Made by a program: the position numbers and the translations under genes. Positions 1-64,000 of a stretch of 64,000 bases of DNA are shown one piece after another. The first letter of the stretch is position 1; every line of letters starts with the position of its first letter. This DNA is from Pisolithus tinctorius. Taxonomy: Eukaryota; Basidiomycota; Agaricomycetes; Boletales; Pisolithaceae. The notes beneath the pieces are model-generated. The model had not been told where the DNA came from. It saw nothing but the letters and a program-made list of their open reading frames with translations, and made no database searches. The DNA lies in contig JANFAH010000043.1 in NCBI GenBank assembly GCA_024663395.1, positions 310,001 to 374,000 on the forward strand, in the 5' to 3' direction.

Positions 1-246
1 TGTACTAAGGAGTCCAAAGGTCTTGTTGGCAACTTATCCAGTGACCCCCTTGGCAAGTGGGGCTGCAACAGTGCTTCTTATGCACACTCAATCATAGCAC
101 TATCAAATGTGGCATGGCTGGAGATTGAAGACAGCACCCTCAAGTTTGTCAAGGGTGGAAGAAGGTTCAAACCTGTTGTAAAGGAGGATGCATGTGCATG
201 CATCATTGACTGTGACTCAGATGAGAACAGTGACATCAGTGACCCT
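1..246 (+). pseudogene. Left part of an unknown ORF split by the copia element
   Basis: Frame 1 is open from the first base of the window to the copia insertion and continues in frame at 7178 once the retrotransposon and one copy of its ACCCT duplication are removed. The encoded stretch has a Cys pair (ACAC) and an Asp/Ser-rich segment (DCDSDENSD) just before the break. The true start lies outside the window. I do not recognise the protein; it could be a host gene or the coding part of another repeat. The region is CpG-poor, like the transposons, which slightly favours a repeat-derived or silenced gene. Confidence 0.45.
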
Positions 247-538
247 TGTCAAGAATGCGATCCGGAATTATGGTAGCATCTTGGAGTTTTGCCCAGAGGG
301 CTCGGAATTGTTCCCCAACCCTCGGAATTAAATTCCGATGTCATTACGCTTACTAATTACAGTACTATAAATTTTCCACACCGTTCTTTTCCACCTCAGT
401 GACTACTTCATACACTGAGGTGAGTATAGCTAGATTCCCGCTCATTTACTTGGTACTGACATAGTGTAGAAACTCATACCTTCATTAGGTACTAATATAG
501 TGACTACTTTGTACACTGAGAAACTCATACCTTTGTTA
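247..538 (+). repeat. Left LTR of the copia element
   Basis: It starts TGTCAAGAATGCGATCC and is near identical over its length to 6881-7172. A promoter-like ACTATAAATTTT lies near 363-374. It contains an internal direct repeat (GTGACTACTT..TACACTGAG, twice). The LTR ends in TTA rather than the usual CA; the ends were set by the 5-bp target duplication. Confidence 0.93.
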
Positions 539-553
539 GGTTATGAGCCCTGC
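539..553 (+). other. Primer-binding site, half-tRNA type (initiator tRNA-Met)
   Basis: GGTTATGAGCCCTGC directly follows the LTR. It is complementary to the anticodon arm, not the 3' end, of fungal initiator tRNA-Met (GCAGGGCUCAUAACC, recalled from yeast). Priming from an internally cut initiator tRNA-Met is known for Drosophila copia, so this is the expected site type for a copia relative. Confidence 0.75.
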
Positions 554-602
554 TCTCGCACTCTAATTCCGAAAGAGTTAATACACAGCATCAATACCCA
601 CT

Positions 603-2150
603 ATGGCAAAAGACAATCATTCCTTACAAGTCCCAACCCTAAATGCAGACAGAAGCAACTGGCTATACTACAAGGCTCAGGTTGAATGGGCTGTCAGCTC
701 AAAAGGGCTGATTGGACACCTGACTGGCTTGGATGCGAAACCAGAGGACCCTTCAGCAGGGAAAGATGCCTCCTGGAAGCCCACAGCCATGGAGCAAAAA
801 CTTGTCAGCAAATACCCAGAAAAACTCTGGCAATGGGCTAAGGACAATGGATATGTCAAGCAAGTGATCACTGTGTCACTCCCAGAATCTCTGTTCCTTC
901 AAGTCCTGAAGGAAGAGACTGCGAAGAGTGTGTGGGGTGTCCTCACCGATCTTTTCCAAAACTGCTCTTGCATTGTTGCAATCAATCTTCAGAGAAAACT
1001 CCAAGAATCCCACTGTTCAGAAAAAGGCAATGTCCGTGCTCACTTTGACAAGATGCACACACTGCACAAACAACTTGCCATGCTTGGACAGTCAATCACA
1101 GATGATGACTTTGCAGCCATCATCCTCAGTTCACTTCCTGCTTCTTACGACTCCAACCTCACAGCTATGACATCTTCGGCCCTAGTCATGCAAAAGGACC
1201 TATCTCCAGACTTCATAATCAAAGTAATTTCCGACAAATATGATAGGCGCCAAACATGGACGAAGAGAGGCAACTCTGGAAACTCTGGAAATTCCGAAGA
1301 TGTGGCTTACTCAGCAAAGGATGGAAAGAAGTCCACCTGTGAAAATTGCAGAAAGAAAGGTCATACGAAAGACCAATGCTGAGAAGAGGGTGGTGGAAAA
1401 GCTGGGCAAGCACCCAAGTGGTTCCAGAACAAGGGAAAAGGGAAAAAGAAGGAGAAAGGTACCAGAAAAGCTGCCACTGTGGCCAGTGCATCAGCCAGCT
1501 CGAGCATGCAAACCAGTGCTGACTTGGAACCTGATGGAGTTTGGCTAGTGCACCTGCAGGATGACGACTGGCTCACAGAAATTGCAGAGGAAGAAATTCC
1601 GAACCCCCAGGATATCATTATTGATGAAGAAGATGCATATATGAACAACTATGACCATGTTCTCCCCGCAGGCAAAAGCCTAAATCCCGCAGAAGAGACA
1701 ATCCTGTTCGACTCTGGTGCTTCATGTCACATGTCCTCCTACTGCAGCAAATTCCTCAATTACAAGCCAATCATACCCAAACCTATCACTGCTGCCGACA
1801 ACCACACCTTCCATGCCATTGGGAAAGGTGATCTCGCAATTTCACTCCCAAACGGCACTACCCAGACCCATATTTGACTCAAGGATGTGCTCTATGCTCC
1901 CAAGATGGGAATTACACTCATTTCCATTAGCGAACTTGATGTTGCTGGGTACATGGCATTATTCCAAGACAAGCATTGTCAAATTTTTGATGCTTGGAAA
2001 AAGAAAGTAGCCGAAATTCCGGTGCAAAAAGGCCTCTACTGCCACAAATGAGCTTGTCATGCCTTCACAGGCCTAGCCAAGGCCACAGAATCCTTAACCA
2101 TGGAGGAGATTCACATAAGGCTTGGCCACATTGCTCCCGAAGCCATCCGG
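603..2150 (+). pseudogene. Copia Gag - protease - start of integrase (broken)
   Basis: One reading frame runs from ATG 603 to the solo LTR at 2151 but is broken by three TGA codons (1380, 1875 and 2049). The first two sit where Trp is expected, which suggests TGG to TGA. The first ~240 residues are a copia-type Gag ending in a CCHC zinc knuckle (CENCRKKGHTKDQC). A protease with the active-site block LFDSGASCHM follows near 1706-1735, then the pre-integrase segment with HIRLGH near 2109. All three stops are G to A changes on the coding strand. The frame resumes at 4018. Confidence 0.88.
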
Positions 2151-2553
2151 TGTCACACACCAAAGGTGTTGTGGACATGGTTACAGCTGACTCTGCCTAA
2201 CTCATTGACAAGTTGCACACAATGCCCAAGCATGCAGATGAAGACTAAAAGCCTCATGTGTAGAAAGACTGTCAGACATTAACAGTCATCCTTTGCACAA
2301 GAACAAGTCATCAGTGCTAAAGAGAAAAGAGGAAGCGAGTTAAGCATGCATTAAAGATTTTTAGTGCCCATGTACAGCATTCCAGTTTTTGTCATATCTC
2401 CACCATTTCCAAAGATATCGACTCCGTTCCCACACTCGCTTAAAGTGCTCAGCCCCATTATTCTTCCTTCCAAATTTGGAGAGGATCCTCGCACCCTGCA
2501 CATTTCTACAGCACTCCATCCATCAGACGCTCATTTCGCTAAGTCCATCAATT

Positions 2554-3033
2554 ATGGCCACCTCTTCATCGATCATCTCGCTTGTCTCATTTGCCAGAGA
2601 CAGTGGCTACATATATCTGCCAGGTGTTCCCACCAGCTTCTGTCCTGAAGCCCCCTGGTTCATCCTGTCATTGTCAGCCCCATCTCATCCCATGCAGCTT
2701 GGTCAGCATGTTCTCCTTGTCAGTATGACTTCCAGAAGGACATTCTTTGGTTGCCTCAGGTCTGTCACTCAGCTAGAAAGGTCTTATGTGGTTGTTTCAG
2801 TCTCCCCAGTTGATGAAGCATATGGATCATTCCACCCTGCTCCCTGCACTGTCTTTATTCCAGTCTCGTCCATCATTCTTCCCGCATTGCGACAGCTGCA
2901 GTATAATCTACTGTTCTCCAGCCTCCCTGATCGCATTCATGACAAGTATGACATGCATCTTGCCTTCTTACTGCAAGATCCAGCAGAAGATGTCCCCCCT
3001 TCTCCTCCTCCTCCATCAGAGCCCTGTTCATAA
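2554..3033 (+). CDS. Conserved LTR-encoded protein (159 aa), unknown function
   Basis: The ORF lies in the U3 part of the solo LTR. I chose ATG 2554 (MATSSSIIS) because the corresponding ATG opens the conserved part in all four complete copies. Shared blocks are FARD.GY.YLPGVPTSF, VSMTSRR.FFG, LERSYVV.SVSP, FIPVSSIILP and LRQLQYNLL, then a Pro/Ser-rich tail. The middle alternates short hydrophobic stretches and Gly/Arg turns, so an SH3/KOW-like beta barrel is conceivable, but that is only a guess. There is no signal peptide or membrane segment. It is not part of the gag-pol set and I know no named family. It matches the ORFs at 55971, 61621-62097 and 63289-63627. Confidence 0.6.
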   Translation: MATSSSIISLVSFARDSGYIYLPGVPTSFCPEAPWFILSLSAPSHPMQLGQHVLLVSMTSRRTFFGCLRSVTQLERSYVVVSVSPVDEAYGSFHPAPCTVFIPVSSIILPALRQLQYNLLFSSLPDRIHDKYDMHLAFLLQDPAEDVPPSPPPPSEPCS

Positions 3034-3470
3034 AGTTTTTGTTAACTTCACTGAGAGGATGAAAGGGTGGGAGATGCAATTGCATATGCTTCCCATTGCC
3101 CCACAGACCCCCAACACCCTAGCCCCTTTTGACACCTGACTCATGCCCTTCAATTCTGGAATTAATACTTCCCTATCTGGAAACACTGTCCATCTGTCAT
3201 GCTGTCTTTGGATCTAGAGATGTCTCTGCCAAGATCTAACTTGCATCGCCACCCCCTAATGTGATATCAGTGTGCTTACTCAGTTTCTGATTCTATTTGA
3301 CTCATTTTGTGATATTTTGACTATCCTTGACTCGTTCATTGCCAATACTTACCAATCCTCTTTGCTTGCTTACTTTTCACTTCTCACTTACTCATCATGA
3401 TTACTCAGTCCTTACTCATTACTTACCAAGTGTTTGTGCCTTGTTTTTCACAAGCTGTGCTCCCCCCACA

Positions 3471-3480
3471 GTATATAAAC
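3471..3480 (+). promoter_or_regulatory. TATA box of solo LTR copy A
   Basis: GTATATAAAC lies about 1320 bp into the LTR, behind a C-rich tract. The other copies keep it: GTATATAATC at 56941, and reverse-strand equivalents near 61176-61186 and 62650-62657. It would mark the U3/R boundary about 25-30 bp downstream and places the ORF inside U3. Confidence 0.65.
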
Positions 3481-4017
3481 CCCCATGTACTTAGCTACCA
3501 AAAAAAACAGAAGCAATCAGAAGCCATTCACTCAGCAGTCAGTCAGTTCTTCAGTGCATAACTCATTGTCGACAGTTGAGGCTCATTCGGAAGAGTCTAT
3601 CTGTCTCCATTCATATCATTGGTAGTTGAGGCTCCACAAAGGGGTCTATCTGCCTCCATCCATCATCTGCAGTCTTATCCACACTTAGTCAGCACTCTTG
3701 CTTAGTCATCCATCCAACTCCTGTGTAACTCGTCATTGACTTGCGCCAGGAGCATGTCTTATCAAAGTCCATCATCCCAAGTCCTTTCGGCTGAACACCT
3801 TCACTCTGTTCAGCATCCCCCATCCAATCATCACTTGCTTGTCTTCTCCTGCATAACTCGTTGTTGACTTGCACTAGAAGCACCTGCCATTGAAATTTCC
3901 CCCTCTTAGATTTTTCTGCAGTCCAGGTTCTGTGGAGGCACACCACCACTCGCACATCATCTGTCTTTTGTGTTGGTTTTGGTTGGTTTTCACCACCTTT
4001 CCACACTTTGACTCACA

Positions 4018-5239
4018 CCAGTGCATGCTCAAGGATGGAACAATCACCGGAATTAAACTGGACAAAGCACATTCTACCATGGGTGCATGCAATTCATGTG
4101 AGTATGCCAAAGCAACTCGGAAGCCCATTGGGAAGGAGCACAACCCACCCTGCTGTGAACATCTTGGCGACAAGGTCCACACAGATCTCTGGGGACCTTC
4201 TCCAGTCCAAACCCCTGGCCACAGTCAATACTATGTCTCATTCATGGACAACCACACCCGCTACACCAAGCTGTACCTCCAGAAGATGAAAGCCAAGACC
4301 TTCACGTCATACAAGGCCTATGAAGCATGGCTGAACACACAGTTCGACACCAAAGTCAAGCAACTTCACTCAGACCGAGGGGGAGAATACCTTAGTGCGG
4401 AATTTTCGGAATATCTGAAATCCCGAGGCACAGAACAATGCATAACCGTCCATGACACCCCCGAACACAATGGAGTTGCAGAACAACTCAACAGAACACT
4501 CATTGAGCATGTATGTGCGATGATTCACGCCAGTGGCCTACCCAAGAACCTCTGGGGGGAGGCCATTATGCATGTGACCTGGCTCAAAAACCACTCATCA
4601 ACTTGCCATCTAGGCACAAAAACTCCCTATGAAATGCTCTACCAAAGACCACCTGACCTCTCAAAAATTCCAGTCTGGGGATGTTGTGTCAAGGTCCATG
4701 ACACCTCTGGCTCCAAACTAGACATGCAAGCCCAAGACAGACACTGGGTAGGTTTTGACCCTGAGAGCAATGGCCACCATATCTACTGGCCTGACACACA
4801 AGCAATCAGAATTGAAAGAAGTGTCATTTTTGAGTGCTGAGATGTGTCTGTACCACATGGTGTGCTGCTCGAGGGGGAGCAGGGGAATTCCGACACCTCA
4901 GAAAGAAATTCCGAAGCCTCAAAATGAAATTCCGAAGCCTCAGAACAGAACTCCGCAGCTTCACAGGGAAATTCCGAGGCCCTGCAGATGGTCAAGCAAC
5001 CCACTGAAGCAACTTCGGAAATTCCGAGACTCATTTTGGACCCACTTGGAGACAATTTCGAAACACCTCCACCTCAACCTCGTTGTTCCACTCACCAGTG
5101 CTTTGAATCAGACTATATGAGGTGCCTACATGCAGGGGAAGGCACTCATGATGGGTGCATCCCTCTCGACTTCATAAAAGAACTCCAAGAGAGCAATAGC
5201 AACCCAAACTGCCTACCTATGTATTCAATGAAGAACTAG
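4018..5239 (+). pseudogene. Copia integrase, rest (broken)
   Basis: The frame resumes after the solo LTR with the second half of the zinc motif (CNSCEYAKA). The DDE core follows: D in VHTDLWGP, D in LHSDRGGEY, E in EHNGVAEQ. After the integrase a TGA (4838-4840) breaks the frame in a spacer that repeats an AATTCCGA-containing unit (4890-5030). A frameshift between about 5190 and 5220 separates this part from the reverse transcriptase frame. The catalytic triad itself looks intact. Confidence 0.85.
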
Positions 5240-6862
5240 CTGCTGATGAAGATGACACTAACATCATGTATGCTATGGTGGCAGGGATGGCTGAAGCCAA
5301 AGGGCTGGACCCATCAACAGTCCATGAGGCAAAATCCCAAGCTGACTGGCTGAAGTGGCAAAATGCCATAAATGCGGAATTACAGAGCCTAGAGGAAGCA
5401 CATACCTGGGATGTTGTTGAGTGCCCCAAAGGTGCAAATGTTGTAGGATGCAAATGGGTCTTCAAGATCAAACACAACGCTGCCAGAGAAATTGAGAAGT
5501 ACAAGGCCTGCCTAGTTGCTAAGGGCTATTCTCAGATCCAGGGCATTGACTATGATGAAACATATGCTCCTGTTGCAAGACTCACATCCCTCTGCACCAT
5601 ACTAGCAGTTGCTGCACGCAATGACTGGGATATCAATGTATTCAATTTCCACTTGGCATTCCTCAATGGCAAACTCAGAGATGGTGAAGACATCCACATG
5701 GAGCTCCCTGAGGGCTACGCTGTAGGGCGGAATTTTTCCCATCCAGTTGGGAAGCTAAATGTAGCATTATATGGCTCAAAACAAGGCGCACTTCAGTGGT
5801 ACCAGAAGCTATGCGCTACTCTTGCAGATCTTGGGCTCACCAGAGCACATGCAGACTGGGGAGTGTTCTACAGTTGCATAGGACTGGAAATTCTCATCCT
5901 CGCCAGCCATGTCAATGACTGCACTGTAACAGGCAGTTCCCCATCATTAATTCGCTCATTTAAACAGGAGATCAGCACTCATTTTAAAATCTCCGACCTA
6001 GGGCCCATCAGTTGGCTACTTGGGATGAAGGTGACATGGAACAGAGAAGCCTGCACCATATCCCTGTCGCAGTAGTCCTACATTGAGGCCATCCTGATGA
6101 AATACAACCTCACTGACTGCAAACCTACCGCAATTCCGATGGACCCCAGAATAAAACTCTCTCACAGAGAAATTCTGCAGCCAGCCGAAGAAGCTGCACA
6201 CATGAAAAACATACCCTACTGTGCTGCTGTTGGCTCCCTCATGCACCTCACCATTGGAATGCGCTCTGACATTGCATTTGCTGTCTCCACAGTCATGCAG
6301 TTCAACAATGCACCCAACATGACTCACTGGGAGGCCGTGAAACAAATCTACAGGTATATCTCAGGCACAAAAGCGCTCGCTTTAACATTCGGAAATTCAG
6401 AACAAGGCCTTGAGGGCTATACTGATGCAGACAGAGCTTCACAGGAGCATCAATGTGCTATAAGCGGATATGCCTACCTACTGGATGGTGGAGCTATCAG
6501 TTGGGCCTCATGGAAACAGGAACTTGTAATGCTCTCCACTGCTGAAGTGGAGTACATTGCAGCAACTCATGCAGCCAAAGAGGGCCTGTGGCTTCGACAA
6601 CTCATCGGAGAAGTTTTCTGACCACTCAAACACCCTATCCCACTGTATTCTGACAGTCAATCCACCATCGCACTTACCAAAGATGGCAGCTATCATGCTC
6701 ACACAAAGCACATCGACATATGATACCATTTCATTCATTTTGCTGTGGAAAACAATTCCTTTCATTTAATTTATTGTCCTACTGACGACATGGTCGCCAA
6801 TACCCTTACCAAGCCTTTACCTAGCATCAAGGTGAAACACTTCGCATCTGCACTTGGACTTC
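5218..6862 (+). pseudogene. Copia reverse transcriptase and RNase H (broken)
   Basis: The start of the RT domain is clear (WDVVECPKGANVVGCKWVFK, then YKACLVAKGYSQ and DYDETYAPVAR). The catalytic pair, normally VDD, reads HVND near 5911-5922, so an essential Asp is lost. TAG at 6073 replaces a likely CAG just before SYIEAIL. RNase H follows with YTDADRAS, LSTAEVEYIA and the end motif NTLTKPLP. TGA at 6619 and TGA at 6720 (after KHIDI, where Arg is usual) break it. All of these stops are explained by C to T or G to A changes. The domain ends just before the purine tract at 6872. Confidence 0.88.
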
Positions 6863-6871
6863 ATTCTGATT

Positions 6872-6880
6872 GAGGGGGAG
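6872..6880 (+). other. Polypurine tract of copia element
   Basis: GAGGGGGAG lies immediately before the right LTR, the expected priming site for plus-strand DNA synthesis. Confidence 0.85.
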
Positions 6881-7172
6881 TGTTGAGAATGTGATCCGGA
6901 ATTATGGTAGCATCTCGGAGTTTTGCCCAGAGGGCTCAGAATTGTTCCCCGACCCTCGGAATTAAATTCCGATGTCATTACACTTACTAATTATGGTACT
7001 ATAAATTTTCTGCACCATTCTTTTCCACCTCAGTGACTACTTCATACACTGAGGTGAGTATAGCTAGATTCCTGCTCATTTACTTGGTACTGACATAGTG
7101 TAGAAACTCATACCTTCATTAGGTACTAATATAGTGACTACTTCGTACACTGAGAAACTCATACCTTCGTTA
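6881..7172 (+). repeat. Right LTR of the copia element
   Basis: The LTR starts TGTTGAGAATGTGATCC and is followed by the ACCCT target duplication. It differs from the left LTR by a small number of substitutions, several of them C/T or G/A. Confidence 0.93.
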
Positions 7173-7177
7173 ACCCT

Positions 7178-7846
7178 GCCAGTGAAGACCTACAGATTGA
7201 AGACTGGGATGTCAGCAACCCTGCCCCTACCTTTCCCTGTGTTGATGTTGGGGCACCCCTCTTTATCTGGAGCACATCCAACTCCCCATCATTGAGCCCA
7301 GAATCCCAAGTAGTGACTACCTTTCTAGGAATGGATGGAGATATTTGAGTGGATGCCAATGAATCCCAGATCCCTGAATTCATCTTCAAATCCCAAATCC
7401 CTGAACCCAACTATCTGTCTCTCAATGTTGTTTGTCCACAGGGGATGCCCCCTGAACTACACTCACTGTTCACATCTTTCAAGTTCCATCCTTCAGCTTC
7501 TCAACCATTTCCAGTGGTCAATTGTCACACCAATCAACCCTTTTGCACCCAACCAATGTTCAATGACAAATCTACATACCACCACAACAACAATAATCAT
7601 TCAACTGCATTTGGCCATAGCAGCACTCCTCATTTCACTTTCAACCCCACTCCAATTACACTGACATCTGACAGCCATGCTGATGCTCACAATCCTTATG
7701 TGGATCCTTTGACAATGCCAGCAGCTCTTGTGTTTTCTCCTCATTACAAGTTTCTGACTGGACCATCAAAGACAACCAATCCAGACAGTAACATAGTGGA
7801 GTACAGCCAATCCCTATATACCATGTCATTCATCCCATTCAGATAG
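7178..7846 (+). pseudogene. Right part of the unknown ORF split by copia
   Basis: This continues the frame of 1-246 after removing the copia element. It has one internal TGA (7346-7348, after MDGDI) and then runs open to TAG at 7844. The product is rich in Asn, His, Pro and Ser with a short Asn/His run (STYHHNNNNHSTAFGH), so it is probably disordered. No domain is recognised. The internal TGA could be a TGG or CGA codon changed by a single transition, like the stops in the copia element. Confidence 0.4.
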
Positions 7847-8988
7847 CTGTGCACATGCATGTGCTGTAGTTCTCACTTTCCCCATCACATATTTTCTCCA
7901 GATCATGGTTTCAACATATCTACATGCATGCTCATTAATCTGCACAGACACTCTTTTTCCATCTTTCCATACTCCATTCTAATCATGCTTCACATCTGAA
8001 CATTCATACACCCACTCCTTTAATTATCATTTACTCTAATTGCACAATTGAATTGTCAGTATCAATGGTTGTACCTTCATCTGATTGTCTGAGCTACTCT
8101 TGCCAAGACATTCTTGAGTCCTGCAGTCATAACCAGATGGTTTCAGACACATCAGACATGTCAGATGTCTGCATTGATTTTGAAACTAGTTGATCAGATG
8201 TCTGCAGTGTCTAGGTGGTCTGCCTGACTGCATCAGCCTGCTGCAGACAAAGCAGGCTACATGTAACTTTAGTGATGAACGAGGGAAGCCTGAGCCAGAT
8301 GATCCCAAATGTCAAATACACACTGTCAATCTGTCTACCCCAATGTTATACACAGCACGAACCACGAAAAAGGCAAGCTAAGACATCAGGCATCACAGAG
8401 CAAAGCTAGTAAGGCAGTCACCAACAAGTGTGACAAAGGCCCTCACAGAGGTTCTGGAATATGTGTATGGATTTAGTTCTTATCAATCTGCATCAGACAG
8501 GAATGTTCGAGCTGGCGGGTCACTTATGTCATGGGCTCAGTGTCGTCATTGGTTGTGTCGTTGTTGACGGTATCATCATTTCAGTTTTGGTATGGCCATG
8601 GTCTTGTTAGAGACTAAGTCGGTACTTACTATAACATGTACGTACCAGATAATTCCGACACGGGCAGGCATATGTATGGATAGTCATGCCTGCTACAGCC
8701 AATTGTCATCATGCCGTCATGGGGCCTGTTCAAGAAATACTTCCAGTGCGAAGTTATGAAGAATAAAGCATCAGTCAATTTCAGGATATCAGTGCTAGAG
8801 GTAGCGGAAGAATCCGGGCGGAAATTTTCTATTTCCCTGTCGTTGAGTCTGTCGAATCATTGCTTGTGTAAGTAAACGGGTACCCGTAGGCGGGGTAAGG
8901 AACAGGTCACCTTACCGTTTTCCATTGGCTGTAGGGAGAACAGAAGATTGGCTCCTTACGGTGAATCGTGTAAATGATGTCCCCGGTG
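7847..8988. other. Intergenic, no gene seen
   Basis: Only short unsupported frames occur here. Around 8140-8250 there is a cluster of imperfect CAGATGTCTGC/TCAGACA repeats. CpG is scarce to about 8500 and frequent beyond, marking the edge between the repeat-rich left end and the gene island. Confidence 0.5.
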
Positions 8989-9065
8989 AATATAAGTATA
9001 AGAAGCTCTATACCTCTCACCAACTATAAGCCTTCGACGAGAACAATATCATTGTTCATCCCACC
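8989..9065 (+). promoter_or_regulatory. Likely core promoter of the P450 gene
   Basis: GAATATAAGTATAAG about 75 bp before the start, then a CT-rich leader and CACCATG at the start codon, is a plausible TATA-type fungal promoter. Confidence 0.5.
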
Positions 9066-11305
9066 ATGTTGACTGCATTCGATACAGTGCTAACACTTAC
9101 CTTCCATGGCACATCTCCCGCGTCACGGAGTGTGCAAGAAGTTGCTGTGGGGGTCCTGATTCTCTTCGTTGCTGGTTTCTGCCTCTTCACGATTGCCCGA
9201 CCGCGCAAGCAATCTAAAGTGAGTGAGGAATGGCCAGCGAACACTACAAGTAGCCCTCAACACTACCGCTCTACAGCCCTTGGGCCATACTCCAGCGCAT
9301 TTGCTTCCGCCGATTATAGACATTCCAGTAGGTTGCGGAGCTTATCCATCGCGGCCTTGGTGTTCAGTTACCAAAATACGATAAGGCCAGTGAAATATTT
9401 TCATCCCCGCAGAAGGCCTATGAATCGGCCCTGAAGAATCATGGACCCGTGATTGGAGTGTGGAGGAAAGGAAGGGTCTGTCGGCTCTCCCCATCTATAG
9501 GCACCAGTCTCAAACTTCTTGGTTAGCTCGAGTATATCGTTAACGAGGAGTATACCAAGGAGGTCCTATCGAATGACCAAGACTTCAGCTTCGAACGCGG
9601 AACAGCTAGTGTAAGCATATCAAGCGATCTCCCTGACATGTGAACGACGCAGACGCACCTTTAGGCCCTAAACCTGGAGTTTATAATACCCCTGAGCAAA
9701 GGCAAGTTTTTCAAGGACGTACACATGATGGTCACCGGTGGTATCATCCCAAGGATGGAAAAGATAGTGGATCAGAGTAAGGATCTGGATTCCACGGTGA
9801 TCGCTATTGCCTTTTGACCTGGCCTCATAATTTTCTTAGTATTTCCCACCTTCAAACGTCAAGCTCGTGGAATTGTAAAAGACTCCCAGCTATCAGGGAA
9901 CGATGTCGACCTGTTCGGGCACCTGCACCGCTGCATCGCGGAGGCAATGTTAATTACCATCGTGGGTGAGGTACGTAAACCAGTCAACATGTCAAGGCTA
10001 TCAGTCACAAATGGACATGGCCACCGCCGAAAGAAATACGTCAGCGATCGTACCCTGCAAGTCACAGAGGAGACAGCACATGCCATCGCAACCATGACGG
10101 GTATCTACCAAAATCTGTCGCCTTTCGCACGGACGTTCCCGAAGACATGGAAGGTTATAACGTGGTGCGTATTGCGTCGCCTTATCCACCGTACAAAGCA
10201 ATTAAGAGGCACTTAGGGCGAGACTGGTGGTGAAAGTCATTATATTCCAATATTGTCGCGTCATCGTGCCCATCATATGGAGAGAAATTTGCGGACGCAA
10301 ATACCGGCCCTTAAACTCACGTCTATCAGAGTACATCGGCGAAGAAGAAAGACACGATGTAAGCAGGACTCAGCTAACTTTTGTGAACGCCCTAAGCTAC
10401 TTTCGCAGGAACCCCTCGTCCACTACATCGCCAGAATGTACACGGACTCCCAAGGTCATGTTTCCATTCTTTCTGCAATGTGGGTATCTACCCTAGTACT
10501 CGCGTACGTTAAATTACCAACAGCATTTCGAAACCCCGGAAACTGACGCAGAAATTTGCCAGTTTTATTTTCGCATCTGTACACCAAACAGCTGCCGTCG
10601 CAGTCTGGGTGGTATTCGAATTGTCCATTCGAAAGGAGTACTTAGCTTCCGCACAAGAGGAGTTATCGGCGATCGCGGATGGCATAGACAGTAGCGGCGT
10701 CCACAAGTTGACATACGATACTTTGCGACGATCGACAGTCCTTGATTCTTTCATCCGCGAAGTCCTCAGGACAAAAGGGGACACCTTGAGTGCGGCCCGT
10801 GAAACAGTCCGTGACGTTTCTCTAGCAGGATACACCATTCCAGAAGGTTCGGTGATGCATCGCGACTATCTATTGACTTGCTCAACAGTTTCGTTTAATG
10901 CGTCGATACATACATAGGCAGCTTCGTCTCTCCAATGGCTACTCTCACGCATCGCAGTCGCACGCTATACGGTGAGAAGGCTGCCGAGTTTGACCCGAAC
11001 AGATGGCTGGAGGGACCCGCCTCGTCGACGATAGATCCAGGGTACTTGCCTTTCGGTTTCGGAAGATGGGCATGTCCTGGTCGCATTCTAGCGGTTACTG
11101 GTATGCAAGTATCAGAGATTTGACCTACCTCACGTTAACCTCTACAACAGAGATCAAGATGATCGTACTTACCTTGCTAGCAATCTCGGTGCCTGAAGTT
11201 GAGGGTGGTGAATACATTGTGGTAGATCCCATGAACGTGACGAGCGTCCCTCCAGTCGGACGACTCCTTCTGCATCCACTGAATCCAAAGCCAAATAACA
11301 ACTAG
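9066..11305 (+). CDS. Cytochrome P450 monooxygenase, multi-exon
   Basis: Haem-thiolate oxygenase, probably bound to the endoplasmic reticulum by its N-terminal membrane segment (VGVLILFVAGFCLFTIA). Exons I can join in frame are 9066-9218, 9277-9327, 9368-9475, 9527-9610, 9665-9776 and 9840-9970, then further exons to TAG 11305. Landmarks in order are PPIIDIP near the N-terminus, helix I around 10560-10615 (FASVHQTAAVAV), the ExxR of helix K (FIREVLR), FDPNRWLEG, and the haem loop FGFGRWACPGR with the Cys ligand near 11075. A GT-AG intron (gttcgg..acatag, about 10846-10914) restores the frame before MATLTHRS. Earlier in-frame stops disappear once such introns are taken out, so I read it as functional, though 9970-10550 is not fully resolved. 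It faces a GMC oxidoreductase gene tail to tail. Substrate unknown. Confidence 0.85.
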
Positions 11306-11545
11306 CTGCAGGCCGCTGCGAATACCGAGTGGAACGTTGTACGAATTAGTTATCAGTTGAAAAAATCCAAATCTGTCTCCTTTCTTCTCACGCCAATGTG
11401 TACTCGAGACTACCTCCCATCTTATGGGAGAGCCATTTCACATGGATGTACCAGTAATATGACAGGACACGTTCCAACAGATCACAAATCTCTACGGGGA
11501 TACCTTGGTTCGCGTGGGCAATATCTACTCGAGGAGCGCGTCTAA
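11306..11545. other. Short convergent intergenic region
   Basis: The 240 bp between the stop codons of the P450 (+) and GMC (-) genes must hold both 3' ends. No further gene is seen. Confidence 0.6.
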
Positions 11546-13543
11546 CTAGTGTATCGATAAAATCATATTCGCACACTTTTCGGCGACAGCGACGACAGGC
11601 GCCTGTAAATGACAAGCTGGAACCTCTGGGAAGACGGACGCATCCGCAACACGCAGATTCCGAGTACCTTTCACGACGAGATCATTGCCCACAACGGAGC
11701 CCAATGCACAGGTTGAGGTGTAATGATATGTTGTGCACCCCTGTTCCGTAATCTGACGATCTAGCGTGTCGTCGCTAACGACTTCCGCGTCCAAAGGAGG
11801 CGCCTCGGCAGGTTCCAACTGGTATCCTTGTTCCCGTAGACCTCTAGCAAGGCGCAGTACCAGCCGAAGCGCATGTCGCATGCGCATGCGGTCAGACAGT
11901 GTCGAGAGGTAGTTGAAGTCAATGCGAGGGGCTGCACGGGGATCAATATTCCGCAACCGAACGGAACCCTTGCTCTCAGGAGTAAGCAAGACTGTAAGGA
12001 ATGAGAAGCCTCCACGTGTTGCGTCCTTTTGGGCAAGGCCCTGAGCGTATGCCAGTGGCATGATCTCCACATCTGGAACGGAATTTATTTCAGGCTGTTT
12101 ATCCTCCAGGGGTACGCCATGTTTGTCCAGAAGTGCCGTACAGGCAAAAATCGCCATTTGAACGACAGGAGCGAGGAGCACACCAGTGCCGAAAAGAAAG
12201 TATCGGAGGACTTCCCAAATGAGATATAGCGGTTGGCGGTTGACACGTAGCAGCGAATCGTGGAGCGGTACTAGATAGTTATTGAAGACGCCAAAGTGGT
12301 CTTGCTGTAACCACATGTGTCAGGATAACGGGAACCGTAATAATTGTGGGTATTCACTAGATTTTCCCCAACAGGTGTGTCTTGTAGTACTGGGATGCCC
12401 ATGTCACCGAGATGCTCTGCGGGTCCAATACCGCTTGTGCACCTGTTAATGTTGGTTCTGAAAGTTAGGGGAAACACTAACCTCAACATGAGAATCTGGG
12501 GAGACCCAAGTGCACCAGCACATACGACCACTTCTCGTCGTACGCGTATATGAACGGTGGCTTTGCTGCTAGCTTGCCCACCGGTGGGCCCCAGAGCTAC
12601 CGAACGAACGACCAAGTGACCTTGCTCTTTTTCTATGATCAATCGCTCGACGATTGTATTTGGACAAACATGAAGATTAATTCTCCGTGCGTGGATCAGA
12701 GCCGGCGGGAGGAACGCCCAGAAAGTTGAATGCCTGTGTTGGTTCGAATCTCGGGTAACAGGTATAGTAGCCCAGCCGATCGGAACGTTCTGCGGATCGT
12801 TTAAATCTGGAATACGCGATAGACCGAGGGCCTCACATGCTCGGGCGGAACTGCACAACGCATCAGGTATAGGGTTTGAATAACAAAAGGAACCACGGTT
12901 ACTGTTCAAAGCTGGAGTAGAAGAAGGGGCCATTTTGACGGTTAATCCACTCTCCTGAGGGGCAAGTCAGAAGTCATGACTATTGAACGGAATCAAAACG
13001 ACTCACCATCGCTACCATGCACACTCGGATTTGCGTCGTACTCTGCACATTCCGCCTTGATGAAATAAGGTATCAATGATTTGAATCCCCACCCTTCCGC
13101 GCCGTTGCGTTCCCATCGGTCATACTGGCCTGACGGGCCACGGGTATAGAACATATGATTTATTCGTGTCGAACCTCCCAGCCCATTGCCCTGGAAGATA
13201 TCTACGGGCCTCCCAATGACAGGCTCTTCTTCGCTGTCCAACTTACGCGCAAGTTTGTGGTCTTCTGCAAAGTTTGCCGAAAACAGCGGTATACGGGATG
13301 CCCACGAATCATCCGCAGGTCCACGTTCTACGAGGAGGACTTTGTTCTGAGGATCGGCGCTTATGCGGTTTGCAAGTACACATCCTGCAGTACCACCGCC
13401 TATCGAAGGATGGACATCCACCAGATGCTTGTGAGTTGAGGGAAGCATGAATCGTAACGGTGACTGCACATACCGACTATTACATAGTCATATTCTTCAT
13501 CCAGGTCCTTCAGACTCGGCAAGCTAATTGAAAACGGCCACAT
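11546..13543 (-). CDS. GMC-family FAD oxidoreductase
   Basis: Flavin-dependent alcohol/sugar oxidase or dehydrogenase of the glucose-methanol-choline family. Six exons join in frame on the minus strand: 13543-13474, 13399-13007, 12954-12903, 12850-12482, 12433-12358 and 12304-11546, giving 572 residues, a usual length. The FAD site is YDYVIVGGGTAG, split by intron 1 after the first Gly base, followed by VLLVERG. GMC signature 1 is around GNGLGGSTRINHM. Signature 2 is around GALGSPQILM-SGIGPAEHL, split by intron 4. VGENL-QDHFG is split by intron 5. The C-terminal active-site region has HYTSTCALG and VPACHLQAPVVAVAE, keeping the catalytic His. There is no signal peptide (MWPFSISLPSL), so it is probably intracellular. 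That differs from secreted aryl-alcohol oxidases and suggests a biosynthetic role with the neighbouring P450. Exact substrate cannot be told. Confidence 0.93.
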
Positions 13544-14709
13544 AGCACGAGATTAGTCCAGGAAGTGGCAGTTGCAAGTCGAGAAAGTGGCCGGGTGACG
13601 CCTGCTAGTAGGCAACTGGTTGCCTTAGCACGAGAAACTTTGTGTACCGGCGTGGCTGCGCCGTTGCGAGTCTGGCGTGCGAAGAAACTTGACCCAGGCA
13701 AGCTTGCTTTCATTTCCTCTGCATGAATGGCTTGACCACGCACCTTGCCATCTCAGGTTCGGGGCTCATTATGTAATCATTGCCGTCACGTGTTGACACA
13801 TCAACCCGTACGCGCTCTATTTCCGTCTTGTTGAATCTTTAGCATACATAAATTTCCCTCCTCTTTGCCCTTGAAATGAAATTCTCTGGCTGAGGCACTG
13901 AGGCCTCGGCCTCAGGTTTCCACATGTACGTATGTACAGCCTCGTATGCAGTGCCATACTTACCTAACTCCGACTTCTTATCTTTCCGCCAGCTGCCCTA
14001 CATCGAGTTGGCAATGTAACTCCTTACGTGCGCGCAATGTTGGTCGAGCAGCACATTCTGAGAATCCAAGGTGCATGTGTGAAGGACGACAGAAATTATC
14101 GATGGGTAATAGGGTGAAAGCCAAAGTCCCAAGCGACTGTGCCAGCGGGATTAGCCCGGGGGTCTAGCCGGATCCCATGAAACGGGCCATTGAGATTGCT
14201 CTGCCAAAAGAAAGGTGACGAATATAGGATTTCCAAAGACTGCGTGGTGTGGAATAGTTACAGCACCGCAAACTTCAAATCAGGGAAGAGGGAAAAATAA
14301 TCAAACCAGTGCCAAAACAAGACTTCTTCGCCATAGTAATGGGAAGGGTGCACAGTATCGTAGTCACCGTCAGCTTCTAGAACTACTAGAGCCAAAGAGC
14401 CCACCGAGAGAAGCCAACGACCGCCAGCTCGGCGCAGAATCTTGCCAATAAAAGATTTATCGTATACCCGTGACATGACTGCCATACAGCGTTCGTGCGG
14501 CCCCGTTGCACCCTCTACCAACGGTATTATTCCGTTGCTGTAACTGTTTCCGCCAAGCTGGACGTTAAGGGTGCAGTGTGCTCTGTGGAAATATCAGCAA
14601 CTCGCTCCAGGTCCCTAGGGACGAGGTTAGCCAAGTCCTACCGGTTGGACACCGTTGTAACGCCGGATCTACAAAGTACCGAGAATGAAAAACTGGCAAT
14701 CTCACGATC
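13544..14709. other. Intergenic, no supported gene
   Basis: An 87-codon frame on the minus strand (14258-14521) and several shorter ones show no family features or splice context that I can defend. CpG content is like the neighbouring gene island. Promoters for the GMC gene presumably lie at 13550-13850. Confidence 0.4.
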
Positions 14710-16072
14710 CTAAAGCGCGAAAAATTTACCTGTCCGTGAATTTGTGTGAGATTGGTCCATGGTTTCATGGGTACCGGAATCGGGGTTCATATCGGGATTC
14801 AGAGCAGCGCTCACTTTATGGGACGCTCCTTCCTCGTCCCCGCCACCAGTTAATTTAGGCGTGGTCATCAGTTTTCCCTCAACCTTTTTCACAAACTCAC
14901 CCCAAACCGCCTGCTCATTACTCCCCATTTGCTCGAATGTTGCTCGTACAGAAGGATCTGCCTTCCGATAAACGGCACGATGCCGACACACAGTGCTCTT
15001 TACATATCGACATCCAAAGACGCGCTCGAATGCCACACGCTGCGTGACGGTAGGAGTTTGTGTAGTTATGGCATCCATTGTCCGGAAGCCGTCGGCGATT
15101 TCGGAAACTGTGTAATCATTAGGCCAGCGTTTTATTGGCTCGTGCAGCTGGTGAGATAGGGAAATTCGAGTGGCGGGAGTAACAGAGATGCCAGGCGCGT
15201 TGGGGCTGTATAATGGGGTCTGAGGGATAACAGGAGACTGAAGTCCCACGGTTCCATGAAATTCAGCTGGCGTGTTTGCCTCGATTCCATCTCCCTGTCG
15301 CATTTGGGAGGGACCTGCTATTGGGGTGCTGACGAGCGGAGTGGGGTAGGGTACAGTGTGAGGGACCACATAGCTTATCGGCGGCATGTACATGGAATGG
15401 GGAGAATAGTTCTCGGGAACGAAGAAACGTTTGGAAGTTGGAACTTCAGCATCAGCGGAAAGTGTTCGCTTGTGAGGCGTAGAAGAAAGGGCGGGACTAG
15501 CGAGTTGATGTTGATTTCGCCTGGGTTGCAATGCAAACTCCTCCGAAAGACCTTTGCATTCGTCATCCGCAAGGCCAGAAACCAAGCTTTTTCTCAGTTT
15601 GTACAATAGCCTCTGTTCCGACTCAACGGTACGGACTGTGGTGATCATGTGTTGCTCCCAGTGCCCACTAATGACATTATATGCGTCAAGACAAGACGCT
15701 GGTGTCAACTCAAGATCCGAAACGAGTGAGGGAAAATGGGAAATCTGAAACAAAGGAAAGGTAGGTATCTCATGCTTGAGGCGTATAGGGTCACAGTTGG
15801 GCTGTCAATTCCTCTAGTCCCTCATCCCACAAATCATTGCTACACCTCACCTTATACCAAATGACGAGCGTCACGGATCGCTTAAGAGATTGTTCCATTT
15901 GGCTTTGCCTGAGGCTGTCATCGCCATTGTTGCGTAGCTGGTCATTTCCCGAAGGTACGAGCTTATCTATCGTTCTTGTAACGTCCTGACGCTGTAGATG
16001 GGGAGAGGGAGCCGCAGGAGCGATCTGGGGCAATGACCCGGATATAGTGGCATTGACGCGGTTTACTGACAT
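14710..16072 (-). CDS. Hypothetical protein, two exons, conserved-looking C-terminal domain
   Basis: Exon 1 is 16072-15851 and exon 2 is 15744-14710. The intron has GTGAGG at its 5' end and TTTCAG at its 3' end and keeps the frame, giving 418 residues. The N-terminal third is mostly polar; around residues 75-130 there is a helical stretch (LLYKLRKSLVSGLADDECKG). The centre is Pro/Ser/Tyr-rich and probably disordered. Residues about 265-350 form a compact basic/aromatic block starting RWPNDYTVSEIADGF and including FERVFGCRYVKSTVCRHR and NEQAVWGEFVKKVEGK. I believe similar blocks occur in other agaricomycete hypothetical proteins, but I cannot name a family. Cys and His in this block could bind metal. 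It ends in a Thr/Asn-rich tail. Confidence 0.6.
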
Positions 16073-18664
16073 ACGGGTTTCGGAGCCTGCTGGATAGTAC
16101 GATTAGCGCTGCCACTCTGAAACTCAGAGACCTGAAGTCGACTCTTCGAAGAGCTCCTATGACACACATTACAAGCGAGTGGATTTTAGTTCAGCTAATG
16201 AAATGTGAGGTGGAGGGGATGGCCGAAGTACGTACCCTGGCCCGACTGGTCCACCCCGCTGACCCGTTTGGATACAAGCCGGTCTCGGAGACAATCATTA
16301 GGCCATGGACCACGAGGACATTTTCCCACGGGACTCCATGGACCATTGAGATCCCATTATTCCTGTCTTCGACATGGAACAGAGTCGATAATCGAAAGTT
16401 GGGTATTCTAAATTTTCGTGGATATCAGGCGCGGTGCTACCAGCATTGGGAGGAGAGGGTCGAATTCTGCAAAAGACATAGAGGAAATGTCTGTCCTGTG
16501 GGCAGCCTTTGTTGCCGTACTTCCTCGAATTATCTTGGCTACCGACAATGATGCCATTTTTTATTGTGCACACCCGCCTGGGAGAACATATGGGGTTTCC
16601 GACCACTGAGGTGGGAAGCATAAACTTTCCCTCTAGATGCATTTTTGATGCTGACTGTGTGCAGATTTGAATTTCTTTCTGGTACATATATTCAATGGCC
16701 AAAGTCCGTTCGTCATTTGGCGTTCAGTACTTCAGTGCTCAGTTCTGGCAACTTTCAAGGGTATCGGACTCCTCTGCCGAAGGTAATTATGACCACCATT
16801 CAAATCTGCGGGAGTGAACCATTTACGACTGTTTCACGACTTTTGTGCCTTCCTGTTGCATGTATGCACCACCCCCTACTTCGGACTTGAAGCTTGATCG
16901 ATGGTCCGTATACAGTATCTGCTGTGGTGTACATTTCGACACCACGCAATCAAAACCAATCATACGAGTCATCGGCAAGGGAAGCGCAAGTGTACTCGAG
17001 GTTCTTGGCAATTTGCTCTAATACTTGCGACTCCCTGAATATCTCGTGTGTTACTAATCTTACTGCACTCGAGCAAGGCTCAATCGTCGGTACTCGTGGT
17101 TTGTATCCTTAACAGACACAAAAGTTGATATTATCATGTCTTGCGACTCCTCGTAGGTGCTGTTCGCTCTTCCCAACGTGTAAGATTTCTGACTGATGTT
17201 CTTTTGAATTACGTAGCTGCAGCTGTACTCCTGGTACCTGCACTTGCAAGAAGATAGCACCTCTACCGGTCGTGATGTAGGAGGTTTGAAGCTTCGTAGC
17301 AACTTCCAAAAATCGTAGATGAAGCGTTGTTCTCCTGACGTTATGTACGATTGTAACAACCCTGTTGTAGTGTTTGGTGCGAACTTAGATGAGTAAGATT
17401 TTGGTAATCATCAATCATTGACAGCCCTTCCCATGTGCCAGCAGCCATTGGAAACTAGTACTAACCTCATTTAATTCGCCGCGGTAAGGAGACCACACTG
17501 CCATTTCTTCCAACAATCCCGGGGCGCCAGGTGATGAGGTGCCATAACGACTTGACATGGTCGACATAGATGGCGGTGTACAATCCTTTCAATTCCCCCT
17601 CAGGTCTCGTCAATCAGAGGATACACTGGAACCTCGTAAAGGGCAACATGATATACCAGTTTACAACTAATGTGGTATTCACACGACATGTCAAAAGGAG
17701 ACGTGTGGTAGAGCCATGCAGAGTCTGCTACACGGGTGAGACCGTAGGTAAATATACAATGTGTCGTTGCAAGGCCCGAGCGTGAACATTTGAACATTCA
17801 AGCGCACCCACGTCTCATGACGACATTACGAATGAACTGACTTCGCTGATTTGCGGTGATTTATGTACCATAAGAAACCATTCACTTTGCAAACAAGACA
17901 ACTCACACTTGCGGAGACTCAACCGTTTTGGTACGAGACCTTGAAACTTTCCGACAAGGAATGGGTAGCGGTAGGTGGACAGGGCGTGGTAGATGGGGTT
18001 GGGTCGACCGATGCCTCTTCTAGGACGTGTAATCGAGGACGGCCAAACTGTGGTATAGCAGATACTTCAAACCATGGTGTCACTGTGTCAGTGCACAAGT
18101 TGTAGAGAATAGAGAGGATCACGCATACCTCCGCGCGAGAATATGCAAAGCAGATATGCGCAAATCGCAGCGATCAAACTCGATTGGGGCAGGAACATTT
18201 GGCTTCGATTGAGCTACGTATGAGGGATCGCTCAGTGGTCCGGGCGGCACAAAAAAAAGCAAGAACAGATCTGCAGGAAAGTTGTGGTGAAGAGACTGCA
18301 ACGGGAGTTGAAACTTAAAGTAGTTCGCCTCGCTGCGGCATTGTATGGGAGTCGCGAGGCTCTCCGCATTGCACAAGGGTTGTCATCTAAGGAATTACGA
18401 GCCCGTAGGTACCCGCTAAATCGCATTGTGAGCGAGCGAGACGGAAAGGATTCGCGGAAGCTCATGAATAGTACCCACACCTCACAACCGACAGAGAAGC
18501 AGACAAAGGGGTACCATAGCTACGACGTTTAACAAGGTAACCCTCCGTTTCTGAGGTTCTTAGGCTGTCCTTTGGCACATTAATAGCTCACGGAGCTAGT
18601 CAAGTCTACACAAGGAAAACAAGGTTACAAGGAACGACGGGGTAGATCTGACAACATCAGCATT
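16073..18664. other. About 2.6 kb without a confident gene
   Basis: Both strands contain frames of 60-134 codons (for example 16159-16551 +, 16298-16702 -, 17060-17359 -, 18284-18532 +). None has a recognisable motif, and overlapping frames on both strands are equally long. CpG content is high, so unrecognised spliced genes are possible. The CACTA insertion point is at its right edge. Confidence 0.35.
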
Positions 18665-19119
18665 CACAGCGAGTTTTCCACTATATAGTACCCTGTTATA
18701 TGTAATACAATATGTCAATCTCACACTTAGAGTTTGTGATGGCATACTGAAAAAATCCATACTTGAAGTTTAGATCCTTTTCTACACGTTTGCTCAGGTT
18801 TGAAGTCAGAGCGAACATCTAATCATTGTGTAAACAATAAGTATGGTTGAATAGCAGATGTTGTCCAAGATAGGAAGTTATGTCAACACGTGCAGTGCAG
18901 GGTGAAACTTTAAGTTTTGTCCTAATTTGCATAACTGACAATACACGAAGTACTGCCAAAATTCCAGTAACAAATTTTACTTCAAGTCTAGAATTAGTGT
19001 TCCTACACGTGCCTACACTTGAAGTTTTGCCACGGCCCGTACTAATCGCCCGACAGTCACCTGTTCGTCGCCCAATGATCGCCCTGTGGTCGCAAAACAG
19101 TCACCCAGCGTGATTATCC
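18665..19119 (+). repeat. Left terminal inverted repeat of the giant CACTA element
   Basis: 455 bp, starting CACAGCGAG; the reverse complement of 41375-41832. It contains several subterminal copies of ACTTGAAGTTT or its inverse (near 18763, 18907, 18979 and 19015) and a second motif (ATCGCCC/GTCGCCC/GTCACC) repeated near the inner end. Arrays of short subterminal motifs are the transposase binding sites in plant CACTA elements. Confidence 0.85.
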
Positions 19120-19234
19120 TATAATTATCGTAGCTATTGTTACATGGTCATCATATTTCCCTAAGTAGATCCTACAAATTTTTTTCCATGATGCCTTGAC
19201 ATTTGTCAGTCCTATCATTGCAAGAATTCAACAG

Positions 19235-22200
19235 TCAAATCAGAGTGGCATGAGACAGAGCTTCACTCACTCGACTCAACGTAAGAATGACAACACGGTC
19301 ATCAGATATCGGCCACCGTGCGCAGTGACTCATAACCCATGATACCTCGACTTTCTCCAGTGTTGTGGAAAGCATGCGGCTGTAGGTCTTTGCTGGGAAA
19401 TGTGGGTAGCATGCAAAGGGGTCATTTGTGCCTTTGTTCAAAACCAGGGGACACTGCCGGCAGACAGCAAATGTGGACCGTCCATCCTGTTCGTATATGT
19501 ATTTGATGCTCGCAGGAACTGGAGGCAAAGATCGGTTGCCTGACAGGTGAATCAGAGCAAGTACCACAGGAACCAGAAGTGAAATCCATCACCTGATGGG
19601 TGAAACATAATCAGAGAGTTTCCTACATGAGTGGCAATGCGGCTATAGACCACTCCGCCATATCTGATATGGGCCTGCAGCATCACATCCTGTTTATGAA
19701 TCAAGTTGTACAGGTCTGGAGGGGTAGCGGTTGACTTCCTCGTCCGGGAACAATCAGAGTCGTATTCATTGTCATTGCCATAAGCATGATCTAAGAGGAC
19801 CTTGCATTCTTGGACTGCATTGGGACAATCCGGGCGGGAGAGCCAGCTGCGGAGGCGTGCACCCCTGAGATAGGAACGTAGCATTGTTGCCTCCAATTCA
19901 CCTGTATGAAATGAGAATAATGTCTTCCCGAAATTGACATTGTTTGACTCACCGGATTTGTGGTTGGTGGGGAGACGCTGGAGAACACCGATTAAGCGCT
20001 TGAAAGGAAAGGTCCACCATGAATGGACGGGTCCAAAAAGGATAAGGTAGTCATATATATGAAAGGCAGCATGATGATTTGGACGCAAGTTGAATGTCGG
20101 ATGTACTTGTTTCAGGTTCCCGACATAACGTGCAATGTACGAGCAGTATGCATTAGCCCTTTGAGTACTCATTATCCGGGAGCATGCGATGTTGACCAGG
20201 GAAACGAGGTCCATAGTATGATCCAGAATAAACTTGTCACCTGGCTTCAATTCATCGACATCAGGTGCTCCCCACAAGCTGATGAGGGCAAGAGGGATAT
20301 GAACAGTGATGAGTGTCCGCCACTCATCTGCTTTAATTGTTCCAGCGGATGGATGGCCAAAGTTAGCTGGCGCTGAACTGAACCACGATGGCAGTACTGT
20401 GTTCCGTATAACATTGCGGATGCAACCTAAGATCTTTGTTGTGTCATAGCGATCTCGTACATGCTTTTGCACACTGGAAAACAATGGCATCGTTTGGCGC
20501 TAAGAAGACTATAAACAATCGCAATCTTTGTGGAAGAAAGACGACACCTCACCCATTCAACTAAAGCTTTGGCATAAGCAATCTTATACACTCTGCCGGT
20601 CTTCAATGGTGCACAGCCCAGACTCTGACAGACAAATTTGAGTGCGTTGAAGTTTTTGCGGTAGAGTGATTCCTGAAGAGTTGTGAACGCTGAAGCCAGA
20701 GGTGTGTCTTGTGAAGATATCGGAGAAACGAGCAGTGTATGAATCGCAGATACTTGAATGATTTCCTTCCGAGTCAGCGAGGTAGTGGTTGGGTCAGCTT
20801 GGATGAAGTCGTGGTGGAAGGCAGGGAATTTCGAGGTTGTTGTCACTGAATCTTCTGTAGATAACCCCAACAGAGTGCGTACGTGGTGTTGGACCAGCCC
20901 CTCCAGAATGCAATGCATTGAATCGATGACGAGTTGACGTGTGGGATCCCAGTAAGGAAGATGCCAAAGTTCCGAGTAGCGTACACCATGATCTTTGAAG
21001 AGTCGCTCTCGGTCTGCAGATGAGACTGCATCCCGCCATTGCTCAGCATGAAAACGAAGTTTATCTCGATCCCGGGGAGCCCAATGCTCACGGTCAACTC
21101 TACCATAGTTATTCTTATGATAGCAATCGCACACACTGCAGAAAAAGTGGCTGCCGACGCCAGCGAGTGCTGCCAGATGACGAGCAGCAGGAAGATCACA
21201 CACGACGAGTGCGATGGCACTGCGAGTGACCCGACCATCAGGGAATTTAGCTGTTTTTGAGAAGCGGATGCCACGTTCCCAAGCAACGAGCAAGTCGTCG
21301 ATCAAGGGACATATGTAATGATTAAGTTTTTCTAGGGATGGCTGTTTCGGGCCAGGAATAATACCTGCTGAACATGAGTGTTCATTCTCCGGACACTCTT
21401 GTGAATGAGAACGTACCAGCTAAGTATAGGTTTTCTGGCTTGTAGCGGATGTCCAGCGGTAAATTAAGGCAAGCCATGGATATGATTCCTGAAGATACGG
21501 TCGCCCCATGCTGACGCATCCCCTCTGGGTTGAAGAAATCGACATGTAGCGCAAAAGCATAGCGGCCTTCATCTCCCCTGTCAACGAAGAGTTTACCTGG
21601 TTGGGGACCTGTAAACTGGCGGAGGAACTCAGCTTCAAAGGGATTCGTGACAAAGCGAGGTGGTGACAAGTGGAGCGACTTTGCGAGGTCATCGCAAGCT
21701 GTGTCCATCATAATTTTGATGTCACGACGGGAAAGGAGGCCGGCGAGGTAGTCTTTGAAGTCATGGTACAGAAAAACTTTCTTGGGATGAAGCTGACCAT
21801 CAGAACGTTCGTCCAGCAGCGGTTCACCACAGACAGTCTCGGGTGTAGGACGATTGGTACAGTGGGGGGGGTAACTTGCGATCTTGGAGTCATTCGCATA
21901 TGTTGGTGCATATGTACAATGACAACTGCAGATAGCATAAGGAATGGTGTTACCTGTGAGCTTGAATTTGCCGAGGGCGCTGGCGATAGACGATGGGATT
22001 TGTGCGAGGATGTTTTCATGAGAGACACTAAGCTGTCCACTGGTATCCTTGAAGGCGAGGAACAGTAGAAGGGAAAGGGCGTTCATGATAAAGTTGCCTG
22101 CCCGAGTACCGACATCCATTACTATACTGCAGATGACGCCAATGACCAGTGTGACTTGTGCGATAGTGTCCATATGATTGACGGGAGAGCAATATTGGTC

Positions 22201-23056
22201 ATCTGCCAGAAATGTCACCTTGAGTTCAGAGCTAGGGCTAGGGCTAGAATCACTACACACCGGCCACGAAAGGTACAGGCTGAAAGTCTTCAGGGGATGG
22301 TGTCACAGGCCTACTTTTGAGTATGGATTCTAGCTCATCCATAGTTTCGATGACCACTCTCTTGCGCGCAACTACGCAATTGGCACGGCACTTTATGTCG
22401 TTGGTTGCCTGGCGGAGCAGACTAAGTTCTCTGCTGATGGTAGTAAAACTTTGTCCATCCAGCAGAAGGCGGGAACATCTTTGTATTCGGGAGTCAATAT
22501 TTGATAAAACCTTCATAGCCCTGCTAGTTTGCTGACGAACATTCCTGATCTGAGGACGGGTATCGTGTGGAATGGCTTTGGCAGTCGATAATGGTGGCTG
22601 AGCACTCGTGGGGGCGCAGGAGAAGCTCGATGTATTCATGAGACGGTGGAGAGATTGGGTGATACCGGAAGTGATAGAAATAGGGTTTCGCGGACCAGCC
22701 AGGATGTCAGCAGTGGCTCCCATCTGCTGGAATTCCTCACGGGAGTTCCACATTTTAGAAGCACGGGACATGGAGTTCGGACCATCGTCGGTGATGGTAA
22801 GAGCCACTAAATGGCTAGCTAGGGCATCTGAAGGAGAGGCTAATTCTGATGATTCAAGTACGTGTTCCGGAAGAGTTCTATCTAGAGCACGAGGTAGTGT
22901 TCGGTGGGTATGGGGGTCTGCTCGAGGGGATTCACTTCGCTGTTTTATGTGTTTCAGATGCAGCGACAAACGATGGGAGTCCATGAGAACACCCCTGCCA
23001 TTTTCCCTGACGCATTCTTCGCAGGTGCACCACTTCAGGACGGGTGAGGCAGGCAT
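19235..23056 (-). CDS. Tnp2-type CACTA transposase
   Basis: Multi-exon minus-strand gene that would cut and join the element's ends in the nucleus. ATG 23056 (MPASPVLKWCTCEEC) was chosen because it opens a Cys-pair motif usual at the start of this family; the frame upstream of it looks like 5' leader. Clear Tnp2 landmarks are HVDFFNPEG and LPLDIRYKPENLYLAG (about 21530-21430), then DDLLVAWERGIRF, DLPAARHLAALAG with a CSVC zinc-type pair, and YSELWHLPYWDPTRQ followed by DSMHCILEGL (about 21000-20900). A GTGAGG..TTCTTAG intron near 20551-20497 restores the frame into RQTMPLFSSVQKHVRDRYDT. A last intron at about 19596-19545 leads to the final exon (RSLPPVPASIKYIYEQDG). Frames join without obvious lesions, so it may still be functional. 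The CpG content is that of an unsilenced gene. Confidence 0.85.
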
Positions 23057-23512
23057 AACAGCAACCTGTAATTGTATTAGTACAACATTCACATATGCCA
23101 CTATGTAGTCATACCTAGAACGATAGACAGTGAGCTCACAAATGAAGCAGTAGAGGAATATCTGTGTCACAGCACAAGAACAAGTACGGGCAATGGCCAA
23201 GACTGGGCAGGCTGCAGTCGCTTTTATATCCTAGAATGAGAAGAAGAACAAGACAAATTGCCATTGACCGGTACATACTTGCGATGAAACACAGACCCTG
23301 CCAAGCGCTGTTCATCCTCTGCTACGATTCATACATCATGAAAAACAAGATCCTATATAAAGAAAATTCGTCAGCATACATGAGTTGAGAACAAGGCCAC
23401 CGACAGGCTGGCACTATGGAGTAGCATAAGAACAACTGCCACTGGTCGATACACAACTATAAAATGAATGTAGTCCTACAATGATCTATTGACGAATTGA
23501 ATATGGTGGATG

Positions 23513-24210
23513 TTAGACAATATGGATTGAAACCATATTTGGATTAACGTTGGACTCACTCATGCGCGTCTTGACGACATTGGGTTTCTAGCTTCGCGAC
23601 CTTGTCAATTGGTCGTCAAGCGGTTTGGAAACGCATTCAGATTGGAAAACAATAAAAAATTATCGCCACGATGGCCGCTAAAAAGGTAGCAAGACCTAGG
23701 TATGCTTAATTAATTAGATTAAACATGTATGCAGAGTTAGTATGCGACCAACCTGTGTGTGGTGACAGGTATGCGACGTCATGGGTTATAGGGACCTGCA
23801 GATAATTATTAATGGTCCTGGAGTATGTAGTCAGATTGATAACCAAGTAAGCAGCATACTTGGTGCTTATCTTTATTGAATGCCACGTCATATTGTTGCT
23901 TCCTCAGGCATATGAATTTTATTATATCTTCGTCTACACTCATATTATTGAAATTCTACAGTACTCATCAGTTTCGCGTTGATGGTCGCATCGCACCATC
24001 TTCGCAAAGACTACTATTAATATTGATGTAATTCTAATTCTAATACTACGGTGTCTAACGCTAAAGTGGTGGGCTGCGAGCGAAGAAGGTTAATAGATTG
24101 CTGAGTACTAAGAAGTGACGAGCGACTTGCCTGTAGGTGGTGGAAAGAAGGAAAAAGTGTTCGTGAGAAATTTCGTCGTTGATATACTGAACGCAACTCA
24201 CGCTCACGTG
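23513..24210 (+). repeat. Fold-back repeat, copy 1 (left arm only)
   Basis: Closely similar to the left arm of copy 2 (27368-28017), from TTAGACAATA to the ACTCACGCTCACGTG at the stem tip. Here the sequence diverges just after the stem tip, so the second arm is missing. It lies directly upstream of the transposase gene. Confidence 0.75.
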
Positions 24211-24477
24211 CTCCCATTAGGTGGCGTAAGCTTACCGCTGATATAACCGTGCCGTGGAAGTTTCAATGTTATCACGCGCTCTAAAGAGTATTCCAAAATG
24301 AAAATGTCATCACATTCATACGAGACGACATGCAAGATGACGTGCAGTCATCTAAACAATAGGGCATATAAGTGGGTATGCAGGTTATAGCTGTAAGTTT
24401 GTGCGAGATGTACACGTATGATAGATTCTAGGCACAAAGGTACAAGTTATTGGGGTTGGCTGTATCCAGCACATTGA

Positions 24478-25416
24478 CTACTCACCTACAGTTCGAGTCG
24501 GACAGTTCACTCGGGTGAGGAGTCTCTTCTTATCTTTTGCCGGTGCCTTGATGAAAGGTACTTGAGACGAAGGTGGATCATATCGATAACAGGCCAACAG
24601 TGCTCGTAGTCCTCGAGTCGCGGGAACCGTTGCCTGGCCTAAAATGAGTGAGTAAATTCCCTCCGGACACAATAAATAACCTACAATGCCTGTGACTTTC
24701 TGAACAGCCTTGAAATCCTGGTAGCTCCTGCTTTTCGTCGTATCGAGATACTTCTTCACTGCAGTGTGGACGACTCACTGCCAGGTCTTACCTTAGTTAA
24801 TGAAGCACATCGTCAACGACGTACATACCTTGAGTTTACGCATCTCATCGTCACTCCATCGCAAGTGCTCCTCAAGGTTGTATCCACCCCTTCCTGGGCG
24901 GCCTACCTCGCCGGGTGGTTTCCGAATTTTAGTGGTAAGCTCAATAGACTCGAGGCTGGTGAGTGAGGAGTCTGACGGTGAAGGCGAAGATCGTGGTTCC
25001 CCAACATCAACACTGGCGAAACTGACTGTCTTTGGTGACCGAGGCGATTTGGGTGTATCCTGATCGGGCGACTGTGGCCGAGGCGATTTGGGTGTATCCC
25101 GAGCGGACATCTGGCTGGACTGGGGTGACTGCGCCCTACATAGCTCCTTTCTATTCTCTAAAGAGGTCTGACGGCTCATGGGGCTCATTTCTTGCTCCGC
25201 TACCACTATGACACGCCAGACCTGCTGATACACCATCTCGGCCTGCGAGGATAACAAGGGTAAAATCTCCACCGGGTGGGGAACAAGGGGGGGAACGGAT
25301 CGAGACCTTGCGTGTTGCGACCTGACAGGAGGCATGGGGATTCGGTTTGATTCAGTCACTGGGAGGAATTTATGAAAGTATTTATGAGACGGGCAGGTTA
25401 TTGTTACCCGCATCAT
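24478..25416 (-). CDS. Probable accessory protein of the CACTA element, truncated domain
   Basis: Two exons on the minus strand, joined between about 24830 and 24745. The first exon (from ATG 25416) codes for a Ser/Pro-rich disordered region with a repeated unit DTPKSPR(S/P)Q (about residues 105-130) and ends in NLEEHLRWSDDEMRKLK. The second exon starts KYLDTTKSRSYQDFKAVQKV. I recall this YLDTxKSRxxQ block from proteins common in agaricomycete genomes. There it is normally followed by a segment containing a WP(V/I) motif that I do not see here, so the domain may be cut short. It could correspond to the second (DNA-binding) protein of CACTA elements. That is an inference from position only. 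Confidence 0.5.
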
Positions 25417-26636
25417 TGTTTCCGATCAATCAATCATGACGGCATTCTCATTGTGTGGAGTTAGTTGCCTGGTTGCGAACGCCATGCTTCTCTGTATTTT
25501 TCTTATTGGTTCGTCCCTAATATAATGATTTGTACCTTGATCTAACAACAGACATCCGATTGGCACCATGCACCAGGAATGAACAATTTCTTCGACACTA
25601 CTGATTCTGTTCGCCCCTGCTGCTGGCACATTATCTTAGATAGAACATAACATAGGAGGGTGGAGAAACAGACCTGGGTGGAATCGCAGGAGTCGTCATT
25701 ATGTGGGGGAGCAACTTTGGAAAGCTGTCAAGGAAGCACTAAGCAGAGACACAGTCAAGACAAAGGATGCCCTACCCTTCTCGTGCACCTCTGCATGATT
25801 CCAAAAGCTAAACCAATGGCATCTGCAGTTACACACTCAATATCATCGCAGAATTTCTCATCCATCGGTCCCTGGAAATCTGCTAAGTGGCGCCGCACTA
25901 TACTAATGATGCGGGCTTCGAGATTAACCAAAGACAACTGGGTATCTTGGAACGACATTCGATTGAGGCGAAATAGATTGAACAAAGTAGATACTCACTG
26001 CCTGAGCTAGCAGAAGACTGGATATTGGTATCTTGGAATGATGTTGAGTTGAGGCGAAGTGGATTGAGTGTAGTAACAATACTTACCAGTGTCAAGGGAA
26101 GGCAAGAGTGCACTGCCAGAGGTAGCACTGAAATACTGTGTTGCTTGTGTAGAAGTACCGTCGCTCCCACTAACTGCTGCATATGTTCGTCAAAAATCAG
26201 GCATTCAAATTTCATTGCGCACCAGAGTTACCAGAAGCGCCCCAGACCATCGCGCCGCATCGGACCAGCCAGGGAGGAGCGCGAGCATGCAGATGGGGTG
26301 GAGGCTGATAACGACGAACCAGGGCAATGCATGTAGGGATGGAGACGGTTGTGGGAATGCTTTGCGCGACGAGTAGGTTCTGCCATGTGTGTGGTGAAAA
26401 TCGACTACGACAGGAGATGTTATATGGTAAGATTGTTATTGTCGGCACAGGGCATTGCAGAAAACGCACAAGACAATTGTCGTCGCCAGCATCACGCCTT
26501 GACCAAGATAACGAAGTCAAACCTAAATAAATATGAAATGAGAATCAAACATTCATAATGAAAACTATGCACACCGATTATTGCCGTCATCGCCAAATGT
26601 TTGCATAGGTGATGTTTACATATGGTCTAGATAGTG
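25417..26636. other. No confident gene; contains a direct repeat
   Basis: The block GGTATCTTGGAA(C/T)GA(C/T)(A/G)TT.GA.TTGAGGCGAA.(A/T)G(A/G)ATTGA occurs twice, at about 25937-25985 and 26029-26070, about 92 bp apart. Short frames on both strands have no recognisable domain. Confidence 0.4.
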
Positions 26637-27281
26637 TTACTTTGCTACTTCCTCTATTGGGAGTTCAATACCAAGGGCTGCACCCCACACGAGTAATACA
26701 ACGTACATACAGAACAAGCAAACTAACACACTGCAAAAACCTAGCATCGGGGACGGAATGAAGGAAGCCAAGTCTACCAGGTAGGCGAAAAAGAGCAGGG
26801 CGCAAAATGCCATGAAGCTGGAGGACAACGCGGACCAAATGCCAACTTTCGCACGAGGGACACCTGGTCTGGCACCTCGTACAGGGATGTTTCTTGCGCA
26901 TACGCCTAATCCGGTCATGAATGCAGGTTGTAGAACCACGGAATTTTACTCACGACGAGCAGGGCGACAGCCTGAACTTACGAAGCGGCTTTCTGTTTGA
27001 GCAGGAAGCATGCTGAATCGTTGACAGTCAGTTCAGTGTTCGCTACAGGGGTTTGGGGTTATCAACTCACACTGGTTGCAGGAGTAGGGACTGAATCTAC
27101 CACAAGTCCCCCCCCCTTGCGCTATATACGGAAGGGACCTAACTCCTGGCTTGATACTAGCCTTATTTGTAATAGTGTAGACCAACTTGACGACCTGTGG
27201 GCTTTTGTTTTCGCTCGAGGGAAGAGCTGTATTAACTGGGAAGCGTCGTAGGAATGAGGTGAGCGCACCCATTGTCAGGCG
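26637..27281 (-). CDS. Possible small membrane protein (uncertain)
   Basis: The last exon (about 26900-26637) codes for two hydrophobic stretches: ALSSSFMAFCALLFFAYLV, then a longer one ending VVLLVWGAALGI, then ELPIEEVAK and a stop. A first exon may start at MGALTSFLRRF (27278). The join between them is not resolved, and a competing frame exists. No family is recognised. The gene sits inside the CACTA element between fold-back copies 1 and 2. Confidence 0.3.
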
Positions 27282-27367
27282 CCGTGAAGGGCGATATATA
27301 TGCAATGCAGTTGACAGGTGGGGGGACCGCCGCAAGGGCACGGGAAAAAACTGAATGGGTGACTATT

Positions 27368-28610
27368 TTAGACAATACGGATTGGAGTCGCATTTGGATT
27401 AAGGTTGAACTCACTCATGTGCATCTTGACTGACATTGGGTTTCTAGCTTCCGGACCTTGACAATTGGTCGTCAAGCCTGTTTGGAAACATGCTGTTCGG
27501 ATTGAAAAACAATAAAAAATCGTTCGCCATGATGGCCACTAATCGGGTAGGAAGGCCTAGATATGCGTAAATGATTAAATTAAGACCAACCTGGTGACAG
27601 GTATGCGACATCATGGGTTACAGGGACCTGCACAGACATGATGGTCCTGAGGTATATAGTCAGATTGATAACCAAGTAAACAGCGTACACTGCTTATCTT
27701 TATTGAATGCGCGTACGCAATTTTATTATATCTTCGTCTACACTCGTATTATAGATTATTCAGGCTCATGTCGAATGTTTTCGCGTTGACGGTTGCACCG
27801 TCTTCGCAAATACTACATACTACTATCAATACTGATATAATTCTAGTTATTCTAATGCTACGGTGTCTAACGCTAGAGTGGTGGGCTGCGAGCGAAGACG
27901 GTTAATAGAATGCAAGTATTGAGAAGCGACGACTTACCTGTCAGTGGTGGAAAGAGGGAAAAGGTGTTCGTGAGAAAAGTCGTCGTTGATATACTGAACG
28001 CAACTCACGATCACGTGGTAGCCGCAGCAAAGATCGCCACCACTAAACACAAGCACGTGATCGTGAGTTGCGTTCAGTATATCAACGACGACTTTTCTCA
28101 CGAACACCTTTTCCCTCTTTCCACCACCGACAGGTAAGTTGTCGCTTCTCAATACTTGGCATTCTATTAACCGTCTTCGCTCGCAGCCCACCACTTTAGC
28201 GTTAGACACCGTAGCATTAGAATTAGATTTACATCAATATTGATAGTAGCCTAGAACTAGAATTAGATCAATATTCATAGTAGTCTGCGATGACGGTGCG
28301 ATGCGACCGTCAACGCGAAACTTAAACTTCAAATGATTGCTATCGACAGTAGTTCATACTGCGGCTGTCATCGATTTAAACATTCGACATGAGCTGAACA
28401 ATCCTATAATACGAGTGTAGATGTAGATGAAGATATAATAAAGTTGGGTATACATGAGGCGATGGCTTAGAAGCAACGATATGAAGTGCATTCCATGAAG
28501 ATAAGCACAGTGTATGCTGCTTACTCCGTTATCGATCTGACTACATACCCCTAGACCATTCTTCCATTCCTGTTGTCCACATCAAAAGACACCGTCTTTT
28601 GTCCTATTGT
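27368..28610. repeat. Long fold-back (hairpin) repeat, copy 2, both arms
   Basis: Two inverted arms meet around a 36-nt loop (28018-28053). The inner stem on each side of the loop is almost perfect for well over 150 bp (GATCACGTG next to the loop; GGTGTTCGTGAGAAAAGTCG further out), and the arms remain alignable, with small indels, out to about 27650 and 28560. Both strands read the same short peptide because of the symmetry. A transcript would form a very long double-stranded hairpin. The right end contains CTATTGTCCAGGACAATAG, a small perfect palindrome. Confidence 0.9.
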
Positions 28611-28756
28611 CCAGGACAATAGCAGTTCTGCTTGCTGAGCTTAGCGCCCCCCCCTCAAATAGCGGAAATCGTCGCCTTATATTGCTTCGTTAGTACTTCC
28701 CCCCTCACTCCATTTACCGCTCACTAGTTACTTCCAGCTCTTTCGACAACACCCCT

Positions 28757-31700
28757 GCTATCAATGGAACCAAAGGTCGAAAATCACCCCCGCTCTCCTC
28801 AATGACAAGGCTTTCACCTTTCTTGAGAGGTTTGCGCGCGATGATGTCACTGACACCTCCCTTCTATTCAATGTCGAAATCGAGCTTGCCGTCGCGGGTA
28901 TCGCCTTCAAATTGGAGGAATGGATAGACCTGATCGATATCATCATATTGAATCTGAAGGGCATAGGGATAAACTGCCATCAAGGCTGTGCGGGAGCTCG
29001 CACAAGCTAAGGTAGTCACAGTAGTTCCCCTGTTGGAAGATGCTGCCGCATGGCAGTTGGTTTTGCGTTGGGCAGCTGATGATAGCCTCTCCTTCGCCAA
29101 TTTCTTGACGGAGATGGAGAAATTCGGCGACAGGTACCAGTTCGACGAGTGGAAGTCCATCTTCGACCAAGTATTCGAAGCTGTCTCGGGAGGGTACCTG
29201 CTGTTGAGGTCGTTAGGGCAGGCCATGGCTGAGCGTGGCAGTCGTTGAGCCTTCTAGTAAGTAGATCTTTAAATCCTCACGATTTACTGACATCCTCCAG
29301 GTGCACTGCGATGCCCCCCCTGCTCAGGCTTCTTCCTCCCGTAAGTAAATTTCTCAAAGAAATTTCGTAAACCAATTCATACTGTATCTTGCAGGCGACG
29401 TCTCCCATGTGGTCCTCTCCCCCCAAGCTTCTTCATCGCAGACTCATAAGCTGAATGTTCACCTTCGGTTTTGGATCCCTTGCTAACCACTCAATCAGGC
29501 AAAAGCTCGCGCAGATCCCACCGCTCTCTATGCCCAGCGAAGCAGTCCAAGAATGAGCAAGTCCGCTTCCCGATATCTGGATATTTCTGCATGGGAGAAC
29601 GAAGAGGACGAAGAGGATGAAGAGGAAGACGAACTAGATGACGAAGCTAACCTTTGTCCAAGGGTGACCGAGATAGCCTCCATCGGGGCGTGCAAATTTA
29701 ACTCAACAGCTTGAAAGCCTTTTTCAGTCAGCTACAGGTGGTGAGGGGAGTGCAGAAGGGTCGAGGGCGAAGGCGCATCAGCAGGGACCCAGTTCAGCAG
29801 TGTCGAAGGTCGTATGGAGGTGGGTATGAATCAGACTCAGCCAAGAGTATTCAAGGTTCGTGCTGCCCTCTGGTATGTCCTGTCTCCTCTTCACTCCTTT
29901 GCTTGGGAACTCACCTGGTCTCCATTAGCTCGTTCTGCAGGATTCGTCCTCCAGCACTTCAAGCTGGAAGGCCTAAAATGCAAGACTTTCCATTCGGTCC
30001 CTTCGCCACATTTATGTGGAAGCTCCCAGCAGCACAAGACGTCCGACTCAGGCTTCCCCCTTCACACACCAATCTTGTCCCACAGATCGTGCCGGTACCA
30101 ATGGAAGAAATGGAACCCTTTGCGCAGCCCAGCGACATACCTGTTCACTCTTGGGTTCGCTTGTTAACAAGTGGTCTCAAGAACGAAATTGCCTATGTAA
30201 AGCGCGTCGAAGGCGACTCGGTGTACCTTCTCGTCGTTCCTTGGAATTTGCCCTACATCTCCGGTGGTGAGAACTCTGCGGCCCACCGGGAGCTTTTTGA
30301 CGTGGACCTGGCCCGCCAACATGGCCTGGAGGTAATCCTTACCCCGAGTCCGGAGGGGCGTACTATCGCCCACTGCCTCCAGTCTCAGTACCACTGTGGC
30401 CTTCTTCACAGGCGTTTTCAGAGGCGTAACGTCGAGCCGGTGAGCTTGCCTACTCCTGAGCAAATTGCATGGTTCGTCGTGTCGGACGTGGATCCCACTT
30501 TGGTTGCACGTACCTTGACTCGTTTCTCCGCTCAAAAGTGGCAGGTAGGAGATTGTGGCAAGATTCAGGCCGGGGAGTTTGTCAACGAGGTAGCATACTG
30601 TCACGATGGACGTCCAAGGTGAATCAGTGATTGTTCGTTTGGATAATCCTACTCTGGAATTGCCTACATCTCTGGAGATTTCAATTCATGACTTCAAATG
30701 CAAGTTTCGCAGTGGCGATTCAGTAGACATCATTGCCGGCCCTCATCGTGGCTTTGAGGGCATGGTACTCAGTGTCGACGTGATCGAGGACATGGCTCTT
30801 TTGTGTGGCAACAGCAGGACAACAGGCAAGTCAGGGTATTCAGAGTAAAATCCTTTGCTAACGCTTGCTCATAGATGGACGTCCCTACGATCTTCCTAGC
30901 ATCACACAGAGTGCTGCTGAGCTATCCCAACCGAGACCCCCACGATCAACTGCGACGCCATCCCCCAGTTGAAGAGCACTTCATAGAGCCCGGGGATGCT
31001 GGTATGTATCATCAGCAGACCCTACAGGGGCCTCAGCAGGCCGAGTGCAATACTTCTCCCTGCAGCCTCAGACAAATATGGGTCATGCAGGCACATCGAA
31101 AAGGCATTCGACGACGAAGATGCCAAAGGGGGACAAAGGCAAGTCCAAGGCTCAAGTACCAGAGGTTCCCAGTAAGGACAGTGACAGCGATGGGGCTGAC
31201 GATGAGGAGGTGATCATTGTCAGCTTGGACGACATCCAAGTGACAGCTCGACCAACGCTGCAGTTCTCGAAGGAGAAGGGGTGGGACGTTTCTAAAGGCG
31301 ACCTAATACAAGTCATACTGGGGTCCTGCTGTAGACTGTCGAAGGAGTTGTTCGCAGCAGTCGACCTGATCACCGCAACCCTTACACTGGAGTCTGAAGA
31401 CAGGTCCATGGGTACATGGTTCTACTTTGCCTGTCATCCCATCTCTAAAGGCGTCATAGCACAACATCCCTATTAATTTCTGCGCTAAATTAAGGGACTA
31501 CTCCCTTCAGTGATGCAGAACAACATATTGGATGTGAAGTATGGATCATCTCAGGGTCCGAATAAGGGATACAGTGGGACGCTGCGATCAGTAGGCCGAA
31601 CTTCAGTGTACGGTTGCAATCCATTCCGGTGCCATGACTGTTCAAAAATACTGCAGTTGCCTCCAGGTAAGTCACTTCATTGCTAGGGGTCATGCGCTGA

Positions 31701-32420
31701 TATTTCCTTTTTAGATTTGGCATCTTGCTTGATGGGACACCACTAGGTCCCTCGCACTTGGCGGCATTCAACCATATGTGACAGAGGTGTTTCATAACTC
31801 AATCTCAATGTCGCAGCACCACTCCACCTCCACTGCCAAGCGAAAATCCCTCAGCAGATCCAGGTCCAAGCAACCCCTGGGTCACCACTCCCTGATGATG
31901 TCAATCCGCAACGTCGCAGTGAGCAGGAGCGACAAACCATTGACTACAGGTACATCAATTCTCTCCCCCCTCTCGCTACACATTCTCTTGACTTTGTTGT
32001 TTAGGATGCATGTCTTGGCTCTTTGACAACGACTTTTGTAACTTCAGCAAGTGGCATGTCTGCTTGAGAGTCAGGCTTGCCTACAATCATGGGACCCTGG
32101 GCAAGTGGGTGGTTTGCACCACCATTCTGGATTGTTTCTTTTCAGAGAAGTATGGCGTGGCACCTCCTGGGCATGTGTCAGTTACCATGACCTCAAGCAC
32201 GGTAAGCACCATCATTGAACACCACACTATTCTGGCATGCAACTTGTCCCCTGCCAACCCGACAAGTACTGGTCAGTTCTGCCTAATACTGAAGGGCATG
32301 CTCCAAGGCAAAATTCACTGCATCAATAAATGTCAAACTAAGAAATCCCCAAAAGGGGTGGTATTAGAGGATGGGACTCAGCTTCCATTATGTGATGTTT
32401 GCCTGGTCGTTGCTGCATGA
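28757..32420 (+). pseudogene. Spt5-like protein with KOW domains (decaying)
   Basis: A multi-exon plus-strand gene related to the transcription elongation factor Spt5. Similar free-standing copies are common in agaricomycete genomes. Segments in order are: an N-terminal helical part (28988-29248); an acidic stretch SRYLDISAWENEEDEEDEEED (about 29572-29634); a KOW-like block HSWVRLLTSGLKNEIAYVKRV (about 30141-30205); a second, SGDSVDIIAGPHRGFEGMVL (about 30711-30770); a third, GWDVSKGDLIQVILG (about 31279-31323); a fourth, ISGPNKGYSGTLRSVG (about 31548-31596); and a C-terminal domain starting WLFDNDFCNFSKWHV (32014-32402). A frameshift lies near 30600 and other joins are unclear, so I call it a pseudogene or degenerate cargo gene. 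CpG drops sharply from about 31.5 kb on. Confidence 0.6.
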
Positions 32421-32884
32421 CTGATTGATGCCACAAGGTAGGTCTTTCAGCCTAATCATAATCAATTTACTGACATTTCGTCAGTGCTTCTCATATAGTC
32501 GCATCATATAGTTATTGATTTGACTATGTATATATTTTGACATAATTTACCTTTGACACAAGCATCTTTACAAGTTTATCACATCCTGTATGTACTATGC
32601 CTGGGAGAGAGGAACTCCAGCGTTAGTACATGGATTAGTATCTCAGACCATCCTAGGTATAGAGTGGAGCAGGAAGGGGCACTAGGGGGCTAACATGTGT
32701 CATGTTAGCGGGAGGGGTGGCAGGGGAGCGAAGTGAGGTGTACGTTTCCTGGGGGGATGCGGTCAGCGTGGTTAACTTCACGTTGATTGCAGAGGGCGCC
32801 TGCTGGTATTCAAGGTAATTCTCTACTCGATCTCAATATGCTCCAACATGTCCATTGTAGACAGCATACGTTCAAGTAAAATCA
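32421..32884. other. Intergenic, CpG-poor, no gene seen
   Basis: AT-rich spacer between the 3' ends of the Spt5-like (+) and F-box (-) genes. It holds a GGGAGGGG-type purine stretch near 32705-32735. Confidence 0.5.
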
Positions 32885-34532
32885 TCAATACTGGTATGGA
32901 ATAATCGTGATCTCCACATTTTGTTGAGTGAAGGGGCAGAAAATAGCCTTGTATCTATCGAGAGGGAGGGGTCTACCTGATGCAATATGCAGCATGCGAA
33001 CATTAGGAAATGCTCTAAGCCAAGGGCTGCAGTGACCCTGAAAAACAGTTAGAGGCAACAAGTAAGTGCAGAGAAGAACTTACAATTGCATCGAAGACAT
33101 CTGGAGTACTAAGGATTGGGTGGATTCCCCTAAAAGTGAGGTCTCTCACAGGGATTACATGCTTGTCAGTTATTGGGAATGTGACAAATGCTGCAAGCTC
33201 ATCGGTGGAAGTGATCATGGGCATTGAGATTTCAAGATGGGAAAGATGCGGGAGGTATTCTGCACATGACAAAATGTCGGAAAAGACATTTTGATTTCTT
33301 TCAGGATGGTAGGGATGAAATGTAATGTATAGGCATTGGAAGTCACTGGGAAGGGTAATTACCTTCAGAAGGGGGAGGATCCTGGTAGCAGGTCCTGCAA
33401 GCTTTCGAAGGGAGTGAAGGACAGAACAAGGAGTGATATCTTCCACAGACATGGTAGGAAAGCCACAATGGGAGATAGTTAGCTTGGAGATAGCCCGATG
33501 CGCGATTAGACAGGTAGCGAGGGCACCATACAGGCAAGTCTGGTCCACCTCCAATTCAATGAGGGAAGGTAGGTTTACCTTGCCAAGGAGTACCTGCCCA
33601 CTGTAAAGGACTTAGGCCTGTATTATTAAGCTGTAAAATTGCCAGTGGAGCACTTCGCAGCACAGAGAGGGTAAATCGGATAGAGTGTGGAAAAAAGAAC
33701 ATAGGCAACAAGATATTGAGAGATGTCAAGGTGCTTGGAAACAATTGGGTCATGCGAGGAATATGGATCAAGCCACCAGAAGCACTGTGGCTACTTGCAT
33801 GAAGTTCAGTGCACCCAGAGCCTAGTATACTTTCTAGCAGAGAACCAAATATGGGGGACATGCCCATCGGATCAATATATAAGTGCAAGTGCACTTGACA
33901 GACTGCTTGTGTATCCTTGAGGGAGTCGAAGAATGCACACATTGCACCTAGCTTCCGTCTGCTTAATGTTTCATTAAGGAAGAGTGCAAACATGCACCTA
34001 ATTGTCGCCTGCTTAATGTTTGCGAAGACCTGAACCACAAAGTCTTCACTGGTTTAAATGCAATGTGCCTCCACATAGGGAGGGCATTACAAACTACCTC
34101 ATTCACATCCAGCCAACCAGCAATCGGCAGCCTGAAGCCTACCAAGACAAGATAACAATGACCGGCAACACATTGTAGTTGTTGGGATACTTGGGACAAC
34201 CTTCGAAGTGAATCTGTGTCCAACAGGTCCACAATTTCCAGTAGCAGTTCATCTGGAACTCACGACAGATGGCAATCTTGGGGCACCTCCTAGATGCTAT
34301 GAGGAAAGGTCAAATCTTGACATTGCTGGCCACTTACATATTTTGTGGGGAGCCCCATGGCATCGTCTTCTGCTGTGCACTTGGGAACCTGCCCAAATGA
34401 CTGCATGAGAGGTTTCGCACCAGGATCTGCTTTGCAACCGCATATGGGTGGCTGGTGGGAAGTACCCCTCACCTTTTTGTAAGGTGGTCCCGGGGTATCT
34501 TCTACTTTGCGTTTGGGAACCTGCCCACACAA
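32885..34532 (-). pseudogene. F-box protein gene, broken near the start
   Basis: The F-box is VPDELLLEIVDLLDTDSLRRL (about 34249-34187). It is followed by a long Leu/Ile-rich region without strict repeats, as in fungal F-box/LRR-like proteins that recruit substrates to SCF ubiquitin ligases. Before the F-box there is a low-complexity part with a duplicated unit QVPK(R/C)(K/T)(V/A)ED. Between it and the F-box the frame has TAG (about 34302) and TGA (about 34267), both explained by C to T changes of CAG and CGA. Introns are visible, e.g. GTAAGT..TTTCAG at about 33088-33034. The last exon ends at 32885 after ITIIPYQY. The gene lies in the CpG-poor half of the CACTA element. Confidence 0.6.
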
Positions 34533-34897
34533 ATTCTTCTGTTAGCATACCATTTAGTAATAAGAGTGAGAAAATATCTAGTACACACCAGCATGGCTTC
34601 ACACCTGGTGATGTTGCACCAGCTAACCCATTAAATACGCAGAGGACACCAGAGGCTTTATCAGACAACACAATAGACTACCTAACTTGACACTGCATTT
34701 GGTCGCCTACTGCAACAAAAGCATTGCCAGAATTCAGGAACTCTCAATATCAACCTTGCCATCATGGTCACCCTCATTTGATTGTAATAGTGCTCATCAC
34801 CCACTTACGTCACTACATCCAAATTGCAGTAACAGCTGATGGGCCTTTTGTTTGACATGTAATATTCCAGAAAACCGCAATATCGCATTGGAGGACA

Positions 34898-36155
34898 ACT
34901 AAAAATTAATTGTGGTGGCTAATGAACGACCTAAAGATGCTTAGTTGATTGATTAAACATGTACACAGGGTTAGTATGCGACCTGCCAGTAGTAACGGGT
35001 ATGCAGTGTCGGAAATACACCTGAATACATGACTAATTTGAAGGATCTTCCCCAGGGGGGGAGGGGATTCTTTGATGGAAAATTGATGCATTTTTTGTGT
35101 TTGACATGCATTAGTTATTAAATGCGGTCGCAAAAATGGGAGACTTACTTTGCAAAAACAAAAGAAAAGAAAAGAACTGACATAATTGCTGCCGTCGCAA
35201 AAATGAGTGACTTACTTTGCGAAAAGAAAAGAAAAGAAAAGAACTGACATAATTGCCACCATCGCAGCAAGATACGCATCAGCAACGATGGTAATGGACC
35301 TGGATGTATATGGTTAACTGGAGCAGCTGTAGATTGTTCGACTCACATCAGATGCTTAAATCGATGACAGCTGCAGTATGAACTACCATCGATAGCAATC
35401 ATTCGAAGTTTAGGTTTCACATTGATGGTCGCATCACACTGTCATTGCAGACTACTATGAATATTCATCTAATTCTAGTTCTAGTTGCAAAGGCTACTAT
35501 CAATATTGATGTAAATCTAATTCTAATGCTACGGTGTCTAACACTAAAGTGGTGGGCTGCGAGCAAAGATGGTTAATAGAATGCCAAGTATTGAGAAGTG
35601 ATGACTTACCTGTAGGTGGTGGAAAGAGGGAAAAGGTGTTCATGAGAAAAGTCGTCATTGATATACTGAATGCAACTCATGATCACGTGGTAGCCGCAGC
35701 AAAGATCACCACTACTAAACACAAGCACGTGATCGTGAGTTGCATTCAGTATATCAACGACAACTTTTCTCATGAACACCTTTTCCCTCTTTCCACCACC
35801 TACAGGTAAGTTGTCACTTCTCAATACTTGGCATTCTATTAACCCTCTTCGCTCGCAGCCCATTAGCATTAGACACCGTAGCATTAGAATAATTAGAATT
35901 ATATCAGTATTGATAGTAGTATGTAGTATTTGCGAAGATGGTGTGATGCGACCGTCAACGAGTTAAACATTCGACATGAGCCGAATAATCTATAATACGA
36001 GTGTAGACAAAGATATAATAAAATTGCGTATGCGCATTCAATAAAGATAAGCACAGTGTACGCTGTTTACTTGGTTATCAATCTGACTACATACCCCTAG
36101 ACCATTCTTCCATCCTGTTGTCCACATCAAAAGACACCGCTAAAGTTCGCACATG
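34898..36155. repeat. Long fold-back repeat, copy 3, both arms
   Basis: Same symmetric structure and same loop (about 35690-35725) as copy 2. Many CpG sites of copy 2 read TpG or CpA here (for example GTCGTCGTTG becomes GTCGTCATTG, and ACGATCACGTG becomes ATGATCACGTG). The left arm carries an insertion with a tandem duplication (35126-35260) that copy 2 lacks. It shares the right end CCCCTAGACCATTCTTCC..GACACCG with copy 2. Confidence 0.85.
35126..35260 (+). repeat. Two-copy tandem repeat of about 66 bp
   Basis: The unit GTCGCAAAAATG...GACTTACTTTGC(A/G)AAAA followed by an AAAGAAAAGAACTGACATAATTGC tail is present twice side by side, with an extended GAAAA run. It lies inside fold-back copy 3. 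Confidence 0.75.
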
Positions 36156-36232
36156 TCAACTCTACGTCTCTTACTGACAAATTCGATCATTAAATCATTC
36201 TCCACAGTGGCCTTCCTATGATCTGCCTTTGG

Positions 36233-37626
36233 TCAGTCGGTATTAAGTTGATTGGATAGGCGGTAACTAACTGCAACATTGTAGGCGAGCTTCACCACAA
36301 AGGCAATGGTGAGTAGTTGCATTAAGAATTGTATTGTGGCACATATAGCCCCAAACAGGGCCTGCAACGAGCTTTCTTTCTTCCCTGGCTGCAATTGCAA
36401 ATCCCTCTTCGGCTTTTTCCAGACTGTTATCGTATTGTCTGCGTCATTATTGGAAGACGCCGCAACAATCCCTGTATGATCCTCTCCGTCGTATGTCTGG
36501 TACATGTGGGTGTAAGATGGTTTCTACATTTATGGGGATGCTCACCATAATTGTCTGTGTCCATGCTGTCCTTGAGTGCCGTAGCACCTGTCGCTTGGTT
36601 CCAGTATTCATTTCAAAGATATATACTAACCCATTATCAGATCCCCCAACGATCGTCATGCTGTCCTCCGTGAAGGCTACTTGTTTGGGGTACGTTTTTA
36701 GCGGTTTGGTATCGTATGTCCTTATGCAGCTTCCGTCATTCAGTCGATGTAGGCTAAATCCACTTATAGCGTTGTCTATGATGAATAAACTTCCCATCTT
36801 GTCGACACATGCAGAGCCCCTAAGTACAGGTCAGATCGATTGGTTTGCTGAGACTGAAGATCTCTCACTCATGTTGTCATTCCTGTAGACCTCATTTCGA
36901 CAACCATCCCATTGTCGCTTCGTAGAACATGGCTTGCAAAGGGCAATCTCATTAGATCTGTATTCACAAGTCTTGGGCCTATCGTCTTACATGTCTCCAT
37001 CATACATCCCGAAAACTATGATGTCGCAGCCTCGGAGGTACACAGCACACGGAATGGACGTCGTTAACTCAATGCTGAAGACATTTGACAGTTGATTCCT
37101 AGAATCTATTGTCCAGGTCTGAACTCATTTGTCCTGCATCATTACAACGATACGAGTTCCTGTGCCATTACCTGCATCCGAAGCAATGGCCATGATTTCA
37201 TGCCCCCCACTAATCCTCCTGGCAACTACTTCCTTGAATTTGACCACAGTATGTGGGCACTGCCTCCAGATCAGCAAGTAGCCCAGTCCTGTCCCGCAGC
37301 ACAAGGTTTCCTGTATACTGTCATTTTGTGTGAGCCAAGTAATAGTTGTAATGGGATCTTTGGGACTTCGCATCTGCAGAGGTTGGGGTAGCTGAACCTC
37401 TTTGCATAAGTCCCATACCCTCAGTCCATCGAAACCTGTTGGCTAATATGCATTGGATTTGAAATAACACTACTGAATTCCTACCTCCACTTGCCAACAG
37501 TGTTCCAGAGTTCGACACTGCTAGACAGAGGATCCGCATCCTGGTGCCCCCACAAGCTGGCACCCGAGTGTGTACTTCATCAGCAACTTGAGAATAGAGC
37601 TGAATATCATTGGGTAAATTGTTCAT
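36233..37626 (-). pseudogene. WD40-repeat protein with C-terminal membrane segment
   Basis: A minus-strand gene with several exons. WD40-type blades are recognisable: ILCLAVSNSGTLLASGGRN (about 37539-37483), TLCCGTGLGYLLIW (about 37317-37276), GTRIVVMMQDKWVQTWTI (about 37155-37102) and QVAFTEDSMTIVGGSDNGLVYIF (about 36695-36627). A short linker then leads to a hydrophobic segment near the C-terminus (TIQFLMQLLTIAFVVKLAYNV, about 36334-36272). A beta-propeller scaffold tethered to a membrane is the simplest reading. Exon joins between 36830 and 37100 are not resolved, and a stop (after FGMYDGDM, about 37000) may be a lesion, so functionality is uncertain. I recall this WD40 family as multi-copy in mushroom genomes. 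Confidence 0.55.
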
Positions 37627-38500
37627 CGGTAAGGCAAAGTCGTTGTCAATGTAAATACATCATATCTGTTATTGTCTAACAGCTAATTCACATAATGTTG
37701 TAAAGGCATAACCTGAGTGTTGCTAATGCGACAATTTTATTATTATTGTGCCCTCACGACGGTGCCTACCATGGCTAATGGAGGTGCATTTCCTCCTGAC
37801 TATGACCATTATGATGTTGCCTATTATTTCAGGTGAGGTTTAATTGTAGGAAGAATGCCCGATCTGATTTTAATAAGGTGAACAAAAAGCTCAACTTGAA
37901 ATAATGAAGTGGCACAACTAAATTACTACCATAACTACAATAGTAGATGCCTGTAATGACAATGGAGGTGCATTTGCCTGGCTGTGCTGGAGACTGATCA
38001 GATCTTTTCTTTTGAGTGATTACCTCCTCCAGACCTGTTCTGTTCACCTGGGGCAATTATTGGCGATAGGCCCATACCTCTGCATGCATGTATGTGAGCA
38101 TGCCTGTGATATCGACTTATTTCCCATATGGCAATGTGCCCACATTTGACTGCCCCATTTTTGTCTGCTTTTGTTTGCCTAGTGCTGAACTCATTTTTTC
38201 CCTCTAACCTCATTCCAGATGTGCACTACATGTTGCTGTACTCTGTCATCGTGTCTGCTGATCCCTGACCATGGACTGCTTTTGTTCCATGTGACTTTCT
38301 ATTGTCTTTCCTTTTTTTTTTTGTTAGGGACTCATGGCACTGATCGCCTCCGATTTAACCCTCTAGGTCTCCAGTCACACTGCAATTACTAACTCTAACC
38401 CATTTTCAATGCCAGGTGCATTTGGTATCCTGTACATGTATGCATTGGATTCCACAATGATAACTAACTGCAGCTACTAGGAGGAGAAAGCACACAAACC
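37627..38500. other. Intergenic, CpG-poor, no gene seen
   Basis: AT- and T-rich spacer with a 10-base T run near 38318. No frame with family features. Confidence 0.5.
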
Positions 38501-38559
38501 GTTGATAGCAACATGGTCGCTTTTTGATGACGATAATGACAACGACTTCTGTTTGCAGA

Positions 38560-41380
38560 TGGAAACCAGCAGCAATGCATCCGTCGAAGAACAGCTTACC
38601 ATCGGGCACAGTGAGGATGATGGCAATGGCATGTCCATTGCCAACTTGCGTACAGACACTAGTTACAATGTGTCCTCCACAGACCAGCTTGCTGCAAGAT
38701 GTACCATGCCAAAACCAGCAGAGCGCAACACCACTGCTGGTGTCACCCCTAAACATGAGCCCCCGCATGCCTCAGCTTCCACCACACATACCGTGACCAC
38801 TACATCAGCACATCACAAGCGATGCAACAAGGGTGACGAACCATGGCCTATTGCGAAAGTGTCGTAACAGAGAACTAGATTACTCCTACTCACTTCAGTC
38901 AGCAACTCCGGGGAATGGGAGCAGAATTGAACCACCTGAAGGCCAAGTTATGTCTGAAAGGGTCAGGTGAGTAGCCAACTCTAACCTACTACTTGTCACT
39001 GGGGCTGATGGACTATCATGAACATGCCAGTGCGAACTTGCCACCCTTGAGAAGACTACACAAAACAGCCTTCTCACCGCAAAGAATGAGTTTGATTTGC
39101 AGAAGAAAGTTCTATCTGATATGCGTACTTTGCTTGCTACTCAAGAACAAGAGCTCTGCAGACTCCGGCATGAAATTCAGGTCAGCCATCACATATCACT
39201 GTCTTGGACTGTATTCATGTGAACCAAGGAGCATCACCAAGAGTGCAGTGTTTTGCAAAACCTCCAAGAAGAGGTTCAGGTGAGAAGTGCATAGCTTTAC
39301 TTAGTATCATACTCATGTGTTCGAAAGGAAAACCACAGACAGCAGGAAACTCTTCTTAAATCTCATGACTGGGCACTTACCATGCTCAGAGATGAAATTC
39401 AGGTATGCCATCCTCAGTGCTCTGTCAGGCCATTGCTCAATGAATGAAGGAACAACACTGTCAGCATGATACCTTACTGGCAGCTCAAAAGGAGGAGTTT
39501 TTGAGGTTCCGAAATGAACTGCAGGTGAGTCGTCATGGATCACTATACACTCCTGACAGTTTACATCACACTGAAGGAACGTGATCAACTACAGGAAATC
39601 GAGATAGTGCAACATACTGCTGCTATGGAAGAGCACTTGCGAATCAGAACTGAAGAAGGTTGGCGATGATGTGGTGACGCGCTGCCAAGCAGAGAAAGAG
39701 AGGGAATTAGCAGCAATGGTTCAACACAATATGTGACATAGACATGTAAGTGAACAAACTATGTAGTTTGTTGGGCAATGCTGACTGCCCTCAGACAATT
39801 CAAACAGCATCTCAAGCTGAACCAGCATGCTTTCCAGCTGAATCTGAGTCTCCTACCTGCCAGGACAACCAGCCACAAACACCACGACAAGCTGTCCACT
39901 GCACCACTGCCCCAGCATGCACGAACTCCATATTTGGACGCTATCAAGAAGATCAAACGAACCCGAGCAGCTTCATGAAGAACCCGCCTCATCAGCATGT
40001 CTCATGAGGTAAGTAAGGAAATATACGACTTGATATGAATATCTCACGATCAATAGCCTATTGACAATGAAGAGTTCTGATCTACTGCTTCAGAACCTGA
40101 GGTATCACAAGCAAACAACAGTGATTCTGTATCAATGGTGGAGGTGATTGCCAAGGGGGTTGAAGCTGTGCTTTGGAAAGTACTTGGTGATGGTGCTATC
40201 ACTATGCCACGAACAGGGCAGTCACGGCGGTCACCTCGAAAACAAAAGGAGGTGGATAAAGAAGTGGAGATAGAGAAGGCTACAGAGCCACGAGGACATC
40301 ATGATCTTATACTGGTAAGTGACATTGCTAATTCTGTTCATGTGCTAAACCAGCTGTGATAGAGTGAAGTCCAGTCGCTTCTTCAAGGAAAAACTCAAAA
40401 TAAGTCAGGACCATGAATTTATTTTGAACGAAATGGCCCCCCCCTGATGATGTCCATGCATACAAACACGAAGATGGTCCACCACCCGACATGGACTCAC
40501 CAACTTTCGATCTCACAGCAGGGCTATTCCTTGCCGTGGAATTCTTTCATCATCGAACCACCTTCTTGACAAATTTCAGAGACGAGGCAATGAAGAACAC
40601 TGGCCTGTAATGAAGTCCAATGATTACATGTTGGAAATCCTACGTGAATGCTACAGACGTCTATGCATGACATAGCAGAAAGCTCAGCCATGTATTACAA
40701 CAAAGGGCACAGTAGAAACTTCTGCTGAGATTGAAGAACGCTTGGTAGTGGAACGAACCCTGGGTACTCAAAGAGGGCAGACAGACCACACGACGATGAA
40801 ATGTAGGGCATTAATTTTGCTGTTTCATACCAGTAACTCAACCTGTTTTAGAAATATCAGCATCGATGTGCTGTTCTCGAACATATGGTTGCTCTCAAGA
40901 AAGACTCCACGAATGGCGAAGGTGATCTCCAGTGCTTGGCAATGGCTCCTGCAGCTGATCCACACACTGGGCGAGCATGGGATGAGTTCCGAGGACAGCG
41001 ACATTGACAACAATGTCATGACTATCCTCCGAGTTAAGAATATGGCATGGCGATGCAGTATCGAACGGGAACTTGATATTATTGACCTCCAGAGACTTGT
41101 CGACAATGATGTTTTTGCACCCCAAGGATCAAAGCCTATCCAGAGGTTTCATGCACCTGGAAACCCCCAAAGTCTGCACACTCCAGTCCCGGGCTTACCA
41201 CAGTCTATCTATGATTCCATTTGGCTTGCTGGGCTTACTCACCGTGAATGGGACTGCCTGAAAGTATCAGAGGAACCTGTTTCCATGGATGGAGATAGCC
41301 ATTGCCTGATACTAGATACCCAATGTAGTGTGTGTACTGTACGTATAGATACTAAGAACATCTACTGTGAAAATGGATGA
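38560..41380 (+). pseudogene. Coiled-coil hypothetical protein of an expanded basidiomycete family (decaying)
   Basis: Plus-strand, many small exons. The first exon (METSSNASVEEQL, from 38560) codes for a Ser/Thr-rich segment. Then come short exons of heptad-like coiled coil, each ending in Gln before a GT donor (LCRLRHEIQ, LQNLQEEVQ, LTMLRDEIQ; about 39050-39400). A basic segment follows (RSRRSPRKQKEVDKEVEIEK near 40210-40280). A C-terminal domain covers about 40460-41310 (DGPPPD, TFDLT, then GMSSEDSDIDN, ILRVKNMAWR, ELDIIDLQR, DVFAPQGSKP). I recall this C-terminal domain from multi-copy agaricomycete hypothetical proteins of unknown role. Several joins need lost frames or stops. The ORF ends within the right terminal repeat of the CACTA element. 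Confidence 0.5.
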
Positions 41381-41832
41381 TCACACTAGGCGATCGTTGT
41401 GCGACCACAGGGTGATCATTGGGCGACTGAACAGGTGACTGTCGGGGCAATTAGTACAGGCCATGGCAAAACTTCAAGTGTAGGCACTGTGTAGGAACAC
41501 TAATTCTAGACTTGAAGTAAAATTTGTTACTGGAATTTTGGCAGTACTTCGTGTATTGTCAGTTATGCAAATTAGGACAAAACTTAAAGTTTCACCCTGC
41601 ACTGCACGTGTTGACATAACTTCCTATCTTGGACAACATCTGCTATTCAACCATACTTATTGTTTACACAATGATTAGATGTTCGCTCTGACTTCAAACC
41701 TGAGCAAATGTGTAGAAAAGGATCTAAACTTCAAGTATGGATTTTTTCAGTATGCCATCACAAACTCTAAGTGTGAGATTGACATATTGTATTACATATA
41801 ACAGGGTACTATATAGTGGAAAACTCGCTGTG
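41375..41832 (-). repeat. Right terminal inverted repeat of the giant CACTA element
   Basis: Inverse of 18665-19119, with only a few differences over 455 bp. Most are CpG in the left copy against TpG/CpA here (CACGTTT/CACATTT, CCACGGCCC/CCATGGCCT, ATCGCCC/ATTGCCC), plus a few single-base insertions. Followed by ATT (41833-41835). Confidence 0.85.
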
Positions 41833-41835
41833 ATT

Positions 41836-42078
41836 GCTAACTTACGTGGTCTGGATCAACCGGGGGCGACAACATTCACTTCATTATTCGATGAATTCCC
41901 AAACCATGCGCAGCAACGACCTAGCTATCCAAATGTGAGTGTACGACATGCCCTCCACTAAAATGTTGGTACAGGTATTTAATGCGAGATTCATTAAACG
42001 ATGTCAGTGAAAAGTCGTTTCGTGTATCTAAGGTGACAAGCAATTAGGCGAAAAGCGGCCAAACACCGGGGAACAAAC
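41836..42078. other. Flank of the CACTA element, 3' of IMPDH
   Basis: An open frame crosses out of the terminal repeat (IANLRGLDQPGATTFTSLF.. to about 41934, then a possible GTGAGT donor). It might be the end of a gene disrupted by the insertion, but the left flank (18532-18664) offers no clear partner. Also holds the 3' end of the IMPDH gene. Confidence 0.3.
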
Positions 42079-43881
42079 TTACGAATGCAGCCCGTGCACT
42101 CCACCCTCAACCTGAGCACTGGCAGTACGAAGCTCAAACCGGACTAAGCCATCCCGGACACCCTTCCTGAGGTTCTCCACACTCCTCACGCCAATATCCT
42201 GAAGACTATGTTGTAATCCCGTGTACAAGTACGGCACGAACGCTTTAACGCTGCCCTTGTCTTGCACATCGCCCGAGACACCCTGCGCGACTTTGACAGC
42301 CGAGCTCTCGGAAAAGTAGCGAGTCGTCGCTGCATTCTCGTGTGGAGTGCCCTTGGGGTATGGCGCGTTCTTCGAGGATCCAGGCCTACCGTTAGCCTGC
42401 GTAGACGGATCGAACTTCCCAGCTTCCATAGCCTCCAAACTACCCATACCTCTGTACGCCTTAACACGCTTCCCATCGTGGTAAAAATACTCGCCAGGGG
42501 CTTCCGCCGTGCCCGCAAGCAACCCGCCCATCATGACAGCACTCGCGCCCAGCGCGAGTGCCTTGACAACATGTCCCACGTTGCCAATACCGCCGTCAGC
42601 AATGACCGGAACGCCAAACTTGTTCGCGAACTCGGCAACCGCATACACGGCAGTAGCCTGTGGACGGCCGACTGCCATGACCTCCTGCGTGATACATATA
42701 GATCCACTTCCCATGCCGACACGGAGACCATCTGCACCAGCAGCGATGAGGTTGGCAGCTTGTTCGCGGGTGACGACATTTCCAGCAATGACCTCAAGTT
42801 TGGGAAATGTTTGCTTGACCCACTGGATCATCTCCAGCTGGTAGATAGAGTTACCTTGCGAAGAGTCAAGAACAACGATATCAAGGCCGGCCTCAACCAG
42901 AAGACGGAGCCGTTCTCGATCATTGGGACGAGTACCAACAGCAGCAGCAGCGTACAGCTGCTTACTTTCAGGATTTTTACTCGACAATGGGTAGTTTTGA
43001 TTCTTCAGAAGGTCAGAACGGGCAAGGAGGGATGTTAGGCGACCTTGATCGTCAACAATCGGGAGTTTTCCTTTTTTACAACTACGGAGAAGGATGTTCG
43101 CTTCGTTCAGGGTGACGCCCTGCGGAGCCGTTACGAGATCGGTGGTCATAATTTCGTGCAAAACAGTGCCTGGAGACTCGAACTGAATATCACGAGAAGT
43201 GACTATGCCGAGCAGCTTTCCCCCCAATGATCCGGAATCTAGAAATGAAATGTGTCAAAAAATGAAGTAATTTAAAAAAAAAAGTTGGATAAGAGTCAGA
43301 AAGCCATGCATGATTTCGAAGTTTCCGCAGATCACGGACGTGGTCCGTTAACTCGGCAGAACGAAGGTTTACAAGTACTCATCATAAACTGTAATCGAGG
43401 AGATAGAATACTCACCAGTGATGGGAATACCACAGAACCCCAGCCGAGCCTTGATATCTAAGACGTCAGCAACAGTATGGGTGGGGGACAAGACGACTGG
43501 GTCAGTGATGAAACCGTTCTCATGTCTCTTCACCGCTCGGATCATGGCCGCTTGGTTTTCAGCGGATTGATTATGATGGATAACACCGATGCCCCCCAAG
43601 AGCGCGAGACTAATCGCCATTTCGGTCCCTGTGACGGTATCCATTGGGCTACTCATGAACGGTGTCTTGAGAACGACGTTGCGAGTGATCCTGGTTTCAG
43701 TTATCACGTCCGATGCAGGGAAGTCGATCTTGCCAGGCAGTAACAGAAAATCATTGTAAGTAAGACCGCCGTGGAGACGGGAGTTCATCAGCTCCTCGAC
43801 GGACAAGCCATCGGAGGACGCGTACGTCTGCAGATGAGCAACCGCGTCAGCCGGGTCAAGAAATTTTGAAGAGGTGGGCAT
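42079..43881 (-). CDS. IMD: Inosine-5'-monophosphate dehydrogenase
   Basis: Converts IMP to XMP with NAD+, the rate-limiting step of GMP synthesis; cytosolic tetramer. Exon 1 is 43881-43416 and exon 2 is 43238-42079, joined through Asp (ACT-G|AT) to give 541 residues, as usual for fungal enzymes. ATG 43881 gives [14 protein letters not shown]. The N-terminal barrel part is seen in [12 protein letters not shown] and [14 protein letters not shown] pair lies in residues about 120-235 ([35 protein letters not shown]). The IMP loop with the catalytic Cys is [12 protein letters not shown]. Other landmarks are [20 protein letters not shown] and the flap region [12 protein letters not shown]. The C-terminal [19 protein letters not shown] is complete. 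CpG-rich and intact; probably the housekeeping gene, just outside the CACTA element's right end. Confidence 0.97.
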
Positions 43882-44918
43882 TTTAGCCAGTGGGAAACAG
43901 AAAAACTTGGCATCTTTTATAGCGTATTTGAAGCGGAGATTTAAAACGTCATAATAGCCGAATAGTAGGAAATGAATAAAAAATAGAGTGTGGTCACTAT
44001 GTAAACGATGGCATGGTAAATATGTATCGCAGCAGTCTTGCCTGGTTTTGCGTGCTTTAGACGTCCAGATGACGAACGGACAACGGAAGTAAGTGCATAG
44101 TGTCATACGATGATCAAGCGTGTGTTGGCGTAAGCAGGTGTCATCCTCCGCCAACACCCAGCCTCAGGTGGATGCGCGCGCACCTTTCCATTGGCTTCTC
44201 GGACATTGTGGAAGCCGTCCAGAGACATCTTGGGACACGGTCTCCAGAGAGGTCGCCATGGAAGTTGTGGTGCGTACTCACTTCGGAACTTTTTGTTCCA
44301 TACCTCGTACACTTGCATCTGCGGAGCAGCAAGGGCAGATGACGCGCCCCAAACCCGGAACTGGGTATCCTGCCTCCATTTACCGTCATGTAGCATGAAA
44401 CTTCACCTCAAAGATCACAAGGGAAGTTACGTAAAAACGACCGAAGATAGTGCAGGCGACGACATTCTGTCTCTCGCTCACGAATCTGCAGTTGAAGATA
44501 TATCTTTGCTCATTAATGTGCCATGTAGGGTGTCATTCCTGGAGGAAGTGAGACGTTGCCCTGTCGCGTACGGCTTACCTACATCATCAAATGTGTACTG
44601 TATGTGCTACACATTTGTAATGAACACCCCTTCCACAGAAGGGTCACCCACGACTCCTTGGAACATAGGAATTGGACCAACGACAAGCATGGTACGCCTA
44701 CCACTAGAAGTTCATTGTCTCCATGGCGCGCCCGCGTGTGGATAACTCCGCTGCCATTCAGACGTGCTGCGTCTTATGTTTTGGCCAGGCCGGTAAATCC
44801 CCGTGAATCTCCCGTTCTTTGGTCATCTCTCATGGAATAACGCAAAAGGATAGTAGAGAATTTACATATTGTTGATTACGAGGTGAGCTACTTGAGGCGC
44901 CGGAACTTATCATGAATA
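43882..44918. other. Region between IMPDH and the next gene; possible small ORF
   Basis: It holds the IMPDH promoter/leader. A 97-codon frame on the minus strand (44103-44396, starting MLHDGKWRQDTQFRVWG) and a 184-codon frame on the plus strand (44191-44745) overlap. Neither shows a known domain, so I do not call either as a gene. Confidence 0.35.
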
Positions 44919-46021
44919 GTGCATACGCAGATCGAACATATCCTCCAGCTGCTGTCATCGTTGACGTCACTCCCAGGCACTCCGGTAGCGTCCCCGTCGG
45001 CAGGTATGACTTTACTACCCAACAATCCTCCAAGTGTAGAGTCGCAGCCGCCTTCTCCTTCGTTGAGTGCTTCCCCCTTGCCGATGCAGAAGGGAACGGG
45101 GACAGCACCTCCGAGCCCATCACTCCCTGGACTGGTGCAACCATCGCTTCCGTGTCTTCTGCCTACACCCTCTACATCATCGTATCCGTCATCTCTGAAC
45201 GTACTCGTCTCAACGACTCATCCGCCCCGATCTTCACGTCGCCGTGCGTCCCACTTAGTTCCTCTTGTCGAGTATGATTCACCGTTGCTCTCACCCTCCA
45301 CCTTTCTCTTCCCGTTCACTGGCGTTCTCAGACGGTGGAGTGGACACACACAACCTTCATCACTAACGTCGCACGTCTTCACCTGCATGCTCAGAGAGCA
45401 TCACCTCATCCGCCAGAATGCGGAGTGGAATGGATGCGTTAGCTTGTCTAGAAGGTAGGAGAAGATGGGGATTGCGGAGCCGCGGGCGCGGAGATTGAGT
45501 ATGAACGACGGCGAGGCTGAAGAGGGCTACGGCGAGAGTTACCCACAGGATATAATTGTTACTCGCCCTGGCGGCGAGGAGATGCGGCCTCCGCCGACCA
45601 TTTATGTTGAAAACGTGGGCTCGATGGGGGACGTCAAGGACGAAGAAGCTGAGGAAGCACAGAGGCCCCCCAATTCTTCGCGTTTCTTCGCGAGCAACAA
45701 AAGTACGGCCTGGACAGATGATAATCAGCGTACCGGGAAACGATTCTCGCCCTCACCTGCACGGTCAGTGCCTTTATTTTTGCCCGGGACGACGCTCGCT
45801 GTTGAGCCTTCTGCGTCTGCGAACAGTTCGTCACTTCCCACCCTATCCACCTCGCCCCAGCTGCATCTTCACCTCTAGGCAATGTTGTTGGAGCTTCACC
45901 TACCTCCACAACCTTGTCTCGCAGACGCAAACGACGGAGTACGCTTGAATCGTGGTTTCCTCTGGGTAATTTCATCGATCTAAAGGCTGATTCGGACGAG
46001 CGCACGCCTTCGTGGAAATAG
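44919..46021 (+). CDS. Ser/Pro-rich hypothetical protein, exon structure uncertain
   Basis: Probable plus-strand gene. The frame from ATG 44919 is open for 179 codons with a Ser/Pro-rich composition and a short basic patch (RSSRRRASHLVPLVEYDSPLL). A second frame from 45465 codes for an acidic stretch (MNDGEAEEGYGESY). A third frame near 45890-46021 ends in SRRRKRRSTLESWFPLG then NFIDLKADSDERTPSWK and TAG. The three segments have coding-like composition but I could not find one consistent set of splice sites, so the limits are approximate. The basic cluster near the C-terminus could be a nuclear signal. Family unknown. Confidence 0.4.
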
Positions 46022-46614
46022 AGAGTTTTATTGAGATTAGTGTTACCTGATTCTATATCCCCCTTGCAACACGGTATGATTTGTCCCTTATTGTGCGTAT
46101 GCTATCCAGCTATCTTACTCACTTTGCTTAGACTGGGTTACATGGGATGTATCCCAATTCCTCCGACCCCTTCCATTGACTCTTGATTTCCTTAGACACT
46201 TCTAAGTGTGGTTCCTTACGGATTACTCTGCCGAACATTAGTGTTAGGCTCCAAAATCAGATGCTAATTTCTCGTTCTCTTTCTCTTTCTTTCACTGTTC
46301 ACCACTTTTACATATGATCTCCTGCAATCTCTAAGATGTCCAATTCTATCTTTCCTCACGATACGCTAATCATGACCACAGATGCTCGAGTAGACTGAAG
46401 AATGTAATAGTAGTGTCAGTTTGACACAACCATTTTCCGAATTGGAATGTGTACTCTTTGTGTCAGAAAAAGCCGTCATCACAGCGCTCAATTGTGCTTA
46501 GTTATCGATAGGCGCCTTGATTTCGATCAGCAACATTCCGCTCGTCCATCTTCATTTCGAACCGTAGACCTACTGCTCCTGCGACGTTCCAAGAACTTTG
46601 ACTTTTCATTATTC
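46022..46614. other. Intergenic region before the GTPase gene
   Basis: Holds a TTCTCTTTCTCTTTCTTTC pyrimidine tract (46276-46295), typical of basidiomycete promoter or leader regions. No separate gene seen. Confidence 0.45.
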
Positions 46615-49600
46615 ATGGCTCCTGGATGTTTTAATGTATTGTGGTGTATTCGGCGGCTGCCTTCTGCGAGCAACGACGCGGTTGTTCCACAAGTTCTGGC
46701 TCCCGTTGAAGCTGCTCGGCCCCTGGCCAGTACAGACGTCTGTGTCCCTGTGCTGACTGAAGTTCCTGTCGAAGCCTCTGACTCTCCCTCGGCCACAATT
46801 GGGGGTCTTCGTGCTGCTACGGCGGTTGGAAGCGCTCGCCCGCGTCCTTCGGGCCCTAGCCCTAGTGACGCAGGCCTTCTCGTTCCTTCCCCTACTCGAG
46901 GTGATTGCGCGTGTTCTCTATGTGGTCCTTTAGAGTACTTAGTTACCTGGCCAGGTTCTATGTCAAACAGTGAAAGTGCTCTTGCTCCAGCACTGATCGA
47001 GGCGCAACCCACGGGTCCACGTTCTCCGGAAGAGAGTGAAGATGCTTCTGTTCTTGCACACACTGAAGAAGTACCTACGGGTAAGCGTTGTACTTGCGAT
47101 GAAGGGGACAAGTCTAAGAACCTCGATGATCAGTGTCAACCTCTGCACCCCCTAGGTTTTGCTTAGATCCTGCAAAAGCTAGAGAGCAAATCAGTCGCAT
47201 CGATCGTTTTCGCGTTCTCGTCATGGGCAGGGCCAATGCAGGTAAGACAACAATCCTGCAGAGGGTTTGTAATACTACGGGTCAACTGGAAATTTTTAAT
47301 GGAGGAGAGGTGTGTATGTTTTATGCTATTTGCTCGAGATCACATAACAACATGTTGGGCTAGATGGATGCTACTGTGGTACAGGGTTCACTAAAGGTGA
47401 AGTGACTTCACGAATATCTTGCAGCTCATGTTGAATGGCTGAATGTATCCAGCGTGGCTACCACAACATTGAGAATGAGCTGGTTTTTAACAACAATCGA
47501 CACTTTGTATTCCATGACTCATGTGGGTTTGAGGCTGGAAGTGAACAGCAGTTTAACATGATGAAGGAATTTGTGATGGATCGTGCCAAGACAGCCAAGC
47601 TTGACAAGAGAATCCATGCCATATGGTAGGGACACCATGTCTGACACCTAACTAAAGTGACATGGTCTCTGTGAGGGTTTTAGGTTTTGCATTCCTTTGA
47701 ATGAGAGCCACAGGATGGTCACATCTGCAGAAAAGAAGTTTTTTGATGAGTGTGATACAGGGCATGGTATGTATATTGTCCATACTCTGTTTGAGTTTTT
47801 AAATTTCAGTTTTGTTGCCACAGTTCCTGTAATTGTATTGCTAACAAAGACAGATACCTTGGCCTTGGATGCTTTTCAGGAGCTCATGGATGATGGCTTG
47901 AATGAAGATGATGCAATGGAAGGGGTTGCAGAAGTGGAAAGAAGGAATCTGAATGACTGTCTTGTAAAGGTCAAGGGTTGGTTGGATAAGTCCAGGTTTC
48001 CACCCCATGACTATCTGTCCCTCACTGGTCAGTGTCCTAACCATCACCTGTGAATGACACACCTTAATAGAAAATGACTACAGGAATGAACAGTGAGGGT
48101 GCTGATTGTACAGCCCTACTGACATGCACAGCAAATGCTTTAAGTGAGGAAGGACTGCAGCAGCTCCTCATATCAACACAGCAGTCAAATCTAGGACTGT
48201 GTATGGAGTTTGCAATAATGAAGTAAGTGATAAAGCTGAAGGATAAGAATGTACTAATATGTGCAAGGACATTGAAGGAGTGCATGGATGTCACAGTTTG
48301 CCAGATTGAACCAGCAGGTATTGCATATCTTCTTTCAAGATGGTTTCCATATGTAAGAAAATTGTGATTGGTATGGATGAGATATTGATTTATTAACAGA
48401 GAGTGTGTGAAATTGTAAAAAGTCTGATGTACTGGCCACTAATTTGGCTGTGGTTTTGGGCCCATAGTATGTGAGTGGATAAGGGGCTGGGGGTTCAGGA
48501 AGCATTCTGACTGTTTTCACTCATGCCCTTTTGGACTTGCCTTCATAGGCAGTGAGTGGAATTGTGGCAAGTGGTGGAGGCATTCTGACCATGTTTACTC
48601 CAATGCTTTTGGATTGGAATGAATAGGCAGTGAGTAGAGTGATGGCAGGTGGTAGAAGAATCCTGAACATGTTCTCTCCTACCCTTTTGGATTGGAATCA
48701 TAGGGAGTGAGTGGAGTCATGCAGGTAGTGGAAGCATTCTGACCATGTTCACACCCACCCTTTGGGCCTTGCATTCACAGGGAGTGAGTGGAGTCATGGC
48801 AAGTGGTGCAAGCATTCTGACCATTTTCACTCCCACCCTTTTGGATTGGACTTCATAGGGAGTGAGTGGAGTCATGGCAGGCAGTAGAAGCATTCTGACC
48901 ATGGTTACTCCCACCCTTTGGGACTTGTGTTCATAGTTGGTGGGTGGAGTCATGTCAGGTGGTTGAAGCATTCTGACCATGTTCACACCCACCCTTTTGC
49001 ACTTGCATTCATAGGAAGTAAGTGAAGTCATTGTAGGCAGTGGAAGTGTTTTGACCATGTTCATTCCCACCTATTGGATTGGAATTCATAGGGAGTGAGT
49101 GGAGTCATGGAAGGTGGTGGAAGCATTCTGACCATGCTCAATTCCACCCTTTTGGACTTGCATTCATAGCTGGTGAGTAGAGTCATGGTAACTGGTGGAA
49201 GCATTCAGACTGTGTTCACTTCCACCCCTTTGGAACTTTCATTTACAGGGAGTGAGTGGAGTCATGGCAGATGGTAGAAGCATTCTGACCATTTTCACTC
49301 TCACCCTTTTGGATTGGAATTCATAGGGAGTGAGTGGAGTCATGCAGGTAGTGGAAGCATTCTGACCATGTTCATTCCCACCTTTTTGGATTGCATTTCA
49401 TAGGGAGTGAGTAGTCAAGGCAGGTGGTGGAAGCAGTCTGACCATGTTCACTCCCCCCCTTTTGGATTGGAATTCATAGCCAGTAAGTGGAGTCATGGGA
49501 GGTGATGGGAGCATTCTGACTTTGTTCACTCCCACCCTTGTGGACATGCATTCACAGTTTGTGAGTGGAGTCATGGCAGGTGGTGGAAGTATTCTGATCA

Positions 49601-51745
49601 TGTTCACACCCTCCCTTTTGGACTTGCATTCATAGGGAGTGAGTGGGGTCATGGCAGGTGGCAGAAGCATTCTGACCATGTTAACTCCCACCCTTTTGGC
49701 CTTGCATTCAAAGTTTGTGAGTGGAGTATTGCCAGGTGTGGTGGAAGCATTCTGATCATGTTCATACCCATCCTTTTGGACTTGCATTCACAGCAGGTGA
49801 GTGGAGTCATGGCAGGTAGTGGAAGCATTCTCACCTTGTTCATTCCTGCCTTTTTGAACTTGCACTCATAGCAAGTGAGTAAGATCATCTCAGGTGGTGG
49901 AAGCATTCTGACCATGTTCACTTCCTCCCTTTTCCACTTGTATTCATAGTTTGTGAGTGGAGCCATGGTAGGTGGTGGAGGTATTCTGACCATGTTCATT
50001 CCCACCCTTTTGCATTGGAATTCATAGCCAGTGGGTGGGGTCATGGCAGGTGGTGGAAGCATTCTGACCATGTTCATTCCCACTCTTTTGGATTGCATTT
50101 CATAGCCAGTGAGTGGAGTGATGGCAAGTGGTGGAAGCATCCTGACTGTGTTCACTCCCACCCTTTTGGGCTTGCATTCATAGGGAGTGAGTGGAGTGAT
50201 AGTAGGTGGTGGAAGCATTCTGATCCTGTTCATTCCCACCCTTTTGGACTTGCATTCACAGATGGTGAGTGTAGTCATGGGATGTGGTGGAAGCATTTTG
50301 ACCTTGTTCACTTCCACCCTTTTGGCCTTCTATTCATATATAGATGGTGAGTGGAGTGATGGCAAGCAGTAGAACCATTCTGACCATGTTCACACCCACC
50401 CTTTTGCACTTGCATTCATAGGGAGTGAGTGGAATCATGGAGGATGGGGGAAGCATTCTGACCATGTTCACTCCCACCCTTCTGCACTTGCATTCATAGG
50501 GAGTGAGTGGAGTTATGGAACATGATGGATGCATTCTGACCATGTTCACTCCCACCCTGTTGGACCTGCATTCATAGCATGTGAGTGGAGTCATGGCAGG
50601 TGGTGGAAGCATTCTGGTCATATTCACTCCCACCTTTTTGGACTTGTTTTCATAGGAAGTGAGTGGAGTCAATGCAGGTGGTAGAAGCATTTTGACTATG
50701 TTCATATCCAATGTTGCATTCATAGACAGTGAGTGGTGTTGTGGAAAGTAGGTGGTTGGTGTACTTTACTGACCCTGGCCACTGCCACTGTGGCCTTGGG
50801 TTCTTAGCTTGTGAGCCGAGTCATGTCAGGCATTTCCAGAAGTCTGCTGACCATTTCCCCCTCAAATCTGCTTCATTTTTGGTCACAGGATGTGAGTTTT
50901 GTTCAAGGTTATTGAATGCATTGTTGACATTACATAAATGGATGGTGAGCTCTATTCATGTATTCATGCCCCATTCATATTTTACAATATCTCAGGATGT
51001 AGGTGCATATTTTCATGGACTTTCAATTTGAACCTTATATCTCTATTTGCATCTATCAGCATGTCAGTCATAATCATTCAGAATTAATTCCCATGCTGAT
51101 ATATGTTGTAGAATGTGTGCATTTCTTTTTCTGAATTCATATAATGATCACTAATAAAGCTTGTAGCTGGTTTGCAGCCTTGTTTCTCACTGATGTTACC
51201 TGATATTATCCCCTCACATATTGCTCAGGTGGTCAGTTTTGTCTCCCTTTTTCTGCCATAGATGGATCACTTATTTGATAACATCATAGCCTACCATTTA
51301 TGGTCAATCCTTAGCTTTTGTTGAAATCCCAAATTTGGCCACCTCATTGGAACCATCAATGCAATATGTTGCAGAACATGGCATTGGTAATTGATATCCT
51401 GTCACTGTTTCACACCCATAACCCATCATTACAGGTGCCATACTTGTGTTTGAATATTTATACTTCTTGTTACAAGCCAACAAACTGAATCAGGATGTAC
51501 AGACAGGCCTTGAATTGGCTGTCACAACATATCAAATGTCAGGTGTCCAGGCTATTGTTGCCAAACTTATCACAGCAGCATTTCAGCAACATGGTGAAGA
51601 TGTGGAAGTTTTATCCCCCATCCTTGTGGGCATTGCAAAGGAGAATCAGATGTGTAAGAAACTATTTCTTCAATATAAAACTCTTTCTTACCTATATTTT
51701 GACCAGCAAAGATGTGAGAGGGGATTTTTGGCAAGGTGTTGGTGA
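46615..51745 (+). CDS. P-loop GTPase of a basidiomycete-expanded family, with giant intron array
   Basis: Start ATG 46615 (MAPGCFNVLWCIRRL). Exons readable in frame are 46615-47080, 47134-47309, 47364-47396, 47453-47625 and about 47688-47765, then segments at 47822-48026, 48085-48221 and 48270-48318, short exons to about 48471, and a late exon region at 51250-51640. The G1 loop is GRANAGKTT (about 47228-47254). G3 is DSCG in VFHDSCGFEAGSE. G4 is TKTD in VLLTKTDTLA. Together they support nucleotide binding and hydrolysis. The N-terminal 155 residues are disordered and the end is helical (FEYLYFLLQANKLN). Between the WPLIWLWFW exon and the last exons lie about 2.4 kb of tandem intron-like units (48473-50900). 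The role is unknown; such GTPases are multi-copy in mushrooms. The first exon is CpG-rich and everything after about 47.3 kb is CpG-poor. Confidence 0.75.
48473..50900 (+). repeat. Minisatellite of ~30 tandem 78-bp units, each resembling a full intron
   Basis: The unit begins GTGAGTGGAGTCATGGCAGG, contains GAAGCATTCTGACCATGTTC (branch-site-like CTGAC), then a pyrimidine-rich part ending GGACTTGCATTCATAG (or ..CACAG). Exactly three bases (GGA, CCA, CTG, TTT, CAA, GAT..) separate each AG from the next GTGAGT. About 30 units can be followed from 48473 to about 50740. Two more diverged ones continue to about 50900 (..TTCTTAG CTT GTGAGC.. and ..TCACAG GAT GTGAGT). Because 78 is a multiple of three, the minus strand stays open as a meaningless repeated peptide (MVRMLPPPAMTPLT). 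Confidence 0.9.
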
Positions 51746-53104
51746 GCCTGCTGTGAGTCCCTCAACTTCCTATTATTGTGACAAACATATGAAAAATGAA
51801 GCTATTATTGTTAGACCACAAATGCTCACACCATGTGGAATCCTTCACTGGGGGGGAACTTGCAAAACCTGGAGTTGGCTTTCCCCATTGTGATTGCATA
51901 TGCCATCAATCTTCACACTGAAAATCTGCACATTTGCCATATGAGAAAATATTAGTGAAATGGAATGGTTCTGTATAAAATTGAGTCAAATATACATATA
52001 TCCTATGCCTTGTCACTCAGTTATCCAGAGTCAGATTTTACCTATTTTCTATGCCATTATATTTTGTCCTTATGCCAACATATATGGCAAATAAATTCTT
52101 TGCCTTTTTGTTGTTGTTGTTACTTTCAAGCCCCAAATACATGAAGTGTCACAACTGTACCTAGACTGCCCCAGACTGGCCTCATTTCCTGCCCCTAGTG
52201 TGGTGTAGGGAACAAGATTGAATTCCCTATGAGAAGTTGTCTTGGTCAGGAGATAGGGGTTGGGGGACTTGTTTTATTTCTTGCTTTTGTTTTTGTGTTT
52301 GTACCACTGGACTTAGTGGTGAGCAGCTGTGTTGCTGACTAAGCATGTGCACTGTATTCACATGAGTTCAGTTTACCATAGAAGCAATTCATGTCAGAGG
52401 CCCTTAGCAGCAGGGTGATTTAGTCTTGCATTTCAGCAAGTTTTCAAGGTTGATTATATTACTTTGGGGAGTACCCAAAGGGCCAGGGGGACTGGCAAGA
52501 GGTTTAGGACAGTAGGCCATCAGCCACCAGCTGAGTTTGCCTTTTAGTTCGCATTTTTACACTTTTTGCTACACTTTTCTTTCTCCACACAGAAGCTCCC
52601 CTTTTGGGTTGAGAATATACTCACCCATCAACCATTACTAATTCTAGGTACATCTTTTTACCTATTCCTACATCTGGAGCCCACTGCAAGGGGGGTTCTG
52701 TTCATTTTGGGGAAAGAAGCCACCACCTTACCACTGCATGAAAAAATTTTCTGGATTAAGTTTGACAAGCTAAGTATTCAGAATCTTGGTTCTAGTTACA
52801 GTCTACACTCAGGAACCCCCAGAATTTTCAGAATTATTTTTCAAGCAGCAAATGAAGAGTGAACAACTAAGTCAAAGATCCCTCGAGTCAAGAAACAAGG
52901 CCAAAGGGAAGTTAATAGTCAAAGTTTTGTGAAGAAGCCATGAGAATGCGCCAAGAGAGCTCGAGTGAATGCCACTGAGGCACTCGAGCAGTGCACCATG
53001 GTCCTTGGGACAAGCATCTGACCTTTTTAGGTATTTCAAAGTGATCCAAAGTCTTTGCAAGTGCAAGAATTGCTTTGATGACCAAGAATGGGTGAAATGG
53101 GCTT
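51746..53104. other. AT-rich, CpG-poor region without a gene
   Basis: Holds the presumed 3' end of the GTPase gene. No frame with recognisable features; a 98-codon frame at 52566-52862 has no support. Confidence 0.5.
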
Positions 53105-53719
53105 GCTGGTATACAGGTGGTGAAGTCTCTGACTGTTAAGTCTGGGTCTTTACCAGTCCAAGGCCAGTCTGGAGTCCAGTTGGGGGTCAGAGGGTAACAT
53201 GAGGTACTAAGAGATTTGGACTATTGGACTTAGTGACTGATGGTGCAGTGCTATTTCCTTGTGTGGGCTGTAGTCTGGTCGAGAGGCAGAAGACAGAGAA
53301 CAAGGGAGACTGGGTTAAGACAAGACTAGGTTGATTTCAGACTGAGGCTAAAGCAGATTATCCTATGGCTTAAATACTAGAAGTAACCTAAGTGTAATGT
53401 AGCACCAGAGACTGGTCTGTGCTGGTACAATGATGATTGGTAAACAGATTGGTAAGTATTGTTACAAAGAATATTATCAAGCAAAGACTATGAACAAAGG
53501 ATTACCAGGAACTGGGGCAGGACTTGTGGCTGGGCTGGGTGTTACACTGGCCTGGTACTAACTGAGGGGACAACTCAACTGGGCACTGCCTTGCAGTGCC
53601 TCATGAGCTAACATGTTTCTGGGTTGAAGGGTTAGGGCTGGGACCAGGGCAAGGGTTGGATGAGACCAGTCAAGACTGGGATAGAGCCAGTCTGGGGTGG
53701 TCTGGGCATGGTCATGACA
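53105..53719 (-). repeat. 3' LTR of the gypsy chromovirus (left edge tentative)
   Basis: Read on the minus strand, TGTCATGACCATGCCCAG follows a purine tract, the standard layout of a 3' LTR start at 53719. The far end at about 53105 (plus-strand TGCTGGTATACAGG) is a guess from the TG/CA rule; the matching 5' LTR lies outside the window. Very CpG-poor, with many ACCAGT/CCAGTC motifs. Confidence 0.5.
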
Positions 53720-53720
53720 G

Positions 53721-53733
53721 TATCCCCCTCTTG
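53721..53733 (-). other. Polypurine tract of the gypsy element
   Basis: Minus-strand CCAAGAGGGGGATA lies directly before the LTR start; it primes plus-strand DNA synthesis. Confidence 0.7.
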
Positions 53734-53832
53734 GAGCCAAGCCCATGAGGCTCCAATGAGGACAATGCTGGGAATGAAAACTTCATGTCTGACCTTGAAA
53801 ACTGGTGGACTTAAGACTGGTCCTTCTCAGGT

Positions 53833-54895
53833 TTGGTTCTTCACTTCGACATGTCTATTCACCGGTCCAAAATGCCCTATGACCAAGACCTTCTGCCTGA
53901 CCTGACCCAGGCAATGAGTGAAGAGCTGCAGGTAGGCAGTGATGATGATGACCAGGCCATCTGGGGGAAGCTGGCTGAGTGCAAGAGGTGCAAGGTGAAG
54001 GTGCAGGAGGAAGCCTGGTTGGCTGAAGAGGCCCAGCTGGAGGCTGAGAGACAAGAGCAGGCCTGGCTTGAAGAAGAGAGGGTGTGTGCAGAGGCAGAGG
54101 TGCAGAGGATAGAGGCTGCATGCAAGGCTGAAGAAGCCAGAAAAGCAGAGGAGAACTGGCAGGTGGATGCCTTAGTGGGTAGTTTGACCAGGGCCAGTTC
54201 CAATGTTGAGGTGATGAACCCTCAGTGAGTGTTATTGTGGCCATTACCAGTGTTTTCTGATCAACATTTCCACCAGCTGTCTTCATTGCACCTGGACTAA
54301 CATGTCCTGCCTTTGCAACACTGATGGAAAGAAGAAGTGCCTGGTGTGCAACCAGTGCAATGAACTCAAGGAGCATTGCCAGTGGCTGGTTGAAGGTGAA
54401 ACCAGTCTGGGTGCTGGTCTGGTGGGGGACAAAGGGAAGAGAAAGGCAGATGTGATGTCCCCTTGTGTGGGTGAAAAGAAGAAGAGGTCATGACACCCAT
54501 CTGCCAAGGTACTCAAGGGCACAGGTGATGAAGAGGACAACATGGAGGAGGGGCCTTTGATGAAGAAGACCAGTGCTGAGGCCAGGGCCAGTCCTGTCAC
54601 CAGTGACCAGATGGAGTGCATGGCTGACAACATGGTTGGCCTAACAGTGGCCCAAAGGGAGGTCTCAAGGAACTTTTACCAGTTTGCCCAGTCCTATGAG
54701 ACCTATGTCGAAGAACACTTCGAGTTTTTGGTGCTGGACATGCCTTCAGACCAGGACACCACCGACGAGGAAGACAGGGATGTCGAGGGGCTCGATGAAG
54801 AGCTGGCAGGCCTGAGGGAGGAAGAAGAGGGAAGCTGGTCCTGGTCTGAGTCAGGTGACCAGACTGGTGCCAGTTCTGCTGGGTCCCAGGTCTAA
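53833..54895 (+). pseudogene. Opposite-strand ORF of the gypsy element: coiled-coil protein with Cys motif
   Basis: This lies between pol and the 3' LTR but is coded on the strand opposite to pol. Part 1 (53833-54228) codes for an acidic start (SDDDDQAIWGKLAECKR) and a long Ala/Glu-rich coiled coil (EEAWLAEEAQLEAERQ). After an apparent intron, part 2 has Cys pairs CLVCNQCNELKEHCQW (about 54340-54387) that could bind zinc. Then come a basic patch, a TGA (54492, explained by CGA to TGA), and an acidic C-terminus to TAA 54893. I recall proteins with an Ala/Glu coiled coil, a C..C..C-W motif and a GK-rich basic patch as very common in agaricomycetes. Its place here suggests it belongs to the retroelement. 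Function unknown. Confidence 0.5.
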
Positions 54896-55086
54896 AGTCA
54901 TGTGTGTATAGTGTAGTATTCCTTTTGTGTTGTGTATGCCTGTGAATGCCAATGCCTGGTTCTGGTTCTAAGGTGTGAAGGAAAAGGAAAAAACAAATAA
55001 AGGAAAAGTAAGGGAGATCAAGACATGGTAACTATGAGATAAGGTGAAACAGTTAAGGAGAAAAGAGACTTGAGACCAGTTCCAGA

Positions 55087-55597
55087 TTATTTCTTGAAAG
55101 GACTGGGTTTGTCTGGGTACCAGTCATGATACTCTTGGATGAGTTCAGAGGCATTGTCCAGCTCTGTAGCTAATACCCAGGTGGTTTCTTTGTCAGTTCC
55201 CTCATAACCAGTCCACCGGACCAGGTACTGCAACCAACACTTTCTGTGCCAGTCGACCTTTGAATTGAGTATTTCTGCTACCTTGAATTCTAAGTCACTG
55301 TTGACATCTACTGGTGGGGGTGGAGGTTGAGTCCAGTTGGGTATGGTATTTGGGATGGCCAGTTTGAGTTGGGATACATGGAAGACCAGGTGTACAGTGC
55401 GCATAGAGTCTGGTAAGTGTAGGGTGAATGAGTGAGAACTGGCCTGGGCTATTATGGGATAGGGTCCCAGGTTCTTCTCACTCAGCTTCTTGGAGGGCTG
55501 GGTCAACTGGAAGTACTTGGCTTTTACATAGACATTGTTGCCCACTTTGAAGTCTGGGGCTAGCATGTGCTTAGCATCTGCCAGTCCTTGGTAGCAT
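55087..55597 (-). pseudogene. Gypsy integrase C-terminus with chromodomain
   Basis: Continues the integrase after the solo LTR: YQGLADAKHMLAPDFKVG is the usual GPY/F-side linker, then LGPYPIIAQ, VFHVSQLKLA, and a chromodomain (residues about 95-150: EFKVAEILNSK, LQYLVRWTGYEG, TTWVLATEL). Such chromodomains direct integration to methylated-histone heterochromatin. The aromatic positions are only partly kept. Confidence 0.88.
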
Positions 55598-57406
55598 TGT
55601 CACACACCAAAGGTGTTTGGTGAGGTGGACATGGATGCAGCAGATGAATGGAGATGAAGACCATAGCTCTCATGCGAAGAAGGACAGCCAGAAATGTCAG
55701 CAGTCATCCCTCGCACAAGAACGAGTCATCAATGCCAAAGAAAAAGGAGAAAGTGAGTTAAGCACTGGTTAAAATTCTTAAGCACCTGTGTACGGCATTC
55801 TGGTTTTTGATATATCTCTGCTGTTTCTGCAGATACTGAAACCATTCCCACACTCGCTTGTAGTGCTCAGCCACACGATCCTACCTTCCAAAATTGGAAA
55901 GGATTTGCGCACTCCACACATTTCTACAGCACTCCCTCCAAAAGATGCTCATTTCGCTAATTCTTCTGATATGGCTGCCTCCACATCAATCATTTCACTT
56001 GTCCCCTTTGCTAGGGACCATGGCTATGTATATCTACCAGGAGTTCCTACCAGCTTCCATCCTGAAGCATCCTGGTACATCCCATCCTTGTCTGCCCCCT
56101 CTCAGCCCATCCAGCTTGGACAGCGCGTTCTTTTTGTCAGTATGACCTCTAGGAGGACATTCTTTGGTCGCCTCAGGTCTGTCATTCGCTTGGAAAGGTC
56201 TTATGTGGTCATTTCGGTCTCTCCAGTCCAAGAAGCATATGGATCCTTCCTCCCTGCTCCCTGCAATGTCTTCATACCAGTCTCATCCATCATTCTTCCA
56301 AAATTGCGACAGCTACAGTATAATCTACTGTTCTCTACTCTCCCTGATTGCATCCATGATGAGTATGATACACATCTTGCCTCCTTATTGCAAGATACAG
56401 CAGAAGATGCTCCCCCTTCATCCTCTCTTCCATCAGAGCCTCATTCATGAAGTTTTTATTTGCTTCACTGAGAGGATGGTTTGGGGGGGAAAGTTGTGAT
56501 CCCCTATGCTCCTGTCACCCCACAGACCCCCAAAGCTTGACCCCTGTTGACATCTGACTCACCCTGTCCACTTTTGGATGTACTATATTGGCATCAGATC
56601 AGTGCTGCCTCTCTGTCATCCTACCTTGGCCTAGAAGCGATCCCTTCAAGATGTGACATGCACAGCCTCCCCCTAATGCGATTCCAGTGCGCTTTCCCAG
56701 TTTCTGACTTTACTTGACTCATACTTTGACATCCTGACTGTCTTTGACTCACCTATTGCCAATACTTACCAGTCTTTTGGCCTTGCTTACTGATTCTTCA
56801 CCTTTTGGCTTACTTATCCTTACCAATGCTCACCAATGCTTTCTAAGACGATTACCCACCACTTACATTCCTTACTCATCAGTTACCAATCACTTACCAA
56901 GTGTTTGCACCTTGTTTTCCATAGGCAATGCCCCTGTACTGTATATAATCACTGTACTTAGATAGCTAAAAAAAGAAGACATCAGAGAGCCCCTCTTGCT
57001 CGCAATTTATCATCTCTCAGTAATTCATTCAGCAGCTTCAATAGTTGAGACTTTATTAAGGGTCTAACTATCATCTACTTCGCTTATCCTCATCTATCAC
57101 CAATATATTTCGCTCCAAGCCCTCCCTGAGCTCAGTGCAGCTTAGGACATCGAATTAAGTTGTCATCCATCCTTCTGTAGGCTGACAGCAGTCTACCCTA
57201 TTGCATTCTATCACATTCCTGCTCCTTCTTTGTCAGAAGCATCCCCAATCCTCAGCACTCATCTTTGAGTGTTGTAGCTTGCAAAAACCCTTCCCAATCA
57301 AAGGTTCCACCATCTGGGTACCACATAGGCACACCACCACTCACTCTTTTTGTCTTTTGTGTTGGTTTTGGTTGGTTTCCACCACTGAACCACACTTTGA
57401 CTCACA
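55598..57406 (+). mobile_element. Solo LTR, subfamily B (copy B), inserted in gypsy integrase
   Basis: 1809 bp from TGTCACACACC to TTTGACTCACA. The flanks join into the integrase frame on the minus strand (LTQQH / YQGLADAKH). Flanking tetramers are GCAT (55594) and GTGT (57407), so the duplication is decayed. It has the same plan as copy A: ORF 55971-56450, TATA GTATATAATC at 56941, then about 450 bp R/U5. Overall it differs clearly from subfamily A, and its start region (GGTGTTTGGTGAGGTGGAC) differs too. Confidence 0.85.
55971..56450 (+). CDS. Conserved LTR-encoded protein, subfamily B (159 aa)
   Basis: ATG 55971 (MAASTSIIS) to the stop after PSEPHS. Full length and the same size as the A-type protein at 2554, with most residues identical (FARDHGYVYLPGVPTSF, VSMTSRRTFFGRLRSV, LERSYVVISVSP, NVFIPVSSIILP). 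Many of the differences in the first 40 codons between A and B are third-position silent changes, more than random drift would give. Function unknown. The tail is Asp/Ser/Pro-rich and probably disordered. Confidence 0.6.
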   Translation: MAASTSIISLVPFARDHGYVYLPGVPTSFHPEASWYIPSLSAPSQPIQLGQRVLFVSMTSRRTFFGRLRSVIRLERSYVVISVSPVQEAYGSFLPAPCNVFIPVSSIILPKLRQLQYNLLFSTLPDCIHDEYDTHLASLLQDTAEDAPPSSSLPSEPHS

Positions 57407-59047
57407 GTGTTGCTGGGTGAGAGCCAGTTCTTCACATAGGTACTGGTGTAGTGAATCTAAGTTGACTGCGTAATCACAAGCCCAGTTAGATGTGAGATCG
57501 CACTCAAGGAAGACCAAGATATTGGGGTGGTAGCCCTTGTTAGTGAAGAAAGGTGATACCCCAGTCATAGCACTAGGTGCATTGTTGTAAGTAAACTCAG
57601 CTAGTGGTAGTAGCTCAGCCCAGTTATCTTGTTGGTAGTTGCAGTAGACCCAGAGATATTGTTCAAGGGTCTGGTTGGTGTGCTCTGTCTGACCATCCAC
57701 CTCTGGGTGATACCTGGAGGTGAAGTGTAGATGCATGTCCAGAGCTTTACCTAGAGACCAGAAGAAGTGGGATACGAACTCTGATCCCTGGTATGAGGTT
57801 ACATGGGCCAGTACACTGTGCTTAGAGAACACATGCATGAGGAAGAGCTTGGCAAGCTCAGGGGCTGTGATGGTGTTGTGAGTAGGTATGAAGATGGCTT
57901 GCTTTGAGAGCCAGTTGACCATGATGAGGATGGCAGTAAAGCTGGTTGAGGTTGGGAGTTGCTCTATGAAATCCATTGAGATGGAGTTCCATGGCTTCTC
58001 TGGCATGGGGAGCTGTTTGAGCAGGCTGTAAGGCCAGTGGTGGGGTACCTTGGCCCAGGCACAGGTAGTACAAGACCAGACATAGTCTTTGACAAACATC
58101 CTTAGGCTGGGCCAGGTGTACTCACACCAGATGAGTTCTAATGTTCTGTTCTGGCTGAAATGGCTGGACAAGGGGTGATCATGTTTGACCCTCAAGACAT
58201 GAAGGCAAAGGTTGTTAGAGTCCAGTACATAGATTCTTCCATCTAGATGGAGGAAGTTGGTGTCATCAACTGACCACTGGGAATCTGATGTGTCTGAGAA
58301 CTGGACTTGGGTGACCAGGTCTGAGGGTAGGGCTGAGAGAATATCATTATGCAACTTCTCCATGTCCATCAGTGCAACAGCACATAGGACCAGGTATTCA
58401 AGGTAGGTGGCATGCAGGGAGGTGGCTAGCTGTTCCTGTGTGAAGACCAGTCTGAGGTTCTGTGGGTTGACCTGGGTGTAGTCACTATCCCCCTCTTTGG
58501 GGTAGATGTCCCATTGTCTAGTTAGGGCATCAGGCTTAGCACTGAGTTTACTGGGTCTGAACCAGATAACCATATTGAACTGGGACAAAAACTCAGACCA
58601 GCATGCCTGGTGCCAGGTTAAAACCTTTGAGGTGGAGAAGTACTCCAGGTTCTTGTGGTCAGTGACAACATTGACTGGTACTGCAGATCCTTCCAAGTAA
58701 TGCCACCATGTCTGGAGTGCCTCGAAGATCATGAGTAATTCCTTATTATGGGTGTCATAATTTAGCTCTGGGGCTGTCAGGGTACAAGAGTAGAATGTGA
58801 CCAGCCAGATTTGACCATCACCACTGGTGATGGACAGAATACTGGCCATGGCATAGTCAGATGCATCAGTCTTGACAGTAATAGGAGCTTCTGGGGAAAA
58901 GTGAGTTAGGACTGGAGCAGTAGTGAAGGCCTGCTTGAGTTTGTTGAAAGACTGGCAGCACTCCTCAGAAAAGTTCCAGGGAGCACCTTTGTGTGTCAAC
59001 CAGGTTAGAGGTACCACTATGTCCAAATAGTTAAAATGAACTGGCAA
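57407..59047 (-). pseudogene. Gypsy RNase H and integrase (inactive)
   Basis: One open frame on the minus strand. RNase H motifs are KTDASDYA, TDHKNLEYF and PDALTRQ. The integrase zinc finger is HDHPLSSHF..CTTCAWAK. The catalytic core has D in ISMDFIEQLP and E in HPEVDGQTEHTNQTLEQ, but the middle Asp (normally SDRGSEF) reads SYQGSEF, so the triad is broken. Trp and His replace likely Arg at several sites (HHWPYSL, KALDMHLHF). It joins 59017-60122 through a one-base deletion in a T run near 59030. Confidence 0.88.
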
Positions 59048-60122
59048 TAGAAGTTGGAAAAGCCCAGGAAGGACTGAATGTCCTTTACCTTCTGGGGCTC
59101 AGGCCAGTCACAGATGGCTTTGACCTTTTCTGAGGACATGGTAAGGCCGGCCAGGGACAAGTGGTAACCCAAATATTCCTCAGAGTCTGAGTGGAACTCG
59201 CACTTCTCTGGTTTGGCATATAGGCCATGCAACTGGAGCCAGCAAAGAACCTCCCAGACATGCTGCTTATGTGATGACTCACCTCCAGAGTAGATTAAGA
59301 TGTTGTCGAGGTAGACAACAACACAGACATCTAGCATATCTGCAAAGATTGAATTGATGAACCACTGGAAGGTGGCCAGGGCATTGGTAAGACTGAAAGG
59401 CATCACCAACCACTCATAAGACCCATAGCACATTCTAAAGGCTGTTTTCCACTCATCACCAGGTGCAATCCAAATGAGGTGGTACATGTGCCTTAAGTCA
59501 ATCTTAGTGTAGATTTTGGCGCAGCTAGGCGAGTCTAGTAGGTCAGATATTAGTGGTAAAGGATACTGGTCTTTCTTGGTGAGCTTGTTAAGGCCCTGGA
59601 AGTCAACACATAACCAGAGTGAACTGTCCTTCTTTTTTATGAAGAGGACTGGTGTAGCATAGGGGGAAGAGGTGGGCCAGATGAAACCAGTAGTCAGGTT
59701 TTCGTTGATGAAGGCCTGGAGAGCTTGCAGCTTGACCAGGGATAGTGAGTAGATGGTTCCTACAGGTGGAGTAGTACCCTCTTCCAATTTGATCTTAAGG
59801 TCATACTCCTGGTGTGGGGGGAGAGTAGAGGCCTTGGCTTTGCTAAAGATGTCAGCAAAGTTGTGGTAGTCCTTTGGTACTCTGGCCAGGTCTGGTGGAG
59901 GGCCAGTAGAGGTAAACCAGGCCAGGGCTGGGTCCAGTGGGCATAGATGAAGTTGGAATTGGGTAGATCCCTCTAGCTTGCAAGTGTGTACATATGCAGC
60001 TGCATTGATCAGGGTGATAGGGGGAGCTTTCAAGGGGGTGCGAACTGGTGAGTCAACAGGTGGTACAGATGGCATGGGGCCAGGGTTGGGTTGGTCAGGT
60101 AGACTGGATTTGGGAAGACCAG
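59017..60122 (-). pseudogene. Gypsy reverse transcriptase (inactive)
   Basis: Minus strand. The linker is FADIFSKAKASTLPPHQEYDLKI; RT blocks are PTSSPYATPVLFIKKKD, LCVDFQGLN, KIDLRHMYHLI and YEWLVMPFSL. The active site reads VVYLDNILIYSGG instead of YLDD. The C-terminal part (EKCEFHS, ICDWPEPQKV, SFLGFSNFY) is standard. The frame is lost at NFYCQFILT by the one-base deletion. The first residues after the solo LTR border start at TGLPKSSLPDQP; what is open beyond 60122 belongs to the LTR. Confidence 0.88.
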
Positions 60123-60340
60123 TGTCACACACCAAAGGTGTTGTGGACATGGTTACAGCTGACTCTGCCTAACTCATTGATGAGTTGTGCACAATGCTCA
60201 TGCCATGCAGATGAAGACTAAAGGCCTCATGCATAGAAAGACTGCTGGACATTAACAGTCATCCTTTGCACAAGAACAAGTCATCAGTGCTAAAGAGAAA
60301 AGAGGAAGCGAGTTAAGCACACATAAAAGGTTTTTAGCAC
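60123..60340 (+). mobile_element. Solo LTR subfamily A (copy A''), first 218 bp; rest beyond window
   Basis: It starts TGTCACACACCAAAGG directly after gypsy sequence and matches copy A to about position 218. There it is interrupted by an inverted subfamily-B LTR (60341 to past 64000). Its remainder should continue right of the window. The left target flank is CCAG (60119-60122). Confidence 0.8.
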
Positions 60341-60657
60341 TGTGAGTCAAAGTGAGGTTCAGTGGTGGAAACCAACCAAAACCAACACAAAAGACAAAAA
60401 GAGCGAGTGGTGGTGTGCCTATGCGGTACCTAGATGGTAGAACCTTTGATCTGGGTGGGTTTTTGCGAGCTACAACACTCAAAGATGAGTGCTGAGGGTT
60501 GGGGGTGCTCCTGATGAAGAGGGAGCAAGAATGCAATAGGAAGTGATAGGGTAGACTGCTGTCAGCCTACAGAAGGATGGATGGTGACTTAATTCAATGT
60601 CCTGAGCTGCACTGAGCTCAGGGAGGACTTGGAGTGAAGTAGATTGATGATAGACGA

Positions 60658-62500
60658 TGTGAGTCAAAGTGTGGAATGCTGGTGTAAACCAAACAAATCC
60701 GACACCAAAGACAAATACGAGCGAGTGGTGGTTTACCTCTGTGGAACCTGGAGGGCAGAGAAACCTGATGTGGGGGGAGGGACTTCAAGTAGAGTGCTCC
60801 TGGCACAAGTCATCGATGAGTTATGCAGGAGTAGATAAGCAAGTGATGACTAGATGGGGGATGCTGAATAGAGTGAAGGTATTCAGCCGAAAGTACTCTG
60901 GTGTGATGATCCTTTGGATGTGCTCCTGGTGCAAGTCGATGACGAGTTACGCAGGAGTGGATGGATGACTAAGCAGGTGTGCTGACAGAGCACAGATGAT
61001 ACTTCAGATGAATGAATGAAGGTAGATAGACCCTTGATGGAGCCTCAACTACCAATGATATGAATGAAGACAGATAGACTCTCCCAAATGAGCCTCAACT
61101 GTCAATGATGAGATAGGCACTGAACTGACTGCTGGACTGCTTCTGATTGCTTTTTGGTAGCTAAGTACATGGGGGTTTATATACTGTGGGGGGAGCACAG
61201 CTTGTGACAAACAAGGCACAAACACTTGGTAAGTAATGAGTAAGGACTGAGTAATCATGATGAGTAAGCGAGAAATGAAAAGTAAGCAAGTAAAGAGGAT
61301 TGGTAAGTATTGGCAATGAACGAGTCAAAGATAGTCAAAATATCACAGAATGAGTCAAATAGAATCAGAAACTGAGTAAGTGCACTGATATCACATTAGG
61401 GGGTGGCGATGCAAGTTAGATCTCAGTGGAGACATCTCTAGATCCAAAGACGGCATGACAGATGGATGGTGTTTCCAGATAGGGAAGTATTAATTCCAGA
61501 ATTGAAGGGCATGAGTCAGGTGTCAAAGGGGGCTAGGGCGTTGGGGGTCTGTGGGGCAATGAGAGCATATGCGATCACATCTCCCACCCTTCCATCCTCT
61601 CAGCAAAGTTAACAAAAACTTCATGAATGGGGCTCTGACAGAGGAGGAGAAGGGGGAACGTCTTCTGCTGGATCTTGCAGTAAGAAGGCAAGATGCATGT
61701 CATACTCGTCATGAATGCAATCAGGGAGGCTGGAGGACAGTAGATTATACTGCAGCTGTCGCAATGCAGGAAGAATGATGGACGAGACTGGAATAAAGAC
61801 GGTGCAGGGAGCAGGGAGGAATGATCCATATGCTTCATCAACCGGGGAGACTGAAACGACCACATAAGACCTTTCTAACCAAGTGACAGACCTGAGGCGA
61901 CCAAAGAACATCCTTCTGGAAGTCATACTGACAAGGAGAACGTGCTGACCAAGCTGCATGGGATGAGACGGGGCTGACAATGATGGGATGAACCAGGGGG
62001 CTTCAGGACAGAAGCTGGTGGGAACGCCTGGCAGATATACATAGCCACTGTCTCTGGCAAATGAGACAAGCGAGATGATTGACAAAGAGGCAGCCATGAT
62101 TGATGGACCTAGCAAAATGAGCGTCTGATGGATGGAGTGCTGTAGAAACATGCAGGGTGCGAGGATCCTCTCCAAATTTGGAAGGAAGAATCGTGGGGCC
62201 GAGGACTTTAAGCGAGCATGGGAACAGAGTCGATATCTTTGGAAATGGTGGAGATACGACGAAAACTGGAATGCCATACACGGGCGCTAAAAACCTTTAA
62301 TGTATGCTTAACTCGCTTCCTCTTTTCTCTTTAGCACTGACGACTCGTTCTTGTGCGAAGGATGACTGTTAACGTCTGACAGTCTTTCTACACATGAGGC
62401 CTTTAGTCTTCATCTGCATGCTTGGGCATTGTGTGCAACTCGTTGACGAGTTAGGCAGAGTCAGCTGTAACCATGTCCACAACACCTTTGGTGTGTGACA
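60658..62500 (-). mobile_element. Solo LTR subfamily A (copy A'), inverted, youngest of the nest
   Basis: 1843 bp with perfect 4-bp duplication ACGA (60654-60657 and 62501-62504). Minus-strand start is TGTCACACACCAAAGG, end TTTGACTCACA. Plan: ORF 62097-61621, TATA on the minus strand near 61186-61176, R/U5 below. It retains more CpG sites than copies A and A'' (for example AACTCGTCAACGAGTT where the others read AACTCATTGA), in line with being the latest insertion. Confidence 0.9.
61621..62097 (-). CDS. Conserved LTR-encoded protein, subfamily A (158 aa)
   Basis: ATG 62097 (MAASLSIIS) to the stop after SEPHS. One residue shorter than copy A in the Pro-rich tail; otherwise the same conserved blocks. 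The least decayed A-type copy in the window, so the best one for structure prediction. See 2554-3033 for the description. Confidence 0.6.
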   Translation of the reverse strand: MAASLSIISLVSFARDSGYVYLPGVPTSFCPEAPWFIPSLSAPSHPMQLGQHVLLVSMTSRRMFFGRLRSVTWLERSYVVVSVSPVDEAYGSFLPAPCTVFIPVSSIILPALRQLQYNLLSSSLPDCIHDEYDMHLAFLLQDPAEDVPPSPPLSEPHS

Positions 62501-63288
62501 ACGATAATAAGCGAAGTAGACGATAGCTAGATCCTTAATAAAGTCTCAACTATCGAAGCTGATGAATGATTTACTGAGAGATGATAAAATGCGAGCAAGA
62601 GGGGCTCTCTGATGACATCTTCTTCTTTCAGCTATCTAAGTACAGTGATTTATATACAGTACAGGGGCATTGCCTATGGAAAACAAGGTGCAAACACCTG
62701 GTAAGTGATTGGTAACTGATGAGTAAGGAATGTAAGTGATGGGTAATCATCTTAGAAAGCATTGGTAAACATTGGTAAGGGTAAGTAAGCCAAAAAGCGA
62801 AGAATCAGTAAGCAAGGTCAAAAGATTGGTAAGTATTGGCAATAGGTGAGTCAAAGACAGTCAGAATGTCAAAGTATGAGCCAAGCAATGTCAGGAACTG
62901 GGAAAGTGCACTGGAATCACATTAGGGGGAGGCTGTGCATGTCACATCTTGAAGAGATCTCCTTTGGGCTGAAGTGGGATGACAGAGAGGCAGCGCCAAT
63001 CTGATACTGATACAGTACATCCAAAAGCAGACAGGGTGAGTCAGATGTCAACAGGGGTCAAGCTTTGGGGGTCTGTGGGGTGACAGGAGCATAGGGGATC
63101 ACAACTTTCCCCCCCAAACCATCCTCTCAGTGAAGCAAATAAAAACTTCACAAATGAGGCTCTGATGGAAGAGAGGATGAAGGGGGAGCGTCTTCTGCTG
63201 TATCTTGCAATAAGGAGGCAAGATGTGCATCATACTCATCATGGATGTGATCAGGGAGAGTAGAGAACAGTAGATTATACTGTAGCTG

Positions 63289-63627
63289 TCACAATTTTGG
63301 GAGAATGATGGACGAGACTGGTATGAAGACATTGCAGGGAGCAGGGAGGAAGGATCCATATGCTTCTTGGACTGGAGAGACTGAAATGACCACATAAGAC
63401 CTTTCCAAGCGAATGACAGACCTGAGGCGACCAAAGAACGTCCTCCTAGAGGTCATACTGACAAAAAGAATGCACTGTCCAAGCTGGATGGGCTGAGAGG
63501 GGGCAGAAGAGGATGGGATGTACCAGGACACTTCAGGATGGAAGCTGGTAGGAACTCCTGGTAGATATATGTAGCCATGGTCCCTAGCAAAGGGGACAAG
63601 TGAAATGATTGATGTGGAGGCAGCCAT
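63289..63627 (-). pseudogene. LTR-encoded protein of copy B', cut short
   Basis: Same start as copy B (MAASTSIIS), but a TGA ends it after VSSIILPKL, where copy B has CGA (Arg). A single C to T at a CpG explains the truncation. The rest of the coding sequence (63286-63140) is still recognisable. Confidence 0.7.
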
Positions 63628-64000
63628 ATCAGAAGAATTAGCAAAATGAGTGTCTTTTGGAGGGAGTGCTGTAGAAATGTGTGGAGTGCGCAAATCCTTT
63701 CCAATTTTGGAAGGTAGGATTGTGTGGCTGAGCACTACAAGCGAGTGTGGGAACGGTTTTGGTATCTGCAGAAATGGCAGAGATATGTCAAAAACCAGAA
63801 TGCCATACATGGGCACTTAAGAATTTTAACCAGCACTTAACTCACTCCCTTTCTTTTTCTTTGGCATTGATGACTCGTTCTTGTGCAAGGGATGACTGCC
63901 AACATTTCTGGCTGTCCTTCTTCACATGAGAGCTATGGTCTTCATCTCCATTCATCAGCTGTATCCATGTCCACCTCACCAAACACCTTTGGTGTGTGAC

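Follow-up and report, generated by a model that had tools for sequence, protein, structure and literature searches.

Bounds and gene content of the element

The window analysed here is a stretch of 64,000 nucleotides (C43:310001–374000) from the 92.5-Mb Pisolithus tinctorius assembly, whose contigs are abbreviated as C plus a number. Between positions 18665 and 41832 of this window lies a 23-kb block enclosed by terminal inverted repeats of ~456 bp that are 97% identical and begin CACAG (CACAGCGAG). The left repeat occupies 18665–19120 on the forward strand, and its inverted partner occupies 41375–41832 on the reverse strand. Outside these ends, the triplet ATT stands at 18662–18664 and again at 41833–41835; the empty allele described below has this triplet only once. 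An earlier note, made from the letters of the window, had described inverted ends of ~455 bp flanked by this triplet, and the alignment agrees with that description. The left repeat contains TACTTGAAGTTT-like repeats, and subterminal repeats are a criterion for CACTA/EnSpm elements. Within the 456 bp, a 12-mer was found five times with up to two mismatches, compared with a maximum of three over 20 shuffles, and a 10-mer four times with one mismatch, compared with a maximum of four (20 shuffles). The same two counts in the sister element introduced below gave four versus three and four versus four, and we regard subterminal repeats in the ends as suggestive only.

Gene models were obtained with a crude splice search, so that limits and first exons are uncertain. 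From left to right, the block carries a multi-exon Tnp2-type (Transposase_21) transposase gene with approximate limits 19235–23056 (reverse strand), followed by the gene of a Ser/Pro-rich protein (24478–25416, reverse strand) with a KPPGE-GRPGRGGY stretch that recurs in the sister element (GRGGY protein). Next come an Spt5-like KOW gene (28663–32420, forward strand), made up of a 165-aa N-terminal part and a KOW part and with broken frames in the window copy, and an F-box gene (32885–34777, reverse strand), whose domain at ~34167–34268 contains a TGA in the window copy. A WD40 gene (36233–38213, reverse strand) encodes a hydrophobic C-terminal stretch, considered a membrane anchor by eye only; the 5' exons of this gene and of the F-box gene are uncertain. 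The last stretch (38480–41380, forward strand) encodes a coiled-coil part, recognised by eye, and the right-end protein; the two form a single gene model in the sister element and have no Pfam match.

Spliced models scored above the curated cut-offs for Tnp2 (PF02992, 9.7e-8), KOW (3.3e-9), KOW4_SPT5 (3e-8), F-box (1.5e-6) and WD40 (PF00400, 1.3e-6); they derive from the copy on C13, except for the WD40 model, which was built from a seven-copy consensus. The open reading frames scanned from the window alone yielded PF02992 at 2.4e-5, below its cut-off, faint WD40 matches and otherwise no Pfam matches, owing in part to short exons and in part to broken frames. The KOW frame spans 306 codons in the window, compared with 369 in several other copies, and the transposase exon at 20427–21419 is open. 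The 165-aa frame and the KOW frames probably belong to one gene, since they are fused in the consensus of relatives. The predicted structure of the 165-aa part had a mean pLDDT of 46.5 and was set aside. The gene content listed in the earlier note is confirmed, with the 165-aa and KOW frames now read as probably one gene.

Copies in the genome and movement as one block

A 31-bp tip of the terminal repeat occurs at 60 genome sites with up to three mismatches, compared with none for a reversed control pattern. Of these sites, 22 belong to large inverted pairs and ten to short ones, and the other 28 are unpaired; a partner that differed at more than three positions would escape this search. The 11 large pairs are spaced 23–66 kb, and every one of them encloses the same five markers (Tnp2, KOW, F-box, WD40 and right-end gene) in one order and orientation. 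This count took in only the Tnp2 and WD40 matches of the 23-kb family and the best right-end matches, added two family ends beyond the 60 tip sites, and used marker lists compiled by hand, as did the counts of loci near Tnp2 matches given below. Identical 3-bp flanks were found in 10 of the 11 large pairs, or in nine of ten when the site shared by C123 and C35 is counted once; copies and haplotype duplicates in these genome counts are not independent of one another. The triplets are ATT, AGA, TGT, TAT and TAA, together with ACA (C123 and C35), TCA (C28), TCA (C12) and CCT (C39). The exception is a 36.7-kb pair on C2 with the unequal flanks TGC and TTG.

The window copy is colinear from end to end with six other fully read copies at 95–99% identity, and in the comparison of these six with the window copy, homology starts and stops only a few bases from the element ends. 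Extra insertions are present inside the copies on C8, C20 and C2, and the contents of the copies read whole are otherwise unchanged. In the pairwise table, C20 versus C2 gives a low value of 86.8%, but over an alignment longer by 5.6 kb, presumably because of the inserts.

When the window flanks were joined (200 + 200 bases, with one ATT), they matched C2:5887811–5888187 in one piece at 91%, with the alignment running across the junction with a single ATT and the whole block absent. In addition, window positions 44500–47000 match C2 at ~100%, at the distance expected from this empty site. We therefore read C43 and this part of C2 as two haplotypes of one region, which differ by insertion of the block. 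A corresponding check of the C20 site found no empty allele; part of the C20 flank is repeated in the genome.

Taken together, the matching flank triplets at many sites, the colinearity of the copies and the empty allelic ATT site confirm, at the level of sequence comparison, that 18665–41832 is one transposable unit that moves whole, and the comparisons show that in this form the family has reached at least nine places flanked by equal triplets. This bears out the proposal of the earlier note of a single, unusually large CACTA unit. Two of the checks it had named agree: the assembly search for paired inverted ends returned the same genes in all 11 large pairs, and an empty ATT site was found, here in the other haplotype. 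One outcome it had named as refuting, with the middle genes at the locus without the ends, was not seen there, as the empty allele lacks these genes.

Five short pairs of 165, 165, 252, 252 and 234 bp comprise little beyond the ends. They represent three distinct sites as judged by their flanks, which are equal in all five (TCT, TAT and TGA), and look like non-autonomous derivatives.

Superfamily assignment

We place the 23-kb element in CACTA/EnSpm because of its termini, its 3-bp duplication and its Tnp2 transposase. According to Kojima (PMC12730594), EnSpm elements have CAC..GTG termini and 3-bp duplications. Such termini are found in the 23-kb element (CACAGCGAG...) and in its sister (CACAACGCGG...), with the strict CACTA pentamer absent, and 3-bp target-site duplications accompany 10 of 11 large pairs, all five short pairs (three sites) and the one-ATT empty allele. 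The transposase model of the C13 copy matches PF02992 with 31.9 bits, compared with a cut-off of 28.6, and the single window exon reaches 24.1 bits, under that cut-off. The motifs CSVC and HAAFH were spotted by eye in the transposase and compared with the C(2)C and H(3–4)H described in PMC12730594.

Among other superfamilies, Plavaka is described in the same paper with TGT..ACA termini and 2-bp duplications, or CATCA..TGATG termini and 2–3-bp duplications (PMC12730594). It was ruled out by the CACAG termini, and the Pfam Plavaka profile scored 15.5 bits against a cut-off of 26.3. Pfam scans of window reading frames (in sets of 5, 10 and 10) and eight gene models returned no KDZ match. Starships are recognised by a tyrosine recombinase captain, and this candidate was rejected as the same scans gave no tyrosine recombinase match.

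Core genes and the sister family

Within the 23-kb family, Tnp2 copies are mostly at least 84% alike over the exon at 20427–21419; a sister group stands at 58–75%, and many copies are further off (121 of 156 candidates scored). A sister element was read on C21. It measures 15.2 kb, has CACAACGCGG ends flanked by ACA on both sides, and contains the transposase, the WD40 protein, the GRGGY protein and the right-end protein. Paired sister ends were also found on C19 and C12. The KPPGE-GRPGRGGY stretch of the sister is 49% identical to that of the 23-kb family over 70 residues (E 3e-5 in a single comparison). The right-end model of C21 includes a part resembling a coil, a likeness judged solely by eye. 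Searched against the C21 sister, the Spt5-like and F-box proteins gave no tblastn match at 1e-3, a search in which the GRGGY and coil models were missed too.

The order Tnp2, WD40, right-end gene recurs beside sister transposases at ten places (paired by eye; 136 of 136 right-end candidates scored). With all 86 of its 86 candidates scored, the WD40 query gave 43 matches merged into 41 loci, of which 28 have a Tnp2 match at most 20 kb away; at 40 kb the number rises to 35. For those outside the 23-kb family, the 20-kb count is 20 of 22, and the fraction of the genome so placed is at most 0.044. Association was also seen in other fungi, in a comparison of 120 of 243 Tnp2 relatives and all 53 WD40 relatives: transposase and WD40 relatives apparently share a 23,268-base contig in Suillus weaverae (P0037 and P0208) and an 8,962-base contig in a metagenome (P0010 and P0173), as judged by equal size and source, and two further, long contigs hold both. 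From this recurrence within the genome and across fungi, we conclude that the WD40 protein is an old partner of the transposase.

Differences between the two families at the first, second and third codon positions were 0.28–0.48, 0.19–0.35 and 0.62–0.66 for the transposase (five stretches), 0.33, 0.41 and 0.71 for the WD40 protein, and 0.26–0.43, 0.18–0.31 and 0.61–0.70 for the right-end protein (four stretches). This third-position excess points to constraint on all three proteins. Some out-of-frame or antisense alignments show other codon patterns, and one antisense to WD40 has an equal excess at lower identity, so that the codon-position test does not by itself pick the strand. As the WD40 and right-end genes stand beside related transposases and bear the mark of codon-level constraint, we regard them as old core genes and the element's own. 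The old core common to the 15-kb sister comprises the transposase, the WD40 protein, the GRGGY protein and the right-end protein. Two of the non-transposase proteins shared with the sister, GRGGY and right-end, have no Pfam match and are candidate helpers (ORF2/TnpA), possibly of the TnpA kind.

The Spt5-like and F-box genes

The KOW query (43 of 43 candidates scored) returned 50 matches merged into 21 loci, and at 18 of these a Tnp2 match stands no more than 40 kb away. A further locus, C13:1330066, lies beside a family end, and C17:1123557 and the locus on C37 stand without other family markers. The F-box query gave 27 matches, likewise merged into 21 loci, of which 20 entered the marker-order count, with one C17 piece omitted. 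Nineteen of the 21 are no more than 40 kb from a Tnp2 match; another is in the C13 fragment that holds the C13:1330066 locus, and the last, on C34, is solitary. No host original of either gene was seen among these 21 KOW and 21 F-box loci. The Spt5-like and F-box genes are probable later additions to the element.

A search that scored the 8000 candidates sharing most words found 39 relatives of the Spt5-like protein, all from Pisolithus and including strain Marx 270, P. orientalis and P. microcarpus; the annotations of P. microcarpus, P. albus and P. marmoratus include such proteins with lengths of 742–983 aa. When 17 of the 39 were aligned, their majority consensus ran from the 165-aa part into the KOW part as one protein, and the 17 aligned relatives share 31 invariant columns. 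Distant members are 45–48% identical to the first row of the alignment and 37–43% to the query (BLASTP). KOW was detected in 15 of the 17, and KOW4_SPT5 and KOW5_SPT5 in 11 each. The profile of the 17 matches 12 PDB sequences, all of them SPT5, among them 9eh1_Z (E 1.3e-12) and 5oik_Z (residues 223–619, E 6.7e-7). These profile-to-structure matches provide the similarity beyond a single KOW domain by which membership of the Spt5 family is judged.

A scan of the Pisolithus tinctorius genome alone for the F-box domain found at least 44 domains (150 of 176 candidates scored), of which 17 are in the 23-kb family; this is a lower bound by exon, and both haplotypes are counted where both were assembled. 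Among non-family matches, a Tnp2 match stands at most 20 kb away in 6 of 27 cases, compared with an expected fraction of ~0.044. F-box genes near distant Tnp2 copies were rejected as extra support, as several resemble copies of one another, and the one that was read, on C14, has no significant similarity to the F-box protein of the 23-kb family.

The earlier note had suggested that such families are numerous in mushroom genomes because they ride in elements of this kind. For the KOW and F-box lineages of this genome the idea stands, since the queries match family loci with few solitary exceptions; for the F-box class as a whole, it is supported only in part, given the 17 of 44 domains. Its related suggestion, that the element moves host-like genes, holds insofar as the genes move with the block, but they are one fixed set, mostly the element's own, rather than freshly collected. 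By this comparison of copies, most of the supposed cargo belongs to the element itself, which is no collector of fresh host genes.

Proposed mechanism and alternative explanations

Overall, the locus is very probably a member of a 23-kb CACTA (EnSpm) family with a fixed gene set, consisting of an old core and two probable additions. Among its copies, 2082 of 2920 differences from the consensus (71%) are CpG transitions, a mode of decay suggesting that the copies are probably methylated. Nonsynonymous/synonymous ratios among copies scatter around 1; constraint within the genome is not visible, being swamped by CpG decay. By analogy with its superfamily, the Tnp2 transposase would recognise the terminal repeats and excise the whole block, which would then be inserted elsewhere with a 3-bp duplication; the anatomy is observed directly, and the enzymatic step is extrapolated. 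The conserved core proteins may act as helpers. The Spt5-like and F-box proteins would serve the element, either by keeping its expression up or by countering host silencing. We prefer this role in expression or anti-silencing because the copies decay mainly at CpG, like methylated DNA, and hold it tentatively, at somewhat less than even confidence.

One alternative is that the ends belong to a pair of small, unconnected CACTA elements, or to a duplicated segment, and bracket host genes by chance. End-only mini-elements do exist, and 28 of 60 tip sites are unpaired; nevertheless, the five markers recur in 11 of 11 large pairs, with equal 3-bp flanks in ten, the homology among copies ends at the element ends, and the empty allele lacks the whole block. 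We consider this reading ruled out by the colinear copies, the empty allele and the markers, its residual probability being negligible. At this locus, the C2 allele refutes separate elements unless the block and one ATT had been deleted precisely.

Two further alternatives concern the additions. They could be true cargo, that is, host genes that the element spreads but from which the fungus, not the element, benefits. The failure to find them in the one sister element read would then reflect gain or loss, and the retention of Spt5-like proteins in other Pisolithus species would fit. Yet no host original was seen; only 3 of 21 KOW and 2 of 21 F-box loci are without a Tnp2 match within 40 kb, and one of these KOW loci adjoins a family end while one of these F-box loci sits in the same family fragment. 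Moreover, the copies read whole hold one gene set, altered by insertions in C8, C20 and C2 only, and we judge true cargo improbable. Alternatively, the two genes could be functionless passengers that were captured once in an ancestor and are now decaying, as substitution ratios near 1 and the stop codons that interrupt the KOW and F-box matches in some copies would suggest. This also seems unlikely, if less so, in view of the long Spt5-like proteins annotated in three other species, the 31 columns invariant across 17 relatives and the long open models obtained from C13; single copies would equally be expected to decay if copies were served in trans. A TAA common to most F-box matches may sit in an intron.

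Returning to the role in expression or anti-silencing, a broader conjecture, which we regard as doubtful at this stage, is that Boletales harbour a clade of giant multi-gene CACTA elements with WD40 as a standing partner, in which recruited paralogues of host regulators, Spt5 and F-box, form an anti-silencing or expression module. If this were true, a paralogue of a transcription-elongation factor would be a transposon's weapon, and the spread of elements would set the sizes of these gene families. Because this transposon carries an Spt5 paralogue and its copies decay at CpG, the idea that elongation factors can act against silencing becomes testable. Apart from this conjecture, the empty allele and the repeated 3-bp duplications delimit a well-bounded large basidiomycete DNA transposon that moves many genes together, and the question of why mushroom genomes hold many odd F-box, WD40 and KOW genes becomes countable (18 of 21 and 19 of 21 loci; 17 of 44 domains).

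Comparison with known systems

Judged by titles and the start of abstracts, and with mostly non-subscription papers in scope, no publication among those listed was recognisable as dealing with this element, or with CACTA elements that carry Spt5, WD40 or F-box genes. The main text of PMC12730594 has no mention of Spt5, WD40, F-box or KOW, and that of PMC10066745, on the genus Pisolithus, none of CACTA, EnSpm or KOW. As described in PMC4158355 and PMC12730594, plant En/Spm and rust EnSpm elements resemble the 23-kb element in their CAC..GTG termini, 3-bp duplication and Tnp2-type transposase, in them a DDE enzyme. They also encode a further protein besides the transposase, to which the GRGGY and right-end proteins of the 23-kb element are candidate counterparts. 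The 23-kb element differs in having at least six genes, compared with two reading frames in the full-length form described in PMC4158355. It also begins with CACAG rather than CACTA and adds WD40, Spt5-like and F-box genes. Enlarged En/Spm elements of 16–20 kb with 4–5 reading frames are known from the red alga Chondrus crispus (Kojima et al. 2013, as cited in PMC6431247). These are similarly large multi-ORF CACTA elements from a distant host, likened to ours by size and number of reading frames alone.

For the accessory genes, PMC12730594 describes TET/JBP genes that ride in fungal transposons (KDZ, Plavaka and EnSpm) and are thought to counter methylation; like the 23-kb element, these are fungal DNA transposons with an accessory gene. 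Pfam scans of the window reading frames and the spliced models gave no TET/JBP match. VANDAL elements with VANC are the model for the preferred role, as DNA transposons with an accessory anti-silencing protein, and are likened here by their published description in outline. They belong to a different superfamily from CACTA/EnSpm, and their host, Arabidopsis, differs from that of the 23-kb element. Finally, the Starships of Ascomycota, as far as their available descriptions go, are also giant gene-bearing fungal elements, from which the 23-kb element is set apart by its Tnp2 transposase, long inverted repeats and fixed contents.

Insertion point and flanking sequence

The window was compared with L051, the locus on the other haplotype (contig C2) that carries the empty allele with a single ATT. 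Haplotype identity was 92.8% to the left of the insertion point (window 18662) and 99.5–100% to its right (window 41835), so that divergence changes in a sharp step at the element. An open frame, judged by eye to be IMP dehydrogenase-like, lies at 42079–43254 (−). Farther right, at 48498–50704, a 78-bp unit (26 codons) is tandemly repeated in ~28 copies with 78% matches. A distinct family of long repeats, both direct and inverted, occurs on either side of the element (2147–4017, 55599–57409 and 60119–64000), with lengths of up to 1208 bp and 94% identity.

Internal repeats and related copies

Within the element, an inverted-arm repeat with arms of ~100–140 bp is present three times (24004–24212, 27816–28252 and 35487–35862); its arms are spaced by 36 bp in two of these copies, and the repeat could represent a small element nested inside the larger one. 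Elsewhere in the assembly, one-ended remnants, comprising the right-end gene and a single end starting TACAGTGAG, were found at C3:4434337, C28:16385, C38:16436 and C52:14720, as well as at C31:63854 and C160:41565. On the first four of these contigs the remnant is ~15 kb from a contig end, which suggests a common subtelomeric copy. Finally, six F-box domains (C10:443707, C10:468620, C183:20231, C3:3821693, C14:553910 and C12:873142) are separated by 12–16 kb from distant copies of the Tnp2 transposase, and there may be further CACTA families with F-box genes of their own.
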